NCBI RefSeq assembly: GCF_001748145.1
Contig: NZ_BCQA01000002.1
Span: forward strand, 303,501-367,500
DNA length: 64,000 nucleotides
Direction of reading: 5' to 3'
DNA from: Bosea sp. BIWAKO-01
GTDB lineage: Bacteria > Pseudomonadota > Alphaproteobacteria > Rhizobiales > Beijerinckiaceae
Position numbers and translations under genes: made by a program. The notes under the pieces are model-generated. The model had not been told where the DNA came from. It ran no database searches and worked only from the letters and a program-made list of their open reading frames with translations. Below are positions 1 to 64,000 of this stretch, piece by piece (position 1 is the stretch's first letter; each line of letters opens with the position of its first letter).

Positions 1-292
1 CTGGCAGCCGGCGCTGGCCCTGGCTTATGCGAGGGCGGCCGCTGGCGCGATCGACCTGGCCGGGGAGCTGGCGCGCCGCTCTGATTCCCTCCAGGCCGCG
101 GCGCCCAAACTGCGCGCGAAAGGGGCGGGGGCGGTGATTGCCGCTTTCCTGAACGATGACGCGTTGGCGGGTTCGGCCAAAATCGGCGGCATTTCGGATC
201 GCGGCTTGCGCCGTCTGTTCGATCGGCTTGTGTCGCTCGGCGCACTGCGCGAATTGTCGGGCCGGCCGAGCTTTCGCATTTATGGGCTGTGA
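1..292 (+). CDS. DUF1403 family protein, C-terminal part (cut by window start)
   Basis: The reading frame is open from the window edge to a TGA at 290-292 and gives about 96 residues ending in LRELSGRPSFRIYGL. The segment with ISDRGLRRLFDRL followed by that ending resembles the C-terminus of DUF1403 proteins, which are known from rhizobial plasmids next to scpB-like genes. Its stop is 3 nt before the scpB start, so the two are probably co-transcribed. The function of DUF1403 is not known. The family call rests on recall of the C-terminal pattern and on the neighbour. Confidence 0.6.
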   Translation, partial: WQPALALAYARAAAGAIDLAGELARRSDSLQAAAPKLRAKGAGAVIAAFLNDDALAGSAKIGGISDRGLRRLFDRLVSLGALRELSGRPSFRIYGL

Positions 293-295
293 GCC

Positions 296-997
296 ATGGC
301 ACGTCGCCCCAAACCGGAGGTTGCGCTCGACACCGAACTGGCCGAGCTGCCGCCCGAACTGCGCTGGCGCGAATGGATGGGCAGGGTCGAGGCCGTGATC
401 TTTGCCGCGCCCGGGCCGGTCTCGCGCGAGGTGCTGGCGCAGGTTGTCGGGCGCGACTGTGCGATCGATCTCATCATCGCCGACATCCGCGAGGAATTGC
501 GCGGCCGACCCTACGACCTGGTCGCCGTCGCCGGCGGCTGGCAGCACCGGACGCGGGGCGCCTTTGCGCCGGCCGTGCGGGTGGCTTCGGGAGCGCCGCA
601 AGCGGCCGCCAGCCTGTCACAGACCGAGATGCTGTTCCTGTCCGGCATCGCCTATCTGCAGCCGATCACCCGCAGCGAGCTCGGCAAGGTCTTTGGCAAG
701 GAAATGAGCCGCGACATCGTCGCGGCGCTGAAGCGCGCCGGCGTCATCACGGCCGGGCCGCGCAGCCCCGAGCCTGGGGCACCCTATACCTACGTGACGA
801 CCGAGACATTCCTGTCGGTGTTTGGTCTCGCCAGTCTGCGCGACCTGCCTGATCTCGAAAAGCTCGAGGATGCCGGCCTGCTGACGAAGGATACGGTGCT
901 GGCCGAGGAGATCCCGATCGGCGGCGGCGATGAGGGAGAGGTCGACGCAGAAGGCGACGGCCTCGCCAATAATGATCTGGACGCGACGGGGAACTGA
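296..997 (+). CDS. scpB: ScpB-like segregation and condensation protein
   Basis: A 233-residue protein of ScpB type, the winged-helix kleisin-associated subunit of SMC-ScpAB chromosome condensation complexes. An N-terminal winged helix (residues about 25-90, WMGRVEAVIFAAPGPVSREVLAQ) is followed by a second one (about 105-185, with FLSGIAYLQPITRSELGKVFGKE and LKRAGVIT). The acidic, Gly-rich tail is typical. There is no scpA or smc nearby, and plasmid copies beside DUF1403 are a known arrangement, so this may be an accessory paralogue rather than the housekeeping gene. Its 3' end (about 859-1015) recurs near 50.0 kb and 54.7 kb as broken copies. Confidence 0.85.
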   Translation: MARRPKPEVALDTELAELPPELRWREWMGRVEAVIFAAPGPVSREVLAQVVGRDCAIDLIIADIREELRGRPYDLVAVAGGWQHRTRGAFAPAVRVASGAPQAAASLSQTEMLFLSGIAYLQPITRSELGKVFGKEMSRDIVAALKRAGVITAGPRSPEPGAPYTYVTTETFLSVFGLASLRDLPDLEKLEDAGLLTKDTVLAEEIPIGGGDEGEVDAEGDGLANNDLDATGN

Positions 998-999
998 GC

Positions 1000-1016
1000 C
1001 TCGGCTCTGAGCCGAG
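1000..1016 (+). terminator. Possible hairpin terminator after scpB
   Basis: CTCGGCTC at 1000-1007 and GAGCCGAG at 1009-1016 form a perfect 8-bp inverted repeat just after the scpB stop. There is no U-tract and the loop is a single base, so termination is only suggested. Only the left arm survives in the repeat copy near 50,175. Confidence 0.3.
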
Positions 1017-1061
1017 ATCATCTCGGCGATTCCGCCCGGCCCTCGCATTCAATTGGAGGAG

Positions 1062-1213
1062 TCACTCGGCGCGAAGATTCTCGGCTGACGCTTTGCCCGA
1101 CCGCCTGTCCGGCACGAGTTCGTAGGAAATCTTTTGTCTTTCGCGCAGGTCGCGCATGCCCGCTCGTTCGGCCGCGCTGATATGAACGAGGGCGTCTTGG
1201 TCGCCATCATCCG
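1062..1213 (-). pseudogene. Truncated cold-shock protein gene (C-terminal two thirds)
   Basis: Read on the minus strand, this stretch encodes about 50 residues that align without gaps to the C-terminal part of the intact cold-shock protein at 50,234-50,443 (shared [22 protein letters not shown] and ENLRAE endings). The N-terminal part carrying the RNA-binding motif KGFGFI is missing and is replaced by an araC fragment. There is no start codon, so it is a remnant. It lies downstream of scpB exactly as the intact csp lies downstream of the scpB tail at 50.0 kb. Confidence 0.8.
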
Positions 1214-1521
1214 AGGCGCAGCACCGAGCTTCTCGCGGCAAATCTCGACGGTTCGGTCGCGCTCAAATCACTGGCCGACGCTTGCGGCTTGTCGACCAGT
1301 TACTTCTGGCGGCCTTCCGCACCTCGACCGGCCTCGCACCTTTCCAATGGCTGCCGCACCGGCGTGTCGAGGCGGCCACGGACCTCTTGCGGCAGCCGCG
1401 CCATTCCCTTCGCGAGATCGCACTCGCTTGCGGCTTTTTCGACCAAAGCCACGTCACCAAAGTGTTCACCCGGATCGTCGGCACCAGTCCCGGCGCCTGG
1501 CAATGCAATCTCGACGAGTAA
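1214..1521 (+). pseudogene. AraC-family regulator fragment with frameshift
   Basis: The stretch encodes the C-terminal double helix-turn-helix domain of an AraC/XylS regulator: LKSLADACGLSTSYFWR, then after a one-base frameshift near 1310 AFRTSTGLAPFQWL, then SLREIALACGFFDQSHVTKVF, with a stop at 1519-1521. The effector-binding N-terminus is absent and the fragment abuts the csp remnant directly. Both the missing N-terminus and the frameshift argue that it is dead. Confidence 0.75.
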
Positions 1522-1936
1522 AGCCGAATCCGCGACGGATAGACATCGCAGCCGCGTCCGCGAATCCGAGCGCGGCGGAGAGTTCTCCGTCGGGCGGAAT
1601 GCGACCCGCCACTGCATGGAAAGCTCCCCGCAACAAGGGGCAGGTCGACCGGGCTAGGAGAAACGACGCCATCGGCGGCAAGGCGGCAAGGCGGCAGAAA
1701 GGCAGGCACGTCGGCCGGGTCGGATGCAAAAAACCCGGCTGAATGATCTGCGCCAGTTCGATATCCGGCATATCCGGGGCTGGCGCGGGGACAATGTCAT
1801 TCCCTGGTCAGGCTTGTTGATCCCGCTGCCTTGGCACATTTCGTTGTGTGTGGTCTCCTGCCCCTTGTGGAAGTATGCTCTTGGGGAGGCGTGGACGAGC
1901 TTTCATTCACGAGGCATTTTTCCATAGTAGGTTTCC
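1522..1936. other. Region without a supported gene
   Basis: The 415 bases between the araC fragment and the next small gene hold no open frame resembling a known protein and no clear repeat. The reading frames present are short and rich in Arg, Pro and Ser, as expected of non-coding high-GC sequence. Confidence 0.5.
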
Positions 1937-2143
1937 ATGTCAGGCCATGCGATCCACATCAAGATCGACGGAAGAACCTATTCGGGGACCTTCAAAGTTG
2001 ACCGAAAGATGCTGATCGTCACAACAACCTACGGCAGCAAATCCGCCGAAACGAACCCGCGGGTGGCACATGAGACCCTTGCTCACCAACTCCTTCAGGA
2101 ACTTGTCCAGCAGGAAAAGTCGCGCAAGGGCTCGACGCTCTGA
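1937..2143 (+). CDS. Small conserved hypothetical protein, 68 aa
   Basis: This small acid-base-balanced protein starts MSGHAIHIKIDGRTYSG and alternates short beta-like stretches (TYSGTFKVDRKMLIV) with a C-terminal amphipathic helix (ETLAHQLLQELVQQE). There is no signal peptide or membrane segment. The pattern resembles small uncharacterised proteins that are frequent in rhizobial genomes, but I cannot assign a function. It stands alone about 75 bp upstream of the IS6-family element. Confidence 0.5.
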   Translation: MSGHAIHIKIDGRTYSGTFKVDRKMLIVTTTYGSKSAETNPRVAHETLAHQLLQELVQQEKSRKGSTL

Positions 2144-2219
2144 CGAAAGGCGTGCGCTCGGCATTGTCACTGGAATGGTGCGATCCGAGCCTGCCACGGT
2201 AGGCTAGGGGGATGCAGCC

Positions 2220-3033
2220 GGGTGTTGTCACGTTAACTGCCGGCGGGCGCCAAGACCTTTGGGCCTGATGACAGGTTCAAGCGGCGACACCGGCCACGGC
2301 ATTCCATTGTGCCATGGCGCGCAGACGATGCAGATGGGTGGCAGCGCGGAGCGACGAGACCGGGGCGGGACGAACAGATTGCGGACGGCGGAGAAGACGG
2401 CGACGAAGCGCTGCAGGCTCCCCGGAGATCGAAAGCCTTGCATCGTCCGCTCGCGCTTTCGGAGCGGCAGGTGTGAGTTCTCGGCGCGGTTGTTGAGGCC
2501 CTTGTGCGCGCGATGCTCGATCGTCGGCATGATCTGGCGCCGGGCAGCGGCATAGGACCCGAGCTTGTCGGTGATCATCCGCCGGGGCGCGGAGCCCTGC
2601 CTCTGGAGAAGGCGTATCAGCAGTCGCCGTGCTGCCTTGGTGTCTCGCCGGGTCTGGACGATCTCATCCAGGATATAGCCGTCCTGATCGACCGCCCGCC
2701 AGAGCCAGTGCTTCTTACCGGCGATGGTGACGACGACTTCGTCGAGATGCCAGAGGTCTCGGCGGCTCGGCCTCTTGCGCTTCAGGCGGCGGGCGTAACC
2801 CCGCCCGAACTTCAAGGCCCAGCGCCGCACCGTCTCGTAGGATACGGCGATGCCGCGCTCCAGCAGCATTTCCTCCACCAGGCGAAGGCTCAAGGGAAAG
2901 CGGAAATACAGCCACACCGCATGGGCGATGATCGCGGGTGGAAACCGATGGCGCTTGTAGCTGATGGTGGGCAGGGTCATGCACGCCCGCCTATACGGCT
3001 TGCCGCCATGCCGGAGTTAACGTGACAACACCC
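2220..3033. mobile_element. IS6-family insertion sequence, 814 bp
   Basis: The element is bounded by 19-bp perfect terminal inverted repeats: GGGTGTTGTCACGTTAACT at 2220-2238 and its reverse complement at 3015-3033. It contains one transposase gene on the minus strand. The 8 bp outside each end (ATGCAGCC on the left, GCTTGCCG on the right) do not match, so the usual IS6-family 8-bp target duplication is absent. Together with the truncated SDR on the right side, this suggests an adjacent deletion or recombination after insertion. Confidence 0.9.
2228..2980 (-). CDS. IS6-family (IS26-like) DDE transposase
   Basis: This 250-residue protein catalyses replicative transposition of the surrounding element. 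The N-terminal helix-turn-helix (VEEMLLERGIAVSYETVRRW) is followed by the catalytic core with the three acidic residues in WHLDEVVV, MITDKLGSY and NRAENSHLPLRKRER, the typical IS6-family DDE signature. Length matches the family (about 230-250), and no frameshift is seen, so it is probably functional. It reads toward the left terminal repeat, and its stop lies within 8 bp of that end. Confidence 0.95.
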   Translation of the reverse strand: MTLPTISYKRHRFPPAIIAHAVWLYFRFPLSLRLVEEMLLERGIAVSYETVRRWALKFGRGYARRLKRKRPSRRDLWHLDEVVVTIAGKKHWLWRAVDQDGYILDEIVQTRRDTKAARRLLIRLLQRQGSAPRRMITDKLGSYAAARRQIMPTIEHRAHKGLNNRAENSHLPLRKRERTMQGFRSPGSLQRFVAVFSAVRNLFVPPRSRRSALPPICIVCAPWHNGMPWPVSPLEPVIRPKGLGARRQLT

Positions 3034-3814
3034 GCTTGCCGAAAGGCGCGTCGACCACGCGGACGATTGCGCGGGCGACCTCGGCAGGATCGGCATCGGC
3101 GGGTTCGAGGCTGGCAAGGCCCTTCAGCGCCTTGTCCGCGACGCCGGCATAGGGACCAGCTTCGTACTCCGCCGCGCGGGCTTCGTCGGAGGGCTTGCCA
3201 GAATGGGCGAAATGGTTGGTCCCCTTGGTGAAGGCGCCCGGCACCATGATCGTAGTCTCGATGCCCCAGAGCGCGAGCTCGGTGGAGTAGGACACGGCCA
3301 GCGCATCCATCGCCGCCTTGGCGGCGAAGTAAGGCGACAGGAAGGGCGGCGTACCGCCACGGGTCGAACTCGATCCGACCCAGACCAGCAAGCCTTCGCG
3401 CTGACCTCTCAGATGGGGAAGCGCGGCGCGGTTGACGCGCTGCGCGCCGAGCACGTTCACGTCGTATTGCTGGATGAACTGGTCGGGAGTGAAGGCCTCT
3501 GCCGGTCCGAAGACCATGTGGCCGGCATTGTGGACGACGACATCGAGCCGTCCGGCCTCGCCGAGGAGGTTGGCGACGCCTGCGTCGGCGGAAGCGTCCG
3601 ACTGGACGTCGAGTTCGACCGTGCGCAGATCGACACCTTCCGCCTTGGCCCATTCCGCGACGGCTGCGACCTGCGGCGCGTTGCGCCCCCGTGTCTCGCG
3701 CATCGAGGCGTAGACGGTGTGCCCGGCCTGGGCGAGGGCCCTGGCGGTCATGAGGCCGAAGCCCGACGAGGCGCCGGTGACGAGAATGACTTGCTTGGAC
3801 AGGTTCTTGGGCAT
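3017..3814 (-). pseudogene. SDR-family oxidoreductase, 3' end truncated by IS6-family element
   Basis: A short-chain dehydrogenase with the NAD(P)-binding motif TGASSGFG near the N-terminus, NAG (VVHNAGHM) and the catalytic SSS...YFAAK region. I chose the ATG at 3814 (MPKNLSKQ). The protein runs to VVDAPFGKR and then ends VLSR plus a stop, where the last codons and the TAA are supplied by the right end of the insertion sequence. Relatives usually continue for about 40 more residues after DAPFGKR. The NAD site and active site are intact, so some activity is possible. No remainder is found beyond the left end of the element. Confidence 0.8.
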
Positions 3815-3878
3815 GACGATGGTCCTTGAGTGAACTGGAATTGAGGTCGAAGGTCCCGGTGTTTCGCAGGCGGCGCGA

Positions 3879-4619
3879 TCAGATGATCCCCCCATTGGCC
3901 CGCAGGGTCTGGCCGTTGATCCAGGCGCCGTCCGGTCCTGCGAGGAACGCGACGGCGTCGGCGATATCCCTGGGCTGGCCGAGGCGTTCGAGCGGGGCGA
4001 GCTTGGACAGGCGGTCGATCACCTCCTGCGGCTTGCCGTCGAGAAACAGCTTGGTCGCGGTGGGGCCGGGCGCGACCGCGTTGACGGTGATGTTGCGGCC
4101 GCGCAGCTCCTTGGCGAGGACGCTCGTCATGGCCTCGACAGCGGCCTTGGTCGCGGCATAGACGCCATAACCCGGCTGCAGCATGCCGACGACGCTGGAG
4201 GAGAAGTTCACGATCCGGCCGCCATCGCGCAGCCTCTTGGCCGCTTCGCGCAGGGTGTTGAAGGTGCCCTTCAGGTTGACGGCGATCTGGCGGTCGAACA
4301 GGGCGTCGTCGCTGTCGGCGATGCTCGCCAGGGTCATGATGCCGGCATTGTTGATCAACACGTCGACGCCGCCGAAAGCGGTCTCGGCGCTGTCGAACAT
4401 GCGGCGTACTGCCTCGACATCCGCGATATCGGCCTGGGCGGCGACGGCGCGGCCGCCCGCGGCCTCGATCCGGGCGACGAGCGCCTCGGCCGACGCGGCA
4501 TTGCCGGCATAGTTCACCACCACGGTGAAGCCGTCGCTGGCGAGACGCTCGGCAACCGCCGCCCCGATACCACCGGAAGCGCCCGTCACGATCGCGACCT
4601 TGCTGCTCTGGTTCGTCAT
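3879..4619 (-). CDS. SDR-family oxidoreductase
   Basis: A 246-residue classical SDR predicted to reduce or oxidise a carbonyl or hydroxyl group with NAD(P)H. It shows TGASGGIG (cofactor glycine motif), NNAG, the catalytic SSS...YAATK stretch and the C-terminal GQTLRANGG signature. The ATG at 4619 is chosen because AAGGAGAAAGAG lies just upstream; an in-frame extension to 4733 would overrun the LysR start. It lies 64 bp upstream of the truncated SDR in the same orientation and divergently from the LysR gene, which suggests regulation by that LysR protein. The substrate is unknown. Confidence 0.9.
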   Translation of the reverse strand: MTNQSSKVAIVTGASGGIGAAVAERLASDGFTVVVNYAGNAASAEALVARIEAAGGRAVAAQADIADVEAVRRMFDSAETAFGGVDVLINNAGIMTLASIADSDDALFDRQIAVNLKGTFNTLREAAKRLRDGGRIVNFSSSVVGMLQPGYGVYAATKAAVEAMTSVLAKELRGRNITVNAVAPGPTATKLFLDGKPQEVIDRLSKLAPLERLGQPRDIADAVAFLAGPDGAWINGQTLRANGGII

Positions 4620-4732
4620 GCTCTTTCTCCTTGGCTCACTGCCGGTGTCCGGCGGGTGTGAGGAGAGAATGGACGTTCCCTTGTGTTGGATAATCAGCCA
4701 ATATCCGGCATCACTATTCGAATGAGCGAACA

Positions 4733-5625
4733 ATGGATCGTTTCGATGCCATGCGGGTCTTCACCCGGATCGTGGAGCGCCGCAGCTTCACGCAAGCAGC
4801 CGACGATCTCGGCCTGCCGCGTTCATCGGTGACCGATGCGATCAAAGGGCTGGAGGCGAGGCTTGGGTCCGCCTGCTACAGCGGACAACGCGGCAGGTCA
4901 GCCCAACGCTCGATGGTGAGGCCTATTACCAGCGTTGTCTGGCGCTGATCGCTGATCTCGAGGATGCCGAAGGCGCCTTTGCCGGAGCGAAGCCGAGCGG
5001 CCTCGTCCGGATCGATGTCCATGGCACGCAGGCCCGGCATTTCCTGCTGCCGGGGCTTGGCCGATTTCTGGAGACCTATCCTGGCATCCGCCTGCATATC
5101 GGCGAGGCGCATCAGGCGCTCGACATGGTGCGGGAAGGGTTCGATTGCATCCTGCGGGCAGGGACACTCTCAGACAGCCCGCTGATCCGCCGCAAGCTCG
5201 CGGATCTGGGCCGAGGCACCTTCGCTAGCCCGTCCTACATCGAACGGTTTGGCGAGCCGCGGACGCCGGACGATCTGGAGGACCATCGCATCATTGGCCT
5301 GTTCGCGCCCGACGCGGCCAGCGTCAGTCCGCTGATCTTCACTGATCGCGGCAAGGAGCGGCAGTTGACGCCGCCGGCGGTGGTGACCGTGACCGGGCCC
5401 GAGACCAACGTCGCCTGCGCCTGCCTCGGACTTGGGCTTATCCAGGTTCCGCGCTACCGCGTCGCTCCCGAACTGGCCAGCGGCGCGCTCGTCGAGATCC
5501 TGGCGGACTACCCGCCGACGCCGCTGCCCGTCCACGTCCTTTATTCGCACGCGCGGCAGCTTTCGCCGCGCGTGCGAATCGTCATCGACTGGATGGCCGA
5601 ACAGTTCCGGTCACGAACGGTCTAA
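4733..5625 (+). pseudogene. LysR-family regulator with a one-base frameshift
   Basis: The N-terminal winged helix-turn-helix (MDRFDAMRVFTRIVE, SFTQAADDLGLPRSSVTDAI) is in one frame, and the effector domain from about TTRQVSPTLDGEAYYQ to the stop at 5625 is in another. The switch is near 4867, where adding one G to CTTGGGTCC would restore the usual LEARLGVRLLQRTTR reading. Without it the protein stops after 71 residues. Everything else is intact and about 298 residues would be expected, so this is a recent mutation or a sequencing error. It is divergent from the SDR at 3,879-4,619 with a 113-bp shared promoter region. Confidence 0.85.
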
Positions 5626-6027
5626 GGCTTTGCGTGGTGGTCGCGCAGATTACGGCGGCGGAAGGCCTGTACCGAGGACCGAGGCTGCGCTGTTCGACGG
5701 GGTCTCTGCCCTCCACTGAGCAGCGTTGCTGCAAGACTTAGGGGACGACGGCCGTCCGCTTCCAGGCGAGTACCCAATGTCTGCATTTGGCGCTTCACGA
5801 CGAGCTTTTTCTTGCGGTAGCCTCCTTGTCGAAGCCAGCCAGCACCGCATCCGACAAGGCTCCGCCTCAACATCCACCCACTCACGCCAACAGGGCGAAT
5901 TCAACCACCAGACCAAGCTCGCCGCCGGGATATTTGGGGGCAACGTCACTACATTCTTGTGGAGCCGCATTGAGGCGTCAGCGGGCGCCTGCTTCTCGCC
6001 GCAGATGATCGCGGGCCGGAGTCGCCC
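5626..6027. other. Region without a supported gene
   Basis: The 402 bases between the LysR gene and the Rieske gene contain no convincing gene. Bases about 5751-5806 resemble the core of the dispersed repeat family described below. The remaining reading frames on either strand have no recognisable motif. Confidence 0.5.
5751..5806. repeat. Dispersed repeat, partial divergent copy 1
   Basis: The order GTCCGCTTCC, then CCCAATGTC, then TGGCGC, then CGAGC matches the core of the four clearer copies at 7.9, 29.1, 35.6 and 47.3 kb with several mismatches and small gaps. It is the weakest member. Confidence 0.4.
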
Positions 6028-7815
6028 ATGGATAAGCAAGACAAGGCCTTCGTCCGCGCGGGCAGTCTTCAGGAATTGAAGGCGAAGGGTCGGCTCGTCG
6101 TGCACGGCCCCCATCGCCCGATCCTGGTCGTTCACGACGGCGGGCGCGTCTTCGCCCTCGACAATCGCTGCCCCCATATGGGCTTTCCGCTCGATCGCGG
6201 CAGCGTCGAGGACGGCGTGCTGACCTGCCATTGGCACCACGCCCGCTTCGATCTGGCGAGCGGCTGCACCTTCGACCTGTGGGCGGACGATGTGCCGACC
6301 TGTCCCGTCGAGCTACGCGCGGACGGAGAGATCTGGGTGAGCCCGAGTTTTGGCTATGCCGATCCCGCTGGGCACTGGCGCAGCCGCCTCGAGGATGGTC
6401 TCGCCCACGATCTCAGCCTCATCGTCGCCAAGGCCGTACAGGGGGAACTGGCGGCCGGCGTGCCGCCGCGCGACATCGTGCGGCAGGTTGCGCTGTTCGG
6501 CGCCGCCAACCGCGACGGCTGGGGCATCGGTCTGACGATCCTCACTGCCGTCGGCAACATCTTGCCGGTGTTGGGCGAGGAGGACGTCTGCCTCGCCCTG
6601 TTCCACGGAGCCCGCCGCGTCGCCGCGGACTGCGACGGGCAAGCGCCGCGCCGGGAGCGCGCTCCGCTCGCAAGCCGGCCTGCTCTCGCCACGCTCACGC
6701 GCTGGCTCCGGCGCTGGACGGCCGTGCGCCACCGCGAGGCAGCCGAGCGCACCGTGCTCACCGCCATCGCAGCCGGCGTCGCGCCGAATGCGCTCGCAGA
6801 GCTGCTGGTCGCGGCCGCCACGGATCGCGCCTACGCCGACGGCGGGCATTCGCTCGATTTCATCAACAAGGCCCTCGAATGCCTGGATCTGATCGGCTGG
6901 GAGCACGCAGCCGCCGTACTGCCGACGGTGGTCGGCCAGATGGTGGCGGCACGTGGCGCCGAGGAGGCGACCGCGTGGCGCCAGCCGGCGGATCTCGTCG
7001 CCTTGTGCGCGGAGACCGCCTCCGAGTTGCCGCGCCTATTCGCCGCCGCTCGCGGCGCCTGCCTCTGGGCCAATCATGCGGCCCTGGCCGAAAGCCTGCT
7101 TGGTGATCAGGCAGCCGCGATCATGGATGCGATCAAAACAGCGGTCCGTGCCGGAGCAACGCCCGTCGATCTCGGCCGGTCGCTGGCCTACGCGGCGGCG
7201 CTGCGGGTGGCGCGTTTCGGCAGCGCCAATGAGCACGCCGACTGGGAGACCGCTCACCATGTCTTGACCCACGCCAACGCCATCCACCAGGCGCTCAAAC
7301 GGATCGGCGCCGGGACCGCGGACCATCGCGGCCCTGTCGACGGCGTGCGGGGCATCCTTCACGGGGCGATGGCGCTCTATCTCGCTCGCTATCTCAACGT
7401 GCCGCCTGCGCGCATGCCTGGCGAAGGCGACGACACACTGGATGACCTGCCCGTCGATGCCGCGAAGATCAGAGCAGCCCTGCTCGACGCTTTCGACCGG
7501 CAGCGGCAGGTCGACGCGGCCGGGCGCTTGATTGCGCGCCATCTCACGCGCGGTCACCCGCCCCAGGCGTTGATCGCGACCCTGGCGCACGCCCTGTTAC
7601 GCGAGGACGCGGGCTTCCACGCCTATCAGATGTTCGAGGCGGGCGTTCGGCAGTTCGCCGAGTGGGGCGCTACCGATGAGGGCCGGCGCATTCTGATCGC
7701 CGTCGGCCGCTACCTCGCCGCCCACTCGCCGACCGAGCGCGCCGCCCTGCAGACGGCTGACATCGCGTGCCGGCTTCTGCGCGGCGACCAGCTTCACCAG
7801 GACGCCGAGACGTGA
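6028..7815 (+). CDS. Rieske [2Fe-2S] protein with long helical C-terminal domain
   Basis: This 595-residue protein starts with a Rieske iron-sulfur domain (residues about 7-108) whose ligands C48-x-H50 and C67-x2-H70 are intact, as in ferredoxins and oxygenases. The remaining about 480 residues are Ala-rich and almost all helical, with no match I can name. They contain clustered histidines (HADWETAHH, LHGAMALYL, HLTRGHPP, GFHAYQMFEAG) that could bind a metal or cofactor. It is too different from aromatic ring-hydroxylating oxygenase alpha subunits to be one, since the usual D-x2-H-x4-H site is not visible. It stands alone, without a reductase or ferredoxin partner. A redox role is inferred; the reaction is unknown. 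Confidence 0.75.
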   Translation: MDKQDKAFVRAGSLQELKAKGRLVVHGPHRPILVVHDGGRVFALDNRCPHMGFPLDRGSVEDGVLTCHWHHARFDLASGCTFDLWADDVPTCPVELRADGEIWVSPSFGYADPAGHWRSRLEDGLAHDLSLIVAKAVQGELAAGVPPRDIVRQVALFGAANRDGWGIGLTILTAVGNILPVLGEEDVCLALFHGARRVAADCDGQAPRRERAPLASRPALATLTRWLRRWTAVRHREAAERTVLTAIAAGVAPNALAELLVAAATDRAYADGGHSLDFINKALECLDLIGWEHAAAVLPTVVGQMVAARGAEEATAWRQPADLVALCAETASELPRLFAAARGACLWANHAALAESLLGDQAAAIMDAIKTAVRAGATPVDLGRSLAYAAALRVARFGSANEHADWETAHHVLTHANAIHQALKRIGAGTADHRGPVDGVRGILHGAMALYLARYLNVPPARMPGEGDDTLDDLPVDAAKIRAALLDAFDRQRQVDAAGRLIARHLTRGHPPQALIATLAHALLREDAGFHAYQMFEAGVRQFAEWGATDEGRRILIAVGRYLAAHSPTERAALQTADIACRLLRGDQLHQDAET

Positions 7816-7922
7816 TGAAGGGCGGCCGCCTGTTGCGCACCAGCCGGCGCGCATCACGCCGCGCGGTAGACCTCGATTCCATCTCTCGCGCGGAAGGGTA
7901 GAATGCGTCGGGGGTGACGAAG

Positions 7923-8131
7923 TCGCTCACGACATTCACAGAACCGAAGGTCTCGACCGCGATCTCGATGCGCTACATCGCCATGGCATTCTGGACGAAT
8001 TGGCGCATGTGAACGCGTCCGCTTTCGGGCAACTCGCCAATGTCGGCTGATGGCGCATTTTCCCCGGACAACCGACGGGCGTTTGTGGCCCTTAGCCGAC
8101 GTCTGGAACGTCCGCTCTCGGGCAGTTCAGT
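7923..8131. repeat. Dispersed repeat, long copy 2
   Basis: About 200 bp closely match 47,286-47,486, beginning with TCACGACATTCACAGAAC and passing through CATGGCATTCTGGACGAATT and CCAATGTCGGCTGATGGCGC to the ending region GGAACGTC. Its right half also matches 29,059-29,174, including CCCCGGACAACCGACGGGCG. It is not coding and lies between the Rieske gene and the GntR gene. Confidence 0.8.
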
Positions 8132-8275
8132 TCGGGACCTGGCTGCAGATCCGGATTTGGCCCAAAACGGACGGCATGGACGTCTGCTTCTGACAGAGCG
8201 CAGGCTTTCCACGTAGCTCAGCTCGGCGAATGGCAGAGCGGCCGTTATTGACGCAGCCCAGATATCGAAACGTGA

Positions 8276-9064
8276 TCAGAAACTCTCCAGCGGCTTGTCC
8301 AGATCGAGCCCCGTCTGTTCAAACCCGCGCTTGAAGTCGGCGATGTGGCGATGCATCCAGGCTTCCGCCTCGTCGGCGTCCCGCTCCTTCAACGCCTTTA
8401 GCAACGCGTGATGCGCGTCGAGGATGCGCCTCTGCGTCTTGAGGCGCGGCAGGATCGCCCTGCCTGCCGGCATGAAAAGCTGACTGATCGGCTCGCGAGC
8501 AAGGCCGAGGGCACGGTTGCGAGCCGCGTGGGCGATGATATCATGGAACTCGATATCGAGCCTGACGACCTCGACATGGTCCGTTATCGCCTTCTCCATC
8601 TCGGCAATGTTCTGCTGGAGCTGAGCCAACTCAGCGGCCGTGATCCGTTCGGCTGCATAGCGCGCCACCACCGGCTCGATTGCGATCGACGCCTCCCACA
8701 ACTCGCGGAAGGTGACCTCATGCAGCCGTAGGAGCCGGCTGGTGCGCGCGGCGGTGGCGTTGAGGTGGGGCCGGGTCACCTGCAGGCGCTTGCCCGTTTT
8801 GCGCTGGACGAGACCGCTCTCTTCCAGCATCCGGATGCCTTCGCGTACCGTGGAACGGTTGACGCCGAACTGCTCCGCGAGATGGGTCTCGGTCGGTAGC
8901 AGCACACCAGGCTTGAGTTCGCCGTGAACGATCTGCTTTTCGATCGCGTCATAGACGAGCCGGTAGACGGGAGCAGTCTCGAGCTTCTTGAAGGTCTGTT
9001 TCGTCACGGCATTACCATCACTGGCGGGCTTCAGTGAGATCGGCGGGTAGAGGTTCGGCAGCAT
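8276..9064 (-). CDS. GntR-family regulator, FadR subfamily
   Basis: The N-terminal winged helix-turn-helix (ETHLAEQFGVNRSTVREGIRMLEE) binds DNA, and the all-helical C-terminal FCD-type domain (about residues 110-235, with DIEFHDIIAHAARN and the His positions of the ligand/metal site) senses a metabolite. About 263 residues from the ATG at 9064; a GTG at 9007 is an alternative and neither has a strong ribosome site. It follows the MaoC gene in the same direction and borders a large acyl-CoA catabolic cluster. FadR-type proteins recognise TnGTnnnACnA, and TTGTCCGACAA copies occur before the units of this cluster, so it is the likely local repressor. Confidence 0.85.
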   Translation of the reverse strand: MLPNLYPPISLKPASDGNAVTKQTFKKLETAPVYRLVYDAIEKQIVHGELKPGVLLPTETHLAEQFGVNRSTVREGIRMLEESGLVQRKTGKRLQVTRPHLNATAARTSRLLRLHEVTFRELWEASIAIEPVVARYAAERITAAELAQLQQNIAEMEKAITDHVEVVRLDIEFHDIIAHAARNRALGLAREPISQLFMPAGRAILPRLKTQRRILDAHHALLKALKERDADEAEAWMHRHIADFKRGFEQTGLDLDKPLESF

Positions 9065-9170
9065 TGCCGCATTCTTGCCATAGCATGTCCTGCGCGGCCG
9101 GGTAGACACTCCCCCGGAAGCGCCCGGCAGTTGTTTCGACATCTCCCCCGGCGAAGCGAACGTGTGGTGC

Positions 9171-9674
9171 TCATGTCGGCCGGGGCCGCTTGAGGGCTTC
9201 ATGCGGCATAACGGCGATGGTGGCGTTCGCTTCGACAAAGACCGCCCCCTTCGGATCGACAAGACCGCCGTCCAACTCGACGAGTATGCCGTACAGGGAC
9301 GGCTTCGGTATGATGCTACGAACCGTCCAGCGTGCGATGAGCGCGGCGTCAGCCGGCACGGCCTTTCGCAGCCGGAAGGAGCAGTCCAATCCGAGCGAGG
9401 CGTTCTCCGGGAAGATATGGTTGGCGAGGCTGCCGAGGAGGAGACCCGTCGTCTGCGTGCCGCTGGCGATCAGCCCTCCGAAACGGGTGGCGGAGGCGAG
9501 ATCGGCATCATGATGGAGGGGGTTGCTGTCGTTGGTCAGCGTCGCGAAGGCGCGTACTGAATCCGGCGTGAAGAAAATTGGCGCCTCGAGCACCTGCCCC
9601 ACTGTGAAGGGGGGCTGCCATTCCCGCGCTCCGGCCGCTGGCGCAGTGCTCCTTCCCGTGTCCACCGTCGTCAT
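9171..9674 (-). CDS. MaoC-like (R)-specific enoyl-CoA hydratase
   Basis: A 167-residue hot-dog-fold protein of the MaoC dehydratase family, which adds water to trans-2-enoyl-CoA or dehydrates 3-hydroxyacyl-CoA. The hydratase-2 signature is visible as NDSNPLHHD followed by ATRFGGLIASG (residues about 48-73), containing the catalytic Asp and His. It is upstream of the GntR gene and divergent from the SDR at 9,838, sharing a 163-bp region with a GntR-type site. It would act in the degradation pathway encoded by the following 19 kb. Confidence 0.85.
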   Translation of the reverse strand: MTTVDTGRSTAPAAGAREWQPPFTVGQVLEAPIFFTPDSVRAFATLTNDSNPLHHDADLASATRFGGLIASGTQTTGLLLGSLANHIFPENASLGLDCSFRLRKAVPADAALIARWTVRSIIPKPSLYGILVELDGGLVDPKGAVFVEANATIAVMPHEALKRPRPT

Positions 9675-9737
9675 GGCCTCTCACCGCTGCCTGCGGGCGC
9701 CGCAGGACTTGCTTTCACGATATGTCGGGTTATTGAC

Positions 9738-9748
9738 TTGTCCAACAG
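9738..9748. promoter_or_regulatory. Degenerate FadR-type operator (TTGTCCAACAG)
   Basis: TTGTCCAACAG differs at two positions from the palindrome TTGTCCGACAA found at 15,083, 27,564 and 28,904. It sits between the divergent MaoC and SDR genes, 90 bp before the SDR start, where a shared repressor site would be expected. Confidence 0.5.
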
Positions 9749-9837
9749 AAATTCGAGCGGGTCAACGGATGCCCCGACGGCACCGGTCGGGCTGTACTGA
9801 CCCACAGAGCTCAAGTACGCCGAGGAAACGCCTTCCC

Positions 9838-10623
9838 ATGCCCGCAAGCTCGCTCCATGCCCTGCTCGATCTTAGTGGCCGTGTCGCCATCGTTACCGGC
9901 GGATCACGCGGGCTCGGCCTACAGATCGCGGAGGCGCTGGGCGAGTTCGGCGCCCGGATCGTACTCGTCGCCCGCAAGGCGGCGGAGCTCGAAGCGGCGG
10001 AGCAGAGCCTGAAGGCACAGGGCATCGACGCTGCGGGCTTCACCGCCGACCTCTCGCGCCCCGAAGCGATCGAAGCGCTCTGCGGCTTGGTCGGCGCGCG
10101 CTATCCGCAGGTCGACATCCTCGTCAACAATGCCGGCACATCCTGGGGTGCGCCGACGCAGGACCATCCGCTCGAAGGTTGGAACAAGGTCATGGCGATC
10201 AACCTCACCGGCATCTTCCTGCTGACGCAGGCGGTTGCGAAGCGCTGGATGCTGCCGGCACGGCGCGGGCGCATCCTGAACATCGCTTCGATCGAAGGCC
10301 TGCGCGGACACCATTCCGACCTCGTCGGAACGATCGGCTACAATACCGCCAAGGGAGGGCTGGTGAACTTCACGCGTGCGCTGGCGGCGGAATGGGGACC
10401 GCACGGCATCACTGTGAATGCGCTGGCCCCCGGCTATTTCCACTCGAAGCTGACGGCGGCGACCCTGGATCAACACGAGGCGCAACTCGTCGCGCATACG
10501 CCGCGCGGCGAACTCGGCGGGTCGCAGGATCTGAAGGGTGCGGCGCTGCTCCTCGCCTCGGATGCGAGTGCCCATATCAGCGGGCAGATTCTCGCCGTCG
10601 ATGGCGGTTACACGGCGATTTGA
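9838..10623 (+). CDS. SDR-family oxidoreductase
   Basis: A 261-residue classical SDR with TGGSRGLG, NNAGTSWG, the serine in NIASIEG, the YNTAKGG active-site Tyr and Lys, and the C-terminal GQILAVDGGYTAI. The ATG at 9838 is chosen because GAGGAAACG precedes it; the frame is open upstream but passes the promoter region. In the cluster it is the natural candidate for oxidising a hydroxyacyl-CoA or a free alcohol. Its only same-strand neighbours start after 15 kb, so it is probably monocistronic. Confidence 0.9.
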   Translation: MPASSLHALLDLSGRVAIVTGGSRGLGLQIAEALGEFGARIVLVARKAAELEAAEQSLKAQGIDAAGFTADLSRPEAIEALCGLVGARYPQVDILVNNAGTSWGAPTQDHPLEGWNKVMAINLTGIFLLTQAVAKRWMLPARRGRILNIASIEGLRGHHSDLVGTIGYNTAKGGLVNFTRALAAEWGPHGITVNALAPGYFHSKLTAATLDQHEAQLVAHTPRGELGGSQDLKGAALLLASDASAHISGQILAVDGGYTAI

Positions 10624-10682
10624 TCCGTGCCGCCGGTCTCGCCGCCAGAGGCCGCTGACTTTACGAGAAAACGCGGCACGCT

Positions 10683-11732
10683 CTAGGCTCGGGTGGCGAA
10701 GGCTGCGGCCTGCGTAAGGCAAAGCTCCGCGACCCGGCCGCGCGTCAGCGCCTGCGGCGAGGCAGCATTTCCGTCTAGCGCGCGCTTGTAGACGCCCTGC
10801 AGGATGGCCGCGAGCCTGTAGAAGGCGAAGGCGAGGAAGTAGTTGCGGGTGGCAACGGCATCTATCCCGGATTCGCGGGAATAGATGTCGAGGAATTCGG
10901 CCTCGTCGGGTATGCCGAGCGTCCGGAGATCCTGATCAGCGAGGCCGTTCAGCACTGAATGCGGCAGATGGTACCAGATGCAGCAATAGGCCAGATCGGC
11001 TAGTGGTTCGCCCACCGTGCACAGCTCCCAGTCCAACACGGCCGCGACCTCACTGCCCTGGAAGATCAAGTTCTCGATCCGGTAGTCGCCGTGGACGATG
11101 CCGATATTCTCGGTTGTGGGTTTGTGCTCGAGCAGCCATTGCCCTACGGCCTCGATACGCGGATCGTCCTGCGTCATGGCCGCGAGATAGGCGCCGCGCC
11201 AGACGCCGATCTGCCGACCGACGAAGTCGCCACGAGGCTTGACGCCTGCCCCTTCCAGAACGGAAGGCTTGATGCGATGCAGCCGCGCCATCGTCCCGGC
11301 CGTCGCTTCATAGATCGCGCGCCGCTGAGCGGGCGTATCATTCGGGAGGGCCGGGTCCGAATGAACGGCACCGGGGATGTAATCCATCACGAAAAAGCTC
11401 GTGCCGATGATCTCGCGCTCTTCGCTGGCGAAGAGCGGGTTCGGCACGGTGAAGCCCGCGCCGTGTAACGCCTGCATGATATTGTGCTCGCGCACCACGT
11501 CATGGGCGCGGGGCAGCAGATGGCCGCAGGGCTGCTTGCGCAGCACGAAGCGGCGCTCCCCGGCGGCCAGCAGATAGGTCGGGTTCGACTGCCCAGCTTC
11601 GAACTGACGCTCGATCTCGATGGTTTCGGCCGGCCGGATCACGCCGGCTTCGCGCAGGGTCGCTTCGAGCCGGGGCAGGGAGGCGGTGAAGGAGACGCGC
11701 TCCTCGGTCGATGGAATCGGGCTGTCGGCCAT
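10683..11732 (-). CDS. APH-family kinase-like protein (ACAD10/LvaA type)
   Basis: A 349-residue protein of the aminoglycoside-phosphotransferase fold. The ATP site (NPTYLLAAGERRFVLRK, about residues 51-67), the catalytic loop HGDYRIEN (about 216-223) and the metal-binding DWEL...GEPLADLAY are all present. Members found beside acyl-CoA dehydrogenases, such as LvaA of Pseudomonas and the ACAD10/11 kinase domain, phosphorylate 4-hydroxyacyl-CoA rather than antibiotics. The neighbours here (CoA ligase 5 bp upstream, ACAD10/11-like dehydrogenase at 15.1 kb) fit that role. It is the last gene of the minus-strand unit starting at 14,834. Substrate is inferred. Confidence 0.8.
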   Translation of the reverse strand: MADSPIPSTEERVSFTASLPRLEATLREAGVIRPAETIEIERQFEAGQSNPTYLLAAGERRFVLRKQPCGHLLPRAHDVVREHNIMQALHGAGFTVPNPLFASEEREIIGTSFFVMDYIPGAVHSDPALPNDTPAQRRAIYEATAGTMARLHRIKPSVLEGAGVKPRGDFVGRQIGVWRGAYLAAMTQDDPRIEAVGQWLLEHKPTTENIGIVHGDYRIENLIFQGSEVAAVLDWELCTVGEPLADLAYCCIWYHLPHSVLNGLADQDLRTLGIPDEAEFLDIYSRESGIDAVATRNYFLAFAFYRLAAILQGVYKRALDGNAASPQALTRGRVAELCLTQAAAFATRA

Positions 11733-11737
11733 TGCGC

Positions 11738-13135
11738 TCAGGAGGCCTTGTCGGAGAACTGGTAGCCGGCGGGGCGCTCGTCCTTCCAGCGACGAGCCTT
11801 GTTCTCGAAGAACGGCAACTCGTCGCGCGGCACTTCACGTACCTTCATCTGGACGTTGGTTCGTTCCTTGATGGCGGTCTGGACGCGCAACAGGACGGCC
11901 GCGCGCTCGGCCTCGCCGCGGGCGGCGTGCTCGGGCTTGAGCCCGACCTTGACCATGACCTCGGTGCGGCCCTTCTCGTCGACGAAGACGCTGCCGACAT
12001 ATTCCGCGACCTCGTGATGGGCGAAGATGGCGAGATCGACGGCTGACGGCCAGACATTGTTGCCGCGGATCTTCATCATGTCGTCATAGCGGCCGATGGT
12101 GCCGCTCTCGATGCAGGTCCAGGCGCGCCCATTATTCGCCGATGCCTTCGGCAAGAGCCGGACGCGGTCGCGCGTGCGGAAGCGGACGACCGCCGAGCCT
12201 TCGATGTCGAGATTGGTCAGTACGATTTCGCCGAACTCGCCTTCCTTCACCGGCTCGTCGGTATCCGGGTCGAGCACCTCGACGATGACGTGCCAGTCGA
12301 AGCACTGCATCGGCGCACGGCCGCCATCGGCCGAGACCACGCCCTGCTCGCTGGTCGAGCAGATGAAGCCGGCACCCTGCGTGCTGCCATAGCCTTCGTG
12401 CAGCGTCGCGCCCCAGACCTCCTGGATGGTCTGCGCCCATTCAACCGGGTAGCCCTCGGCCGCGATGAACAGGCTTTTCATTGTCGGAAAGCGCTCGCGT
12501 GGATCGATGCCGCGGCGACGCATGGCCTCCGTCAGCGTGTGTAGGTAGTTCGTCGAGGCATAAATGAAGTGGATCTCGCCGAAGCGGCACATCAGGTCGA
12601 CCTTGGCGTCGGTGCTCATCGTGCCACCGACCGTCAGCGGCAGGGCGCCGGCGGCACGGAAGCCTTCCGTCGGCCCCCAGCCGCCGGTCGTGAGCCCGCC
12701 GGAGGGTACGCAGTTCAGCCCGACATCGCCCTGCCGCAGACCGGCAATGTGCCAGGGAAGCTGGTGGAAATAGCCCTGCATGACGAGGTCGCGCTGCGAG
12801 CGGCCATAGACTTCCTGTCCCTGTCCCGACGTGCCGCCGGTCATGCAGACCAGCGCGACGTCTTCCCGTGGGATGCCGAGACGCCGGCCGAAGGGCTGGT
12901 GCTCGTTCTGGTCGGCGAGGCAATCGGCCTTGGTGATCGTCGGGATGCGCCTGAGATCCGCCAGCGAACGGATGTCGTCGAGACGAACGCCCGCCTTGTC
13001 CCACCGCTCCCGATAGAAGCCGCTCGTGGCATGAAGCCGCTCGATCTGGCGCCTCAGCTTGGCGAGCTGGAGCGCCTGCATCTCGTCGCATCTAAGCGCG
13101 CCCATCTGGGCGATGATGGCGGAGGAAGCGTGCAT
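11738..13135 (-). CDS. Phenylacetate-CoA-ligase-family acyl-CoA synthetase
   Basis: A 465-residue AMP-forming ligase of the PaaK type, which would activate a carboxylic acid as its CoA thioester. The phosphate-binding loop CMTGGTSGQGQEVYGRS (about residues 95-111), the HEGYGSTQGAG motif, the RTRDR hinge region and the C-terminal IRGNNVWPSAVDL and ENKARRWKDERP pieces are present. The loop resembles the TSGTTG type less strictly than PaaK itself, so the substrate may differ from phenylacetate. It lies between the DUF35 protein and the APH kinase on the minus strand and is likely the entry step of the pathway. Confidence 0.85.
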   Translation of the reverse strand: MHASSAIIAQMGALRCDEMQALQLAKLRRQIERLHATSGFYRERWDKAGVRLDDIRSLADLRRIPTITKADCLADQNEHQPFGRRLGIPREDVALVCMTGGTSGQGQEVYGRSQRDLVMQGYFHQLPWHIAGLRQGDVGLNCVPSGGLTTGGWGPTEGFRAAGALPLTVGGTMSTDAKVDLMCRFGEIHFIYASTNYLHTLTEAMRRRGIDPRERFPTMKSLFIAAEGYPVEWAQTIQEVWGATLHEGYGSTQGAGFICSTSEQGVVSADGGRAPMQCFDWHVIVEVLDPDTDEPVKEGEFGEIVLTNLDIEGSAVVRFRTRDRVRLLPKASANNGRAWTCIESGTIGRYDDMMKIRGNNVWPSAVDLAIFAHHEVAEYVGSVFVDEKGRTEVMVKVGLKPEHAARGEAERAAVLLRVQTAIKERTNVQMKVREVPRDELPFFENKARRWKDERPAGYQFSDKAS

Positions 13136-13231
13136 CGCCGTCGTCCTATGGCGTTTCCAGTTCCAGGTCGGGGTCGGGCGCGCGGTTGACCCGCGTCTGT
13201 TCCCTCTCCCCGCCGTCCATTCTCGTAGACT

Positions 13232-13651
13232 TCAGGCCGGCTCGAATAGCGGCAGCACCAGCTCTTCGGTGACTTGCCTGAACGCGACCTTGAGCGGCAT
13301 GTCCGCCACCACATCCTCGGGCGCGCAGCCGACGATATTGGACGGCATCCGCACGCCCTCGGCGAGCTCGACCAGCGCGACGACATAGGGGACGTCGTCG
13401 ACATAGACCGGCTTCGGCACGGGATGGCGCACGACGATCCAGCTGAAGACCTTACCGGCACCCGAGGCCTGTTTCCATGACACGCGCCCTGAGCCGCAAT
13501 GCGCGCAGATATTGCTCGGCGGGAACTGATTCCGGCTGCAATCGTCGCAATGCTGGATCATCAGGCGCTGCTCACGGCAGCCGGCCCAGAACGGCGCGGA
13601 ATCGGGATCGGGAACCGGGACCGGCTTGGCGTATGCTTCTGGTGACGACAT
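13232..13651 (-). CDS. DUF35 OB-fold protein with zinc ribbon
   Basis: A 139-residue protein with a rubredoxin-like zinc ribbon (CDDC at about 35-38 and CAHC at about 49-52) and a following OB-fold (VFSWIVVRHPVPKP, PYVVALVELAEGVR). DUF35 proteins partner thiolase-fold enzymes, for example in archaeal HMG-CoA synthase complexes and in the Ltp2-ChsH2 steroid retro-aldolase. Here the next upstream gene, 4 nt away, encodes such a thiolase-fold protein. It is therefore most likely a structural or substrate-channel subunit of that enzyme. Confidence 0.9.
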   Translation of the reverse strand: MSSPEAYAKPVPVPDPDSAPFWAGCREQRLMIQHCDDCSRNQFPPSNICAHCGSGRVSWKQASGAGKVFSWIVVRHPVPKPVYVDDVPYVVALVELAEGVRMPSNIVGCAPEDVVADMPLKVAFRQVTEELVLPLFEPA

Positions 13652-13655
13652 CGCC

Positions 13656-14834
13656 CTACCTCCTCAGGATCATCGCGCTGCCGCAGGTCATCGCCCCGGC
13701 GGTGGTGAGCGCGATCTCCGCATCGGGAACCTGGCGCGGGCCGGACTGGCCGCGCAATTGCTCCACCGCTTCGATCACATGGTTGAACCCGTGGATGTAG
13801 CCCTCGGAGAGCAGACCGCCATGGGTGTTGACCGGCAGCTTTCCGTCGCGGCGGATATGGCCGTCGGCGATGTAGCTGCCGGCCTCGCCCAGCCCGCAGA
13901 AACCAAGTCCTTCAAGCTGCATCAGGATGCTGTAGGTGAAGCAGTCATAGATCTCGGCGACGTCGATATCACTCGGCGTCACGCCAGCACTGCGCCAGAG
14001 GTCGTCCGCGATATAGTGGCTGTAGTTCTTCGAATGGTCCGGCCAGCGGATGCAGTCGAACAGGTCGTCCCCTTGCTGCGGCCCGCCGCCATAGGCGCCG
14101 CCCATGATGTAGACGGGCTTCTGCTTCATGTCCCGGGCGCGTTCAGCCGAGGTCACGACCACAGCGCACGCGCCGTCCGTCTCCAGACAGATGTCGAACA
14201 TGCGGAAGGGATCGACGATCGGGCGCGAGGCCAGATAGTCGTCCATGGTCATCGGCTTGCGCTGCATCGCGCGGGGATTGAGCACGGCGTTCTCTCGCAG
14301 TGTGACCGCGACATTGCCGAGCTGTTCCGGCGTCAGCCCGTATTCGATCTGATAGCGGCGGCACCACATCGCCATGGCCTGCGGATAGGTGATCCAGCCG
14401 AAGGGCGCGGTAAATTGCGTCGGACCCAGTGCCCGGAATTCGCGCCCGCCGCCGAGCCGGAAGCCGGAACGGCCGTTCATCGCGCGGTAGCAGACGACGG
14501 TATCGGCCAGCCCGGCCTCGATCGCGGCCACGGCCGAGAGCACGATCAGGTTGGCGGCGTTGCCGCCCGCCAGGAAGTCGACCGCATAGCCGGCATTGGG
14601 GATGTCGAGTCCGGTCGCGACGGCGATCGCCGGCGCCGAATCGTTGAAGTTATAGCTGACGATGCCATCGATATCGGCGGGTTTCAGCCCGGCATCGGCA
14701 ATGGCATTGGCCGAAGCCTCGATGGCGAGCGCGCGGACCGTGCGGCCTGAATTGGCCGAGTAGTCCGTCGTGCCTATGCCGACGATCGCGTACTTGTCCT
14801 TGAGCGCATAAGCGGATCTGCGAGCGGTTCCCAT
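13656..14834 (-). CDS. Thiolase-fold enzyme (SCP-x/Ltp2-like), possible aldolase
   Basis: A 392-residue member of the non-decarboxylating thiolase superfamily of SCP-x/lipid-transfer type. The conserved VNTHGGLLSEGYIHG loop and the C-terminal TTAGAMTCGSAMIL are present. Where a classical thiolase has its nucleophilic Cys (NRLCGSG in the thiolase at 27,669), this one reads DFLAGGNAANL without Cys. Loss of that Cys is known for Ltp2-type retro-aldolases, which need a DUF35 partner, and a DUF35 gene follows directly. It is the first gene of the minus unit, preceded by FadR-type sites. Thiolase versus aldolase activity remains open. Confidence 0.8.
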   Translation of the reverse strand: MGTARRSAYALKDKYAIVGIGTTDYSANSGRTVRALAIEASANAIADAGLKPADIDGIVSYNFNDSAPAIAVATGLDIPNAGYAVDFLAGGNAANLIVLSAVAAIEAGLADTVVCYRAMNGRSGFRLGGGREFRALGPTQFTAPFGWITYPQAMAMWCRRYQIEYGLTPEQLGNVAVTLRENAVLNPRAMQRKPMTMDDYLASRPIVDPFRMFDICLETDGACAVVVTSAERARDMKQKPVYIMGGAYGGGPQQGDDLFDCIRWPDHSKNYSHYIADDLWRSAGVTPSDIDVAEIYDCFTYSILMQLEGLGFCGLGEAGSYIADGHIRRDGKLPVNTHGGLLSEGYIHGFNHVIEAVEQLRGQSGPRQVPDAEIALTTAGAMTCGSAMILRR

Positions 14835-14918
14835 CTCTTGCCTTCGCCTGAAAGGGCCTGGAAGCGCCCAGCGCCTCGCCGCCTGTCAACGGCCCACTTG
14901 GCAGGCCACAGTTGAGTA

Positions 14919-14929
14919 TTGCCCGACAA
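14919..14929. promoter_or_regulatory. FadR-type operator variant (TTGCCCGACAA)
   Basis: TTGCCCGACAA differs by one base from the perfect palindrome. It is 85 bp upstream of the thiolase-fold gene in the divergent promoter region and is followed by further half-sites (CGGACAATTGACAAC). Confidence 0.5.
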
Positions 14930-15082
14930 CCGGACAATTGACAACCCACTCTCGCGATCTTCCTGGTGCTCCCGTATCGTGTTTTGTGGCGCGATACTGC
15001 CTTATAACAGATTGAAATTTAACAGATAATGATCACATTCGCTCTTCGGTTTTCGATGGTTGCATTATCTATTTTTGTCGTG

Positions 15083-15093
15083 TTGTCCGACAA
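15083..15093. promoter_or_regulatory. FadR-type operator (TTGTCCGACAA)
   Basis: This palindrome has the known FadR-subfamily form TnGTnnnACnA. It lies 56 bp before the acyl-CoA dehydrogenase start and is extended by flanking GTCGTG and GACAAC sequence. The same 11-mer occurs at 27,564 and 28,904. Confidence 0.75.
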
Positions 15094-15148
15094 GACAACA
15101 TCGGCTAGGGATAGCTCCGCGCCATCGCAGCAGCGAAGGGGGAGGATG

Positions 15149-16369
15149 ATGGACTTCGAACATTCACCGAAGGTCAGGGACCTGCTCGCTCGGCTCGGTG
15201 CCTTCATGGCCGAGCATGTCTACCCGAACGAGCGGGTCTATTCCGAGCAGGTCGCCTGCAGTGCCGATCGTTGGGTGTCGCCGCCCATCATGGAAGAGAT
15301 GAAGGCGAAAGCTCGCGCAGCCGGACTGTGGAACCTGTTCCTGCCCAATCATGATGGCGGTGCGGGCCTGAACAATCTGGAATATGCGCCGCTCTGCGAA
15401 GTGATGGGCCGTTCACCCATCGCCGCTGAGGTCTTCAACTGCTCCGCGCCCGACACCGGCAACATGGAAGTGCTGGCGCGCTACGGCACATCCGAGCAGA
15501 AGAGGCGCTGGCTCGAGCCGCTGCTGGCGGGCGAGATCCGTTCCGGCTTCGCGATGACGGAGCCACAGGTCGCATCCTCCGATGCGCGCAACATCGCCTC
15601 GCGCATCGTTCGCGACGGTGACGACTACGTCATCAACGGCCGCAAATGGTGGACTTCGGGTGCCGGCGACCGGCGCTGCAAGATCCTGATTTTCATGGGC
15701 CTGACCGATCCCGAGGCCGAGCCCTTCCGGCGTCAGTCGATGATCCTCGTGCCGATGGACGCGCCCGGCGTCGCGTCTGTCCGACCGCTGACGGTATTCG
15801 GCTACGATCATGCGCCGCACGGCCATCTCGAGATGCGGTTCACCGATGTGCGCGTGCCGGCCACCAACATGCTGCTCGGTGAGGGACGCGGTTTCGAGAT
15901 CGCGCAAGGGCGGCTGGGTCCCGGCCGCATCCATCACTGCATGCGTGCGATCGGGCTGGCCGAACGGGCATTGGAATCGATGGTCGCACGCGCTCGCAGC
16001 CGTGTCGCCTTCGGCAGGCCGATCGCCGAGCAGGGCATGCTGCGCGAGGCCATCGCCGAAAGCCGCATGGGGATCGAGCAGGCGCGGCTGCTGACGCTGA
16101 AGGCCGCCTATATGATGGACACCGTCGGCAACAAGGCGGCCCGCGCCGAGATCGCGATGATCAAGGTCGTCGCGCCGCGCATGGCGCAGGCGGTGCTCGA
16201 CCGGGCGATCCAGATCCATGGTGGCGGCGGCGTCAGCGGCGATTTCGGCCTGGCGGAAGGCTGGGCGCTGGCGCGCACGCTGCGTCTCGCGGACGGTCCC
16301 GACGAAGTCCATATGGACCAGATCGCCCGTCTCGAACTGGCCAAACCGGCCGAGCTCTGGAACTGGTGA
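15149..16369 (+). CDS. Acyl-CoA dehydrogenase, ACAD10/11-like
   Basis: A flavoprotein of about 406 residues that would introduce a double bond next to the CoA ester. It shows the FAD/substrate segments [16 protein letters not shown] and [14 protein letters not shown] and the C-terminal [41 protein letters not shown]. That ending is characteristic of the ACAD10/ACAD11/LvaC group, whose members act on phosphorylated 4-hydroxyacyl-CoA. The start at 15149 (the second of two ATGs) follows AAGGGGGAGG; 15146 is equally in frame. It opens a plus-strand unit with the FadJ-like gene and a second dehydrogenase. Confidence 0.9.
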
Positions 16370-16380
16370 AGACGCGCAAC

Positions 16381-18486
16381 ATGACGTCCCCATCCCTTGT
16401 TCGTACGGCGTTGGACGGCACCGTCGCAGTGCTCACTATCGGCAATCCTCCGGTCAACAGCCTCTCCTCCGCTGTGCGGCGCGACCTTACGGTCGCGCTG
16501 TCGCGCGCTGTCATCAACGGCGCCAGCGGTGTCGTCCTCATCGGCGACGGTGGACACTTCTCTGCTGGCGCCGATATCCAGGAGTTCGACAACGGGCTCG
16601 ATCCGACCGCGCCCGACCCGAATGATCTACACGCCGCGATCGAAGCTTCGCCGGTGCCGGTGGTGGCGGCCATTCGCGGCACGGCGCTCGGGGGCGGTCT
16701 CGAACTCGCTCTCGCCTGCCATGGCCGCGTCGCCACCCCGCAGGCCCGGATCGGCCTGCCCGAGGTGAAGCTCGGGCTGCTGCCGGGCGGCGGGGGAACA
16801 CAACGCCTGCCTCGCGTCGCGAAAGCGGTCGTCGCGGCAGGGATGATCGCGAGCGGACGCATCCTCGGCGCGGCGGACGCACAGGCGGCCGGGATCATCG
16901 ACCGCATCGGCGACGCCCCCGTGGCAGAGGCCATGATCCTGATCGAGAAACTCGGTTCGGCGCCCCTGACCGCCGCCTCCAGCCGGGCGCTCCCGCCCGA
17001 TTTCGCCGAGGCAATCGACGCCGCGCGCGCGGGCATCTCGGCCAAAAGCCCGCATGCGGAAGCATCGCGCACCGCGCTCGACGCCGTGGCACAGGCCGCG
17101 CGCCTCTCCTTCCCGGAAGCGCTCGCCGAGGAACGCCGGCTCTTCCTGAGCTTGATGGAAACGACGACCTCGCGTGCGTTGCGCCACCTCTTCTTCGCGG
17201 AGCGCGCCGCGGCCGGAACGCCCGGCATCGGCAAGGATACGCAGACACGCCCGGTCGAAACGGTCGGCGTCATCGGCGCCGGCACGATGGGCTCCGGTAT
17301 CGCCATGGTCTTCGCCAATACGGGTTTGCCGGTCACGCTGATCGAGCGCGATGCGGCGGGGCTGGAGCGGGGTCTCAAGCTTATCCGCGACGTCTACGAC
17401 CGCGCCGTCGCCAAAGGCGATCTCACCACTGAAACCGCGCAGGGCCGGCTGCAGCAGATCACCGGGAAGACGGAGATCGCGACGCTGTCCGGGGCCGATC
17501 TCGTCATTGAGGCCGCTTTCGAGGAGATGCAGGTCAAGCTCGCAATCTTCGCAGAGCTCGACAAGGTCGCGAAGCGTGGTGCGATTCTCGCCACCAACAC
17601 CTCGGCGCTGGATGTCGACGTCATCGCAGCCGCGACCTCGCGCCCGGCCGATGTTGTTGGGTTGCATTTCTTCAGCCCGGCCCATGTCATGCGGCTGCTC
17701 GAGATCGTGCGCGCCAGGCAAACCGCGCCGGACGTACTGGCGACGGTGATCCGGCTCGCCCGCAAGACCGGCAAGACGCCCGTGGTGGTGGGTGTCTGCG
17801 ATGGCTTCCTCGCCAACCGCCTGCTCTATCCCTATCTGCGGCAGGCTGATTTGATGCTGGAGGAGGGCGCGCTGCCGGAGCAGATCGATGGCGCTCTCAA
17901 TGCCTTCGGCCTGGCCATGGGCCCCTGTGCTATGCTCGACATGGCCGGGCAGGATGTGGCCTGGCATGTCCGCCAGCGCCAGCTCAAGGACTGGGACCCG
18001 GAGAGGCGCTATTCCCGCCTGGCCGACCTTCTGGTGGAGCAGGGGCGACTCGGTTCGAAGACGGGGGCGGGCTGGTATCGCTATTCCGGCCGGCAGAAGG
18101 AGGCCGATCCCACCGTCGAGGCAATGATCCTTCAGGAATCCGACCGGCTCGGCATCAGCCGGCGCGCCATCTCCGACGAGGAGATCGTCAAGCGGGCGCT
18201 CTATGCGATCGTCAACGAAGGCGCATTTGCGCTGGCCGACGGCACGGTGCAGCGCGCCTCCGACATCGATGTCGCCTATACGCAGGGCATGGGCTTCCCC
18301 GCCGCGCGAGGCGGTCCGATGTTCTGGGCAGATACGGTCGGGCTTGCGCCGATTTACGCGGATATCCTGTCGTTTGGAGCCGATGGCGATGCGAACTGGC
18401 GCCCCGCACCACTGCTGAAGGAACTGGCCGAGGGCGGCCGAAGCTTCGCCGATCATGATCGCGAGCGGCGTGCGGAGGCGGCATGA
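16381..18486 (+). CDS. Bifunctional enoyl-CoA hydratase/3-hydroxyacyl-CoA dehydrogenase
   Basis: A 701-residue fusion of the FadJ/peroxisomal type. Residues about 1-190 are a crotonase with GTALGGGLELALA and LPEVKLGLLPGGGGTQRLPR carrying both catalytic Glu residues. From about 294 the NAD-binding motif GVIGAGTMGSGIA opens the dehydrogenase, with LHFFSPAHVMRLLEIV containing its catalytic His and a duplicated helical C-terminus with FLANRLL. It hydrates enoyl-CoA and oxidises the product to 3-oxoacyl-CoA. A GTG at 16366 overlapping the previous stop is an alternative start. Its own stop overlaps the next ATG, so translation is coupled. Confidence 0.92.
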   Translation: MTSPSLVRTALDGTVAVLTIGNPPVNSLSSAVRRDLTVALSRAVINGASGVVLIGDGGHFSAGADIQEFDNGLDPTAPDPNDLHAAIEASPVPVVAAIRGTALGGGLELALACHGRVATPQARIGLPEVKLGLLPGGGGTQRLPRVAKAVVAAGMIASGRILGAADAQAAGIIDRIGDAPVAEAMILIEKLGSAPLTAASSRALPPDFAEAIDAARAGISAKSPHAEASRTALDAVAQAARLSFPEALAEERRLFLSLMETTTSRALRHLFFAERAAAGTPGIGKDTQTRPVETVGVIGAGTMGSGIAMVFANTGLPVTLIERDAAGLERGLKLIRDVYDRAVAKGDLTTETAQGRLQQITGKTEIATLSGADLVIEAAFEEMQVKLAIFAELDKVAKRGAILATNTSALDVDVIAAATSRPADVVGLHFFSPAHVMRLLEIVRARQTAPDVLATVIRLARKTGKTPVVVGVCDGFLANRLLYPYLRQADLMLEEGALPEQIDGALNAFGLAMGPCAMLDMAGQDVAWHVRQRQLKDWDPERRYSRLADLLVEQGRLGSKTGAGWYRYSGRQKEADPTVEAMILQESDRLGISRRAISDEEIVKRALYAIVNEGAFALADGTVQRASDIDVAYTQGMGFPAARGGPMFWADTVGLAPIYADILSFGADGDANWRPAPLLKELAEGGRSFADHDRERRAEAA

Positions 18487-20291
18487 GCTTTCTCGACGAA
18501 CGCGACCTATCGTTCTGGCTCTACGACTGGCTGGATGCCGAGCAACTGACCGGGAGGCCGCGCTTCGCCGAGCATTCGCGCGAGACCTTCAATGCCGTGC
18601 TCGACCTCAGCGCGAAGCTGGCCGCCTCTCATTTCGCGACCCATTACAAGAAATCGGATCGAATCGAGCCGGCTCTCGACGGTGAGACGGTGCATGTTCT
18701 GCCCGAAATCGGGCAGGCGCTGAAAGCGGCCGCGGATATGGGCCTTTTCGCTGCCGATTTCGACAGCAAGGTCGGCGGCCTGCAACTGCCAAAACTCGTG
18801 CAGACCGCCTCGATGGCGCATTTCATGGGGGCGAACATCGCGACGTCCGCCTATGTCATGCTGACCCAGGCGAATGCCCGGCTGATCTGCAATTTCGGTA
18901 CGCCGGCGCAGATCGATGCCTTCGCGCTGCCACAGATCGAGGGGCGCTGGTTCGGCACGATGTGCCTCTCCGAGCCACAGGCCGGCTCCTCGCTCGCCGA
19001 CATCACCACCCGTGCCGTCCCAGATGGCGAAGACGGGTTAGGCCCTCGCTATCGTCTCGCTGGCACCAAGATGTGGATCTCGGGCGGCGATCAGGACATC
19101 TCGGAGAACATCGTCCATCTCGTCCTGGCCAAGATCCCGGATGCTTCCGGTGCGCTTCTGCCCGGTGTCGGCGGCATTTCGCTCTTCATCGTGCCCAAGC
19201 AGCTGCCGGACGGCACCCGCAACGACATTGCCGTCGCCGGGCTCAACCACAAGATGGGTTATCGCGGCACCAGCAACTGCCTGCTCAATTTCGGCGAGGG
19301 CACGCGCCACCGTCCCAGTGGGGAGGCCGGCGCGATTGGCTACCGCGTCGGCGAGACCGGCAGCGGGCTCACCCAGATGTTCCAGATGATGAACGAGGCC
19401 CGTATTTCGGTCGGCCTCGGCGCCGCGGCGCTGGCGGCGCGCGGTTACCGCCAGTCCCTCATCTACGCACGTGAGCGGCCACAGGGCCGGCCGCTCGTCG
19501 CCAAGGACCCCACTGCGAAGCAACGGCCGATCGTCGAGCATCCCGATGTGAAGCGGATGCTTCTCGCCCAGAAGGCCTACGCCGAGGGGTCGCTGGCGCT
19601 GATCCTTTATTGCGCGCGGCTGATCGACCGGGAGGAAACGGGGCAGACCGACGATGAGCGAGTTCGCGCCGAAGCGCTGCTCGGCCTGTTGACACCCGTC
19701 GCGAAGAGCTGGCCGTCGGAGTTCGGCCTCGCCGCCAACGATCTCGCGATTCAGATCCATGGCGGCTACGGCTACACGCGCGACTTCGACGTCGAGCAGC
19801 TCTACCGCGACAACCGACTCAACCCGATCCACGAAGGCACGCACGGCATCCAGGCGATCGACCTGCTCGGTCGCAAGATCCTGCGGGATCGCGGACGGGC
19901 GCTTGCCCTGCTGGGCGAGGAGGTCGAGGCGACGATCGCGCGCGCCCGGCAGATATCGCGGCTGACCGATCTCGCCGGTTTGCTCGACGAAAGCTGGCAT
20001 GCGGTCGGCGAGACGGTTGAGGCATTGTCGGCGCTCGACGACCCGGCCGGGGCACTGCTTAACGCGTCGAACTTCCTGACCGGCTTCGGTCATGTTGTCG
20101 TCGGCTGGCTCTGGCTTGATCAGGCTTGCGCATTGCTCGCGAAAGGTGGCGAGCTGGATGCGTTCGCCCGCGGCAAGCTGCGGGCCTGCCGCTATCACTG
20201 TGAGGCCGAACTGCCGAAGGCGCGACAGAACCTCGCCTTCGTTGCGAGCCTGAACACCACCGCCGGGCTGGCGCCGCTGGATGAATTCTGA
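18483..20291 (+). CDS. Acyl-CoA dehydrogenase, long C-terminal form (DmdC/FadE5-like)
   Basis: A 602-residue acyl-CoA dehydrogenase, about 200 residues longer than the basic enzyme, as in DmdC and FadE5-type proteins with an extra C-terminal helical domain. Visible are MCLSEPQAGSSLADITT, KMWISGGDQDI, and IHGGYGYTRDFDVEQLYRDN followed by NPIHEGT, where the Glu is the catalytic base. It starts on the ATG overlapping the stop of the bifunctional enzyme (ATGA). Such long forms accept bulky or substituted acyl-CoAs, which suits a non-linear substrate. It ends the plus-strand unit. Confidence 0.92.
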   Translation: MSFLDERDLSFWLYDWLDAEQLTGRPRFAEHSRETFNAVLDLSAKLAASHFATHYKKSDRIEPALDGETVHVLPEIGQALKAAADMGLFAADFDSKVGGLQLPKLVQTASMAHFMGANIATSAYVMLTQANARLICNFGTPAQIDAFALPQIEGRWFGTMCLSEPQAGSSLADITTRAVPDGEDGLGPRYRLAGTKMWISGGDQDISENIVHLVLAKIPDASGALLPGVGGISLFIVPKQLPDGTRNDIAVAGLNHKMGYRGTSNCLLNFGEGTRHRPSGEAGAIGYRVGETGSGLTQMFQMMNEARISVGLGAAALAARGYRQSLIYARERPQGRPLVAKDPTAKQRPIVEHPDVKRMLLAQKAYAEGSLALILYCARLIDREETGQTDDERVRAEALLGLLTPVAKSWPSEFGLAANDLAIQIHGGYGYTRDFDVEQLYRDNRLNPIHEGTHGIQAIDLLGRKILRDRGRALALLGEEVEATIARARQISRLTDLAGLLDESWHAVGETVEALSALDDPAGALLNASNFLTGFGHVVVGWLWLDQACALLAKGGELDAFARGKLRACRYHCEAELPKARQNLAFVASLNTTAGLAPLDEF

Positions 20292-20332
20292 GGCACCGAC
20301 CCAACCGGCCGCGCGGACTGATCACATGCAAA

Positions 20333-20358
20333 AAGGCCGGAGCGGGAGCCCCGGCCTT
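20333..20358. terminator. Bidirectional hairpin terminator
   Basis: AAGGCCGG at 20333-20340 and CCGGCCTT at 20351-20358 form an 8-bp perfect stem with a 10-base loop, between the convergent ends of the dehydrogenase (20,291) and the substrate-binding protein (20,378). Flanking A residues on the left give a T-rich end for minus-strand transcripts. Confidence 0.7.
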
Positions 20359-20377
20359 CGCTTTCGCGGCCGAGAAC

Positions 20378-21556
20378 TTACTTGGCCTTGCAAACCACCT
20401 CAGGCGCCACATCGACCGCCGCGACCGTCGTCTTCACGACCGGACGCAACTCGCCATTGACCGTCTCGACGACGCCGAAATAGTTCGGCTTCAGCAACTG
20501 GCGGTCCTCGGCGCGCAGGACGAGCTTGCCCATGATCGTGTCGTAGGTCTTCCCCGGCAGCGCCTTGACGATGTCGTCCGTCTTGACGCTCTTTGCGTCT
20601 TTCACCGCCTGGAAGAGCACCTGGTAGCCGAGATAGGCCTCACCCTCGAAATTGGTCGGAGGCACCTTGTACTTGTCGTTCCAGGCCTTCACGAAGGCCT
20701 TGTTCTCCGGCGTGTCGAGCGTCGAGGAATAATTGATGATGCCGAAGACGCCCTTGGCGGAATCGCCCAGCGTCTTGACCGTGCCGTCAGTGGTGAAGCT
20801 GACGCCGGCGACGGTGATCGCGTCCGTCAGGCCAAACTGCTTCGACTGCTGGGCGAAATTGACGGCATCGCGCCCGGCGAGCACTACCCAGACGCCTTCG
20901 GCGCCGGCCTTCTTGATCTGCTCGATATAGGGCGCGAAATCGTTGGTGTTGGCCGGCGGGAAGAGCTCCGCGACCATGTTGCCGCCGGTTTCCTTTACGG
21001 CCTTCGAGAACAGCTCGGCCGAGCCGCGGCCCCAGGCGATGTCGATCGCGACCACCGCCCATTTCTTCTCTTTGCGCTCCTTGAGCCATGGCTTCACCGT
21101 CGCCGCATCCATGGCCGACTGGGTGTTGACACGGAAGACGCGCGGCGCACAGTTCGCGCCGGTCAATTCGTCGGCCTTGTTGACGACGGAGATGTAGAGC
21201 GAGCCCCAGCGCTGCATCAGCGGCGCGATGGCGAGCCCTTCGCCGGAGGCGATCATCCCGGTAATAACTGGATAGCCTTCCATCACGAGCTTCTCGACCT
21301 GCCGACGCGCGACGTCGGGCTTGGCCTCGGTGTCGTAGGACTTGAACTCGACCTTGTGGCCGTCCACACCGCCGGCCGCGTTCGCCTCGTCGATGGCGAA
21401 GCGGGTGGCGCGCATCACCTCCTCACCGAGCGAGGCATAGGTGCCGGACATGTCGGTCGCGACGCCGATCTTCAGCGGATCAGCGGCGAGCGCCGCGCCG
21501 GAAACCGAGAGCATGGCGCCGAGCGCGACGCCAGTCATCATCACTGCCTTGAACAT
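20378..21556 (-). CDS. ABC transporter substrate-binding protein, branched-chain amino acid type
   Basis: A 392-residue periplasmic receptor of the LivJ/LivK type. The signal peptide MFKAVMMTGVALGAMLSVSGA is cleaved after ALA, and the mature protein begins ADPLKIGVATDMSGTYASLGEE. The family fold is visible through DIAWGRGSAELFSKAVKETGG and GVFGIINYSSTL. GGAGGAACGAAGAA precedes the ATG at 21556. Members of this family in catabolic clusters commonly bind aromatic or alicyclic acids rather than amino acids. It is the last gene of the long minus-strand unit that starts at the thiolase and includes the rest of the importer. Confidence 0.92.
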   Translation of the reverse strand: MFKAVMMTGVALGAMLSVSGAALAADPLKIGVATDMSGTYASLGEEVMRATRFAIDEANAAGGVDGHKVEFKSYDTEAKPDVARRQVEKLVMEGYPVITGMIASGEGLAIAPLMQRWGSLYISVVNKADELTGANCAPRVFRVNTQSAMDAATVKPWLKERKEKKWAVVAIDIAWGRGSAELFSKAVKETGGNMVAELFPPANTNDFAPYIEQIKKAGAEGVWVVLAGRDAVNFAQQSKQFGLTDAITVAGVSFTTDGTVKTLGDSAKGVFGIINYSSTLDTPENKAFVKAWNDKYKVPPTNFEGEAYLGYQVLFQAVKDAKSVKTDDIVKALPGKTYDTIMGKLVLRAEDRQLLKPNYFGVVETVNGELRPVVKTTVAAVDVAPEVVCKAK

Positions 21557-21620
21557 TTCTTCGTTCCTCCCTGAGATTGGCCACTTTCGGCGTGGTTTGC
21601 CCGCTTCTGCGGCGGGCTGG

Positions 21621-22316
21621 TCAGATGGCGATATGCTTGTGGAAGTCCTCCGCCTCAATCTCGGCGAGCGAGCCTGAGGCGGCAACAGCTCCCTTCGACA
21701 AGACGTAGAAGCGCTCGGCGACACGCCGGATCAGCCCGACGCTCTGCTCGATCAGCAGGATGCCCATGCCCTCGTCGCCGAGCCTGACGAGCAAGTCGGC
21801 GAGCTCGTCGACAATGACGGGCGCCAGCCCCTCGCTCGGCTCGTCGAGGATGAGCAGATCCGGATTGGCCATCAACGCCCTGCCGATGGCGAGCATCTGC
21901 TGCTGCCCGCCTGAAAGCGCGAGACCGGGGCTGGCCTTGCGTTCCTCCAGGATGGGGAAGAGCGCCTTGACGCTCTCCAGCGTCCAGGGGCCACGCCGGC
22001 GTGTGGCTGTGCCGAGCAGAAGGTTTTCCTCGACCGTCAGGTTGCCGATGATGCCGCGCCCCTGTAGCACCACCGAGATGCCGTTCTTGGCTGCCGTGTA
22101 GCGGCGCAGATCGCGCACCTCTTCGCCGCGGATCTCGACATGGCCGCTCTCGATCCGGGTGACGCCGCAGAGTGTGTTGACCACCGTAGTCTTGCCAACA
22201 CCGTTGCGCCCGACGAGTGCAACGCGCTCGCCTGCGGCGATATCGAAGCTGACTCCGTTGAGGATGCGGGCCTGACCGTAGAGCGCGTGGACGTCATGAA
22301 AGGCGAGCAGAGTCAT
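21621..22316 (-). CDS. ABC transporter ATP-binding protein, LivF type
   Basis: A 231-residue ATPase subunit that energises the branched-chain-type importer. Walker A is GRNGVGKTT (about residues 38-46), the signature is LALSGGQQQMLAIGRAL and Walker B is LLILDEPSEGLAP. The ATG at 22316 overlaps the stop of LivG, indicating translational coupling. It forms a heterodimer with the LivG-type subunit under the two permeases. Confidence 0.93.
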   Translation of the reverse strand: MTLLAFHDVHALYGQARILNGVSFDIAAGERVALVGRNGVGKTTVVNTLCGVTRIESGHVEIRGEEVRDLRRYTAAKNGISVVLQGRGIIGNLTVEENLLLGTATRRRGPWTLESVKALFPILEERKASPGLALSGGQQQMLAIGRALMANPDLLILDEPSEGLAPVIVDELADLLVRLGDEGMGILLIEQSVGLIRRVAERFYVLSKGAVAASGSLAEIEAEDFHKHIAI

Positions 22317-23026
22317 CACGCCTCCGTCCCGAGATAGGCGGTGACAACGCGCTTGTCGGCCCTGATTTCCGCAACATTGCCTTCAGCGAGCGTCTCGCCG
22401 AGATGCAGCACGGTGATGCGGTCGCAGATCGAGAACACGACCTGCATGTCGTGCTCGACCAGCAAAACCGTGACGTTCCAGCGGCTGGCGAGGTCGCGCA
22501 GGATCGTCGCGAGCCCATGCGATTCCTCGACCGTCAGCCCGGCCGCCGGTTCGTCGAGCAGCAGCACGCTCGGGCGGCCCACGAGGGCGAGCGCGAGGTC
22601 GAGCCGTCGCTGGTCGCCATAGCTGATCTCGGCCGCCGGCATCCGCGCCAACGCGGTGAGGTTGAGTTCTTCCATCACCTCTTCGACGCCGACCTCGGCG
22701 ACAGCCCAGGAAGCGATGCGCAATTGCTGCTCGACGCTCAGCATCGGGAAGATGTTGGTGCGCTGGAACGAGCGCGCTAGCCCGAGCCTGCGCCGCTCCT
22801 GCGGTTTCAGCCGCGAGACATCCTGCCCGTCGAGCAGGACGCTGCCGGGCTGGCCGCGGACACGGCCGGAGAGCACGTCGATCAGCGTCGACTTGCCTGC
22901 GCCGTTGGGGCCGATCAGTCCACGGATCTCTCCGCGCCGCACCGTGATGTCAACGCCCTTGAGTGCCCGGAAGCCGCCGTAGCGGCGTTCGAGGCCGATG
23001 CCTTGGATCGCGATCGCTTCGCTCAT
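22316..23026 (-). CDS. ABC transporter ATP-binding protein, LivG type
   Basis: A 236-residue ATPase with Walker A GPNGAGKST (about 38-46), signature ISYGDQRRLDLALAL and Walker B VLLLDEPAAGLTVEE. The signature starts SYGDQ rather than SGGQ, which is normal for LivG proteins. It overlaps the LivM stop by four bases. It pairs with the LivF-type subunit for ATP-driven uptake of the cluster's substrate. Confidence 0.93.
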   Translation of the reverse strand: MSEAIAIQGIGLERRYGGFRALKGVDITVRRGEIRGLIGPNGAGKSTLIDVLSGRVRGQPGSVLLDGQDVSRLKPQERRRLGLARSFQRTNIFPMLSVEQQLRIASWAVAEVGVEEVMEELNLTALARMPAAEISYGDQRRLDLALALVGRPSVLLLDEPAAGLTVEESHGLATILRDLASRWNVTVLLVEHDMQVVFSICDRITVLHLGETLAEGNVAEIRADKRVVTAYLGTEA

Positions 23027-24027
23027 GGCTGCCTCCGCATCCGGAGCCAGCCGGCTTTCAGCAGGCCGACGATGCCCTGCGGCATGACGAGCGTGACTAT
23101 GACGAGCACGCCGCCGACGATCGCCGGCCAGTATTCGGCGAAACGCCCGGCGAAGTCCTTGAGAATGAAGAAGCAGACCGCACCGATTGCTGGGCCGAGG
23201 ATGAACTGCGCGCCGCCCACCACGGCCATGATCAGGGCGGAGCCCGACAGGCTCCAGTGGAACATCTGCGGGGCGATATAGCCGTTATAAGTCGCCTGAA
23301 GCAGGCCGGCGATGGCGGCGAGCAAGGCCGAGATCGCGTAGACGATCGCGGGCGGGATCGTGGTGTCGTGGCCGATGAAGCGGGCGCGCTCGGCATTATC
23401 GCGCACCGCAGCGGCGATCTGGCCCATCCGGCTGTTGGCGAAGAGGGCTAGCCCGAGCAGGGCCAGCACGAGAATGGTCCAGGCGACGACGACCATCACG
23501 GACGGATCCTGCAGCAAGCTTGAATCGAACCCGAAAATGCGCGCCGGCAGGTTGAATGACATGCCGTCGTCGCCCTTCGCCAGCTCACGCCAGCGAAAGG
23601 CGATCTCGTAGAAGGCCTGCCCCACGGCGAGCGTCAGCATGGCGTGGGCGACGCCGGTGATGCGGGCGAAGACGAGCCCGAGCAGGAAGGCGACCAGCGT
23701 CGGCAAGGCGAGCGCGGTCAGGAAGGCGAGTTCGGCCGCCATCAGCCCGCGCGCCACCAGCACGCCGAAGGCATAGCCGCCGAGCCCGAAGAAGGCGGCC
23801 TGGCCGAAGCTCACGCGCCCGTTCTGCAACACGAGGAAGCCGACACTAGTGGCGAGCAGCGCATCGAAGATCGCCTGCGTCGCCAGCGAAAGCATGAGCT
23901 GGGACGAGACCAGCCTGGGCGCGGCCACACCGAGCACAAGCGCCCCCACGGCAATCACAAGCAGGCCACGCGTTTTCGGCAGGAAGCTCGATGGGGCAGG
24001 AACACTGCCCTGGGACAGGGCCGTCAT
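23023..24027 (-). CDS. ABC transporter permease, LivM type
   Basis: A 334-residue inner-membrane permease with about ten hydrophobic segments, beginning near residue 20 (GLLVIAVGALVLGVAAPRL). The motif GRVSFGQAAFFGLGGYAFG is the LivM family hallmark, and RMGQIAAAVRDNAERARFIG is the coupling-helix region contacting the ATPases. It overlaps LivH by four bases (ATGA). Confidence 0.93.
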   Translation of the reverse strand: MTALSQGSVPAPSSFLPKTRGLLVIAVGALVLGVAAPRLVSSQLMLSLATQAIFDALLATSVGFLVLQNGRVSFGQAAFFGLGGYAFGVLVARGLMAAELAFLTALALPTLVAFLLGLVFARITGVAHAMLTLAVGQAFYEIAFRWRELAKGDDGMSFNLPARIFGFDSSLLQDPSVMVVVAWTILVLALLGLALFANSRMGQIAAAVRDNAERARFIGHDTTIPPAIVYAISALLAAIAGLLQATYNGYIAPQMFHWSLSGSALIMAVVGGAQFILGPAIGAVCFFILKDFAGRFAEYWPAIVGGVLVIVTLVMPQGIVGLLKAGWLRMRRQP

Positions 24028-24872
24028 GTCCGCGATCCCGCGAAGCCGGTGGGCCGCCAGATCAGGATACCGATCATCAGCAGGAAGGGCAGCATGGTCG
24101 CGGCCCAGGGCAGGTAGATCGCGCCGAGACTGTGGATCTGGCCGATCAGTAGCGCCGCGAAGAAGGCGCCTGCGAAGCTACCGAGGCCGCCGATCACCAC
24201 GACGATGAAGGAATCGATCAGGATGTAGTTGCCCATGGTCGGCGAGAGCGTCAGCAGCGGCCCGGCAACGACGCCGGAGAGCCCTGCGAGCGCCGTGCCG
24301 AGCCCGACCACGATAAGGCTCAGCCGGTCGACGTCGATGCCCTGGATCGAAGTGACGTGCGGATTGGTGCTGGCGGCGCGGACATAGAGACCCATCCGCG
24401 TGAAGCGCAGCCAGGCCGCGAGCCCGCCCGCAACGAGCAGGCTCACCGCGATGATGAAGAGCCGGTAGATCGGGAAAGGGGAACCCACGATCGTGACCGT
24501 GCCGTCGAGCAGCTTTGGAACGGGATAGCTCAGATACGCCTTGCCCCAGGTCACCGTGACCACGGTCTCGAGGATCAGCAGCAGCCCGAACGTGATCAGC
24601 ACCGTAACGATGTGGTCGTGCTTGCGCAGGCTGCGGAAGACCAGCACGTCGAGCACGCAGCCCACGGCTGCCATTGCCACCACCGAGACCAGCAGCCCGA
24701 GCCACCAGTGGCCGGCTGCGGCCAGTGTGAAGCCAATATAGGAGCCGAGCATGAAAAGCGCGCCATGCGCGAAGTTCACCACCTCGCGCAGGCCGAAGAT
24801 CAGCACGAGCCCGACGGCCAGCAGATAGAGCAGGCCGCCATAGACGATACCGTTGAGGAGCTGGATCGTCAT
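24024..24872 (-). CDS. ABC transporter permease, LivH type
   Basis: A 282-residue membrane permease that starts MTIQLLNGIVYGGLLYLLA and shows the LivH motif VVNFAHGALFMLGSYIG, several further hydrophobic helices and the coupling segment RFTRMGLYVRAASTNPH. It lies 3 nt downstream of the SDR gene at 24,876 and overlaps LivM. With LivM it forms the channel for the substrate bound by the receptor at 20,378. Confidence 0.93.
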   Translation of the reverse strand: MTIQLLNGIVYGGLLYLLAVGLVLIFGLREVVNFAHGALFMLGSYIGFTLAAAGHWWLGLLVSVVAMAAVGCVLDVLVFRSLRKHDHIVTVLITFGLLLILETVVTVTWGKAYLSYPVPKLLDGTVTIVGSPFPIYRLFIIAVSLLVAGGLAAWLRFTRMGLYVRAASTNPHVTSIQGIDVDRLSLIVVGLGTALAGLSGVVAGPLLTLSPTMGNYILIDSFIVVVIGGLGSFAGAFFAALLIGQIHSLGAIYLPWAATMLPFLLMIGILIWRPTGFAGSRT

Positions 24873-24875
24873 GCG

Positions 24876-25649
24876 CTATCCCGCCGTATAGCCGCCATCG
24901 ACATAGATGGTCTGGCCCGTGATGTAGGAGGCGGCGCGGGAGGCAAGGAAGACGATCAGCCCCGTCACGTCCTCGACCTCCCCGAGACGGCCGATGGCCG
25001 AGCGCTGCAGCACCTTGTCATAGAGCTGCGGTTGGGTGCGGATCAGCTCGCGATTGAGATCGGTGACGATGACGGTCGCGCCGATGGTATTGACGGTGAC
25101 GCCGTGCTTGCCGAGCTCGAAGGCCATCGCCGCGCCAAAATTCGCTAGTCCGGCCTTTGCGGCGCAATAGGCAGTGCGGTTCGCCATGCCCCGGCCCGAT
25201 AGGATCGAGCCCATGTTGAGGATGCGGCCATAGCTGCGCTCGCTCATCACGGGCGCGAAAGCGCGCGAGCAGAGAAAGGCGCCGGTCAGGCTGACGTCGA
25301 CGACGCTCTGCCAATCGGCCAGAGTGGTCTCGGCTAGCAGCTTTGGCGAGGTGACGCCAGCATTGTTGAACAGGATATCGGCGCGCCCGAAGGCAGCGAG
25401 CACGGCATCGCGCGCCGCCGCGACTGAGCTTTCGTCAGTGACGTCCGCCTCGACGATGAGCGCGCGGCGCCCCGCCGCCTCGATCGCCTGCGCCGTGCGC
25501 TCGAGCTTCTCCCGGTTGCGGCCCAGCACAGCGACATCAGCGCCGGCAGCCGCTAGCGCTTCGGCCGCGGCGGAGCCGATTCCGCCGCTGCCGCCGGTCA
25601 CCACCGCTGCGAGCCCGTCGAGACGGAATGGCTCGGAGTACGTCGCCAT
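24876..25649 (-). CDS. SDR-family oxidoreductase
   Basis: A 257-residue classical SDR. TGGSGGIGSAAAEAL binds the cofactor, followed by NNAGVTSPKL, NMGSILSG (catalytic Ser), AYCAAKAGL (Tyr, Lys) and GQTIYVDGGYTAG. The ATG at 25649 is chosen because GAGGTGGGC stands just upstream. It lies between another SDR and the importer genes, with gaps of 7 and 3 nt, so it belongs to the same operon. A 3-hydroxyacyl-CoA or ring-alcohol dehydrogenase role is likely; substrate unknown. Confidence 0.9.
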   Translation of the reverse strand: MATYSEPFRLDGLAAVVTGGSGGIGSAAAEALAAAGADVAVLGRNREKLERTAQAIEAAGRRALIVEADVTDESSVAAARDAVLAAFGRADILFNNAGVTSPKLLAETTLADWQSVVDVSLTGAFLCSRAFAPVMSERSYGRILNMGSILSGRGMANRTAYCAAKAGLANFGAAMAFELGKHGVTVNTIGATVIVTDLNRELIRTQPQLYDKVLQRSAIGRLGEVEDVTGLIVFLASRAASYITGQTIYVDGGYTAG

Positions 25650-25656
25650 GCCCACC

Positions 25657-26433
25657 TCACATCGCCATCTGGCCGCCATCGATCGGCATTGCGATGCCGG
25701 TGATGACACGCGCCTCGTCCGAGGCGAGGAACAGGGCGGCGGCGGCGATATCCTCCGGCTCCGGCATCCGGGCGAGCGGGATGGTGGCGCGGAAGCGCTT
25801 CATCGCCTCGTCGCGGTCGCCGGCCATGCCAGGCAGGAAGGCTGATAGCATCGGCGTCTCCGTTACCGTCGGGCAGATCGCATTGACGCGAATGTTCTGC
25901 GGCGCGAGCTCGAGCGCGAGGCTGCGAACCAGCCCGACGATGCCGTGCTTGGCTACGGTGTAGAGGCTGAAATTGGGCTTGGCCTTCAGCCCCTGCAGCG
26001 AGGAGGTAAAGAGCAGCGCGGCCCCGGCGGGATTGCCGGCCGCGCTTTGGCGCAGGGCCGGCAAAGCGGCGCGCGTCATCTTGAGGACGCCGAGCAGGTT
26101 GACGCTCAGCACGCGCTCCAGCGTCGCATCGTCAATCGCCTCGAAGGCGCCGGTGAACGGTCCGCCGGCATTGTTGTGCAGGATGTCGAGTGCGCCGAAA
26201 CGCTCCAACGCGAAGGCGACGGACCGCGCACAATCCTCGCTGCTGGTGTGGTCGCAATGGCAATAGACGGCATTTGCGCCAATCTCGCCCGCGACGACCT
26301 CGCCGGTCGCGTCGGCGATGTCGGTGACGACAACTTTGGCGCCTTCGGCCGCGAAGCGCCGCGCCACTGCCTTGCCAAGCCCGGATCCGGCGCCGGTGAC
26401 GAGGGCGACCCTGCCTTGAAGCCGCCCGGTCAC
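25657..26433 (-). CDS. SDR-family oxidoreductase (GTG start)
   Basis: A 258-residue classical SDR with TGAGSGLGKAVARRF, NNAGGPFTG, TSSLQGLKAKPNFSLYTVAKHG (catalytic Ser, Tyr, Lys) and the ending GIAMPIDGGQMAM. The GTG at 26433 is chosen because it overlaps the stop of the small upstream gene and is preceded by GGAGGCG; a longer frame exists but reads through that gene. Placement between the small protein and the second SDR points to co-translation in the catabolic operon. Confidence 0.9.
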   Translation of the reverse strand: MTGRLQGRVALVTGAGSGLGKAVARRFAAEGAKVVVTDIADATGEVVAGEIGANAVYCHCDHTSSEDCARSVAFALERFGALDILHNNAGGPFTGAFEAIDDATLERVLSVNLLGVLKMTRAALPALRQSAAGNPAGAALLFTSSLQGLKAKPNFSLYTVAKHGIVGLVRSLALELAPQNIRVNAICPTVTETPMLSAFLPGMAGDRDEAMKRFRATIPLARMPEPEDIAAAALFLASDEARVITGIAMPIDGGQMAM

Positions 26434-26630
26434 GAATGCGCCTCCGTCAGTAGGAGGGCGGGCGGCGTGGCGACGGCAACCATCGCGGCGATCCGCCCGC
26501 GCAACTGGGTGGCCTGGCCCGTCAGGAGCGGATCCTGCGTGGCGCAGAGCCGCTCGGCATCGGCGAGCATCCGCGTCAGGATCGCATAGGCGTCCTCGTT
26601 GCACGATTCACGGCGACGCTCATCGCCCAT
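26430..26630 (-). CDS. Small hypothetical protein, 66 aa, translationally coupled
   Basis: A 66-residue protein rich in Ala and Arg, predicted to be helical (NEDAYAILTRMLADAERL, TQLRGRIAAMVAVA), with no signal peptide. It has a start preceded by GGAAGCAG and its stop overlaps the GTG of the SDR (GTGA), which supports that it is translated. I do not recognise a family. It could be a small subunit or chaperone for one of the neighbouring enzymes, or merely a leader that couples translation of the SDR. Confidence 0.55.
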   Translation of the reverse strand: MGDERRRESCNEDAYAILTRMLADAERLCATQDPLLTGQATQLRGRIAAMVAVATPPALLLTEAHS

Positions 26631-26725
26631 CAGCTGCTTCCTTCCCGTTCGGCGGCCTCTTCTGTCACGGTTTGCCGTGCGCGGGCCTTGTTCATTGTCT
26701 TAGTGCGCCTTGCGGCGCGGTGCCG

Positions 26726-27520
26726 TCAGCTCTGGTAGACCGGCTTGCGCTTTTCCTTGAAGGCGAGCAGGCCCTCCGTCGCATCCGGCTCGGTGGTCGC
26801 GTAGTTCAGGACGAAGTCCATTTCGTAGCGCAATCCTTCCTCCAGATCGGAGGTCAGGGTCTTGTTGGCGAGGTGCTTGGCCGAGGCCAGCCCGACCCGG
26901 CTCTTCTCCGCCAGTTGTCCGACGAGCCGGTCCAGAGCGGGTTCGAGTTCGGTATGCGGCACGACCTCGTTGACGAGGCCGATTTCGCGCGCCTGCTCGG
27001 CCGTCAGGAGCTGGCCGGTCAGCATCAAGTGCTTCGCCCGCAGCAGGCCGATTGCGCGCGGCAGGCGTTGCGAGCCGCCGGCGCCGGGCAACTGCCCGAA
27101 ATTAAGATGGCCGTCGCCGATCCGCGCCGTATCCGCCGCGAGGACGAGATCGCAGGCGAGAAGCAATTCGAGCCCGCCGGCAACGCAGACGCCGTTGATC
27201 AGGGCAACATAGATCTTCCTGGAGTTCTCGATGCCCGTGAGCATCGCGTAGAAATCCTCGAGGAAGCCGGAGAACTCCGCAGGCTCGCGATAAAGCCTGA
27301 GATAGCCGTCGAGATCGCCACCGGCCGAGAAGCTGCGGCCGCTGCCGACGATGCTGACGAGGAAGACATCGTCCATCGCCTCGATTGCCTCGACGGCCTG
27401 CTTGAGCTCCCGCACGGTGGCCCAGTCGAGCGGATTGAGCTTGTCCGGCCGTTGGAGCGACAGGCGCGCATGTCCGCCGACCTTGTCCAGTCCGACATTC
27501 GCCATTTCTGTCGTGAGCAT
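26726..27520 (-). CDS. Enoyl-CoA hydratase/isomerase family protein
   Basis: A crotonase-fold protein of about 264 residues. The oxyanion-hole segments SIVGSGRSFSAGGDLDGYL and INGVCVAGGLELLLACDLVLA, and LPGAGGSQRLPRAIG, are visible. The first catalytic Glu position lies in GGLELL; the second, usually E in LPExxLG, reads GHLNFGQLPG, so it may be an isomerase, hydrolase or thioesterase-like member. The ATG at 27520 has AGGG upstream; 27538 and 27556 are in-frame alternatives. A FadR-type operator at 27,564 lies immediately upstream. Confidence 0.85.
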   Translation of the reverse strand: MLTTEMANVGLDKVGGHARLSLQRPDKLNPLDWATVRELKQAVEAIEAMDDVFLVSIVGSGRSFSAGGDLDGYLRLYREPAEFSGFLEDFYAMLTGIENSRKIYVALINGVCVAGGLELLLACDLVLAADTARIGDGHLNFGQLPGAGGSQRLPRAIGLLRAKHLMLTGQLLTAEQAREIGLVNEVVPHTELEPALDRLVGQLAEKSRVGLASAKHLANKTLTSDLEEGLRYEMDFVLNYATTEPDATEGLLAFKEKRKPVYQS

Positions 27521-27563
27521 CCCACCCTGCGGCAGCATCGTTTTTATTGAATCCATTGTCCGC

Positions 27564-27574
27564 TTGTCCGACAA
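27564..27574. promoter_or_regulatory. FadR-type operator (TTGTCCGACAA)
   Basis: A perfect copy of the palindrome, 44 bp before the chosen start of the enoyl-CoA hydratase gene and downstream of the thiolase stop. It indicates a second promoter inside the minus-strand gene run. Confidence 0.75.
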
Positions 27575-27668
27575 CGGGACGTTAGCATCACCACCTGCCC
27601 CGTCAAGAGAGGAGTGATGCCGCGTCGCCGCTTTTTGGCGTGCGGGAGTCCGAAAGGCGCAGGGCCCG

Positions 27669-28850
27669 TCAGGCCCGCTCGAAGATCGCCGCGATGCCTT
27701 GCCCGCCGCCGATACACATGGTCACGAGGGCGTAACGACCGCCGACGCGCCGGAGTTCATGAACCGCCTTCACGACGTTAATGGCCCCGGTCGCACCGAC
27801 TGGGTGGCCGAGCGAGATCCCGCTGCCATTCGGATTGACGATGGCCGGATCGAAATCGAGTTCGCGGGAGACGGCGCAGGCCTGTGCCGCAAAGGCCTCG
27901 TTCGATTCTATGACGGAGAGGTCACCGACCTTGAGCCCCGCCTTCGCCAGCGCCTTGCGCGTCGCGGGGACAGGGCCGATGCCCATATATTCGGGATCGA
28001 CGCCGGCATGGCCGTAGGCGACTAGCCGTGCGAGCGGCTTCACGCCCGTTTTGCGGACGGCATCGCCGCTGACGAGCACGACCGCCGCCGCACCATCATT
28101 GATGCCGGACGCGTTGCCGGCCGTGACCGAGCCCCCCTCCTTCTTGAAGACAGTGCGCAGCCCGGAGAGATCGGCCTCCTTCACCTCGTGGCGAACATGC
28201 TCGTCCTCGGCGAAGATCGCCGACCCCGAGCGCGTCTTGATCTCAATCCCAGTGATCTGGTCCTTGAAGCGGCCTTCGCGGATCGCGCGAGAGGCCCGTC
28301 GGTGGCTTTCGACGGCCAGCGCGTCCTGCGTCTCCCGGTCAATGCCGTAGCGCGCGGCGACGTTCTCCGCCGTCACTCCCATCAGCATCTGGCCAAAAGG
28401 ATCGCGCAGCGCGCCGTCCAGCATGTCGACCATCACCGTGTCGCCCATCTTCACACCCCAGCGCATGGCAGGGGAGAGGAAGGGCGCGCGGTTCATGCTC
28501 TCGGAACCGCCGCCGAGCGTGATCTCGGCATCGCCGAGCAGAATTGCCTGAGCCGCCGTGATCACGGCCTGAAGCCCGGAGCCGCACAGACGATTGACCG
28601 TCATCGCCGGCGTCTCGACGGGGATACCGCCATTCACCGCCGCAACACGCGCGATATAGGCGTCGCGCGGCTCCGTCTGGATGACCTGGCCCCAGGCGAC
28701 ATGGTCAATTTCGGAGGGCTCCACGCCGCTATCAGCAACGGCGCTCCTGACCAAAGCGCTCCCGAGTTCCCCGGGCGCAACATCCTTCAGTGACCCACCG
28801 AAGGTGCCAATCGCGCTTCGGCGCGCTGCAACAATAAAGACATCCGTCAT
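27669..28850 (-). CDS. Acetyl-CoA acetyltransferase (thiolase)
   Basis: A 393-residue classical thiolase that cleaves 3-oxoacyl-CoA with CoA to acetyl-CoA and a shortened acyl-CoA. All catalytic residues are present: nucleophilic Cys in NRLCGSGLQA (about residue 88), NEAFAAQ, His in GHPVGATG and the second Cys in MCIGGGQG. It is the promoter-proximal gene of the minus-strand run 28,850-20,378 and is preceded by a perfect FadR-type site. It is the expected terminal step of the beta-oxidation-like pathway here. Confidence 0.95.
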   Translation of the reverse strand: MTDVFIVAARRSAIGTFGGSLKDVAPGELGSALVRSAVADSGVEPSEIDHVAWGQVIQTEPRDAYIARVAAVNGGIPVETPAMTVNRLCGSGLQAVITAAQAILLGDAEITLGGGSESMNRAPFLSPAMRWGVKMGDTVMVDMLDGALRDPFGQMLMGVTAENVAARYGIDRETQDALAVESHRRASRAIREGRFKDQITGIEIKTRSGSAIFAEDEHVRHEVKEADLSGLRTVFKKEGGSVTAGNASGINDGAAAVVLVSGDAVRKTGVKPLARLVAYGHAGVDPEYMGIGPVPATRKALAKAGLKVGDLSVIESNEAFAAQACAVSRELDFDPAIVNPNGSGISLGHPVGATGAINVVKAVHELRRVGGRYALVTMCIGGGQGIAAIFERA

Positions 28851-28903
28851 CGAGAAGTCCCAATCCCGCTCAGAAAGGTCATTAGGTATACGTTAATGTC
28901 GGC

Positions 28904-28914
28904 TTGTCCGACAA
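28904..28914. promoter_or_regulatory. FadR-type operator (TTGTCCGACAA)
   Basis: A perfect palindrome 54 bp upstream of the thiolase start, where a repressor would cover the promoter. It is identical to the sites at 15,083 and 27,564. Confidence 0.75.
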
Positions 28915-29058
28915 TCAACATGGCATTCAATTTGCGGGTTTTTCAAAGGCGCGCCGATTGATCGGCGCGCGCTGGGCTCGCGCCCATGGTGGCAAAGATA
29001 ATCCTCGCGGCTGCCGTCCAGATGCGTGGGACACCTCGATCCGTCCCGAGGCTGCCGT

Positions 29059-29174
29059 GAACGTCCGCTTCCGGGCGGTGGCTCGGGGTCCGGTCATGGC
29101 GCATTTTCCCCGGACAACCGACGGGCGTTTGTGGCCCATTCCGGACGCTGAGTACGTCCGCTTTTAGGCAGTCC
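29059..29174. repeat. Dispersed repeat, copy 3
   Basis: It begins GAACGTCCGCTTCCGGGC and shares CATGGCGCATTTTCCCCGG and ACAACCGACGGGCGTTTGTG with copy 2, ending ACGTCCGCTTTTAGGCAGT. It lies in the gap between the thiolase promoter and the unknown gene at 29,256. Confidence 0.8.
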
Positions 29175-29255
29175 ACTTCGGCGGATTAACGCGCGGGCAT
29201 GGACACCTGCCCTGCCGGCGGGGCACTCTGTCGCCCTGGGGACGGGGCTTTCGAC

Positions 29256-30512
29256 ATGATGATGGAAGAATGGGAGGGCCGGGTCGAAGCCGAGCGTCTG
29301 GCGCTGTCGGCGCCCGAGGTCGTCTATGATTTCCTCGCGAAACTCGGGCCGCCGGAGCTCAAATGGTTTCCCCGCGTGCCAGATTTCCTCGTCGAGCGTC
29401 TCATCGCCCGCAACGAGCCGCTGATCGATCTCGGGTTGGCTCGGTTCACAACGAATGACCGGGTGCTTGGACCGCTATGGGAGCGGGGCGACGTGGTGCG
29501 GCTAGCCCTGGTCGCCAACAGGTCGATGATCTACATCCCGCCCTCGGTCGACCTGAAGCCGCTCTTGGAGGGGGCGTCCCGGGATTTCATCCACGCGATG
29601 ATGACCAACCCGACAATCGAGCCGGAATTGCTCGCTGGCCTCTTGGCCAACACCGTCAACCTGGAGCCAGAGGCCTGGTGGAACGTGTGCGCCTCCGGGA
29701 TCATGAATCCCCGGCTTAAGCACACGATCAAGGCCGACACGTTCGACGAGCAGGTCCAGGCTTGGGATCACGAAAAGCCGATCGGCGCCGTTTGGGATCT
29801 GTTCCTCACCGCGCCGGCGACGCCGAAATGGGCGTCGGCGCTCTCGAATGTCGGCTCGATACCATTCCTCCTGGTGCTGCCGGATCGCTTCTATCCGGAC
29901 ATGAAAACCGAGGAAGGGCGCGAGGACTGGGGGCAAACCCACGGGCGCCGGAACGCCGCGTATCGCGAGCTATTCATGAAAGCCGTCCAGGAAAAGTGGG
30001 TCGGGCCGGAGGGCGTCGGAAACGAGGGTCGGCTCGGCAATTTCGTGTGGGTCCGGCGCGGATTCGCGGAGGCCTATGTCCGCTCGATCTTCGGGCACGA
30101 CGAGAGGATAAAGTTCGCGACGCATGCCGATCCAGCCTTCCGCATCGGCTACTACCTGGCCGCCGACGTCCGGCCGGAATGGCCGATCGAGGACTATATC
30201 GAGCGTGACGGCATGGAATTCGTCGAGGCGGTGGCGATGAACGATTCGCTCTATCTGCGGATGAATTGCGACATTCAGCGCCGGTTGAAAGCCGTGGTGC
30301 GGGAGCAGACGAAGAATTTCGACCACGTGATCACGTCCATGAAGCGCTGGCGCGAGCGCATGGTCGCCAAGGACCCCGAGCTCTATGGCGACACGCCTAC
30401 CGAGGAGATGTTGGAGCACTGCCGGCGCGCGGACGAATTGGCCGCCCGCCGCGAGCGGATGGCGGCCCCGATGGAGGCCGCCAAGCCGGTCAAAAAGGGT
30501 TGGTTCCGCTAA
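29256..30512 (+). CDS. Hypothetical protein, about 418 aa
   Basis: A soluble, Trp- and Pro-rich protein without signal peptide or membrane segment that I do not recognise. The first half has short helical units of repeating character (FLVERLIARNEPLIDLG, LVANRSMIYIPPSVDLKPLLEG, MTNPTIEPELLAGLLANTVN), suggesting a helical-repeat fold. The second half includes DYIERDGMEFVEAVAMNDS and the basic tail PVKKGWFR. ATGs at 29256, 29259 and 29262 are possible; the frame is open to 29199. It follows repeat copy 3 and has no operon partners. Long, consistent coding suggests a real gene. Confidence 0.6.
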   Translation: MMMEEWEGRVEAERLALSAPEVVYDFLAKLGPPELKWFPRVPDFLVERLIARNEPLIDLGLARFTTNDRVLGPLWERGDVVRLALVANRSMIYIPPSVDLKPLLEGASRDFIHAMMTNPTIEPELLAGLLANTVNLEPEAWWNVCASGIMNPRLKHTIKADTFDEQVQAWDHEKPIGAVWDLFLTAPATPKWASALSNVGSIPFLLVLPDRFYPDMKTEEGREDWGQTHGRRNAAYRELFMKAVQEKWVGPEGVGNEGRLGNFVWVRRGFAEAYVRSIFGHDERIKFATHADPAFRIGYYLAADVRPEWPIEDYIERDGMEFVEAVAMNDSLYLRMNCDIQRRLKAVVREQTKNFDHVITSMKRWRERMVAKDPELYGDTPTEEMLEHCRRADELAARRERMAAPMEAAKPVKKGWFR

Positions 30513-30515
30513 GGC

Positions 30516-30911
30516 CTAGCGGCACTCCTTCCGGCCCTTGTAGTTGGTGTTGAAATAGACGGCCATAGCCATAGATGACCCGCTGCGCGGGGGCCGCTCC
30601 CGTCGGCCAATCGCCATGAATTGCGTTTCTAAGACCATAATGGGCTCATAGGTGGGGATCGCCTGGCCGCGCCTAACTGCCGCCTCGGCGAGTTGCTTGA
30701 AGCCGTTAAAGTCGCCGCCATCGAACATGGTGGCAGCTCGAGCCATCATGGCATTGGCATCGCCAGGCGCCAGTTCAAGCGCCCGTTTCGTGGCCTCGCG
30801 TGCCCGCGTGACGGCTGCCACGCCGTCGGCACGTGGGTTGGGCCCACCCGGTATTGCTGAGCGTAGACAGTCAGGAAGCGGTTTGGGAATCCGTTCTGCC
30901 GACAGGGCCAA
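30516..30911 (-). pseudogene. Possible TPR-protein C-terminal fragment
   Basis: Read on the minus strand, the middle of this frame (REATKRALELAPGDANAMMARAATMFDGGDFNGFKQLAEAAVRR, quoted here in spirit as two consecutive TPR-like helices) resembles the C-terminal tetratricopeptide region of larger regulatory or adenylate-cyclase-like proteins. The N-terminus is unlike anything known and the frame is short, so it is probably a broken gene end. Confidence 0.35.
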
Positions 30912-30920
30912 ACTGCGCCC

Positions 30921-31637
30921 TTACCAGGTTTCCATCGACGTTCGAACGTCGACCTCGAACGACCACGCCCTACGGTGCTGACGATAGAGGAAAGCATAGC
31001 ATTCTACGATGCCTTCGATATCGAGCAACCGCTCGCGGTGGGAGCCGGCGTCCGGGAAGCGGCTGTGAATCTTGTCGCCGTCGACGGCGCCATCGACGAC
31101 GACGTGGCCGACATGGATTCCTGCGGGACCATATTCCTTGGCCATCGCCTGGGCCAATGTACGTAAACCCGCCTTGGCAGAATTGAAAGCGCCATAGCCA
31201 GCCCGGCCTCGCAGCGAAGCGCTGGCGCCGGTGAACAGGATTGTACCTCGCTTCCCGGGAACCATGCGGCGGAGCGCTTCCCGCCCGAACAGGAAGCCGC
31301 CGAAACACACAACCCGCCAGCTATTCTCGAAATAGCCGGCGTCCATCTCAAGAATATCACCCGCGGTATTGTTGCCCGCATTGTAGATGGCGAGGTCCAC
31401 CCCGGCGCCGGCATTGTCGAACAATGCGACGATATCGGCTTCGTCTGTCGCGTCCGCCACGAAGGAGGAAGCCTTGCCGCCCGCTCTCTCGATATCGGCG
31501 ACGACCGCATCCAGCGATGCCTGCGTGCGTCCGGACACGATGATGTCGAGCCCTTCCCTTGCAAAGCGCTTGCAAAGCTGGGCACCCAGTCCTCGATCCG
31601 GGCCAACGCCGACAATTACCGCCTTGAGCATTGACAT
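30921..31637 (-). CDS. SDR-family protein lacking the usual catalytic tyrosine
   Basis: A 238-residue SDR-fold protein with the cofactor segment IVGVGPDRGLGAQLCKRF, YNAGNNTAG, and TGASASLRGRAGYGAFNSAKAG. In the last stretch the position of the catalytic Tyr in YxxxK is occupied by Phe (FNSAK), although Lys remains. Related uncharacterised SDRs with AAFAAAK-like motifs seem to share this change. I use the ATG at 31637; 31631 is also possible. It lies downstream of the second SDR (31,740) in the same orientation with a 100-bp gap. Confidence 0.8.
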   Translation of the reverse strand: MSMLKAVIVGVGPDRGLGAQLCKRFAREGLDIIVSGRTQASLDAVVADIERAGGKASSFVADATDEADIVALFDNAGAGVDLAIYNAGNNTAGDILEMDAGYFENSWRVVCFGGFLFGREALRRMVPGKRGTILFTGASASLRGRAGYGAFNSAKAGLRTLAQAMAKEYGPAGIHVGHVVVDGAVDGDKIHSRFPDAGSHRERLLDIEGIVECYAFLYRQHRRAWSFEVDVRTSMETW

Positions 31638-31739
31638 CGTCCCAATGTGCTGACCGGACAACATGATTACATATTTGGACCGCGGCGACCCGCGCGGAAA
31701 TCGGCCGCCGAAGCGTCCTTGATCACTAGTCCTGTTGTT

Positions 31740-32459
31740 TCAGATGGTAATCCTGCCAGTTGAACCGCCGCCATCGACGAATAGGGTCTGCCCGGTGATG
31801 TAGCCGGCATCTTCCGAGAGCAGGAAGGCTATGGCGGCGGCAAGCTCTTCCGGCTTACCGAGGCGCCGCATCGGAATGATCGAAAGGAAACGCTTTTCCG
31901 CTTCACTGCCGATCGGCGTGTTCTGTCGGAACATCTCCGTTTCCACCGGGCCTGGCGCAACCGCGTTGACAGTGATCCCGGTCTCAGCCAGCTCCAGCGC
32001 CCAGGTACGCGTGAGACTGTTAATCGCCGCCTTGGCGGCAGCATAGGCACTGCGTTGCGCAATGCCCACGACCACCATGCTGGAAAGGTTGACGATGCGG
32101 CCCCAGCCCTTCGCCCGCATGGTCGGCAAGATCGCCTGCACCGTCTGGATCGTCGGGTGCAGATTCCCTCGCAAGATGTCGTCCACGTCCACGAGATCGA
32201 TCTCGCCCAGCCGATGCATACGGATCATGCCGAGATTGTTGACGACGCCATCGAAGGAGTATCGCTGGGCGAGGTCGGCAAGGGCTTGTTCCGAGGCCTT
32301 GTTGTCGTTGAGATCGATCGACACGAGCGTACCCGGAAAGCGCGGATCCTTGCCGCGAGCTATCCCGACAACGTGATGACCGGCCGCGGCGAGCCGCGAC
32401 GAGAGGGCGCGCCCGATGCCTTTGCTGGCGCCGGTGACGAGAAAGGTGCGCTGAGTCAT
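31740..32459 (-). CDS. SDR-family oxidoreductase
   Basis: A 239-residue classical SDR with TGASKGIGRALSSRL, NNLGMIRM (in place of NNAG), NLSSMVVVG (Ser), AYAAAKAAI (Tyr and Lys) and GQTLFVDGGGSTG. It is 45 bp downstream of the old yellow enzyme gene on the minus strand and probably shares its transcript. A reductase acting on the product of the ene-reductase is plausible; the substrate is not known. Confidence 0.9.
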   Translation of the reverse strand: MTQRTFLVTGASKGIGRALSSRLAAAGHHVVGIARGKDPRFPGTLVSIDLNDNKASEQALADLAQRYSFDGVVNNLGMIRMHRLGEIDLVDVDDILRGNLHPTIQTVQAILPTMRAKGWGRIVNLSSMVVVGIAQRSAYAAAKAAINSLTRTWALELAETGITVNAVAPGPVETEMFRQNTPIGSEAEKRFLSIIPMRRLGKPEELAAAIAFLLSEDAGYITGQTLFVDGGGSTGRITI

Positions 32460-32504
32460 GATTTCAACTCCTCTTCGATCGATTACGCGGTTGCAAAAGG
32501 CCGA

Positions 32505-33620
32505 TCATGCTGTCGCCAGCTCGTCGTAGCTGGGATAGTCGATGTACCCGTGAGGACCCGCGGTATAGAAAGTGTCGGAATTCCACTCGTTCAGCGGCAG
32601 ATCCTGGCGTAGCCGTTCGACCAGATCGGGATTTGCCAGGAACGGCTTCCCGATACCGATCAGATCCGCTTCGCCGACATCAATCGCGGCCTGCCCGCTT
32701 TCTCTGAGATAGCCACCGGTGAGGATCACCGGCCCCCGAAACGCGCTGCGGAACTCTCGCAGGAAGGTCGCGGGAATGGTGATGTCGTCGACCCACCGGG
32801 TTTGATCGCTGAAATGGGCAAAGGCGATGCCGCGCTTGGCGAGCTCGGCTGCGAGCGTCAGATAGGTCTCGGCCTCGTCATCAAACGCCGGCATCTCATT
32901 ATACCGGCCGAAAGGCGACAGCCGGATCCCCAGACGTTCGCCGCCGATCGCGTCGATCACAGCATCGACGGCTTCCAGCGTGAAACGAAGGCGGTTCTCG
33001 CGCGAGCCGCCATAGCGATCGTCGCGCGTGTTGATCGCACCGTTGATGAACTGATCGGGCAGATAGCCATTCGCGGCATGGATCTCGACACCGTCCAGCC
33101 CGCCTTCACGAGCATTGCGCGCCGCCTGCGCGAACTCACTGACAATTTGCGACACCTCCTCGATCCGCAGGGCACGCGGCTTAGGCTGCACAAGGACCGC
33201 CGGCTGGCCCTTCTCATCGAAGGCCATGACGATCGCCTTTTCGGCTCCCTTGTCGGTCGAGCTGACCGTCTGCTGGCCGTTCGGCTGGTGGGTGGGGTGG
33301 CTCGCGCGCCCACCGTGGCGAAGTTGCCCGAAGATCAGCCCGTCATGATCATGAACCTCGCGGGTGACCGAGCGCCATGCTTCGATCTGGGTCGACGTAT
33401 AGAGGCCCGGCTCGAACGCCCAGGTGCGCGCCCATGGGCTGATCGCGATGCTGCCGGTGATGATCAGCCCGGCACTGGCGCGCTGCGAGAAATAGCGGGC
33501 GGTGTCGGCATCCGGGGCCCATTCGCTATTGCGTGCCCGCGACCGTTCCATCGGAGCCATGACAATGCGATTCTTGAGGCAGAACGGGCCGAGGTCATAG
33601 GGGTCGAACAGGAATGACAT
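32505..33620 (-). CDS. Old yellow enzyme family ene-reductase (NemA-like)
   Basis: A 371-residue FMN enzyme that reduces activated C=C bonds with NAD(P)H. The alpha/beta barrel motifs GQLRHGGRASHP, EIHAANGYLPDQFING (substrate-binding His and Asn pair), TRDDRYGGSRENR and the C-terminal DLIGIGKPFLANPDL are present. In the N-terminal FMN loop the usual MAPxTRSR reads MAPMERSR, placing Glu25 where classical members have Thr or Cys. The ATG at 33620 has GGAG upstream and excludes the operator-like palindrome. It is divergent from a LysR regulator, the typical control for such genes. Confidence 0.92.
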   Translation of the reverse strand: MSFLFDPYDLGPFCLKNRIVMAPMERSRARNSEWAPDADTARYFSQRASAGLIITGSIAISPWARTWAFEPGLYTSTQIEAWRSVTREVHDHDGLIFGQLRHGGRASHPTHQPNGQQTVSSTDKGAEKAIVMAFDEKGQPAVLVQPKPRALRIEEVSQIVSEFAQAARNAREGGLDGVEIHAANGYLPDQFINGAINTRDDRYGGSRENRLRFTLEAVDAVIDAIGGERLGIRLSPFGRYNEMPAFDDEAETYLTLAAELAKRGIAFAHFSDQTRWVDDITIPATFLREFRSAFRGPVILTGGYLRESGQAAIDVGEADLIGIGKPFLANPDLVERLRQDLPLNEWNSDTFYTAGPHGYIDYPSYDELATA

Positions 33621-33628
33621 AGATCTGC

Positions 33629-33656
33629 TCCAGTGGAGAATTGATGCTCCACTGGA
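33629..33656. promoter_or_regulatory. Inverted repeat in the OYE-LysR divergent promoter
   Basis: TCCAGTGGAG at 33629-33638 and CTCCACTGGA at 33647-33656 form a perfect 10-bp inverted repeat with an 8-base spacer. It lies 9-36 bp upstream of the old yellow enzyme start and between it and the LysR gene, so it is the likely operator for the LysR protein. Confidence 0.7.
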
Positions 33657-33730
33657 CATAATGTAGCGTGAAGATCCCTATTAGACGCCACTTACGCGAC
33701 TCTCTGTTGCGGACGGAGCTACAAAGCTCG

Positions 33731-34642
33731 ATGGACACGCGCTTCGATGGTATCGCCGAATTTGTCGCGGTAACGCGATTGGGCAGCTTCACGGCGGTCG
33801 CCGCGGAACTTGGCGTGACCAAGTCCGCCGTCGGACGCGCGGTGTCGCGTCTAGAGGATCGATTGGGCAGTAAGCTGCTGCACCGAACCACACGTCGCCT
33901 GACTTTGACGCCCGCCGGAGAGGCCTGGCTGGAGCATTGCCTCGCGGCGCTCGACGAGCTCGATCGCGGCGAGAGTGCCCTCCTGCTCGCGCGCGACGCG
34001 CCCGGCGGTGAGGTGCGGATCGATCTGCCGACGGCGTTCGGCCGGCTGCACATCATGCCGGTGCTGCTCAAGATAGCCGAACGCTATCCGGCGCTGAATC
34101 TCAAGGTGAGCTTCACCGATCGACGGGTCGATCTGATCGGTGAAAACATCGATCTTTCGGTACGCATCGGCAATCTTGAGGATTCGACCGATTTGCTCGC
34201 GCGCCAGATCGGCGTCCAGCACATGGTGATCGTCGGAGCGGCCGGCTATCTTGCACGGCGCGGGGTTCCCCGGTCTTGGGCCGATCTTACGGCACATGAT
34301 TGCATCGTCGGACGACGGCAGGGCAATCGCATCGCCTGGCTGATGAAGCAACCGGACGGCTCGACTTCCAGGCAGGCCGTTCCCGTCAAGCATGAGTTGC
34401 AGGATTTCGAGACGGTGCTGATGGCCGTGAAGGCCGGACACGGCCTGACTCAGCTTCCGTCATGGATGGTGCAAGACGATGTTCGACTTGGCGCTCTGAA
34501 GATTGTCCTGGATGGGCTGTCCGGCGGCGATCTGCCGATCAACGTCCTTTGGCCCCGCACAAAGACGCTGCCGGCCAAGGTAAGGGTGACTATAGATGGC
34601 CTGGTTCAATGGGCGCTCGGCTTGTCGAGCGCCGTCGCTTAG
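33731..34642 (+). CDS. LysR-family transcriptional regulator
   Basis: A 303-residue regulator with an N-terminal winged helix (RFDGIAEFVAVTRLGSFTAVAAELGVTKSAVGRAVSRLE) and a periplasmic-binding-protein-like effector domain from about residue 95. The ATG at 33731 (MDTRFDG) matches the normal length; the frame is open further upstream. It is divergent from the old yellow enzyme gene with a perfect palindrome between them. It probably senses an electrophilic or enone compound; this is inferred from context. Confidence 0.92.
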   Translation: MDTRFDGIAEFVAVTRLGSFTAVAAELGVTKSAVGRAVSRLEDRLGSKLLHRTTRRLTLTPAGEAWLEHCLAALDELDRGESALLLARDAPGGEVRIDLPTAFGRLHIMPVLLKIAERYPALNLKVSFTDRRVDLIGENIDLSVRIGNLEDSTDLLARQIGVQHMVIVGAAGYLARRGVPRSWADLTAHDCIVGRRQGNRIAWLMKQPDGSTSRQAVPVKHELQDFETVLMAVKAGHGLTQLPSWMVQDDVRLGALKIVLDGLSGGDLPINVLWPRTKTLPAKVRVTIDGLVQWALGLSSAVA

Positions 34643-34879
34643 CAATGCTTTATGAGAAGGCCAGACTCAGCCGACTGACCAACCGCCGACGTCTATCAAC
34701 CGCCAGGTGCGTCACCCAGCCTACACCAACCTTATCGCCGCCACCCGTGACGCGGGGGGCAATCTCGATCGGCCTTCCCCTCGAACCGCTCACGCTAAAC
34801 GAACGCCTGTTCGACATGGGGATTTGGTTGATTGAACACGAACTCCCGCATCGAGCTCCCATTCGATGCAAGGGCGGCC

Positions 34880-35026
34880 TTCAGCGAGCATTTCGGCACA
34901 CGCTTGAACTAGCAACTTGCCGATTCCGGTGCCGCCGACGAGGACGATATTGCGCTGATGGGCGAGGATGTTCCCGCCGGCCAGATCTTGGACGAGCGCC
35001 CTCGTTGAGCGGAGTGCTGGGTCTCG
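34880..35026 (-). pseudogene. IS21-family IstB fragment
   Basis: On the minus strand one frame reads DLAGGNILAHQRNIVLVGG followed by TGIGK, the Walker A region of IstB, the ATPase helper of IS21-family elements. The similarity fades on both sides and no istA or terminal repeats are seen, so this is a relic of about 50 residues. Confidence 0.6.
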
Positions 35027-35787
35027 TCAGCGTCGCAGATGTCTTGTGGGGTCGGCTCCCGCGTCGCAAGTGGCGATTTGAGGCTGACGGTTTGGTCGGG
35101 TACAGTCTCGTGCCCGGCCTGTCGATGCGGTCGTTCAAAGACCGCTGGCCCAGATAGAATCCGCGAACCGGGTCCCACTCTGCTTCGCAGGGCTTTCGGG
35201 ATATCACCCATTTTCTGATCAGCGCTCTCGCCAACGAAGTTAGCGGGACTAAGACAGAGCGCGTGATTGGAAATTTGAGATGCACCCCGAACTGGTGCAG
35301 GCCCTAAAAGCCGTTGGCATTGTCGAGTAGCCCTTGGCGATAGCGATTTCACCCCGCACCGCCGGCATTGGGGGCCTCGGGCCCCCCGCTTCTTCGCCCG
35401 CGACGAGTGGTGTGGCGGGCCGATTTGCAGTTCACGCCCGCGCACCCCGAAATGCTCCACCGTCGCGATCAATTGACCGGTCGTTTCTGAGCGTGGCGAC
35501 GACCGCCGATACACTGATTGCGAACTCGTATTGATTTGGCGATTAACGCGAGTCCGCTTTCCGGCAGGCGCCCAATGTCCGGAAGTGGCGCATTTTATCC
35601 GAACGAGCGATGGGCGTGTGCGGTGCTTTGCTGAGCTTGGGAAGGTCCGCACTCAGGCAGTCTGACTCTGGTCGCCAAAGAGGACTCTGAACCAGCCTGA
35701 CCTCTGGAAAGGCCGTATTTGGGTGAGCTTAGCCTCGAACGCTGAGCACATTCTCTTTTCAATTGGGCAGGTTGACGTTCGGCAGCA
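35027..35787. other. Region without a supported gene
   Basis: Apart from dispersed repeat copy 4 (35,549-35,664) no gene or structure is recognised between the IstB relic and the oxidoreductase gene. Several frames stay open over 100-250 codons by high GC, but none has plausible protein composition. Confidence 0.5.
35549..35664. repeat. Dispersed repeat, copy 4
   Basis: The stretch contains GAGTCCGCTTTCCGGCAGG, GCGCCCAATGTCCGG, AAGTGGCGCATTTT, CGAACGAGCGATGGGCGTG and ends GGTCCGCACTCAGGCAGTC. It matches copy 5 at 47.3 kb better than copies 2 and 3 in the CGAACGAGCGATGGG part. Confidence 0.75.
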
Positions 35788-37086
35788 TCATAATCCCATG
35801 CGATCCATGATCCTGCCGTGGAGGACGACACTGCGGACGGCCAGGGGCCAGAGCCCGTGGAAACGGATCGGTTTCGGTGAAACCACGGGCAGATCGAGCT
35901 GCGCCTGGTTCCCCTTGAGCAGCCGCGCGGCCAGCTGTTCGGCGATCGCGGTTCCCAAAGCAACGCCGCGTCCGTTGCAGCCGAGATAGATCAGGGCGTT
36001 CTCTGCCGGCTCGTGAAGGTGCGGCCAGTGATCCTGCGTCATGGCGAGGCGGCTGTTCCAGCCATGGGTCCAGCGCTGGCCTGCGAGCTCGGGCCACAGG
36101 CGCCCGGCATAGTCGGTGAGATAGCTGATGTCCTGCGGCGCAGCGATCGATCGCATCGGACCGCGCCCGCCCATCAGGAGCCGGTCATGGGCATCGACCC
36201 GATAGTAGACGGTGATGCGTCCGCTCTCGTAGACCGATGCCCGCGACGGCAGGATCCGCCGCACGTGCTCGGCCTGGAGTGGCGCGCTTGCGGCGATGGC
36301 GCTGAACACCGGGACGATCGTCCGCCTCAATCCGCTCCAGAGATCATCGGTGAAGCCGTTCGTCGCGATCAGGATCTTCTCGGCCTGGACGATTCCGGTG
36401 TCGGTCTGCAAGCTCCAGCCGGACGGCGTTTTCTGGAGGCTGCGCACCGCGGTGCGACCGTGGATTTTCGCTCCCGCGGCCAGAGCCGTGCTGGCCAGCC
36501 CCCGGACATAGGCCAACGGGTTCACGTCGCCGCCGCGATCATCGCGCATGGCGGCAAGATACCTGTCGGTGCCGGTCGCCGCGGCGACCTGATCCCGATC
36601 GAGGAGGGTCACCGGCATGCCGCGGGCGATGCATTGGCGCGCCGTAGTCTCGACACCCGCGACCGCGCGTTGGCTGTTGGCCACCCGGAGAGTTCCATTC
36701 CGGCGCGCTTCGCAGACGATGCCGAGGCGCTTGATCAAGGCAAGCGTGCGGCCGGGCGTGTCATAGGCGAACGCGACCATCCGCTTGCCGAGCTCCTGGC
36801 CATAGGTGGCCTCGATCACGTCGGGATCGAATTTCAGGCCGGGATTGAGCTGCCCGCCATTGTTGCCGGAGGCGCCCCAGCCAGGCTCCTGGGCTTCGAG
36901 CACCGTCACATCGACGCCCGCTTCCGCCAGGTGCAGGGCCGTCGTCAGCCCCACGATTCCGCCTCCGACGATCGCGACCGAGGTCCGGACCGAACCCGCC
37001 AGGGCCGGCGTCTGCGGAGCGAGAGGAGCATCCAGCTGATAGACGTTCGGAGGCAGCGGCAGAGGCTTTTGTGTCGTGTGGGTCAT
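35788..37086 (-). CDS. FAD-dependent amine oxidoreductase, PuuB-like
   Basis: A 432-residue flavoprotein of the DadA/PuuB group that oxidises an amine or amino acid to an imine or aldehyde. The dinucleotide-binding motif VGGGIVGLTTALHLAEAG starts near residue 39, followed by GWGASGNNGGQLNPG, which is typical of PuuB. The C-terminal ALIYLGCNGRGVALGTAIAEQLA closes the FAD domain. It is the last gene of the minus-strand unit with two hydroxy-acid oxidases and a polyamine-type importer. The genuine substrate is unknown; no gamma-glutamylputrescine synthetase is nearby. Confidence 0.85.
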   Translation of the reverse strand: MTHTTQKPLPLPPNVYQLDAPLAPQTPALAGSVRTSVAIVGGGIVGLTTALHLAEAGVDVTVLEAQEPGWGASGNNGGQLNPGLKFDPDVIEATYGQELGKRMVAFAYDTPGRTLALIKRLGIVCEARRNGTLRVANSQRAVAGVETTARQCIARGMPVTLLDRDQVAAATGTDRYLAAMRDDRGGDVNPLAYVRGLASTALAAGAKIHGRTAVRSLQKTPSGWSLQTDTGIVQAEKILIATNGFTDDLWSGLRRTIVPVFSAIAASAPLQAEHVRRILPSRASVYESGRITVYYRVDAHDRLLMGGRGPMRSIAAPQDISYLTDYAGRLWPELAGQRWTHGWNSRLAMTQDHWPHLHEPAENALIYLGCNGRGVALGTAIAEQLAARLLKGNQAQLDLPVVSPKPIRFHGLWPLAVRSVVLHGRIMDRMGL

Positions 37087-37129
37087 CGCTTCACACTTTC
37101 GGAAACGCGGCTGCTCGCTCTCGGCGCGA

Positions 37130-38284
37130 TCATGACGGCGTATTGACGAAGCTGGTGTCGAGCTCGCGCAGGTTCGCGCAGCCGAGGAAGCCGAGCGCGG
37201 CCAGCATCTCGTTGCGCAGCAGGGTGAGCGCGTGCGTTGCGCCAGCCTCGCCGGCAGCGGCCGTGCCGTAGAGCGCGGCGCGCCCGATCATGACCGAATC
37301 TGCGCCCAGCGCGAGCAGCTTCAGGATATCGGAGCCCCTGCGAACACCGCTATCGGCGATGATCCCGATGCGGCCGCCGACAGCCTCGGCGATGGCCGGC
37401 AAGGCACGGATCGGCGCGATGGCGCCATCGAGGTTGCGTGCGCCGTGGCTGGTCACGACAATGGCGTCGACGCCGGCCTCGACGGCCTTCCTGGCATCCT
37501 CAGCGCGCAGCACGCCCTTCAGGACCAGCTTGCCGTTCCAGCGCTGGCGCAACTCGCGCAAATCGTCCCACGTCATGGCGTCCGTCAATCGGACCTGCTC
37601 CCAGGTCGCCTTGCGCGTGATCCTGGAGCGGAAGCCCGGCGGGTAATGCTGATAGGTCGGAATGCCGCCGGCGCGGATGTAGCGCAGCAGCACCTGCCAG
37701 ACCCAGCGTGGATGCGAGAGCATGTCGAGGCCTCCGCTGAGGGAGGCGCGGATCGGGATCTCGAAGCCGTTGCGCGTATTGTATTCGCGGTTGGGCGTGG
37801 CGACCGTGTCTGCCGTCAGGACAAGCGTTTCGATGCCGTTCTTCCTGGCCCGCTCGATCAGCTCGAAGGACAGGGCCCTCTCGTGCCACATGTAGAGCTG
37901 GAACCAGAGCGGACCGTTGCTCGCTGCAGCGATACGCTCCATCGCTGTGATCGAGCCGGTTGCGATGCAGAAGGGGATCCCGGCCCGTGCTGCCGCCCGG
38001 GCAAGGGCGATCTCCCCCTCGTGCCAGACCAGACCGGCCGCGGCCGTCGGGGCAATGGCGAGGGGCAGGGGCTGCTTGCGCCCGAGCAGAGTTGTCGACA
38101 GGTCCCGCTGCGAGACATCCGCAAGAATGCGGGGATTGAATGTGACTGCATCGAAGGCGTGCCGCAGGCCTGCGAGCCCGATCTCATCCTCGGCACCCCG
38201 GTCGATATACTCGAAAATGCCACGCGGCAGGCGACGGCGCGCCAGCTTGCGGACATCCTCGATGTTGAGCGCTTCGGTTTTCAT
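37130..38284 (-). CDS. FMN-dependent alpha-hydroxy-acid dehydrogenase
   Basis: A 384-residue protein of the L-lactate/mandelate dehydrogenase family that oxidises (S)-2-hydroxy acids to 2-oxo acids. FMN and catalytic regions are visible: FEYIDRGAEDE, APTAAAGLVWHEGE, WFQLYMWHER, LVLKGVLRAEDA and VVTSHGARNLDGAIAP, which contains the catalytic His followed by the substrate Arg. SHGARNLDG is a variant of the usual SNHGGRQLDG. It sits between the FAD-linked oxidase (28 bp upstream) and the amine oxidase (43 bp downstream). Confidence 0.92.
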   Translation of the reverse strand: MKTEALNIEDVRKLARRRLPRGIFEYIDRGAEDEIGLAGLRHAFDAVTFNPRILADVSQRDLSTTLLGRKQPLPLAIAPTAAAGLVWHEGEIALARAAARAGIPFCIATGSITAMERIAAASNGPLWFQLYMWHERALSFELIERARKNGIETLVLTADTVATPNREYNTRNGFEIPIRASLSGGLDMLSHPRWVWQVLLRYIRAGGIPTYQHYPPGFRSRITRKATWEQVRLTDAMTWDDLRELRQRWNGKLVLKGVLRAEDARKAVEAGVDAIVVTSHGARNLDGAIAPIRALPAIAEAVGGRIGIIADSGVRRGSDILKLLALGADSVMIGRAALYGTAAAGEAGATHALTLLRNEMLAALGFLGCANLRELDTSFVNTPS

Positions 38285-38312
38285 CGAGCCTGCGTCGATC
38301 CGTTGGCTGGCT

Positions 38313-39749
38313 TCAATCGACGTCGGCTTCCAGCAGGATTTTTCCCGGGTTCATGAGGCCGGCCGGATCGAGCAGTTGCTTGATGCCCCTCATCAGGGTG
38401 AGTTCGGCATTGCTTTTCGTCCGCGCGAGGCGCTTGCGATAGCTCGTTCCCACACCGTGTTCGGCGGTGATGCTGCCTCCCATCGAGACGGCGATATCAT
38501 CGACGATGATGTCGATGGCATCGGAGGCATCCTCGTAGGCCTGGGCGTCGGCGAAACGCTCATGCGGGAACAGCACGACGACATGGATGTTTCCGTCGCC
38601 GATATGGCCGACCATCATCACATTCGCGTCCGGATAGGCAGCGAGGATCTCCGCTTCGATCCGTGTCGTGAACGCGGGCTGCTGCGCGACCGGGACGGAG
38701 CTGTCGTGCGACATGGTCTTGCCGGCGAGCTTGAACTCTCCGGTCACGCCATGGCGCAGCTTCCAGATCGCCTCTTCCTGCGCGAGACTGGCCGCGATCG
38801 TCGCGTCGCTGATCAGTCCTGCCTCGAAGGCCTCGGCCAGCAGGCTTTCCATGGACTGGCCGATATCGGAATCCGGGAGCGCATCTCCCGCCTCGATCAG
38901 CAGATACCACGGCGCCGGCTGCGCAAACGGCATGACGGTGCCCTGAACGTAGCGCAGGACGAAATCCATGTAGGACGAGCCGATGATCTCGAAGCTCGAG
39001 ATCTGCTCGCCGAAGACTTTTCGTGCACGCTCGAAGATCGCCAGCGCGTCCTCGACGCTGGCGAGCTGCATGAGTGCGATCGAACGGGTCCGGACAGCCG
39101 GAAACAGCTTCAGCACGGCAGCCGTTACGATGCCGAGCGTTCCTTCCGCGCCGATGAAGAGCTGCTTGAGGTCGTAGCCGGCATTGTCCTTGCGCAGCCG
39201 CCGCAGGCTGTCGAGCACGGTGCCGTCGGGCAGGACGACCTCGAGGCCGAGGACGAGCTGGCGCGTATTGCCGTAGCGCAGAACCGAGATGCCGCCGGCA
39301 TTGGTCGCGATGTTGCCGCCGATCTGGCAGCTGCCTTCCGCGCCGAGACTCAAGGGAAAGAGCAGCCCCTCGCGCGCGACCACCGCCTGGATCTCGGCCA
39401 GGATACAGCCGGCCTCCACCGTGATCGTCTCCTCCGCGACCGAAAGACTGAGGACGCGGTTCATGCGGTCGAGACGCAGCACGATGCCGGGCTTGCCGGA
39501 CAGCGGCGTCGCGCCCCCGCACAGGCCCGTATTGCCGCCTTGCGGCACGATCGCGACGCCCGCCTGCGCACAGGCTTTGACGACACGCGAGACCTCGTCC
39601 GTATTCGCAGGCTTGACCGCGGCGATTGCGCTGCCGTGATAGCGCGCGCGATGGTCGGTGACGTAGGCAACAACGTCAGCGTCCTCAGTGAAGACATAGC
39701 GCTCCCCGACGATGGACCTGAGTTCTGCGAGGAGAGCTTCGTGCGTCAT
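38313..39749 (-). CDS. FAD-linked D-2-hydroxy-acid dehydrogenase (GlcD/D-lactate type)
   Basis: A 478-residue flavoprotein with a PCMH-type FAD-binding domain (VVPQGGNTGLCGGATPLSG, GGNIATNAGGISVLRYGN, residues about 60-215) and a C-terminal oxidase domain ending with MVGHIGDGNIHV and TAEHGVGTSYRKRLAR. It oxidises D-2-hydroxy acids to 2-oxo acids. Having both this and an L-type enzyme in one unit suggests that the pathway meets both stereoisomers. It lies 73 bp downstream of the substrate-binding protein gene. Confidence 0.92.
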   Translation of the reverse strand: MTHEALLAELRSIVGERYVFTEDADVVAYVTDHRARYHGSAIAAVKPANTDEVSRVVKACAQAGVAIVPQGGNTGLCGGATPLSGKPGIVLRLDRMNRVLSLSVAEETITVEAGCILAEIQAVVAREGLLFPLSLGAEGSCQIGGNIATNAGGISVLRYGNTRQLVLGLEVVLPDGTVLDSLRRLRKDNAGYDLKQLFIGAEGTLGIVTAAVLKLFPAVRTRSIALMQLASVEDALAIFERARKVFGEQISSFEIIGSSYMDFVLRYVQGTVMPFAQPAPWYLLIEAGDALPDSDIGQSMESLLAEAFEAGLISDATIAASLAQEEAIWKLRHGVTGEFKLAGKTMSHDSSVPVAQQPAFTTRIEAEILAAYPDANVMMVGHIGDGNIHVVVLFPHERFADAQAYEDASDAIDIIVDDIAVSMGGSITAEHGVGTSYRKRLARTKSNAELTLMRGIKQLLDPAGLMNPGKILLEADVD

Positions 39750-39822
39750 GACGTTCTTGGGGGTACGAGAAGCAGTGCCGCTCCGGCACGTTCCGGAGCG
39801 GAATTGTCGGATGGACCCGGGC

Positions 39823-40890
39823 TCAGGTCAGCATCCACTCGGCATAGCGCTTCTGGGCGGCGGTATAGTTCGCGCTCCACCACTCGGCGTTGACGATGAC
39901 GTTCTTGCCGTTCGTCAGGTCGGGGAGATACGCCTTTGCAGGCGAGGCCTTGACCTGCTCCACCGCTGCGACCGTGTTCGGCAGGTAATAGCCGCGGACG
40001 GCCCATTCGACCTGGCGATCAGGGCGCAGGCAGAAATTGATGAAGCGCATCGCCGCTTCCTTGTTCTGCGAACCCTTCGGCACGGCGAAATAGTCGAGCG
40101 AGTTGACGGTCTGCTCGAAGGAGAAATCGAGCGGCGAGCCGGCTTTCTGCGCGGCCTTCACCCGATTGAAGTAGCTGTAGGAGAAATCGCCCTCGTTCTG
40201 GACGACCGAGTTGACCTGTTCGGGGGTCGTGCTCGTCCATTTCGTGACATGGGGCTTGATCCGGTCGAGAGCCCGGAAGGCACGGTCGACGTCGAGAGGG
40301 TAGAGGTCCTTGGGAGCCACGCCATCGGCCACGAGCGCCACCTCGAGCGTCTCGGACGCGAGTGCGCGCATGACGCGGCGGCCGGGATATTTCTTGACGT
40401 CGTAGAAGCCGGCAAAGTCGACCGGGTGCTTGCCGTCGGGATGGCGCTTGGCGTCCCAGAGCAGTCCGCCGCTATAGAGATAGATCGGCATGTAGTTGGG
40501 GGCGCCGGCCTGCACGACGTCGCCGGGCTTGATGATCGACATGTCCAACGGTTCCCAGAGGTCGTCCCTGGCGCCGGAGGTGGCAAAGGCGGCTGGCGCG
40601 TCGATGACGTCCCACTGCACGGCCTTGCTCTGGACCTGGGCCTTGACCTTGGCCATGTCGCCATTGTCGACCAGCGTGATCGGGATGCCGGTCTCCTTGG
40701 TGAAGGGGTCGGCGAAGACCTCCCGCACCGACTTGTTGTAGTCGCCGCCCCAGGAGGTGACGGTCAGGGCCTTGTCGGCGGCCTGGGCGCGCCCTGTGAC
40801 GACGGCCGGGGCGGCGATCAGGCCGGCGATGCTGGCGGCACCTCCACGCAGCAGGGCGCGACGCGAGGTCAGGAATGTCCGTTCAGTCAT
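39823..40890 (-). CDS. ABC transporter substrate-binding protein, polyamine type
   Basis: A 355-residue periplasmic receptor of the PotD/PotF kind. The N-terminus has a twin-arginine-like signal (SRRALLRGGAASIAGLIAAP) with cleavage near RAQA-AD, and the mature part starts KALTVTSWGGDYNKSVREVF. Tat export suggests folding before transport. The ATG at 40890 follows GGGAGAACGG. The ligand is a small cationic or amino compound by analogy. The ATPase and both permeases lie upstream on the same strand. Confidence 0.88.
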   Translation of the reverse strand: MTERTFLTSRRALLRGGAASIAGLIAAPAVVTGRAQAADKALTVTSWGGDYNKSVREVFADPFTKETGIPITLVDNGDMAKVKAQVQSKAVQWDVIDAPAAFATSGARDDLWEPLDMSIIKPGDVVQAGAPNYMPIYLYSGGLLWDAKRHPDGKHPVDFAGFYDVKKYPGRRVMRALASETLEVALVADGVAPKDLYPLDVDRAFRALDRIKPHVTKWTSTTPEQVNSVVQNEGDFSYSYFNRVKAAQKAGSPLDFSFEQTVNSLDYFAVPKGSQNKEAAMRFINFCLRPDRQVEWAVRGYYLPNTVAAVEQVKASPAKAYLPDLTNGKNVIVNAEWWSANYTAAQKRYAEWMLT

Positions 40891-40943
40891 GGTCACCGTT
40901 CTCCCTTGGTTATTGTGCACTGACGGTAGGCAGGCATCGGCCT

Positions 40944-42071
40944 TCAGTGGGGCGCGGTCGCTGGCAACAGACGCGCATGCGCAGGCGGCCAGCCGGCTCG
41001 AACCTGGTCGCCGCGCTTCGCGACGGGCCGCCCTGGCTTGTTCAGTTCCTGGACAATGATCGTCGACTGGTCCTCGCAGCGGACGAAGTGCCTGACGACA
41101 CCGCCGAGCAGGATGGAATCGTCGATCCGGCCGCTGACGCTCGTCACCTCCGGCTCGCCGCCCAGCGTCATGTTCTCGGGGCGCACGAGGAGCATGGCCT
41201 TGTCCCCGTTCGCGACGGGATGGTCGGCGGCGGGAACCGGGAATGTCCCGATGGCTGTGCGCAGCGAGAGGCCCGTGGTGCCGGCGGCCTCGATGATGCC
41301 GGGAATGAGATTGGAACTGCCGATGAACTCGGCGGAGAAGACGGTCGCGGGCTTGAAGTAAAGCTCGTCCGGCTGGCCCTGCTGCTCGATCTTGCCGCCG
41401 TTCATCAGCACGATGCGGTCTGACATCGTCAGGGCTTCATCCTGATCGTGGGTGACATAGAGCATGGTGATGCCGAGATCGGCATGCAGGCGCTTGATCT
41501 CGAGCTGCATCTGCTCGCGCAGGTTCTTGTCGAGGGCCCCGAGCGGCTCGTCCATCAGGATCAGCGCGGGATTGTAGACGATGCAACGGGCAAGCGAGAT
41601 GCGCTGCTGCTGGCCGCCCGACAGCTCCCGCGGCCGGCGGCCGGCGACATGGCCGAGCTGGATCAGGTCGAGCACATGCTCGACCTTCCGCCTGATCTCG
41701 TCCTTCGGCAGGTGCCTGACCTGAAGCGGGAATGCGATGTTCTCGAACACGGTCATGTGCGGCATCAGGGCGTAGTTCTGGAACACCATGCCGAGGCTGC
41801 GCTGGTTGGTCGGCAACGTCGTTGCGTCACGCCCATCGATGACGATGCGCCCTGAGCTCGGCGTGATCATGCCGGCGATCAGGTTGAGCAGCGTGGATTT
41901 GCCGGAGCCGCTGGGGCCAAGCAGGGTGACGAACTCGCCCTTGCGGATCGACAGGTCGACGCGCTTCAGGGCATCGACCTCGCCATAGCGCTTCGTGACG
42001 CCCTGGAGTTCGACCATGGCCTGAGCGCGGTCGACGACCGGAGTGTTGGTCAGCGCGGGCGGGACATTCAT
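40944..42071 (-). CDS. ABC transporter ATP-binding protein, PotA type
   Basis: A 375-residue ATPase with Walker A GPSGSGKST, signature LSGGQQQRISLAR, Walker B LILMDEPLGALD and a C-terminal TOBE domain (GSSNLIPGIIEAAGTTG, MLLVRPENM). The ATG at 42071 overlaps the permease stop. It drives the polyamine-type importer. The open frame continues upstream into the permease gene in another frame, which is only overlap. Confidence 0.93.
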   Translation of the reverse strand: MNVPPALTNTPVVDRAQAMVELQGVTKRYGEVDALKRVDLSIRKGEFVTLLGPSGSGKSTLLNLIAGMITPSSGRIVIDGRDATTLPTNQRSLGMVFQNYALMPHMTVFENIAFPLQVRHLPKDEIRRKVEHVLDLIQLGHVAGRRPRELSGGQQQRISLARCIVYNPALILMDEPLGALDKNLREQMQLEIKRLHADLGITMLYVTHDQDEALTMSDRIVLMNGGKIEQQGQPDELYFKPATVFSAEFIGSSNLIPGIIEAAGTTGLSLRTAIGTFPVPAADHPVANGDKAMLLVRPENMTLGGEPEVTSVSGRIDDSILLGGVVRHFVRCEDQSTIIVQELNKPGRPVAKRGDQVRAGWPPAHARLLPATAPH

Positions 42072-42874
42072 GGATTGGCCTCGGTCTTGCGCTGCAGGGC
42101 GATGATGCCCAGTGCGATCAGCAATGACAGCAGGGTGAGCAGGGTGGAGACCGCGGCGAGGACTGGCGTGAGCTCCCAGCGGATCGAGCTGTACATCTTC
42201 ACCGGCAGCGTCATGGCATTGGTGCCGGTGAGGAAATAGGCGACGACGACCTCGTCGAGCGACATCAGGAAGGCGAAGAGTGCGCCAACTGCGATCGACG
42301 CCTTCAGCTGGGGCAACACGACCCGGAAGAAGATGACGGGCCGCGAGGCGCCCATGATCGACGCGACCGTTTCCAGCGAGACGTCGGAATGCTGCAGGCC
42401 GGACATCACGGAGACCATGATGAAGGGCGTCGTCAGCATGATATGGGAGAGGACGAGGCCCGAGGTCGTGTCCAGCAGGCCCCAGTTCGAAAACTGCAGA
42501 TAGAGGCCAAGCCCCAGCACGATGACCGGGACGAGCATCGGCATCATGAAGAGGCCGCGCAGGAGATTGCGGCCGGGCAGGCGCGACCGGGTCAATGCAT
42601 AAGCCGCGGGGACAGCGAGGACCAGCGTCAGCAGCGTGGTCACGACTGCGACCAGAAGGCTCTGCACCATCGATCCCCACCAGGCCGGGTCGGTGAAGAA
42701 CTGCCGATAGAGGGCAAGCGAGAGCTGTCGCGGCGGGAACTCGATCTGGCCCGGGTTGCCGAAGGAAATCGGGATGACGATCAGGCTCGGGATCAGCAGG
42801 AAGACGTAGCAGACCCAGGCCGCGGTCGCGATCAGGTTGCGGCTGAGCCGGCTCGAGCCGAAGAGCGCGTTCAT
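42068..42874 (-). CDS. ABC transporter permease, PotC/PotI type
   Basis: A 268-residue inner-membrane protein with six hydrophobic helices, starting MNALFGSSRLSRNLIA. The coupling motif ETVASIMGASRPVIFFRVVLPQL is the EAA loop of binding-protein-dependent permeases. It overlaps the first permease by four bases and the ATPase by four bases, giving tight translational coupling. Confidence 0.93.
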   Translation of the reverse strand: MNALFGSSRLSRNLIATAAWVCYVFLLIPSLIVIPISFGNPGQIEFPPRQLSLALYRQFFTDPAWWGSMVQSLLVAVVTTLLTLVLAVPAAYALTRSRLPGRNLLRGLFMMPMLVPVIVLGLGLYLQFSNWGLLDTTSGLVLSHIMLTTPFIMVSVMSGLQHSDVSLETVASIMGASRPVIFFRVVLPQLKASIAVGALFAFLMSLDEVVVAYFLTGTNAMTLPVKMYSSIRWELTPVLAAVSTLLTLLSLLIALGIIALQRKTEANP

Positions 42875-43728
42875 GCTGCCGCTCCCGAGAGCCCGGAGGC
42901 GCCGCGCACTTTTCCGAGCAGGGCGACGAGCACGCCCGAGATCAGGAGAAGGACGACGGCCGTTGCCGAAGCTGCTGTCCAGTCGAGTGTCTGGCGCGTG
43001 TAGAAATCGACGAGATTGGCGACCATCATGTCCTGCCGTCCGCCAAGCAGGGCAGGGGTGATGTACATCCCGATCGAGAGGGTGATGTTGATCAGGACGC
43101 CCGCGATCACCCCGGGAAGGCTGAGAGGCAGCGTGATCTTCCAGAAGATCCGCAGCGGCTTGGCGCCCATCGTCTCCGCCGCCAGGATCAAGGTCCGGTC
43201 CTGCGCCAGCAGGCTGCCCAGGATGGACAGGATCATGAAGGGCAGCAGGAAGTTGATCATGCCGAGGATGACGCCGACGCGGTTGAACATCATCGGCAGG
43301 TTGATCTGGCCGCCGCTGAGGAAGCCCAGCGCCTGGTTGACGAGCCCCTGATTGCCGAACACGGCGGTGAGCGCGAAGCTCTTCACCAGGATGCTTGTCC
43401 AGAATGGCAGCATCACCATGATCAGATAGGCCGTGCGTCGGCTCGGCGGCTGGGCCGCGAGATGCATCGCGACGGGGTAGCCGACGAGCAGGCTGACGAG
43501 CGTGCCCGACAGGCTGATCTCGAATGTGTTCGTCAGAACCTTGTGGAACAGCGTGCTGCCGAGAAGCTCGCCATAGGCCTGAAAGGAGAACTGGCCGGGG
43601 TGGAGGCTGGTCCACACCGTCAGGGCCAGGGGATAGATCAGGATGGCCAGCATCAAGAGGGTGAGCGGCGCCAGGAGCATGAGGGCCGACGACCAGCTAA
43701 GCTCCGATGCTGTGCCTGATTGGGCCAC
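42871..43728 (-). CDS. ABC transporter permease, PotB/PotH type
   Basis: A 285-residue membrane protein with helices starting at about residue 16 (LMLLAPLTLLMLAILIYPL). Its EAA loop is AAETMGAKPLRIFWKITLPLS. It is the first transporter gene of the unit and is preceded by an AT-rich palindrome (43,835-43,857) likely bound by the XRE-cupin regulator. Confidence 0.93.
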   Translation of the reverse strand: MAQSGTASELSWSSALMLLAPLTLLMLAILIYPLALTVWTSLHPGQFSFQAYGELLGSTLFHKVLTNTFEISLSGTLVSLLVGYPVAMHLAAQPPSRRTAYLIMVMLPFWTSILVKSFALTAVFGNQGLVNQALGFLSGGQINLPMMFNRVGVILGMINFLLPFMILSILGSLLAQDRTLILAAETMGAKPLRIFWKITLPLSLPGVIAGVLINITLSIGMYITPALLGGRQDMMVANLVDFYTRQTLDWTAASATAVVLLLISGVLVALLGKVRGASGLSGAAA

Positions 43729-43834
43729 CTGTCGCGCTTCCTTCGATCCGGCCGGCGCAGGGGCGCCTTGCGATGCTCGCCCGAGGGCGGCGAACGCAGA
43801 AACTATGGCAGTCGATTTTCAGGTGCGCAATCGT

Positions 43835-43857
43835 AATTTTCAAAATTATGAAAAATT
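43835..43857. promoter_or_regulatory. AT-rich inverted repeat, probable XRE-cupin operator 1
   Basis: AATTTTCA and TGAAAAATT flank a short spacer, forming an imperfect inverted repeat between the regulator stop (43,866) and the first permease start (43,728). The half-site resembles that at 44,588-44,610. Confidence 0.6.
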
Positions 43858-43865
43858 GCGCCGAC

Positions 43866-44489
43866 TCAGATGTCGGCATTTACCCAGAAGACCGAGGCGG
43901 GGCGCGCGGTGACATTCGCGAAATGGTGCGGCTTGGAGCTGGCGAAGGCAAAGCAGTCGCCCTCGTTCAGGCTATAGGTCTCGCCCTCGATCTGCAGTTC
44001 AAGGGAGCCCGATAGAAGGAAGCCGATCTCCTCGCCCTTGTGTGAATAGGGCTGGGCCCCCGAGCTGCACCCGGGCTGGATGACCATGAAGAAGCCCCTG
44101 AGCCTTTCGCTCGCGGCGGGGGAGGCGATGTCCTTGCGGATGCCGTCGATATCGAGCAGCCGCGAGCGCTGGCCGGATCGCACGATATACTGGCTTTCGG
44201 CGCTTTTTGGTCCGCTTTGTGAAGGATCGATCAGCCAGGCCGGCATCACGCCCAGCGCATTCGCGACCGTGTAGACCGTCCGGACCGTCGGCGAAACCAG
44301 GCCGCGTTCGAGCTGTGAAAGGGTCCCGATCGAGACGCCTGTTGCCTTCGAGAGCTCTGTCAGCGTCATGCGCGCTTTCGAGCGCAGGTCGCGGATGCGC
44401 TGCCCCAGCTTCTGCGTCTCGTCGTCGAGGTCGCTTGTGCCTGGCGCTGCGCGCGAGGCGCTATCGTCGACGATCTTGATCTGCGGCAT
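43866..44489 (-). CDS. XRE-family regulator with cupin domain (PuuR-like)
   Basis: A 207-residue regulator with an N-terminal helix-turn-helix (GQRIRDLRSKARMTLTELSKATGVSIGTLSQLERG, residues about 29-63) and a C-terminal cupin (about 120-205, with PYSHKGEEIGFLLSGSLEL and YSLNEGDCFAFASSKPHHF) that likely senses a small ligand. This architecture is that of PuuR, the repressor of putrescine degradation. It lies between the transporter/oxidase unit and the divergent aldehyde dehydrogenase, with palindromes on both sides. Confidence 0.9.
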   Translation of the reverse strand: MPQIKIVDDSASRAAPGTSDLDDETQKLGQRIRDLRSKARMTLTELSKATGVSIGTLSQLERGLVSPTVRTVYTVANALGVMPAWLIDPSQSGPKSAESQYIVRSGQRSRLLDIDGIRKDIASPAASERLRGFFMVIQPGCSSGAQPYSHKGEEIGFLLSGSLELQIEGETYSLNEGDCFAFASSKPHHFANVTARPASVFWVNADI

Positions 44490-44587
44490 CGAGGGGCTGC
44501 GTCCCTTGCTTGCCCGCCAATGCTCACATCGCGGCGGCGGGTTCCAACACGCTATACGGATAAGGGCATATCATGAAGATGCCAAAC

Positions 44588-44610
44588 AAATTTTCAGAAA
44601 ACGAAAATTT
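44588..44610. promoter_or_regulatory. AT-rich inverted repeat, probable XRE-cupin operator 2
   Basis: AAATTTTC at 44588-44595 and GAAAATTT at 44603-44610 form a perfect 8-bp inverted repeat with a 7-base spacer, 82 bp before the aldehyde dehydrogenase start and 99 bp before the regulator start. Confidence 0.65.
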
Positions 44611-44691
44611 CGTGCTAGAGGGTGCCGCCGAAACGTCTTATCGTCGCGCTCTGCCGGCTGAGTGGCCGGGCCCCTTCCGGAAAGATTGTTC

Positions 44692-46179
44692 ATGTCCGCT
44701 TCAATCGACTGGCACGCCCGTGCTGCCGCGCTTTCCCTCAATGGCCAGGCCTTCATCGGTGGTCGCTATGTGCCGTCCCTCTCCGGTTCCACCTTCGCGT
44801 GCACCAATCCCGCAACGGGGAGGGTATTGACCGCAATCGCCGCCTGCGAGGCGGAGGACGTCGATCGCGCAGTTGCCATCGCACGCAAGGTTTTCGATTC
44901 CGGCGTCTGGTCGCGGATGGCGCCACGTGAGCGCAAGACGCGGCTTGCCGCCTTCGCCGACCTGATCGCGTCCCATACCGAGGAACTCGCCCTCCTCGAG
45001 ACCCTCGACATGGGCAAGCCGATCCGAGACAGCCTGGCCGTCGACCTGCCGCTGTCGGCGCAGTGCATCCGCTGGTACGCAGAGGCGATCGACAAGATCT
45101 ATGACGAGATTGCACCCACCGCACCGACCGCTGTGTCGCTGATCAGGCGCGAGCCGCTCGGCGTGGTGGCTGCGGTCGTGCCGTGGAATTTCCCGCTGCT
45201 GATGGCGGCCTGGAAGATCGGCCCGATTCTGGCGGCGGGCAATTCCCTCGTCCTCAAGCCGGCCGAGCAGTCCTCGCTGACGGCCATCAAGCTCGCGGAG
45301 CTGGCGACGCAGGCTGGCATCCCCGACGGCGTCTTCAATGTCCTGCCCGGGCTGGGCGAGAAGGCGGGCCGGGCGCTCGGTCTGCATATGGATGTCGATG
45401 CGGTCGCCTTTACGGGCTCGACCGAAGTCGGAAAATACTTCCTGCAGTATTCCGGCCAGTCCAACATGAAGCGCGTCGGGCTCGAATGCGGCGGCAAGAG
45501 CCCCAACATCATCCTGGCCGATGCGCCCGATCTCGATGCCGCCGCGACCGCCGCCGCCTGGGGCATCTTCTATAACCAGGGTGAGGTCTGCAATGCCGGC
45601 TCCCGCCTAATCATCGAGCAGAGCGTCAAGGAACAGGTCGTCGAGAAGGTCATGGCGGTCGGCGCGGCCATCAAGGTCGGTGACCCGCTCGATCCGGCGA
45701 CGGAGATGGGGGCGATGGTCGATGCCGGCCAGACCGACCGCGTCTTGGCCTATATCGAGAAGGGCAAGGCCGAGGGCGCCAGGTTGCGGCTGGGCGGCAA
45801 GCGGATCGCCAGCGAGGGCTGCTTCATCGAGGCGACCCTGTTCGACGAGGTGACCAGCGGCATGACGATCGCCCAGGAGGAGATCTTCGGCCCGGTGCTC
45901 GCCACGATCGCCGCCAAGGATATCGACGAAGCCGTGGCGATCGGCAACGACACCATCTACGGGCTGGCGGCGGCTGTCTGGACGCGCGACATCAACAAGG
46001 CCTTCAAGGCGTCCTCGGCGCTGCGCGCGGGTGTGGTCTGGGTGAACTGCTTCGATCACGGCGACATCTCGTCTCCGTTCGGCGGCTTCAAGCAGTCTGG
46101 TTTCGGCCGCGACAAGTCTCTCCACGCGCTCGAAAAATACACAGAACTGAAGGCCACCTGGATCCACCTCGGCAATTGA
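44692..46179 (+). CDS. Aldehyde dehydrogenase, PuuC-like
   Basis: A 495-residue NAD(P)-dependent aldehyde dehydrogenase that oxidises an amino- or hydroxy-aldehyde to the acid. The cofactor region VPWNFPLLMAAWK, GSTEVGKYF, the general base Glu265 in LECGGKSPN and nucleophile Cys300 in NQGEVCNAG are intact. The ending SLHALEKYTELKATWIHL closely resembles PuuC. The ATG at 44692 gives normal length. It is divergent from the regulator and probably co-transcribed with the DapA-family gene 31 bp downstream. Confidence 0.92.
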   Translation: MSASIDWHARAAALSLNGQAFIGGRYVPSLSGSTFACTNPATGRVLTAIAACEAEDVDRAVAIARKVFDSGVWSRMAPRERKTRLAAFADLIASHTEELALLETLDMGKPIRDSLAVDLPLSAQCIRWYAEAIDKIYDEIAPTAPTAVSLIRREPLGVVAAVVPWNFPLLMAAWKIGPILAAGNSLVLKPAEQSSLTAIKLAELATQAGIPDGVFNVLPGLGEKAGRALGLHMDVDAVAFTGSTEVGKYFLQYSGQSNMKRVGLECGGKSPNIILADAPDLDAAATAAAWGIFYNQGEVCNAGSRLIIEQSVKEQVVEKVMAVGAAIKVGDPLDPATEMGAMVDAGQTDRVLAYIEKGKAEGARLRLGGKRIASEGCFIEATLFDEVTSGMTIAQEEIFGPVLATIAAKDIDEAVAIGNDTIYGLAAAVWTRDINKAFKASSALRAGVVWVNCFDHGDISSPFGGFKQSGFGRDKSLHALEKYTELKATWIHLGN

Positions 46180-46210
46180 GGTTCCGGCAACCGAGAACGA
46201 CAGCGAGTGC

Positions 46211-47122
46211 ATGATGGCTGATCTGATGTTCCGCGGTCTCATCCCCGCTTTTCCCACGCCTCTCAAACCCGACGGCTCGGTCGACGAGGCTGGCCTGGAG
46301 CGCATCGTTGCCTACCAGATCGAAAAAGGCGCATCCGGACTGGTGCCGCTCGGCGGCACCGGGGAGGCGACCGCGCTGACCGCCGCCGCGCGCAAGCACG
46401 TGCTGGAAATCACGGTCTCCGTGGCAGCGAAGCGCGTCCCGGTGATTGCCGGAGTGCTCGATCCGGGGTTTGGCGGCGCGCTCGATACCGGCCAGCTTTA
46501 CCGCGCGGCTGGCGCCGACGGGCTCATGGTCATTCCGCCCTATTACACGCGGTGTGATCAGGAGGGCGTCCTGCGGTATTTCCGGGCGCTGGCGCCTGAA
46601 CTCAAGCTGCCGATCATCTTTTACGACAACCCCTATCGGGCCCATGTCGTCACCGCCCCGGCGACCATCGCGCGGATGGAAGAGGAGCGCCTTATCGTCG
46701 GCATGAAGGCCTCCAACACCGACCTCTACCATCTCGACCAGCTATCCCGGCTCGTCAGCGACGATTTCTGCCTGCTCAGCGGCCAGGACACGCTCTTCGT
46801 CCAGCAGGTCATCCTCGGGGCCAAGGGCGGCATCCTGACATCCGCGTCGCTGCTCCCGGACTACTGGGCAAACGTCCAGCGGCTGGCCGAGAGCGGGCGC
46901 ACCGCCGAGGCTCTTGTCGCGCAGGGGAAGCTCAACCCGCTGATGGATGCCTTGTTCTCCGAGCAGTTTCCAGAGGGTGTCCGCCGGGCCTTCGCTCTGC
47001 TCGGCCTGCCGATCGGTGCGTCCCTGCCACCCATCGGAAGCTTTTCGCCAGCCGCGGAAGAGCGGCTTCGGAAGGCGCTCGATACGCTGATCGCGACAGG
47101 GGCGCTGCAGTTGGTTCGGTGA
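46211..47122 (+). CDS. DapA-family aldolase/dehydratase
   Basis: A 303-residue class I aldolase-fold protein of the dihydrodipicolinate synthase/N-acetylneuraminate lyase family. The GGTGEAT motif (about 48-54), the Tyr in IFYDNPY (about 139) and the Schiff-base Lys166 in VGMKASN are present. It follows the aldehyde dehydrogenase. Such enzymes make or break pyruvate-type aldol bonds or dehydrate 2-keto-3-deoxy acids. No lysine-biosynthesis context is present, so a catabolic lyase role on a 2-oxo acid made by the neighbouring oxidases is inferred. Confidence 0.88.
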   Translation: MMADLMFRGLIPAFPTPLKPDGSVDEAGLERIVAYQIEKGASGLVPLGGTGEATALTAAARKHVLEITVSVAAKRVPVIAGVLDPGFGGALDTGQLYRAAGADGLMVIPPYYTRCDQEGVLRYFRALAPELKLPIIFYDNPYRAHVVTAPATIARMEEERLIVGMKASNTDLYHLDQLSRLVSDDFCLLSGQDTLFVQQVILGAKGGILTSASLLPDYWANVQRLAESGRTAEALVAQGKLNPLMDALFSEQFPEGVRRAFALLGLPIGASLPPIGSFSPAAEERLRKALDTLIATGALQLVR

Positions 47123-47285
47123 GCCAGCTGTTTCGACGGCCGTCGCAAGCCCGGTGAAGCGCGTACAAAGAGGTTGCACGCTTTCGGCGCTCATATGGGG
47201 GCGGCTTCTGGTTCAGCCGTGATCCTGTCTCCGTTTCAGTGAACGTCGGCTTGGGGGCGGGAGCCCGGCTTCTGTTTGCAGAAAT

Positions 47286-47486
47286 CGTTCACGACATTCA
47301 CAGAACTGAAGGTCACGACCGCGATCTCCATGCGCTTCATCGCCATGGCATTCTGGACGAATTGTCGCATGTGAACGCGTCCGCTTTCGGGAAACTCGCC
47401 AATGTCGGCTGATGGCGCATTTCGTCCGAACGAGCGATGGGTGTGTGTGACCCTCCTGCGACGTTCGGAACGTCTGCTAGTGGGCA
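47286..47486. repeat. Dispersed repeat, long copy 5
   Basis: It matches copy 2 over about 200 bp (GTTCACGACATTCACAGAAC, CATGGCATTCTGGACGAATT, GTGAACGCGTCCGCTTTCGG, CCAATGTCGGCTGATGGCGC), but after that point reads CGTCCGAACGAGCGATGGG, as in copy 4. It is not coding. Confidence 0.8.
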
Positions 47487-47620
47487 CGGCCTGGCGACCT
47501 TCCGCGAGCCAGGAAGGGCGGTCGTGGGCGGGTAAGCGTTAGCTTCTATCCACTAGACGCCGGGCCAATCTCTAGTAGCGTCAGTAGTTGCGAACCTTGC
47601 CCCGAAAAGAGGAGTCCGCC

Positions 47621-47842
47621 ATGCGTCTCCAGGCGTTTGCTCTCGCATCTTTGGCTATCTTCGCATCGCCTACGGACGCCAGGGAGAGCGGCGCGAAGGG
47701 CGATAGCGTTCGCGAGGCGTGTCGCGAGGAAGCCCGCAAGGCCACCAAGCCAGGACACACAGCTCGGGTCGATCGGGAGCAAATCAAAGAAATGCGCCGC
47801 GAGTACAGGCGCAATTGCATCCGTAGATTCAAGGCAAGCTAA
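47621..47842 (+). CDS. Small secreted basic protein, 73 aa
   Basis: A signal peptide (MRLQAFALASLAIFASPTDA) is followed by a basic, charged mature part with two Cys (REACREEARK, YRRNCIRRF), suggesting export to the periplasm and perhaps one disulfide. GAGGAGTCCGCC precedes the ATG at 47621. Similar PsiF-like small exported proteins are common in rhizobia, but no function can be given. Confidence 0.6.
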   Translation: MRLQAFALASLAIFASPTDARESGAKGDSVREACREEARKATKPGHTARVDREQIKEMRREYRRNCIRRFKAS

Positions 47843-47849
47843 CCATCCG

Positions 47850-48092
47850 ATGATACAATTGGACGAGCGCACTGCGTCAATCCGTGAGGTCGTAGATGCG
47901 GAAGCCTACACGCACATTCAGATCGTCTGCTGCGAGGCTGTGCTGAAACCGGTTCACGATCTGCCTGAGTGGGCTCGTGAAAAGTCGCTTGTGAAGCTCG
48001 CCGGCTCGTTCCGTTGCTCGCGCTGCGGTAAGCTTGCCTCACCCGGCCGCGTTGCCTTCTGGAAACACGGCCGCAAGCGCCTGGCGGTGTAA
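47850..48092 (+). CDS. Small protein with zinc-ribbon-like motif, 80 aa
   Basis: The ATG at 47850 opens a frame with EAYTHIQIVCCEAVLKPVHD and a C-terminal FRCSRCGKLASP, where CSRCGK together with the upstream CC pair could bind zinc. It lies 8 nt after the small secreted protein gene in a different frame. I do not recognise a family. The regular composition and position support a real small gene. Confidence 0.5.
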   Translation: MIQLDERTASIREVVDAEAYTHIQIVCCEAVLKPVHDLPEWAREKSLVKLAGSFRCSRCGKLASPGRVAFWKHGRKRLAV

Positions 48093-48312
48093 AGGGCGAG
48101 CGCTGGGAACGTTTCCTGCGAGCCGGCGTTTTCCGCGCGTGGTGGGGTTTATGCTGTGTGCGCGCGAATCACGCATCAGCGCCCATGGGAATCCCAAGCA
48201 GTCCACGGCTCCTAGCGTGCGAGATCGAGCTCTCGGGCGCACGGCCGAACAGGGACAGGTTGAAAACGCGAGCTCCCCTCACACCTTCACACTCATCTTC
48301 GGAATCAATTCC

Positions 48313-48356
48313 CCCCTCACAGTCTTACGGGTTCCAACTGTGAGGACGGTGAGGGG
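48313..48356 (+). other. Competing inverted repeats upstream of sdaA
   Basis: CCTCACAGT at 48315-48323 pairs with ACTGTGAGG at 48337-48345, while CCCCTCAC at 48313-48320 can instead pair with GTGAGGGG at 48349-48356. Another CCCCTCAC stands at 48275-48282. The two stems share the 5' arm and exclude each other. The function, if any, is unknown; it is about 255 bp before the sdaA start. Confidence 0.4.
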
Positions 48357-48611
48357 ATGCACCTAGCAGCTCGCAATTCGACAAGAGCCGGTCACGACTA
48401 ACTCGCCGCGGCGGGATATGACGTCAAGCGCTCCGCCCGCCCAGACATTCCCTTTCGCCGCCCTTCACGCGATCGGAATCAGCGATGGTCTGTGCTCCGG
48501 CGGGGCCGACCCGCAGCGCGACGGAATGGCGATCTCCGTCTGAGATTTGACTACGGTCGCAGGTCGCCTATCGCATGGAGGCCCGGGATCGCGCTCGGCG
48601 GGAGGCGAATG

Positions 48612-49991
48612 ATGTTCCTGAGTGTTTTCGACGTCTTCAAGATCGGCATCGGCCCGTCATCGTCGCATACGATGGGGCCGATGACGGCCGCCGGGCAATT
48701 CCTGGATGTCCTGCGTCGATATCCAGCTCGCGATGACGTATCGGCAGTCGGCGCCACGCTCTACGGCTCGCTCGCCTTCACCGGAAAGGGCCACGCCACC
48801 GATCGCGCCGTGGCGCTCGGGCTGCTCGGCTGGACGCCGGCCGAACTCAATCCGGACGAGGCGGAACGCCAGCTCGACGCGCTCGGGACAACGCATCTCC
48901 TGCGCCTCGACGGACTGCCACCGCTCGCCTTCGACCCAGCCGTCGACATCATCTTCGATTACGGGCCGCCTCTGCCCGGACATGCCAATGGGCTTGTCTT
49001 CTGCGCGCGTGATTCTGCCGGGGCTGAGCTGCTGTCCGAAACCTATTATTCGATCGGCGGCGGCTTCGTGGTGACGGCGCAGGAGCGCGAGGCCCCGCCG
49101 GCCGCCGCCGCCACGCCCTCCTGGCCCTATCCGTTCGCGAATGCGGCGACGATGCTGCGCATGGCGCGCGAGAGCGGGCTCTCGATCGCGCAGATGAAGC
49201 GCGCCAACGAGATCCATCTCCAGGCGCCGGACGAGGTCGAGCGCGGTCTCGCCCGCCTCTGGTCGGTGATGAACGGCTGCATCGAGCGGGGCCTGAGCCA
49301 GGAAGGCGAATTGCCGGGCGGGCTGCGCGTGCGCCGCCGGGCCGCCAAGATCCATCGGCAGCTGGAGGCCGAGCGGCAGAGCAACCGCGCCCAGCCGCAC
49401 GCGTCGACGGATTGGCTCAGCGTCTATGCCATGGCCGTGAACGAGGAGAACGCGGCCGGCGGCCGGGTGGTGACCTCGCCGACCAATGGGGCTGCCGGCG
49501 TCGTGCCCGCGGTGCTACGGTATTATCTCGATCACTGCGTCGGTGCCGAGCGGGAGAGGATCGCCGATTTCCTGTTGACGGCCGCGGCGATCGGCGGGCT
49601 GATCAAGCACAACGCCTCGATCTCTGGCGCCGAGGCCGGCTGCCAGGGCGAGGTCGGCTCTGCCGCGGCGATGGCGGCGGCAGGCTTGTGCGCGGTGCTG
49701 GGCGGATCGCCCGAGCAGGTCGAGAACGCCGCGGAGATCGCCCTCGAACACCATCTCGGCATGACCTGCGATCCCGCGGCGGGGCTGGTCCAGGTCCCGT
49801 GCATCGAGCGCAACGGCATCGGCGCGATCAAGGCTGTCGCCGCGGCCTCGCTCGCCTTACGCGGCGACGGCTCGCATTTCATGCCCCTCGACAACTGCAT
49901 CGAGGCGATGCGCCAGACCGGCGAAGCCATGAACGAGCGCTTCAAGGAAACCAGCCTCGGCGGCCTGGCCGTCAACCTGCCGGAATGCTGA
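48612..49991 (+). CDS. sdaA: L-serine ammonia-lyase
   Basis: A 459-residue iron-sulfur serine dehydratase that converts L-serine to pyruvate and ammonia. The N-terminal domain starts [24 protein letters not shown], and the catalytic part has [31 protein letters not shown] and [19 protein letters not shown], carrying the three Cys that hold the [4Fe-4S] cluster. GGGAGGCGA precedes the ATG pair at 48609/48612. It stands alone, and the scpB tail repeat follows 45 bp after its stop. Confidence 0.97.
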
Positions 49992-50035
49992 GGCCCGCAT
50001 CTATTCACCTACACGCCCGGCGAACAGTCGATGTT

Positions 50036-50172
50036 CTGATCTCGAAAAGCTCGAGGATGCCGGCCTGCTGTCGAAGGACACGCTCCTGGCGGATGAGCTT
50101 CCGCTTGGCGTCGGCGACGAGCGCGAACGCGACGGCCTCGCCAATAATGATCTGGACGCGACGGGGAACTGA
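50036..50172 (+). pseudogene. scpB 3'-end remnant, copy B
   Basis: It encodes LEKLEDAGLLSKDTLLADEL and then the identical tail GLANNDLDATGN followed by a stop, matching the last about 45 codons of scpB (859-997). The DNA identity continues to GAGCCTCGGCTCT beyond the stop. There is no start codon or upstream scpB sequence; the break is at about 50,036, right after sdaA. Confidence 0.85.
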
Positions 50173-50233
50173 GCCTCGGCTCTAATCATTATTGTTAAGC
50201 TGTTTCGACGAGGTCTCAACCCATGGTGAAGAG

Positions 50234-50443
50234 TCACTCCGCGCGAAGATTCTCGGCTGACGCTTTCCCCGACCGCCTGTCCGGGACAAGCTCGTAGGAA
50301 ATCTTTTGCCCGTCGCGCAGCTCGCGCATGCCCGCCCGTTCGACCGCGCTGATATGAACGAAGGCATCCTGCCCGCCATCATCCGGCGTGATGAAACCAA
50401 AACCCTTGGTCGAATTAAACCACTTCACTGTTCCTGTCGCCAT
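50234..50443 (-). CDS. Cold-shock protein
   Basis: A 69-residue CspA-type single-stranded nucleic-acid-binding protein with RNP1 KGFGFI and RNP2 AFVHIS, starting [12 protein letters not shown] and ending ENLRAE. The ATG at 50443 has AAAGGTGGCTT upstream. It is probably an RNA chaperone. Its C-terminal 50 codons match the csp remnant at 1,062-1,213, and it sits next to an scpB tail in the same relative order. Confidence 0.93.
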
Positions 50444-50990
50444 AAGCCACCTTTCGATCAATCGACGAGCCAGCATCGCACGGCGGTCAAATTGGGCAAG
50501 CCGAAGTTTTGGCGTCATGCCGCAGGCCAAGGCGATTGGCATTTTCTTGTTGGAACAGCGCGTCTCTCGATTATCGGTAGACTGGATTGAGCCTATAGGG
50601 TCGGCAGCCGTCGCCACAGAGTGACGCAACTGGTTAATCACCTTGTCGCCCCGTCGTTGCGAGACACCCCGACGGGGCGGAATCTTTATTGGTTTTGGCC
50701 GAGCTGACAGGTCTGTCGTTCCCAGGCGCTGATCTGAGCGGTTCACGTCGCCCAAGACATCGCCATATGGTCAGCCAACCGTCCGGAATGGCGCCGGACC
50801 GCCCAGGCTGGCCTATCTCGCCGCGGGGACAGGCTTCTATTATCAGCGTCACCGAGCCACCAGGTTCGCTCATGCGAAGATCGCGACGGCCGAAGCCATG
50901 GCCCGACACCGCAACCACAGCACCTGATATCAAGCGCCAGGTGGCCAAGACTACATGGCTGGCGAGACGCTCAGCCGCGCTCGCCGACGG
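50444..50990. other. Region without a supported gene
   Basis: The 547 bases upstream of csp and before the EamA gene end contain the csp promoter and 5' leader on the minus strand. I see no coding sequence or clear repeat in the remainder. Confidence 0.45.
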
Positions 50991-51947
50991 CTACCTGGCC
51001 CGGAGGCGTTCCCGGTGGGCCGTGTAGAGTCCGCTCGCCGCGATCACCGCTCCTCCGAGGAAGGTCAGGGCCTCGGGGACGGCCCCGAAGATGGCGAAGG
51101 AGAGCAGGGCGGCGGAGGCGAGCTGCACGTATGAGAACGGGGCGAGCGTCGATGCGGGCGCCTTCTTGAAGGCGAGGATGACCAGCCAGTGACCGATGGT
51201 CGAGAACAAGCCCATGGCCACGCCGATCCCGATCTCCCGCAGTGTCAAAGGGTGCCAGGAGAAGGCCACGCCCACGGACAGCACCGCAAAGCCGATTAGC
51301 GCGGACCAGGCCATCGTCACCTCCGAGCGCTCTGCATGCATCTTCCGCGTCACGATCGCGGCCACCGCCCAGCACATGGCGGCTCCCATCGGAAGAAGAG
51401 CCGCCAAGCTGAACCCAGCCGTGCCCGGTCGCACGACGATGAGCACGCCGGCAAAGCCGACTGCTGCCGCTGCCCAGCGGCGAAGGCCCACCTTCTCACC
51501 GAGCAACGGGATGGACAGGGCCGTGATGAAGATGGGCGATATGAAATTGATGGCGGTTGCCTCAGCAACGGGAAGCCGCGTGAGCCCTAAAATAAAGAGC
51601 ATCGCAGAGCCAGCCACTGCGAGGCCACGTAGGACCTGCATGCCGGGCGAGGCGGCTACGAGGGCGCGCCTGCCGCTCATAGCGAACGCGGTCGGCACAA
51701 CCAGGATGACGAATACGAGATAGCGCAACCACGCGACCTGTACGCCCGGAAGGTTTGCCGTCAGGAGCTTCGCCGAGACATCTCCAGCGGCGAAGAACAA
51801 TGTGCTCGCAAGGATCAGACCTATAGCGAGGAAGGCGTTGTCGACGGGTAAGGAAATACCGGCGGGACGGCTAGGGAGCTTCCTAGAGACGTCAGAGGAA
51901 TAGGCATCGCAATCGGCCGCGGTGGCAGATGCAGGCGGGGGTGACAT
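50991..51947 (-). CDS. EamA/DMT-family transporter
   Basis: A membrane protein of about 318 residues with about ten hydrophobic helices in two repeated EamA halves (LILASTLFFAAGDVSAKLL, and AALLPMGAAMCWAVAAIVTRK). Members export or exchange amino acids, purines or other metabolites by secondary transport. The ATG at 51947 (MSPPPAS) gives an N-terminus with a polar stretch; a later start is possible. It is monocistronic. Confidence 0.88.
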   Translation of the reverse strand: MSPPPASATAADCDAYSSDVSRKLPSRPAGISLPVDNAFLAIGLILASTLFFAAGDVSAKLLTANLPGVQVAWLRYLVFVILVVPTAFAMSGRRALVAASPGMQVLRGLAVAGSAMLFILGLTRLPVAEATAINFISPIFITALSIPLLGEKVGLRRWAAAAVGFAGVLIVVRPGTAGFSLAALLPMGAAMCWAVAAIVTRKMHAERSEVTMAWSALIGFAVLSVGVAFSWHPLTLREIGIGVAMGLFSTIGHWLVILAFKKAPASTLAPFSYVQLASAALLSFAIFGAVPEALTFLGGAVIAASGLYTAHRERLRAR

Positions 51948-52257
51948 ATCAATCCGATCGGGAAAATTCGATCTGGCGGCGCGCCATATCCTTGATTCAA
52001 GCAAGCTGCATGATCGTGATCAAACTATGAATTCGCCGCGGAATCGCCGAGCGGAGAAGCCCTAGCCGCCATGTGAAATTTGCATGCGATGTGGTCCTCT
52101 GTTGTCGCGGCGCCGGAACGGCCTCGGCTCCGAGCCGATATCGTGTGGGCGGTTCCGGATCGCGCAACGGCATGGCGCCCAGTGGTTTGCACAGAACCTT
52201 GCGTGTTTGGCTGACACAATCCGTTAATGTCAGCCGGCTCCCCGACGGAATGCATCC
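51948..52257. other. Divergent promoter region
   Basis: About 310 bases separate the EamA gene and the RecD2-like gene. No gene or repeat is recognised; it should contain both promoters. Confidence 0.4.
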
Positions 52258-54429
52258 TTGCAAGCCCACCCCTTACCACCACCCTTGGAAACGCTCGCTG
52301 GAACTGTGGAGCGGGTGACCTTCCACAACGCCGAAAGCGGCTTTGTCGTGATCAGGGTGAAGGCGCGGGGCCGGCGCGATCTCGTGACCGTGGTGGGCCA
52401 CGCCGCAACGATCGGAGCGGGCGAGTTCGTTACGGCCTCGGGCATCTGGATTACCGATCGAACCCACGGTCTCCAGTTCAAGGCGCAGGTCATGAAGGCC
52501 ACGCCGCCGACCGGGGCGGAGGGCATCGAAAGATACCTCGCATCCGGGCAGATGCGGGGGATCGGCCCCGCCATGGCCAAGCGCATCGTGGCGCTTTTCG
52601 GGGCGGCCACCTTCGACATCATCGAGGCTCATCCGGATCGGCTGAAGGAGGTTGCCGGGATCGGTCCGAAGCGCGCCGAGCGCATCGTGGCGGGATGGGC
52701 GGAGCAGAAGGCCGTCAGGGAGATCATGATATTCCTTCACGCCCACGGCGTCGGGACAGCCCGGGCGGTCCGCATTTTTAAGACGTATGGGCATGAAGCC
52801 ATCGCCGTGATGACGGAAGACCCCTATCGGCTCGCCCGTGACATTCGCGGGATCGGCTTTCGCACAGCGGACTCGATCGCAGCAAAGCTCGGCATGAAGA
52901 AGACCGCGCCCCAGCGCTTGCGAGCTGGCGTTTCCTTTGCGCTTCAAGAGGCGACGGATGAAGGCCATTGCGGGTTGCCCCAGGACGCCCTCGTGAAGCT
53001 GGCCGAAAAGCTCCTGGAGGTCGATGCCGCTCTGATCAGAACCGCGATCCGGACCGAATTGGAGCGAGGTGACATTGTTTCGGACCGGATCGAAGACGCG
53101 CAGTGCGTTTTCCTGAAAGGTCTGCATGCTGCTGAACAGGCGATCGCGCGGCGTCTCGCTGATCTGGCTATTGGGCCTGTGCCATGGCCTGGGATCAATC
53201 TCGAAAAGGCTATGCCCTGGATCGAAAAGCGGACCGGCAAGGCATTGGCGGCTTCGCAGATCGAAGCGGTCCGTCTCGTGCTCGCGAGCAAGGTTGCGGT
53301 GGTCACTGGCGGCCCAGGCACAGGCAAGACGACACTTCTGGACGCCATCTTGCGCATTTTGGTCGCCAAGGGCGTGCGCGTGCTGCTGGCAGCCCCCACC
53401 GGACGCGCAGCCAAGCGGATGACGGAGCAGACCGGCATCGAGGCCAAAACCATCCATCGCCTGCTGGAGGTTGATCCGGCGAACGGCAGTTTCAAGAAGG
53501 GTCTCGAAAGTCCTCTCGACTGCCAGCTCCTGGTGGTCGACGAGACCAGCATGGTCGACGTACCACTGATGCACGCGCTGCTGAAAGCCGTTCCACACGG
53601 GGCAGGGCTTCTGCTGGTGGGCGATGTCGACCAACTGCCATCGGTCGGGCCAGGACAGGTTCTAGGCGACATCATCTCGTCCCAGGCCCTGCCGACCGCG
53701 CGCTTGACCGAGGTGTTCCGGCAGGCCGCAACCAGCCGGATCATCGTCAATGCCCACCGCATCAACCAGGGGCAAATGCCGGAATCCGCCGCGCCGCGGC
53801 AAGACAGCGACTACTTTTTCGTCGAGATCGACACGCCCGAAAACGGTGTCGCGAAGATTCGAGAGATCGTGCGTGATCGGATTGCAAGACGCTTCGGGCT
53901 CGATCCGATCGCTGATATCCAGGTCCTATGTCCAATGAACCGGGGACTGCTGGGGGCGCGCAATCTCAATGTTGAACTCCAGCGGGTCCTCAACCCGAAC
54001 CCTACGGCTTCGGTCGAGCGCTTCGGCTGGACCTTTGCGGTTGGCGATCGCGTTATGCAGACCGTAAATGACTACGACCGTGAGGTGTTCAACGGCGATC
54101 TCGGCATGGTGATGGGCATCGACGATGAGGAAGGCGAACTGACCGCCGAGTTCGACGGCCGGATCGTCAGCTATCCATTCGGTGAGCTCGATACGGTCGT
54201 GCTGGCCTACGCGACGACGATCCACAAATCACAGGGCTCGGAATACCCCGCCGTCGTCATTCCAGTGACGACCCAGCACTACATGATGTTGGCTCGCAAT
54301 CTTCTCTACACGGGCGTCACGCGGGGAAAACGGCTGGTCGTCATCGTGGGGCAGAAGCGCGCCCTGGCCATGGCGATCAGGGCGGGCGGAAAACGTCGAT
54401 GGACGAAATTGCGGGAGTGGATGGAGTAG
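52258..54429 (+). CDS. recD2: RecD2-like SF1B helicase
   Basis: A 723-residue helicase that unwinds DNA in the 5'-to-3' direction in the RecD2 family. The N-terminal OB-like part and tandem helix-hairpin-helix segments (QMRGIGPAMAKRI, EVAGIGPKRAERI, residues about 90-150) precede the motor with Walker A VVTGGPGTGKTT, Walker B LLVVDETSMVD, GDVDQLPSVGPGQVLGD and the C-terminal ATTIHKSQGSEYPAVV and YTGVTRGKR. The start is a TTG at 52258; no in-frame ATG is close. No recB or recC is near, as usual for RecD2. It precedes the third scpB remnant by about 100 bp. Confidence 0.93.
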   Translation: MQAHPLPPPLETLAGTVERVTFHNAESGFVVIRVKARGRRDLVTVVGHAATIGAGEFVTASGIWITDRTHGLQFKAQVMKATPPTGAEGIERYLASGQMRGIGPAMAKRIVALFGAATFDIIEAHPDRLKEVAGIGPKRAERIVAGWAEQKAVREIMIFLHAHGVGTARAVRIFKTYGHEAIAVMTEDPYRLARDIRGIGFRTADSIAAKLGMKKTAPQRLRAGVSFALQEATDEGHCGLPQDALVKLAEKLLEVDAALIRTAIRTELERGDIVSDRIEDAQCVFLKGLHAAEQAIARRLADLAIGPVPWPGINLEKAMPWIEKRTGKALAASQIEAVRLVLASKVAVVTGGPGTGKTTLLDAILRILVAKGVRVLLAAPTGRAAKRMTEQTGIEAKTIHRLLEVDPANGSFKKGLESPLDCQLLVVDETSMVDVPLMHALLKAVPHGAGLLLVGDVDQLPSVGPGQVLGDIISSQALPTARLTEVFRQAATSRIIVNAHRINQGQMPESAAPRQDSDYFFVEIDTPENGVAKIREIVRDRIARRFGLDPIADIQVLCPMNRGLLGARNLNVELQRVLNPNPTASVERFGWTFAVGDRVMQTVNDYDREVFNGDLGMVMGIDDEEGELTAEFDGRIVSYPFGELDTVVLAYATTIHKSQGSEYPAVVIPVTTQHYMMLARNLLYTGVTRGKRLVVIVGQKRALAMAIRAGGKRRWTKLREWME

Positions 54430-54534
54430 CTAGCCCTGCACAGCGGAGTTTTGGTCCGGCAGCGATGGCGCTCCGTATGGGCACGCCGACCAGTTGCTGG
54501 TTGGCTCATAAAGTCTGCGAGTGGGGAGAGGAAT

Positions 54535-54640
54535 ATGGCCTGCCAGGTGATCGCCGGCCCGCTTCAGCCAAAAGACCTTGTTGAGCTCGCTGCGGGTGAT
54601 CGGCTCCAGGGAGGCGTTTGCGGACAGAAACAGCATGGGT
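54535..54640 (-). pseudogene. scpB middle fragment, inverted, copy C part 1
   Basis: On the minus strand it reads MLFLSANASLEPITRSELNKVF followed by LKRAGDHL, spoken here as the counterpart of residues about 108-140 of the scpB product. It is inverted relative to part 2, which follows 65 bp away. No start or stop belongs to it. Confidence 0.75.
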
Positions 54641-54705
54641 CGCGGCGCTCGGCGCCGTCGTCTTCCCGCGGGCGCCATGAGAGGCGCGGCTCCACTGATC
54701 GCAAT

Positions 54706-54842
54706 TCCTGTCGGTGTTCGTTCTCGCCAGCCTGCGCGACCTGCCCGATCTCGAAAAGCTCGAGGATGCGGGCCTGCTGAGCAACGACACGCTGCTGGCT
54801 GAGGCGATTCCGACCGGCGGCGGCGACGACCTCCCCTTTGAT
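54706..54842 (+). pseudogene. scpB 3' fragment, copy C part 2
   Basis: It encodes LSVFVLASLRDLPDLEKLEDAG and then LLSNDTLLAEAIPTGGGDD, matching scpB codons about 170-213. It is in forward orientation, so copy C was split by an inversion or assembled from two pieces. Confidence 0.8.
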
Positions 54843-55009
54843 GACTCGGATCCGACCGCCCGTTGGGTTAGGCCGCTTCGCTTTCCGCGGGGCTAATGGG
54901 AACGATGCAGAAATAGTGGTTCGATCTTAGCGTACGATTTTAAGCAGCTACCGATCGCTGGTAAATGGTTCAAAGACTGGGCTCATCTCGCGGCTCGCCC
55001 AGTCCGGTG

Positions 55010-55315
55010 TCACGCAGCCCGGGCTCGACCCGGCGCAGCGCCCTTGCCCCGCACTTCGGCCTCCTCGAACTCGGCAGCGATGATCGCCCGATCGAGAGCG
55101 GTGCGCAGTGCCTTGGCGCATTCAAGTGTCAACTCAACGCCGGCGCGCGCTCCGGGGTCGAGGCTGGCATTGATAAAATCGAGCGTGATGACATCGGCCA
55201 AAGGCGCATGGCGCGCATGGTCGTAAGCTACCACCGCCTGAGTCAGCGGAAACCATTCGTTCCCGCGCTTCGCCATGCCCTCCGCCTGGACGATCTCGAC
55301 GATCGACGTGCACAT
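55010..55315 (-). CDS. DUF6295 family protein
   Basis: A 101-residue protein starting MCTSIVEIVQAEGMAKRGNEWF and continuing LTQAVVAYDHARHAPLADVI, the pattern of the small DUF6295 family, often found beside oxidoreductase or hydrolase genes. No catalytic function is known. The ATG at 55315 lies 11 bp downstream of the dienelactone hydrolase stop, so the two are probably one transcript. Confidence 0.75.
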   Translation of the reverse strand: MCTSIVEIVQAEGMAKRGNEWFPLTQAVVAYDHARHAPLADVITLDFINASLDPGARAGVELTLECAKALRTALDRAIIAAEFEEAEVRGKGAAPGRARAA

Positions 55316-55326
55316 GTCAGTGTCTC

Positions 55327-56076
55327 CTATTTCGCCAGATGGGTCTTGAAGAAGGCGAAAACCTTGCTCCAGCCATCCATCGCCGGCTCGGGCCGGTAGA
55401 TCGGCCGGTGCCAATAGAAGAAGCCGTGGCCGGCACCGTCGTAGCGGTGGAATTCGTAGCTCTTGCCGTGCTTCTTGAGTTCGGCCTCGTGCTGGTTCAC
55501 CTGCTCAGGACTCGGTGCCCGGTCGTCGTTGCCGAAGATGCCGATCAAGGGGCAGGAGAGGTCCTTCGTCAGGTCGATAGGCGCGACAGGCGTATTATCG
55601 TTGAGCTCCTCCGCGCCCATCACCACGCGACCACCCCAAAGCTCGGCGCAGGCGTCGACATTCTTTTTCCGGCAGGCGTAGATGAAGGCGTGCCGGCCGC
55701 CGGAGCAGGAGCCGAAGAGGCCAATCTTGCCATTATGCTCGGACTGCGCGCGCACCCAGTTCACGGCAGCTTCTGTATCGCCGACTACCTGGGCGTCGGG
55801 GACCCCGCCTTCGGCGCGCACCTTGGCGGCGACGTCGTCCGGATCGCCTCCACCAGCGCGCTCATACAGGTTTGCGCAGATCGCGAGATAGCCGTGATGC
55901 GCGAAGCGCCGCGTCGTCTCTATGTAAAACTCGCTCCAGCCTGGGAGATGGTGAACCAGTACCACGGCCGGAAAGGGGCCTTTCCCCTCCGGTTTGGCCA
56001 CGTAGGCGGTAATCGGGGTGCCCTTGTCTCCGCTGATCGTGACGTTGTCGCAGATCATGCCTCGGTAGAATGACAT
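55327..56076 (-). CDS. Dienelactone hydrolase family protein
   Basis: A 249-residue alpha/beta hydrolase. The nucleophile is Cys124 in LFGSCSGGRHA, Asp is in IFGNDDRAP and His in GAGHGFFYW, the Cys-Asp-His triad of dienelactone hydrolases. The ATG at 56076 (MSFYRGM) is preferred to upstream options. Such enzymes open lactone rings in aromatic degradation but also act on other esters; here there are no chlorocatechol genes, so the substrate is unknown. It is followed by the DUF6295 gene. Confidence 0.9.
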   Translation of the reverse strand: MSFYRGMICDNVTISGDKGTPITAYVAKPEGKGPFPAVVLVHHLPGWSEFYIETTRRFAHHGYLAICANLYERAGGGDPDDVAAKVRAEGGVPDAQVVGDTEAAVNWVRAQSEHNGKIGLFGSCSGGRHAFIYACRKKNVDACAELWGGRVVMGAEELNDNTPVAPIDLTKDLSCPLIGIFGNDDRAPSPEQVNQHEAELKKHGKSYEFHRYDGAGHGFFYWHRPIYRPEPAMDGWSKVFAFFKTHLAK

Positions 56077-56682
56077 TGGTATGCTCCACAGGCGCCAGCC
56101 CAGATCGTCCATGCGGTTGAATACTAACGTTTAGGCGATGCGCATGACAAACTCATGCGTCAGCAACGCTCCGGATGCCGGTTGGCGCGTTCGTTAGCAT
56201 CGTCGAGGTATTGACGATGCCACCTTTATCGCCCGCCCTCAGCCGATCACCCATTCAACTTATCGTTCCACCCCTGGGCAATTGCGACAATCAGGGCTCC
56301 TTCATCTCACGACCATGAAGCCCTTGAGGGGGGAGGTAACTAATCGGGAACGTGTTGCTGCTCGCGCGCCTTCCGCCTTTGCAGCAGCGCTTTCCCAGCC
56401 ATGTAGCCGGCCCAGACTGCGCCGAACTGCCTGGCGGCCAGCACTCTGTCTGTTCTGGCTCGCCCTGCGATGATCCGTTATCATCCACGGGCATGCCGCT
56501 CTCTGGGCGGGCCCTCGCCAAAGCCCTTCCCCGGACCACGCTTTCGGCGCGCGCAGGGTCGTTCTGCGGATCGCGCGCTCGGCCGGTCGCAGCGCGTTCC
56601 GGCGCAACATGGAGACCACCAGGGCGACCCTTCAGCGAGCGACATGCCTCAGATCAGAAGCCGCGCAGAGCAGGAGGTAACC
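56077..56682. other. Region without a supported gene
   Basis: The 606 bases between the hydrolase start and the CBS gene contain no recognisable gene; the frames present have Arg- and Pro-rich composition. The promoters of both neighbours must lie here. Confidence 0.45.
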
Positions 56683-57144
56683 ATGCTCGTTCGTGACGCT
56701 ATGACCGCTCATGCGGAATGGATCTCTCCGGACATCTCGCTGGCCGAGGTCGCGCGCAAGATGCGCGACGCGGACATCGGGTGCCTCCCGGTGGGAGAAA
56801 ATGATCGCCTTATCGGAATGATTACCGACAGAGACCTGGCCTGCCGTGGCTGCGCCGAGGGGGCCGATCCCAACACGACAGAGGCGAGAAAGGTCATGAC
56901 GGCCGGCATCACCTGGTGCTTCGAGGATGATGACGTCAGGGATGCGACGCGCCGCATGGCGGAGAAACAGATCCATCACGTGCCGGTGATGAACCGGGAG
57001 AAGCGGATGATCGGTATCCTCTCCCTGTCGGATTTGGCGCTGAAAGCGCCGATGGACCTGTTCGCTGAGGTATCGCAGCTTGTGGCACGCGACGCATCGC
57101 GTCACGCCTCGGCACCTTGGCCCACTAGCTTCCATGGGGGCTGA
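56683..57144 (+). CDS. CBS-domain pair protein
   Basis: A 153-residue protein consisting of two CBS domains (residues about 8-60 and 75-130), a nucleotide-binding module. Each has the typical motif, IGCLPVGENDRLIGMITDRDL and HHVPVMNREKRMIGILSLSDL. CAGGAGGTAACC precedes the ATG at 56683. Stand-alone CBS proteins often sense adenosyl ligands or redox state and regulate partner enzymes. No partner is evident. Confidence 0.92.
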   Translation: MLVRDAMTAHAEWISPDISLAEVARKMRDADIGCLPVGENDRLIGMITDRDLACRGCAEGADPNTTEARKVMTAGITWCFEDDDVRDATRRMAEKQIHHVPVMNREKRMIGILSLSDLALKAPMDLFAEVSQLVARDASRHASAPWPTSFHGG

Positions 57145-57935
57145 TCGCGACGACAGGTGGTCAGGGTGAGCAGCGACAGGTCGCGCAAGCCCGCTTTCTC
57201 GCGCGAAGGCGAATTGGCGAATGTGCTCATCCTGATGATGTGGGGCGGCATCCGCCTCGGCTGATCGTCGACACGGCCCGGAACTCCTGTTGGCGCGATC
57301 ACGGTATTGTTTCTGTTCCTGCTCGTGACGCTCGACATGTGCGAGGAGTTGTTACTGCGCTGTGCCGGTAGACAGAATGAGCGGAAGCGGCACATGAGGC
57401 TGACTTCACCGCAAAGGACGGCGATTACAACTTGGATGAGGATCACCAAGACGACGACGACTATTATCATTGACTGGCGTCGCGCCTTGGACCGCCAATC
57501 GCCATGGGTCGCTGGGTGACGGCATGACTGGTCACTGTCCCAGAGCAAGTGTCCGCTGGTTTCGAAATAGCGCCGGGAAAGAAGCGGCGGCCGGGACACA
57601 TAGGGAGCCCGCTCGGCCTGCTTTCGGGGAGCGATCAGGCTTACCAATCCCCGTCGGAAACGTCCGGAATCTGGCTTGACACCAATGCAGCCGATGGCGC
57701 AAGGCCGTCGGGTAGCTGCACTGCGAGACCCACCACCGAGATGGGTGCTATGCGGCCCTGCCGCATCCTTATGGTCCTTCGACGCACTGGCACGCAGCTA
57801 GGGGAACCGGACTTCGCCGCATTCGTGATGTTCAAACCCGTAGTGGTCGAACAGCAGTTCGTGCACATTGTTGTGCGGGACGCCCGCTACGCCACGACCA
57901 TGTAGTGAACCGGACGCAGCCCGAGGGCCCACTCC
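57145..57935. other. Region without a supported gene
   Basis: About 790 bases without a convincing gene. A 32-codon frame (GTG at 57,166 to 57,264) has a helical sequence, ELANVLILMMWGG, but no supporting context. The region appears non-coding or decayed. Confidence 0.4.
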
Positions 57936-58973
57936 ATGAGCGAACCCACTCCGCGCGGCACCGATCCGGATGCCGGCGAGGCTTACGTCTCGACGGGCTC
58001 CCTGCCCGCGCGCGACCAGGTGATTGCGCTGGTCACGGCGGCCCACGGGCGGTTCACCCGCGAGGCCAGCGGCAAGATCGCCGACTACATCCCCGCGCTG
58101 GCCGAGGCCGACCCGGCGCACTTCGGCATCTGCGTGACCAACGCGCGCGGCGAGACCTTCGCGGTGGGCGAGGCCGACCACTCCTTCTCGATCCAGAGCG
58201 TGTCCAAGCCCTTCGTCTTCGCGCTCGTGTGTGAGGCGCTCGGCCCGGACGAGGGCGAGCGCCTGCTCGGCGTGGATGCCACGGGGCAGCCCTTCAATTC
58301 CGTCATGGCGATCGAACTGCGCGCCAACCGCACGACCAACCCCATGGTAAATTCCGGCGCGATCGCTACCACGAGCCTTGTCGCCGGCGCGTCGGCGGAG
58401 GACCGCTGGAGCCGCGTGCGCGACGGCCTGTCGCGCTTTGCGGGTCGCAGGCTCGAACTCGACGAGCGTGTATACGCGTCGGAGGCTGCTACGAACGAGC
58501 GCAACGCCGGTATCGCGCACCTGCTGCGCGGCTACGGCCGCATCTACTGCGACCCCGACGAGGCCATCGAGGTCTATACCCGGCAGTGCTCGCTGCTCGT
58601 CACGGCACGCGATCTGGCGACAATGGGTGCAACGCTTGCCGCGGGCGGCGTCAATCCGGCAACCGGCGAGCGCGTGGTCTCGGCCGGCACCTGCCGGCAC
58701 GTTCTTGCCGTGATGGCCACCGCGGGGCTTTATGAACACTCTGGACACTGGCTCTTCGACGTCGGCTTGCCCGGAAAGAGCGGCGTCAGTGGCGGCATCA
58801 TCACCGTTGCGCCCGGCAAGGGCGCGCTGGCCACGTACTCGCCACCGCTGGACGAGGCGGGCAACAGTGTTCGCGGGCTGCTCGCCACCCGCTTCCTGTC
58901 GGAGCGGCTCGGGCTGAACCTGTTCGTGTCCGCACCGGTCGAGCGAGGAGGTGCCTCGCGCGCGCAGTCTTGA
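57936..58973 (+). CDS. glsA: Glutaminase A
   Basis: A 345-residue serine-dependent beta-lactamase-like glutaminase that hydrolyses L-glutamine to glutamate and ammonia. The catalytic Ser88-x-x-Lys91 in IQSVSKPF is intact, as are NPMVNSGAIA, GLYEHSGHWLFDVGLPGKSGVSGGI and a long C-terminus. About 30 residues longer than the E. coli enzyme. It is followed by a DUF533 gene and no transporter. Base use is even higher in GC than its surroundings. Confidence 0.95.
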   Translation: MSEPTPRGTDPDAGEAYVSTGSLPARDQVIALVTAAHGRFTREASGKIADYIPALAEADPAHFGICVTNARGETFAVGEADHSFSIQSVSKPFVFALVCEALGPDEGERLLGVDATGQPFNSVMAIELRANRTTNPMVNSGAIATTSLVAGASAEDRWSRVRDGLSRFAGRRLELDERVYASEAATNERNAGIAHLLRGYGRIYCDPDEAIEVYTRQCSLLVTARDLATMGATLAAGGVNPATGERVVSAGTCRHVLAVMATAGLYEHSGHWLFDVGLPGKSGVSGGIITVAPGKGALATYSPPLDEAGNSVRGLLATRFLSERLGLNLFVSAPVERGGASRAQS

Positions 58974-59115
58974 CCGCTTCCGGGCGCGTCAGCGCCGTAG
59001 AATTTGTAAGTTCACCCTCAGCTCCGCCAAGCTGTTTCAGCGCACCCTGAAATGACGGAATGCCCGCCGCCGCCGGGCTAGCGGACAAGGCGGCCACACT
59101 CCCGCGCCGCCTCCG

Positions 59116-59727
59116 TTGCCGAACGGTCTGGGCGGGCTGCTCGAACAACTCGCTGGAGCGTCCACGGGCGCCGCGCGTCCGGGCGCAGGCCCTGCGTCGG
59201 GCGGAACCGGGCTCGATGCGATCATCGGGGGCCTCGCCTCGGCGTTGGGCGGGGCTGCCGCCGGGTTCGGTGGCGCCAAAGCTGAGCCGGCCGGGACGGG
59301 CGGGTCGTTCGGGGATGTGCTCAATCAATCGTTGCAGAATGCCGGGGAGCCCAATGTCGCGCCCAAGCCGCAGCAAGAGGCCGCCGCGGGCCTCATGCTC
59401 AAAGCCATGCTGCAGGCGGCGAAGTGCGACGGCGAACTCGATGATGGCGAAAGGCAGAAGATCCTGGGAGCGCTTGGTGACGCCTCGCCGCAGGACATGG
59501 ACTTCGTGAACCGCGAGCTCGCTGCGCCGGTCGACGTGGCGGGCCTCGTGAAGCAGGTGCCGAAGGGCCTTGAGCAGCAAGTCTATACGGTATCTGTTCT
59601 CGGCATTGACCTCGACAGCCAGGCGGAGGCCAAGTACCTCGCGAGCCTCGGCCAGGCGCTCGGGCTCCAGCCTGCCCAGATGAACGCGCTCCATGCAAAG
59701 CTCAGCGTCCCTGCGCTTTTCGGCTGA
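59116..59727 (+). CDS. DUF533 (TerB/YebE-like) protein, N-terminus uncertain
   Basis: A protein of about 203 residues with a low-complexity Gly/Ala-rich N-terminal part (LGGLLEQLAGASTG) and a C-terminal TerB-like helical domain (GLMLKAMLQAAKCDGELDDGERQKI to the end), where DGELDDGE is a metal-binding-type loop. The only start codon is a TTG at 59116, and the frame continues upstream to 59055 without ATG, where PPPLPNGLGG would normally be preceded by a real N-terminus. It may therefore have lost its 5' end. Confidence 0.7.
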   Translation: MPNGLGGLLEQLAGASTGAARPGAGPASGGTGLDAIIGGLASALGGAAAGFGGAKAEPAGTGGSFGDVLNQSLQNAGEPNVAPKPQQEAAAGLMLKAMLQAAKCDGELDDGERQKILGALGDASPQDMDFVNRELAAPVDVAGLVKQVPKGLEQQVYTVSVLGIDLDSQAEAKYLASLGQALGLQPAQMNALHAKLSVPALFG

Positions 59728-59904
59728 TCGCGACGCGATTGTTGATGCAATTCGTCGGGGGGCCTTCGAAACGTTCCAGCACTACTTTGGCGCCGAGGCC
59801 AACAATCCACTAAGAATCAAGCTGGACCTCTCGGCGGGGACGGATCAGTTTTCCCGGGCGCGATCGAGACACGCTATCCGTAAGGACAGCAGAAAGAACC
59901 GACC

Positions 59905-60603
59905 TTAGGAAACCATTTGGAGGGAAGGCTCGGCATCGTTCAACATGTAACCGCGTCCCCAAACCGTAGCGATGTAGTTCGTTCCTCCTGATGCGTCTGC
60001 AAGTTTCCGTCTCACCTTGCAGATGAAAACGTCCACGATCTTGAGTTCGGGTTCGTCCATCCCACCGTAAAGGTGATTGAGGATCATTTCTTTTGACAGA
60101 GTGAACCCACGGCGGCTCGCCAGGAACGCAACGATCTCATATTCCTTGCCAGTCAAGCGAACTGGCTTTCCGGCAACGTCAACCGTTTTTGAATCCAGAT
60201 CGATGCAGAGATCTCCGACCCTGACAGCGCGGTGTTCGGTCCCGCTACAGCGACGCACCAAAGTCCGCAGGCGGGCAAGAAATTCGTCTCGGTGGAATGG
60301 CTTTGTCAGGTAGTCATCCGCCCCTGCAATCAGCGAACGGACCTTCTGTTGAATCTCATTGATACCCGAGAGGATCATCAAGGGAGTTTTGATGGAGGAT
60401 GCACGGAGTTTCGTGAGCACCTCTATGCCTGGCATGTCTGGCAAGCCGAGGTCTAGAACTATCAGGTCATACGGCACTGCCTGAGCGAGCGCGAGGCCAT
60501 CGGCTCCATAGGTTGTCTTGGTGATCTCGATGTTCTCCAGCCTGAGAAACATCTCGATGCTCTGCGCGATCGATGCGTCGTCCTCGATTAACAAAACGCG
60601 CAT
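59905..60603 (-). CDS. CtrA-like response regulator (accessory paralogue)
   Basis: A 232-residue OmpR-type response regulator. The receiver domain has Asp51 in LIVLDLGLPD and TKPF near residue 100. The DNA-binding domain contains KEYEIVAFLASRRGFTLSKE and NHLYGGMDEPELKIVDVF, almost identical to CtrA of alphaproteobacteria. In other parts it diverges, so this is probably a plasmid-borne paralogue rather than the cell-cycle master. It has no kinase nearby. Confidence 0.88.
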   Translation of the reverse strand: MRVLLIEDDASIAQSIEMFLRLENIEITKTTYGADGLALAQAVPYDLIVLDLGLPDMPGIEVLTKLRASSIKTPLMILSGINEIQQKVRSLIAGADDYLTKPFHRDEFLARLRTLVRRCSGTEHRAVRVGDLCIDLDSKTVDVAGKPVRLTGKEYEIVAFLASRRGFTLSKEMILNHLYGGMDEPELKIVDVFICKVRRKLADASGGTNYIATVWGRGYMLNDAEPSLQMVS

Positions 60604-60670
60604 AGTAAACTCCGTTTCGCTGCGGATAATTTCGCTAGGATGGCTGAAGTATGGTTAATAATTCAACATT

Positions 60671-61506
60671 TTAACGATGCATCTTCAAAATTCGCGGCGT
60701 CTTCGCAAACGTCCGCAAGTATCCGCGGAGGGCTCTGAATAGAGCTGACGGTCTCGGCGATGCAGACGGCGGCGAGAAGGTCATGTCGTGTGGCGACAGG
60801 TGGAAGTCCTTGGGGCGGCCGAACATGCGCTCGATGGCGTTTCGGTCGTAGTAGAGCAAAGGTGAGAAGCAGTTCTTCCAGCGCCAGTCAGCTTTGGGTG
60901 GGAAATTCGGCATCGTGCCATTCTCCTCGACCTGCCGGAGAATGGCGTTGCTGTCGTAGCCTCTGTCGCCGTGCAGGGTGCGGGCAGCTGGCATCTGCTT
61001 CACCAAGGCCGCGCCTGACGCACAATCAGCGCCCTGGCCGCTGGTGAGCTGAAAGGCGATGGGCCGACAGTCGCGATTGGTCAACGCGTGGATTCTGGTT
61101 GTGCGCTGGCCGCGCAACCGGTCGCTGGCCTGGTTCCGCTCCCCCTATTCCGCCAGACGCCGAGCGGTGCGCCCCACGGCGGAGGAACCGATCAGCACCT
61201 GTGCCGGAGGGCCGCCTGCGCTCGCCAGGGCATGGAAGAGGTCTATGCAGAGGCCCTTGCGGCCCAGCGGACATAGAAGCTGCAGAGCGTCTTGCGTGGT
61301 CCGTAGTCGGGCGGCGCATCGATCCAGCGCCGGCCGGACTTCCGAACATGGACGATGCCGCTGATCACCCTGCGGTCATCAACACGCGGCTTACCCCCCC
61401 GTATCAGTCATCAAATGCGGCTCGATCCGCGCGAATTGCGCGTTCGTGAGCCAGAAGCGATTCAGATCCATCCACGGCTTCGTCCCGGAAGCCGTGGATC
61501 GCGCCG
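60671..61506 (-). mobile_element. Decayed IS5-family element
   Basis: The transposase reads in several frames on the minus strand: an N-terminal part near 61,440-61,250 (AQFARIEPHLM, RRVISGIVHVRKSGRRW, and YGPRKTL), then a middle part, and the C-terminal piece 60,671-61,117 with HGDRGYDSNA and NAIERMFGRPKDF. Frameshifts separate them and a stop interrupts the N-terminus. No clear terminal repeats were found; the hairpin ATCCACGGCTT/AAGCCGTGGAT at 61,470-61,499 may mark an end. Confidence 0.8.
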
Positions 61507-61541
61507 AGCCGACGAGGCCAACCGCTTTATGGGTCCGAACC

Positions 61542-62318
61542 CTAGTTGGTGCGCTGAGGGCGTGCCTCGAAATCGGCGATGAAATCCGCCAGCTCAGTCA
61601 GCCGACGCAATTCCAGGCCGCTATCTGAAGCCTCGGCGCGGATAGCAAAGATCGCTTCGCCGGTAGCCCGAACCAACGGAGCGAATTCAGGCAGCATAAA
61701 GCTGATAAGCATCGTCTTGAGCGTCTCTTCTGCGTCGCCGTAGCGACTGAGATACAGCCGTACACCCTCGGTGGTCTCTTCTGTTGAGGCGCCGTGCAGT
61801 TGCCCATAGGCATCCGCAGCTGCCCAAATAGCAGCGTGGAATGCCAACTTGTTTTCGACCATCCGGTCAGCGCCGCCACCAAGTTTGGCGCTAATCGAAG
61901 CTGCCGTGGTAATCATGTCGAGGAAGTCTTCCAGGCGAGCAGCGACCACCTCTGCCTTGGACGTTTGCGGCTTTCGGGGGAAAAAGTTGAACACAGGTGC
62001 TTCTGTCGCAGACGGCGGCGAAAATTCCGGAGTTTCGCTAACACGCCACCTCGAATGGCAGCTTGTGCTTTGTAGCCATTGATTTGCTATTGTCAGCCAA
62101 TTGCCACCAATAGGCGATAATGGCACGCCGGAATACACTGAGCGAAACAGTAAGGCAAAGTGGCAAGCCCGGGAGGTAAAGCAACACGGCAGGTATCGGC
62201 CAAGTCCGCTTCCAACGCCCAGTTTACCGTCAGAAAAAGTGATTGATAGGGACGCTTTGCAAAATGTGGACGGTGCCCTACGCTTTGATCGGACGCCCCA
62301 ATAAAGCAATGGGAACAA
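61542..62318 (-). CDS. Hypothetical protein, N-terminus uncertain
   Basis: The C-terminal about 150 residues look like a real helical protein (LEDFLDMITTAASISAKLGGG, RLYLSRYGDAEETLKTML, LVRATGEAIFAIRAEA), but the N-terminal part of the frame, upstream of about 62,050, looks unlike protein and the start codon is not clear. I do not recognise a family. It is divergent from the cold-shock gene at 62,321. Confidence 0.4.
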   Translation of the reverse strand: MFPLLYWGVRSKRRAPSTFCKASLSITFSDGKLGVGSGLGRYLPCCFTSRACHFALLFRSVYSGVPLSPIGGNWLTIANQWLQSTSCHSRWRVSETPEFSPPSATEAPVFNFFPRKPQTSKAEVVAARLEDFLDMITTAASISAKLGGGADRMVENKLAFHAAIWAAADAYGQLHGASTEETTEGVRLYLSRYGDAEETLKTMLISFMLPEFAPLVRATGEAIFAIRAEASDSGLELRRLTELADFIADFEARPQRTN

Positions 62319-62320
62319 GA

Positions 62321-62527
62321 ATGGCGAATGGAACGGTCAAGTGGTATAACGAAACCAAAGGTTATGGTTTCATTGCTCCCGACACAGGTGGTAAGGACGT
62401 TTTCGTCCACGCGACTGCCTTGGAGCGCGCCGGTCTTCGGGGCTTAGCCGAAGGTCAGAAGATCACCTATGATTTGGAAGCCGACCGTCGTAGCGGCAAA
62501 GAGTCTGCTGCTAATCTTAAAGTTTGA
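62321..62527 (+). CDS. Cold-shock protein
   Basis: A 68-residue CspA-type protein starting MANGTVKWYNETKGYGFI, with RNP1 KGYGFI and RNP2 VFVHAT, and ending AANLKV. It differs clearly from the csp at 50,234, so the two are not recent duplicates. It is convergent with the MucR-like gene. Confidence 0.95.
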   Translation: MANGTVKWYNETKGYGFIAPDTGGKDVFVHATALERAGLRGLAEGQKITYDLEADRRSGKESAANLKV

Positions 62528-62535
62528 GAATGGGA

Positions 62536-62565
62536 AGCCGTCCGATGTTTTTACACCGGGCGGCT
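62536..62565. terminator. Hairpin between convergent csp and MucR genes
   Basis: AGCCGTCCG at 62536-62544 and CGGGCGGCT at 62557-62565 pair with one mismatch and surround a T-rich loop. It lies between the convergent gene ends and overlaps the MucR stop. Confidence 0.4.
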
Positions 62566-63024
62566 ATTCTCTTGATGACACGTTCGGACTCCGGCGGCCG
62601 TCAGGCAACCCGTGAGCGCTTCCGCCTGACCAAGCCCCATCTTCTTGGCAAGCTGTGATCGAGCCTCGGCGTATGCTGGGGCTACCATCGGATAATCTGG
62701 GGGTAAGTCCCACATCTTCCGATAATCCTCAGGTGACAGATTGTAAGAGGACCGCAGATGACGCTTGAGGCTCCTGAAGCTGCGGCCATCGTTTAGACAG
62801 ATCAAATAATTGGGCGTGATCGACTTCTTGATCGGAACCGCGGGCTCGCGCTTCTCCTCAATAGGAGCGACGACCTCGGGCGACGTCACCTTCCCGAGCG
62901 ACTGATATACCTTCGCGATTAAGTCTGGCAGTTCGGTAGCGGGTACCGAATTGTGGCTTACAAAAGCGGAAACAATATCCGCCGTTAGATCAACCAATTT
63001 CGGAGCTTCGGTTCTCGGGTCCAT
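62551..63024 (-). CDS. MucR/Ros-family transcriptional regulator
   Basis: A 157-residue protein with the Ros/MucR zinc-finger region ICLNDGRSFRSLKRHLRSSYN (residues about 75-95, Cys76, Asp79, His89) followed by LSPEDYRKMWDLPPDYPMV and a KKMGLGQ stretch. MucR regulators are global repressors in rhizobia and brucellae. The second His of the usual THY is Ser here, so zinc may be held differently or not at all. The ATG at 63024 gives normal length; its C-terminus is longer than common. It stands between csp and the IS66 transposase. Confidence 0.88.
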   Translation of the reverse strand: MDPRTEAPKLVDLTADIVSAFVSHNSVPATELPDLIAKVYQSLGKVTSPEVVAPIEEKREPAVPIKKSITPNYLICLNDGRSFRSLKRHLRSSYNLSPEDYRKMWDLPPDYPMVAPAYAEARSQLAKKMGLGQAEALTGCLTAAGVRTCHQENSRPV

Positions 63025-63095
63025 TGGGGGGGCCTCTATGTTATATTGCTGGCTCTCCACACCAGCATCCTGTCGATCCGCCGTAACCGCTGTTC

Positions 63096-64000
63096 TCAGG
63101 CCACGGCCTTGAGTGGTTGGGGCGCGTAGGCCCAAGGCAGCAGATCGTCGATCTGGCTCTGGGGATGGCCGGCGACGATGCGGGCGATGACGTCGCCGAG
63201 ATAGGCTTGTGGGTCGGCGGCGTTGAGCTTGCAGGTCTCCACGAGCGAGGCGATGACGGCCCAGTGCTCGCCGCCGCCGTCGGAGCCGGCAAAGAGCGCG
63301 TTTTTGCGATTGAGCGCGATCGGCCGGATGGCGCGCTCGACCACGTTGGAGTCGATCTCGACACGGCCGTCGTCGAGGAAGCGGGTGAGGCCCTGCCAGC
63401 GCGAGAGGGCATAGCGGATGGCCTCGGCGAGTTTGCTCTTCTGGCTGACGAGGCCGAGCTTCTCCTTGAGCCACGGCTCCAGCGCCGCGACGATGGGGCG
63501 GCTCCTGGCCTGCCGGGCGGCACGACGTTCCTCGGCCGAGCAGCCGCGGATGTCGGCCTCGACCTGGTAGAGCGCCGCGATACGCGCGAGGGCTTCCCTG
63601 GCGATCGGCGCCGGGCCGGATTGGGCGAGCTCGTAGAACTTGCGCCGGGCGTGGCTCCAGCAGAAGGCCAGGCTCACCGCGTTGCGCTCGGCCAGGACCT
63701 TGTAGCCAGCGTAGCGATCGACCTGCAGCGTGCCCACGAAGCCCTGAAGATGCCGGATCGGCTGCTCGGCCTTGCGGTCGGGAGCATAGAGATAGGCCAC
63801 GCCAGGCGGATCCGATCCATCCCAGGGCCTGTCGTCACGAGCATAGGCGAAGAGCTGGCCGGTCTTGGTCCGGCCACGGCCCGGATCGAGCACCGGCGCC
63901 GTGGTCTCATCGGCGAAGAGTTTGTCCGACGCCTTCAGGCGCTCGAACAGCCGCGCATGGACGGGCCGCAGCAGGAAGGCAGCCTTGCCGACCCAGTCGG
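63096..64000 (-). CDS. IS66-family transposase (TnpC), runs off the window
   Basis: The C-terminal about 300 residues of an IS66 transposase. The segment LFADETTAPVLDPGRG with the first Asp, then QVDRYAGYKVL, CWSHARRKF, and the C-terminal NVVERAIRPIALNRKNALFAGSD with Glu are typical. The 5' part lies beyond 64,000, so tnpA and tnpB are not visible. No inverted repeat was identified at the left end. Confidence 0.9.
   Translation of the reverse strand, partial: DWVGKAAFLLRPVHARLFERLKASDKLFADETTAPVLDPGRGRTKTGQLFAYARDDRPWDGSDPPGVAYLYAPDRKAEQPIRHLQGFVGTLQVDRYAGYKVLAERNAVSLAFCWSHARRKFYELAQSGPAPIAREALARIAALYQVEADIRGCSAEERRAARQARSRPIVAALEPWLKEKLGLVSQKSKLAEAIRYALSRWQGLTRFLDDGRVEIDSNVVERAIRPIALNRKNALFAGSDGGGEHWAVIASLVETCKLNAADPQAYLGDVIARIVAGHPQSQIDDLLPWAYAPQPLKAVA

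Follow-up and report, generated by a model that had tools for sequence, protein, structure and literature searches.

Which protein, if any, reads a palindrome that recurs five times across one catabolic gene cluster? The question is raised by a module of about 20 kb, running from gntR (8276) to the thiolase gene (28850), in the 64,000-nucleotide stretch of Bosea sp. BIWAKO-01 DNA that we analyzed (the window; features in Table 1). The cluster is predicted to serve uptake and breakdown of an organic acid, and the whole module is also present as a unit on a plasmid of Bosea sp. F3-2. The clues to the substrate diverge (a PaaK-like ligase, an APH kinase, an Ltp/DUF35 pair), and we claim none. The SCP2/Ltp-type protein, whose best solved relative is the lipid-transfer protein 6ok1 (1e-80), combines a YDCF motif with a DUF35 partner and by these features is a putative aldolase of the Sal/Ltp type. 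The BktB-like thiolase falls below the cut-off of the NCBIfam BktB equivalog model. For the APH kinase, the 4-hydroxy-acid route may be compared. We consider it very likely that the product of gntR (8276-9007), a GntR/FCD protein, uses the five palindromes as its operators; it would be an autoregulated repressor, released by a pathway acid or its CoA thioester.

Table 1. Genes and putative operators of the module (positions in the window)
Feature	Position	Strand	Description
gntR	8276..9007	-	FadR subfamily (GntR HTH + FCD), ~243 aa; start uncertain, 9007 to ~9040
MaoC-like dehydratase (maoC)	9171..9674	-	Pfam MaoC_dehydratas 4.2e-13; upstream of gntR, same strand
sdr1, short-chain dehydrogenase	9838..10623	+	Pfam adh_short_C2 1.5e-52
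APH-family phosphotransferase	10683..11732	-	Pfam APH 4.2e-44
PaaK-like AMP-forming acyl-CoA ligase	11738..13135	-	Pfam AMP-binding; NCBIfam PaaK 1.4e-51, under cut-off
ChsH2-like DUF35 partner (zinc ribbon + OB fold)	13232..13651	-	Pfam zf-ChsH2, OB_ChsH2_C
SCP2/Ltp-type thiolase-like protein, YDCF motif	13656..14834	-	Predicted retro-aldolase; 6ok1 match
acd1, acyl-CoA dehydrogenase	15146..16369	+	Pfam Acyl-CoA_dh_1 2.7e-38 (longer ORF from 15029)
FadB-like enoyl-CoA hydratase / 3-hydroxyacyl-CoA dehydrogenase	16366..18486	+	Pfam 3HCDH_N, ECH_1
acd2, acyl-CoA dehydrogenase	18483..20291	+	Pfam Acyl-CoA_dh_1, Acyl-CoA_dh_C
livK-like substrate-binding protein	20378..21556	-	Pfam Peripla_BP_6 1.3e-80; upper limit from annotated relative
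livF, livG, livM, livH (ABC transporter)	21621..24872	-	Pfam ABC_tran x2, BPD_transp_2 x2
sdr2 + sdr3, short-chain dehydrogenases	24876..26604	-	Pfam adh_short_C2
ech, enoyl-CoA hydratase	26726..27538	-	Pfam ECH_1 4.2e-50 (longer ORF); start 27520 or 27538
BktB-like beta-ketothiolase (thl)	27669..28850	-	NCBIfam subfamily model PRK09051 7.1e-196, over cut-off
Operator 1	9738..9748		TTGTCCAACAG / CTGTTGGACAA, 2 mismatches; between divergent maoC-gntR and sdr1
Operator 2	14919..14929		TTGCCCGACAA, 1 mismatch; nearest to thiolase/DUF35/ligase/APH operon
Operator 3	15083..15093		TTGTCCGACAA, exact; in front of acd1
Operator 4	27564..27574		TTGTCCGACAA, exact; in front of ech + liv genes
Operator 5	28904..28914		TTGTCCGACAA, exact; in front of thiolase gene

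In the whole 7.33-Mb genome, TTGTCCGACAA has three exact copies, all in the cluster (15083, 27564, 28904); its reversed form, used as a control, has four. The earlier note on this DNA had placed perfect copies at these three positions and had named a genome-wide count of the 11-mer as a check, and the count bears it out, copies elsewhere being few. Allowing up to one mismatch on both strands, we find 77 matches in the genome, fewer than the 133 of its reversed form, and a generally common motif is thus not what we see. A single other perfect TTGTCNGACAA palindrome is present in the genome (TTGTCTGACAA at C1:5945040), within the ORF of a 560-amino-acid solute-binding protein. In the window, 24 matches with up to two mismatches are observed vs. 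10.4 expected. The remaining two sites of the cluster had been described as near-perfect. The site at 14919 has a single mismatch; for 9738, with two, the description is generous, yet this site is conserved.

Could the palindrome be a chance or structural repeat with no regulatory role? The motif was chosen after the sequence had been inspected, and one-mismatch matches are also found in coding sequence. However, its near-exclusiveness to the cluster, its conservation, and its reappearance next to gntR relatives from other families leave this explanation with hardly any credibility. Three near-matches were rejected as operators. Two of them, 11748 (where the ligase gene ends) and 26915 (within ech), are in coding sequence and lack a match at up to one mismatch in B. 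lathyri; the third, 31414, lies in an SDR ORF that is not part of the module. Forms with one mismatch are nevertheless seen again in L055 and L169 at the ligase end and in L163 within ech.

In four-genome alignments the 11-bp cores are kept while their flanks drift: 10 or 11 of the 11 core positions are invariant, vs. 43-49% of the other ungapped columns. Operator 3 is invariant at all 11 positions and operators 2, 4 and 5 at 10 of 11 (in operator 5 the centre base alone varies). Operator 1 sits in a 28-bp block that is identical in all four genomes, and its 11-mer is unchanged in Bosea sp. F3-2. Conservation of the sites at 14919 and 9738 in three further Bosea-type genomes makes it probable that they are real. 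The perfect palindromes of these three genomes lie inside the cluster in 3 of 3, 3 of 4, and 2 of 5 cases; total counts are below the reversed control in all four genomes of the comparison. In G503, a genome further removed, the contig with gntR has two sites, and one of them falls within the ligase gene.

How are the sites placed relative to the genes? Each of the six predicted transcription units of the module (maoC-gntR, sdr1, thiolase/DUF35/ligase/APH, acd1-fadB-acd2, thl, and ech-sdr-sdr-liv) is preceded by one of the five sites. Conversely, all five sites precede genes, as the earlier note had stated, given the starts annotated in a relative. To place 15083 within an ORF, translation has to start at the first ATG (15029), and for 27564 a TTG start is required; in the annotated relative, the genes start downstream of the matching sites. 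Judged by eye, the sites of sdr1, acd1, thl, and ech overlap promoter-like -35/-10 elements or adjoin them directly downstream, which fits repression. It is conceivable that the GntR protein binds as an activator, or represses some units and activates others. FadR-type regulators are described as capable of both modes (PMC12042122), and the site at 14919 lies approximately 85 bp upstream of its gene with no obvious overlapping promoter, but the arrangement at the other four genes makes either variant very unlikely. Repression is thus the mode that we predict.

What kind of protein is the predicted repressor? The gntR product matches Pfam GntR (4.5e-19, 68.3 bits) and FCD (1.6e-24, 87.1 bits), both over cut-off; the annotated relative of the gene is 732 nt long. 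An N-terminal GntR winged helix with a C-terminal FCD domain is the domain arrangement of the FadR (FCD) subfamily, and the conserved sites read TTGT-CNG-ACAA, in keeping with the operator form TKGT-N3-ACMA. The effector domain has seven helices in the FadR branch and six in the VanR branch. An AlphaFold2 model of the product (pLDDT 87) has eight helices of at least four residues after the HTH, or seven when 176-186 and 189-200 are counted as a single broken helix; this predicted count fits the FadR branch better than the VanR branch. The invariant Arg-62 and Arg-66 align with the DNA-contact arginines of FadR, which we take to be residues 45 and 49. The operator half-site of FadR is TGGT, and where an arginine favours the G of TGGT, the gntR product has a threonine, which fits a TTGT half-site. 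The protein is not an ortholog of E. coli FadR: the phmmer match is weak (9.1e-07, 32 bits) with many better matches, identity in the fold match is 21-22%, and the half-site here is TTGT rather than TGGT. The "FadR-type GntR gene" noticed earlier at the cluster edge is therefore an FCD member of the FadR subfamily, but not FadR in the E. coli sense.

The palindrome alone is insufficient to identify its regulator because other FCD regulators (AlkR, LhgR, the L164 gene) use the same core. The sites might then be operators of another FCD protein, with the edge gntR in some other role: the genome has 57 FCD matches, 56 of them besides the gntR product; the distinct regulators AlkR and LhgR protect TTGTCAGACAA and TTGTCTGACAA; and in B. 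lathyri a second GntR/FCD gene is preceded by two such sites. The relatives of gntR argue otherwise. In a quick tree, gntR belongs to a clade of 41 genes (SH-aLRT 99), and in 23 of them a copy of TTGTCNGACAA with no more than one mismatch lies closely upstream of the gene itself; the same holds for 1 of 26 own-genome FCD paralogs and 0 of 17 weak relatives in the upstream-only comparison sets. If sites inside the gene or up to 350 bp from it are counted, the proportions are 25 of 41 in the clade vs. 1 of 43 outside (L051 of the weak-relative set and L068 of the paralog set are one gene of the BIWAKO-01 genome). Twenty-nine of the 56 paralogs were examined, with no perfect site and a single one-mismatch site within 1.5 kb. 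Among the 17 weak relatives, four loci, all with near-identical proteins, have a perfect palindrome within 1.5 kb, and in none of them does it lie in the 350 bp that precede the gene. We therefore regard a different FCD protein as an unlikely reader of these sites.

Sixteen of the 41 clade members, including the window's own gntR, have no site up to 350 bp away; the site nearest the latter is the imperfect one at 9738, beyond maoC. L136 and the L059/L141 pair (same contig) have no site at up to one mismatch. Nevertheless, the perfect palindrome is found in 22 of 31 neighborhoods of 12-21 kb (34 copies), vs. 0-2 of the 31 for each of 19 permuted palindromes. In 12 other genomes, the total of 53 perfect copies is not clearly raised over the reversed control (41), but 22 of the 53 fall in these neighborhoods, which make up approximately 0.4% of the DNA. 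The placement, unlike the total genome counts, is striking. On the strength of these relatives the motif very probably belongs to this GntR protein, and the candidate regulon of operator and repressor put forward in the earlier note is supported by the motif next to related gntR genes together with the conserved control regions.

Does the operator extend beyond its core? A further half-site at +8 is found on 15 of 74 sides, vs. 0-6 at 30 other offsets (this offset had been spotted by eye before it was tested), and four of the five sites of the cluster have one 8 bp out. A search for an extended symmetric consensus gave at most 0.44 bits in the flanking columns, with the +8 half-site the sole outstanding offset. 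For GntR sites, additional half-sites at 7-12 nt from the centre have been described (PMC4494728).

We picture the switch as follows. A GntR/FCD dimer would read TTGTC-N-GACAA, aided at many sites by a further GACAA half-site 8 bp outward. Without substrate, the repressor would occupy or flank the promoter of each of the six predicted units and shut them off, its own gene included. When the imported acid, or the CoA thioester made from it by the PaaK-like ligase, builds up, it would bind the FCD domain, and the effector-bound repressor would leave the DNA. Release by an acyl-CoA would have a precedent in AlkR and would be in keeping with the CoA-ester gene content.

The wider implication, towards which we lean only slightly, is that an apparently undescribed, widespread clade of FCD regulators in the order to which the window belongs (Rhizobiales/Hyphomicrobiales type) reads a composite operator, made up of TTGTCSGACAA and a half-site 8 bp away, and has been recruited as the local switch of many different modules combining Liv-type ABC transport with CoA-ester degradation. 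A single operator search across genomes would then delineate acid-degradation pathways. The catabolic module described here gains a candidate regulator, an operator, and a probable target set. That gntR relatives of many genera have this operator as a neighbor offers a handle for delimiting other acid-degradation clusters, and the operator/regulator pair might find use in inducible biosensors.

An exact-string literature search with four spellings of the palindrome returned only unrelated occurrences, and multi-term searches on GntR/acyl-CoA/ABC clusters returned nothing apt. A looser search on the palindrome led to AlkR and LhgR; a CsiR/GcdR paper that it also brought up was of no help. The motif class TKGT-N3-ACMA of the FadR subfamily is known (Suvorova et al. 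2015, PMC4494728); in the text of that survey available to us, no group is named with this operator and cluster type. E. coli NanR (6on4) and Corynebacterium glutamicum CGL2915 (2di3) are in the top group of the regulator's profile and fold matches, with modest TM-scores of 0.4-0.7. NanR (24% identity) differs in having Arg where the gntR product has Thr and in binding direct repeats of TGGTATAW (PMC4494728). The putative aldolase resembles the Sal-Shy and Ltp2-ChsH2 enzymes in its thiolase fold, DUF35 partner, and YDC(F/Y) motif, although those act on steroid side chains (PMC12329534). AlkR, an FCD repressor of a catabolic gene, has a DNase I footprint, ATTGTCAGACAAT, that contains the same TTGTCNGACAA core; it is also reported to bind the fadD, fadBA, and fadE promoters and is released by C16- and C18-CoA (PMC12042122). 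Its authors assign it to the VanR branch, and its target genes are scattered rather than in one cluster (PMC12042122); its structure (9isw) ranks only 31st among the fold matches, at 18% identity. For LhgR of Pseudomonas putida W619, the protected sequences are TTGTCTGACAA (own promoter) and TAGTCTGACAA (target) (PMC8206213). By its description it is likewise a GntR-family repressor whose effector is a pathway acid, but that effector is L-2-hydroxyglutarate, the target is lhgO, and the centre base is T rather than C/G (PMC8206213). The operator core is thus already known from the AlkR and LhgR footprints, and the mechanism proposed here is a standard one whose principle is not new.

The earlier note proposed that one FadR-type palindrome marks this gene cluster as a regulon, and named a palindrome common throughout the genome as a finding that would refute it; the genome-wide count does not bear this out. 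Across the whole genome of 7,326,961 bases (two contigs; the window is part of C2, 494 kb long), the 11-mer TTGTCCGACAA has three exact copies, all of them inside the cluster; the reversed control, i.e., the pattern read backwards, has four. With at most one mismatch on both strands, there are 77 matches to the palindrome versus 133 to the reversed control. One further perfect TTGTCNGACAA palindrome lies on contig C1, within the ORF of a solute-binding protein. Since the motif was picked post hoc, after inspection of the sequence, we sought independent evidence.

Candidate operators, gene cluster and flanking ORFs (window positions; sites from the window scan, promoter-like elements by eye)
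Feature	Position	Match to TTGTCCGACAA	Unit fronted or description	Site relative to promoter-like element
Site	9738	two mismatches	maoC-gntR/sdr1	sdr1: directly after TTGCTT-N16-TATTGA
Site	14919	one mismatch	thiolase/DUF35/ligase/APH operon	
Site	15083	exact	acd1	upon -35 of TTGTCC-N17-TAGGGA
Site	27564	exact	ech and liv genes	directly after TTGACG-N16-TAACGT
Site	28904	exact	thl	within spacer of TTGATT-N17-TAACGT
Cluster	8276-28850			
gntR	8276-9007 (-)		GntR winged helix and FCD effector domain (Pfam)	
APH kinase	10683-11732			
Ltp/SCP2-type and DUF35 proteins	13232-14834		predicted side-chain retro-aldolase	
Acyl-CoA dehydrogenase	18483-20291			
ORF directly downstream of gntR	6028-7815		595 aa; N-terminal Rieske domain, remainder without Pfam match	
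ORF directly beyond the module	29199-30512		437 aa; no Pfam or NCBIfam match	

The search for relatives of the regulator covered 119 genomes from the family and 397 from the order (four strong matches without a locus are omitted from the counts). Of 35 loci with 39-56% identity, 24 have the palindrome no more than 1.5 kb from the gene if one mismatch is allowed, and 19 have it in perfect form, versus 3 and 0 for the reversed control. Among the FCD paralogues of the regulator's own genome (29 of 56, those given as loci), one has such a site with at most one mismatch and none a perfect one. A quick tree of 84 rows places 41 relatives, including the window's own gntR and one duplicate (L059/L103), in one clade (SH-aLRT 99, no bootstrap). 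Between 350 bp upstream and 60 bp inside the gene, a site is found in 23 of the 41 clade members, in none of 17 weak relatives and in 1 of 26 paralogues (the 29 minus three without a tblastn match); counting sites in the gene or up to 350 bp from it, the figures are 25/41 in the clade versus 1/43 outside, with 9 label changes on the tree versus 22.4 in shuffles, all of these clade and tree counts being inflated by near-copies. The perfect palindrome is present in 22 of 31 gene neighbourhoods (34 copies in 591 kb; two neighbourhoods, L059 and L141, are one and the same contig), while each of 19 permuted palindromes is present in at most 2. In 12 genomes, picked from the 23 with neighbourhoods by a choice that leaned towards site-bearing ones, 22 of the 53 perfect copies fall in gntR neighbourhoods (280 kb total), whose share of the DNA would predict about 0.2. 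The total of 53, versus 41 for controls, is not clearly raised; the signal is therefore one of placement and not of number.

Loci from other families (L101, L102, L106-L108, L113, L115-L119) have two perfect operators upstream of gntR, 98-123 bp apart (98-100, 108, 120 or 123). This arrangement suggests looping or double occupancy.

The cluster is found in three further genomes, one of them named Bosea lathyri, with GntR proteins 90-96% identical. Aligned across the four genomes, the four control regions show 11, 11, 10, 10 and 10 invariant columns out of 11 in the five 11-bp cores, versus 43-49% of the remaining columns. The site at 9738 is retained despite its two mismatches because it lies within a block of 28 bp that the four genomes share without a difference. 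The three relatives have 3 of 3, 3 of 4 and 2 of 5 of their perfect palindromes in the cluster; of the other four, two precede another gntR-like gene (L164, L167), and the last two are inside ORFs, one for a transporter and one of Rrf2 type. Genome G503, the fourth and more distantly related, has 2 of its 3 perfect palindromes on the gntR contig, one of these inside the ligase gene.

The gene at L164 (4575-5548; B. lathyri, G501:C10), with TTGTCGGACAA and TTGCCTGACAA in front, is another regulator sharing the operator core: its product has GntR and FCD domains by Pfam and is 29% identical to the window's GntR across 55% of it. The ORF and sites of L167 (genome G502) are very similar to these.

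The cluster encodes, besides GntR, a MaoC-type dehydratase, an SDR, an APH-family kinase, a PaaK-like CoA ligase, a ChsH2-like DUF35 protein, an Ltp/SCP2-type thiolase-like protein with a YDCF motif, two acyl-CoA dehydrogenases, a FadB-like protein, a Liv-type ABC transporter with binding protein, two further SDRs, an enoyl-CoA hydratase and a BktB-like thiolase. No steroid-ring genes were seen among them. The presence of an APH kinase and an acyl-CoA dehydrogenase (see table) in a single cluster is reminiscent of the two domains of ACAD10/11, which are reported to process 4-hydroxyacyl-CoAs.

Plasmid pB32-2 of Bosea sp. F3-2 carries the same genes in the same order, and 13656-20291 is 90% identical to its counterpart there. 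The sites at 14919, 15083, 27564 and 28904 are present with at most one mismatch, the 9738 11-mer is identical, and the 38-kb stretch has two additional one-mismatch places. The plasmid module is neighboured on one side by a cold-shock gene, repABC and an integrase gene and on the other by an annotated MqnA-type transporter, unlike the two flanking ORFs examined in the window. With gene order kept and flanks different, the module has the appearance of a unit bounded by gntR and the outermost site, probably transferred whole, given the nearby repABC and integrase gene.

The positions of the sites at thl, acd1, ech and sdr1 are probably those of a repressor, an action predicted from sequence. 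In 37 non-redundant sites, 15 of the 74 sides have an extra GACAA half-site (at least 4/5) at a distance of 8 bp from the core, versus 0-6 at 30 other offsets; four of the five cluster sites have it and 9738 lacks it.

The AlphaFold2 model of the regulator (pLDDT 87) matches FadR-subfamily structures with modest TM-scores, first 6az6, NanR and a Brucella GntR protein, then CGL2915. D162, H166, H210 and H232, invariant in aligned relatives, are similar to the site at which FCD proteins hold a metal or ligand. Two arginines are invariant across 23 aligned relatives, and we take them to correspond to FadR Arg45/Arg49. Arg is absent from all 23 at the position where it favours G in TGGT, which fits a TTGT half-site; NanR recognises TGGT (PMC4494728) and does have Arg at this position.

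For the FadR subfamily, the same paper gives TKGT-N3-ACMA as the operator class and reports single sites that serve divergons as well as additional half-sites at 7-12 nt. Operator class and core are thus already described, and nothing on this regulator or cluster was found in a library of open-licence papers; we therefore regard the system as a well-supported new example of this kind. If the GntR-type repressors LhgR and AlkR are a guide, the inducer would probably be either an acid of the pathway or a CoA thioester. The footprints of AlkR (PMC12042122) and LhgR (PMC8206213) cover the same core, TTGTCNGACAA.
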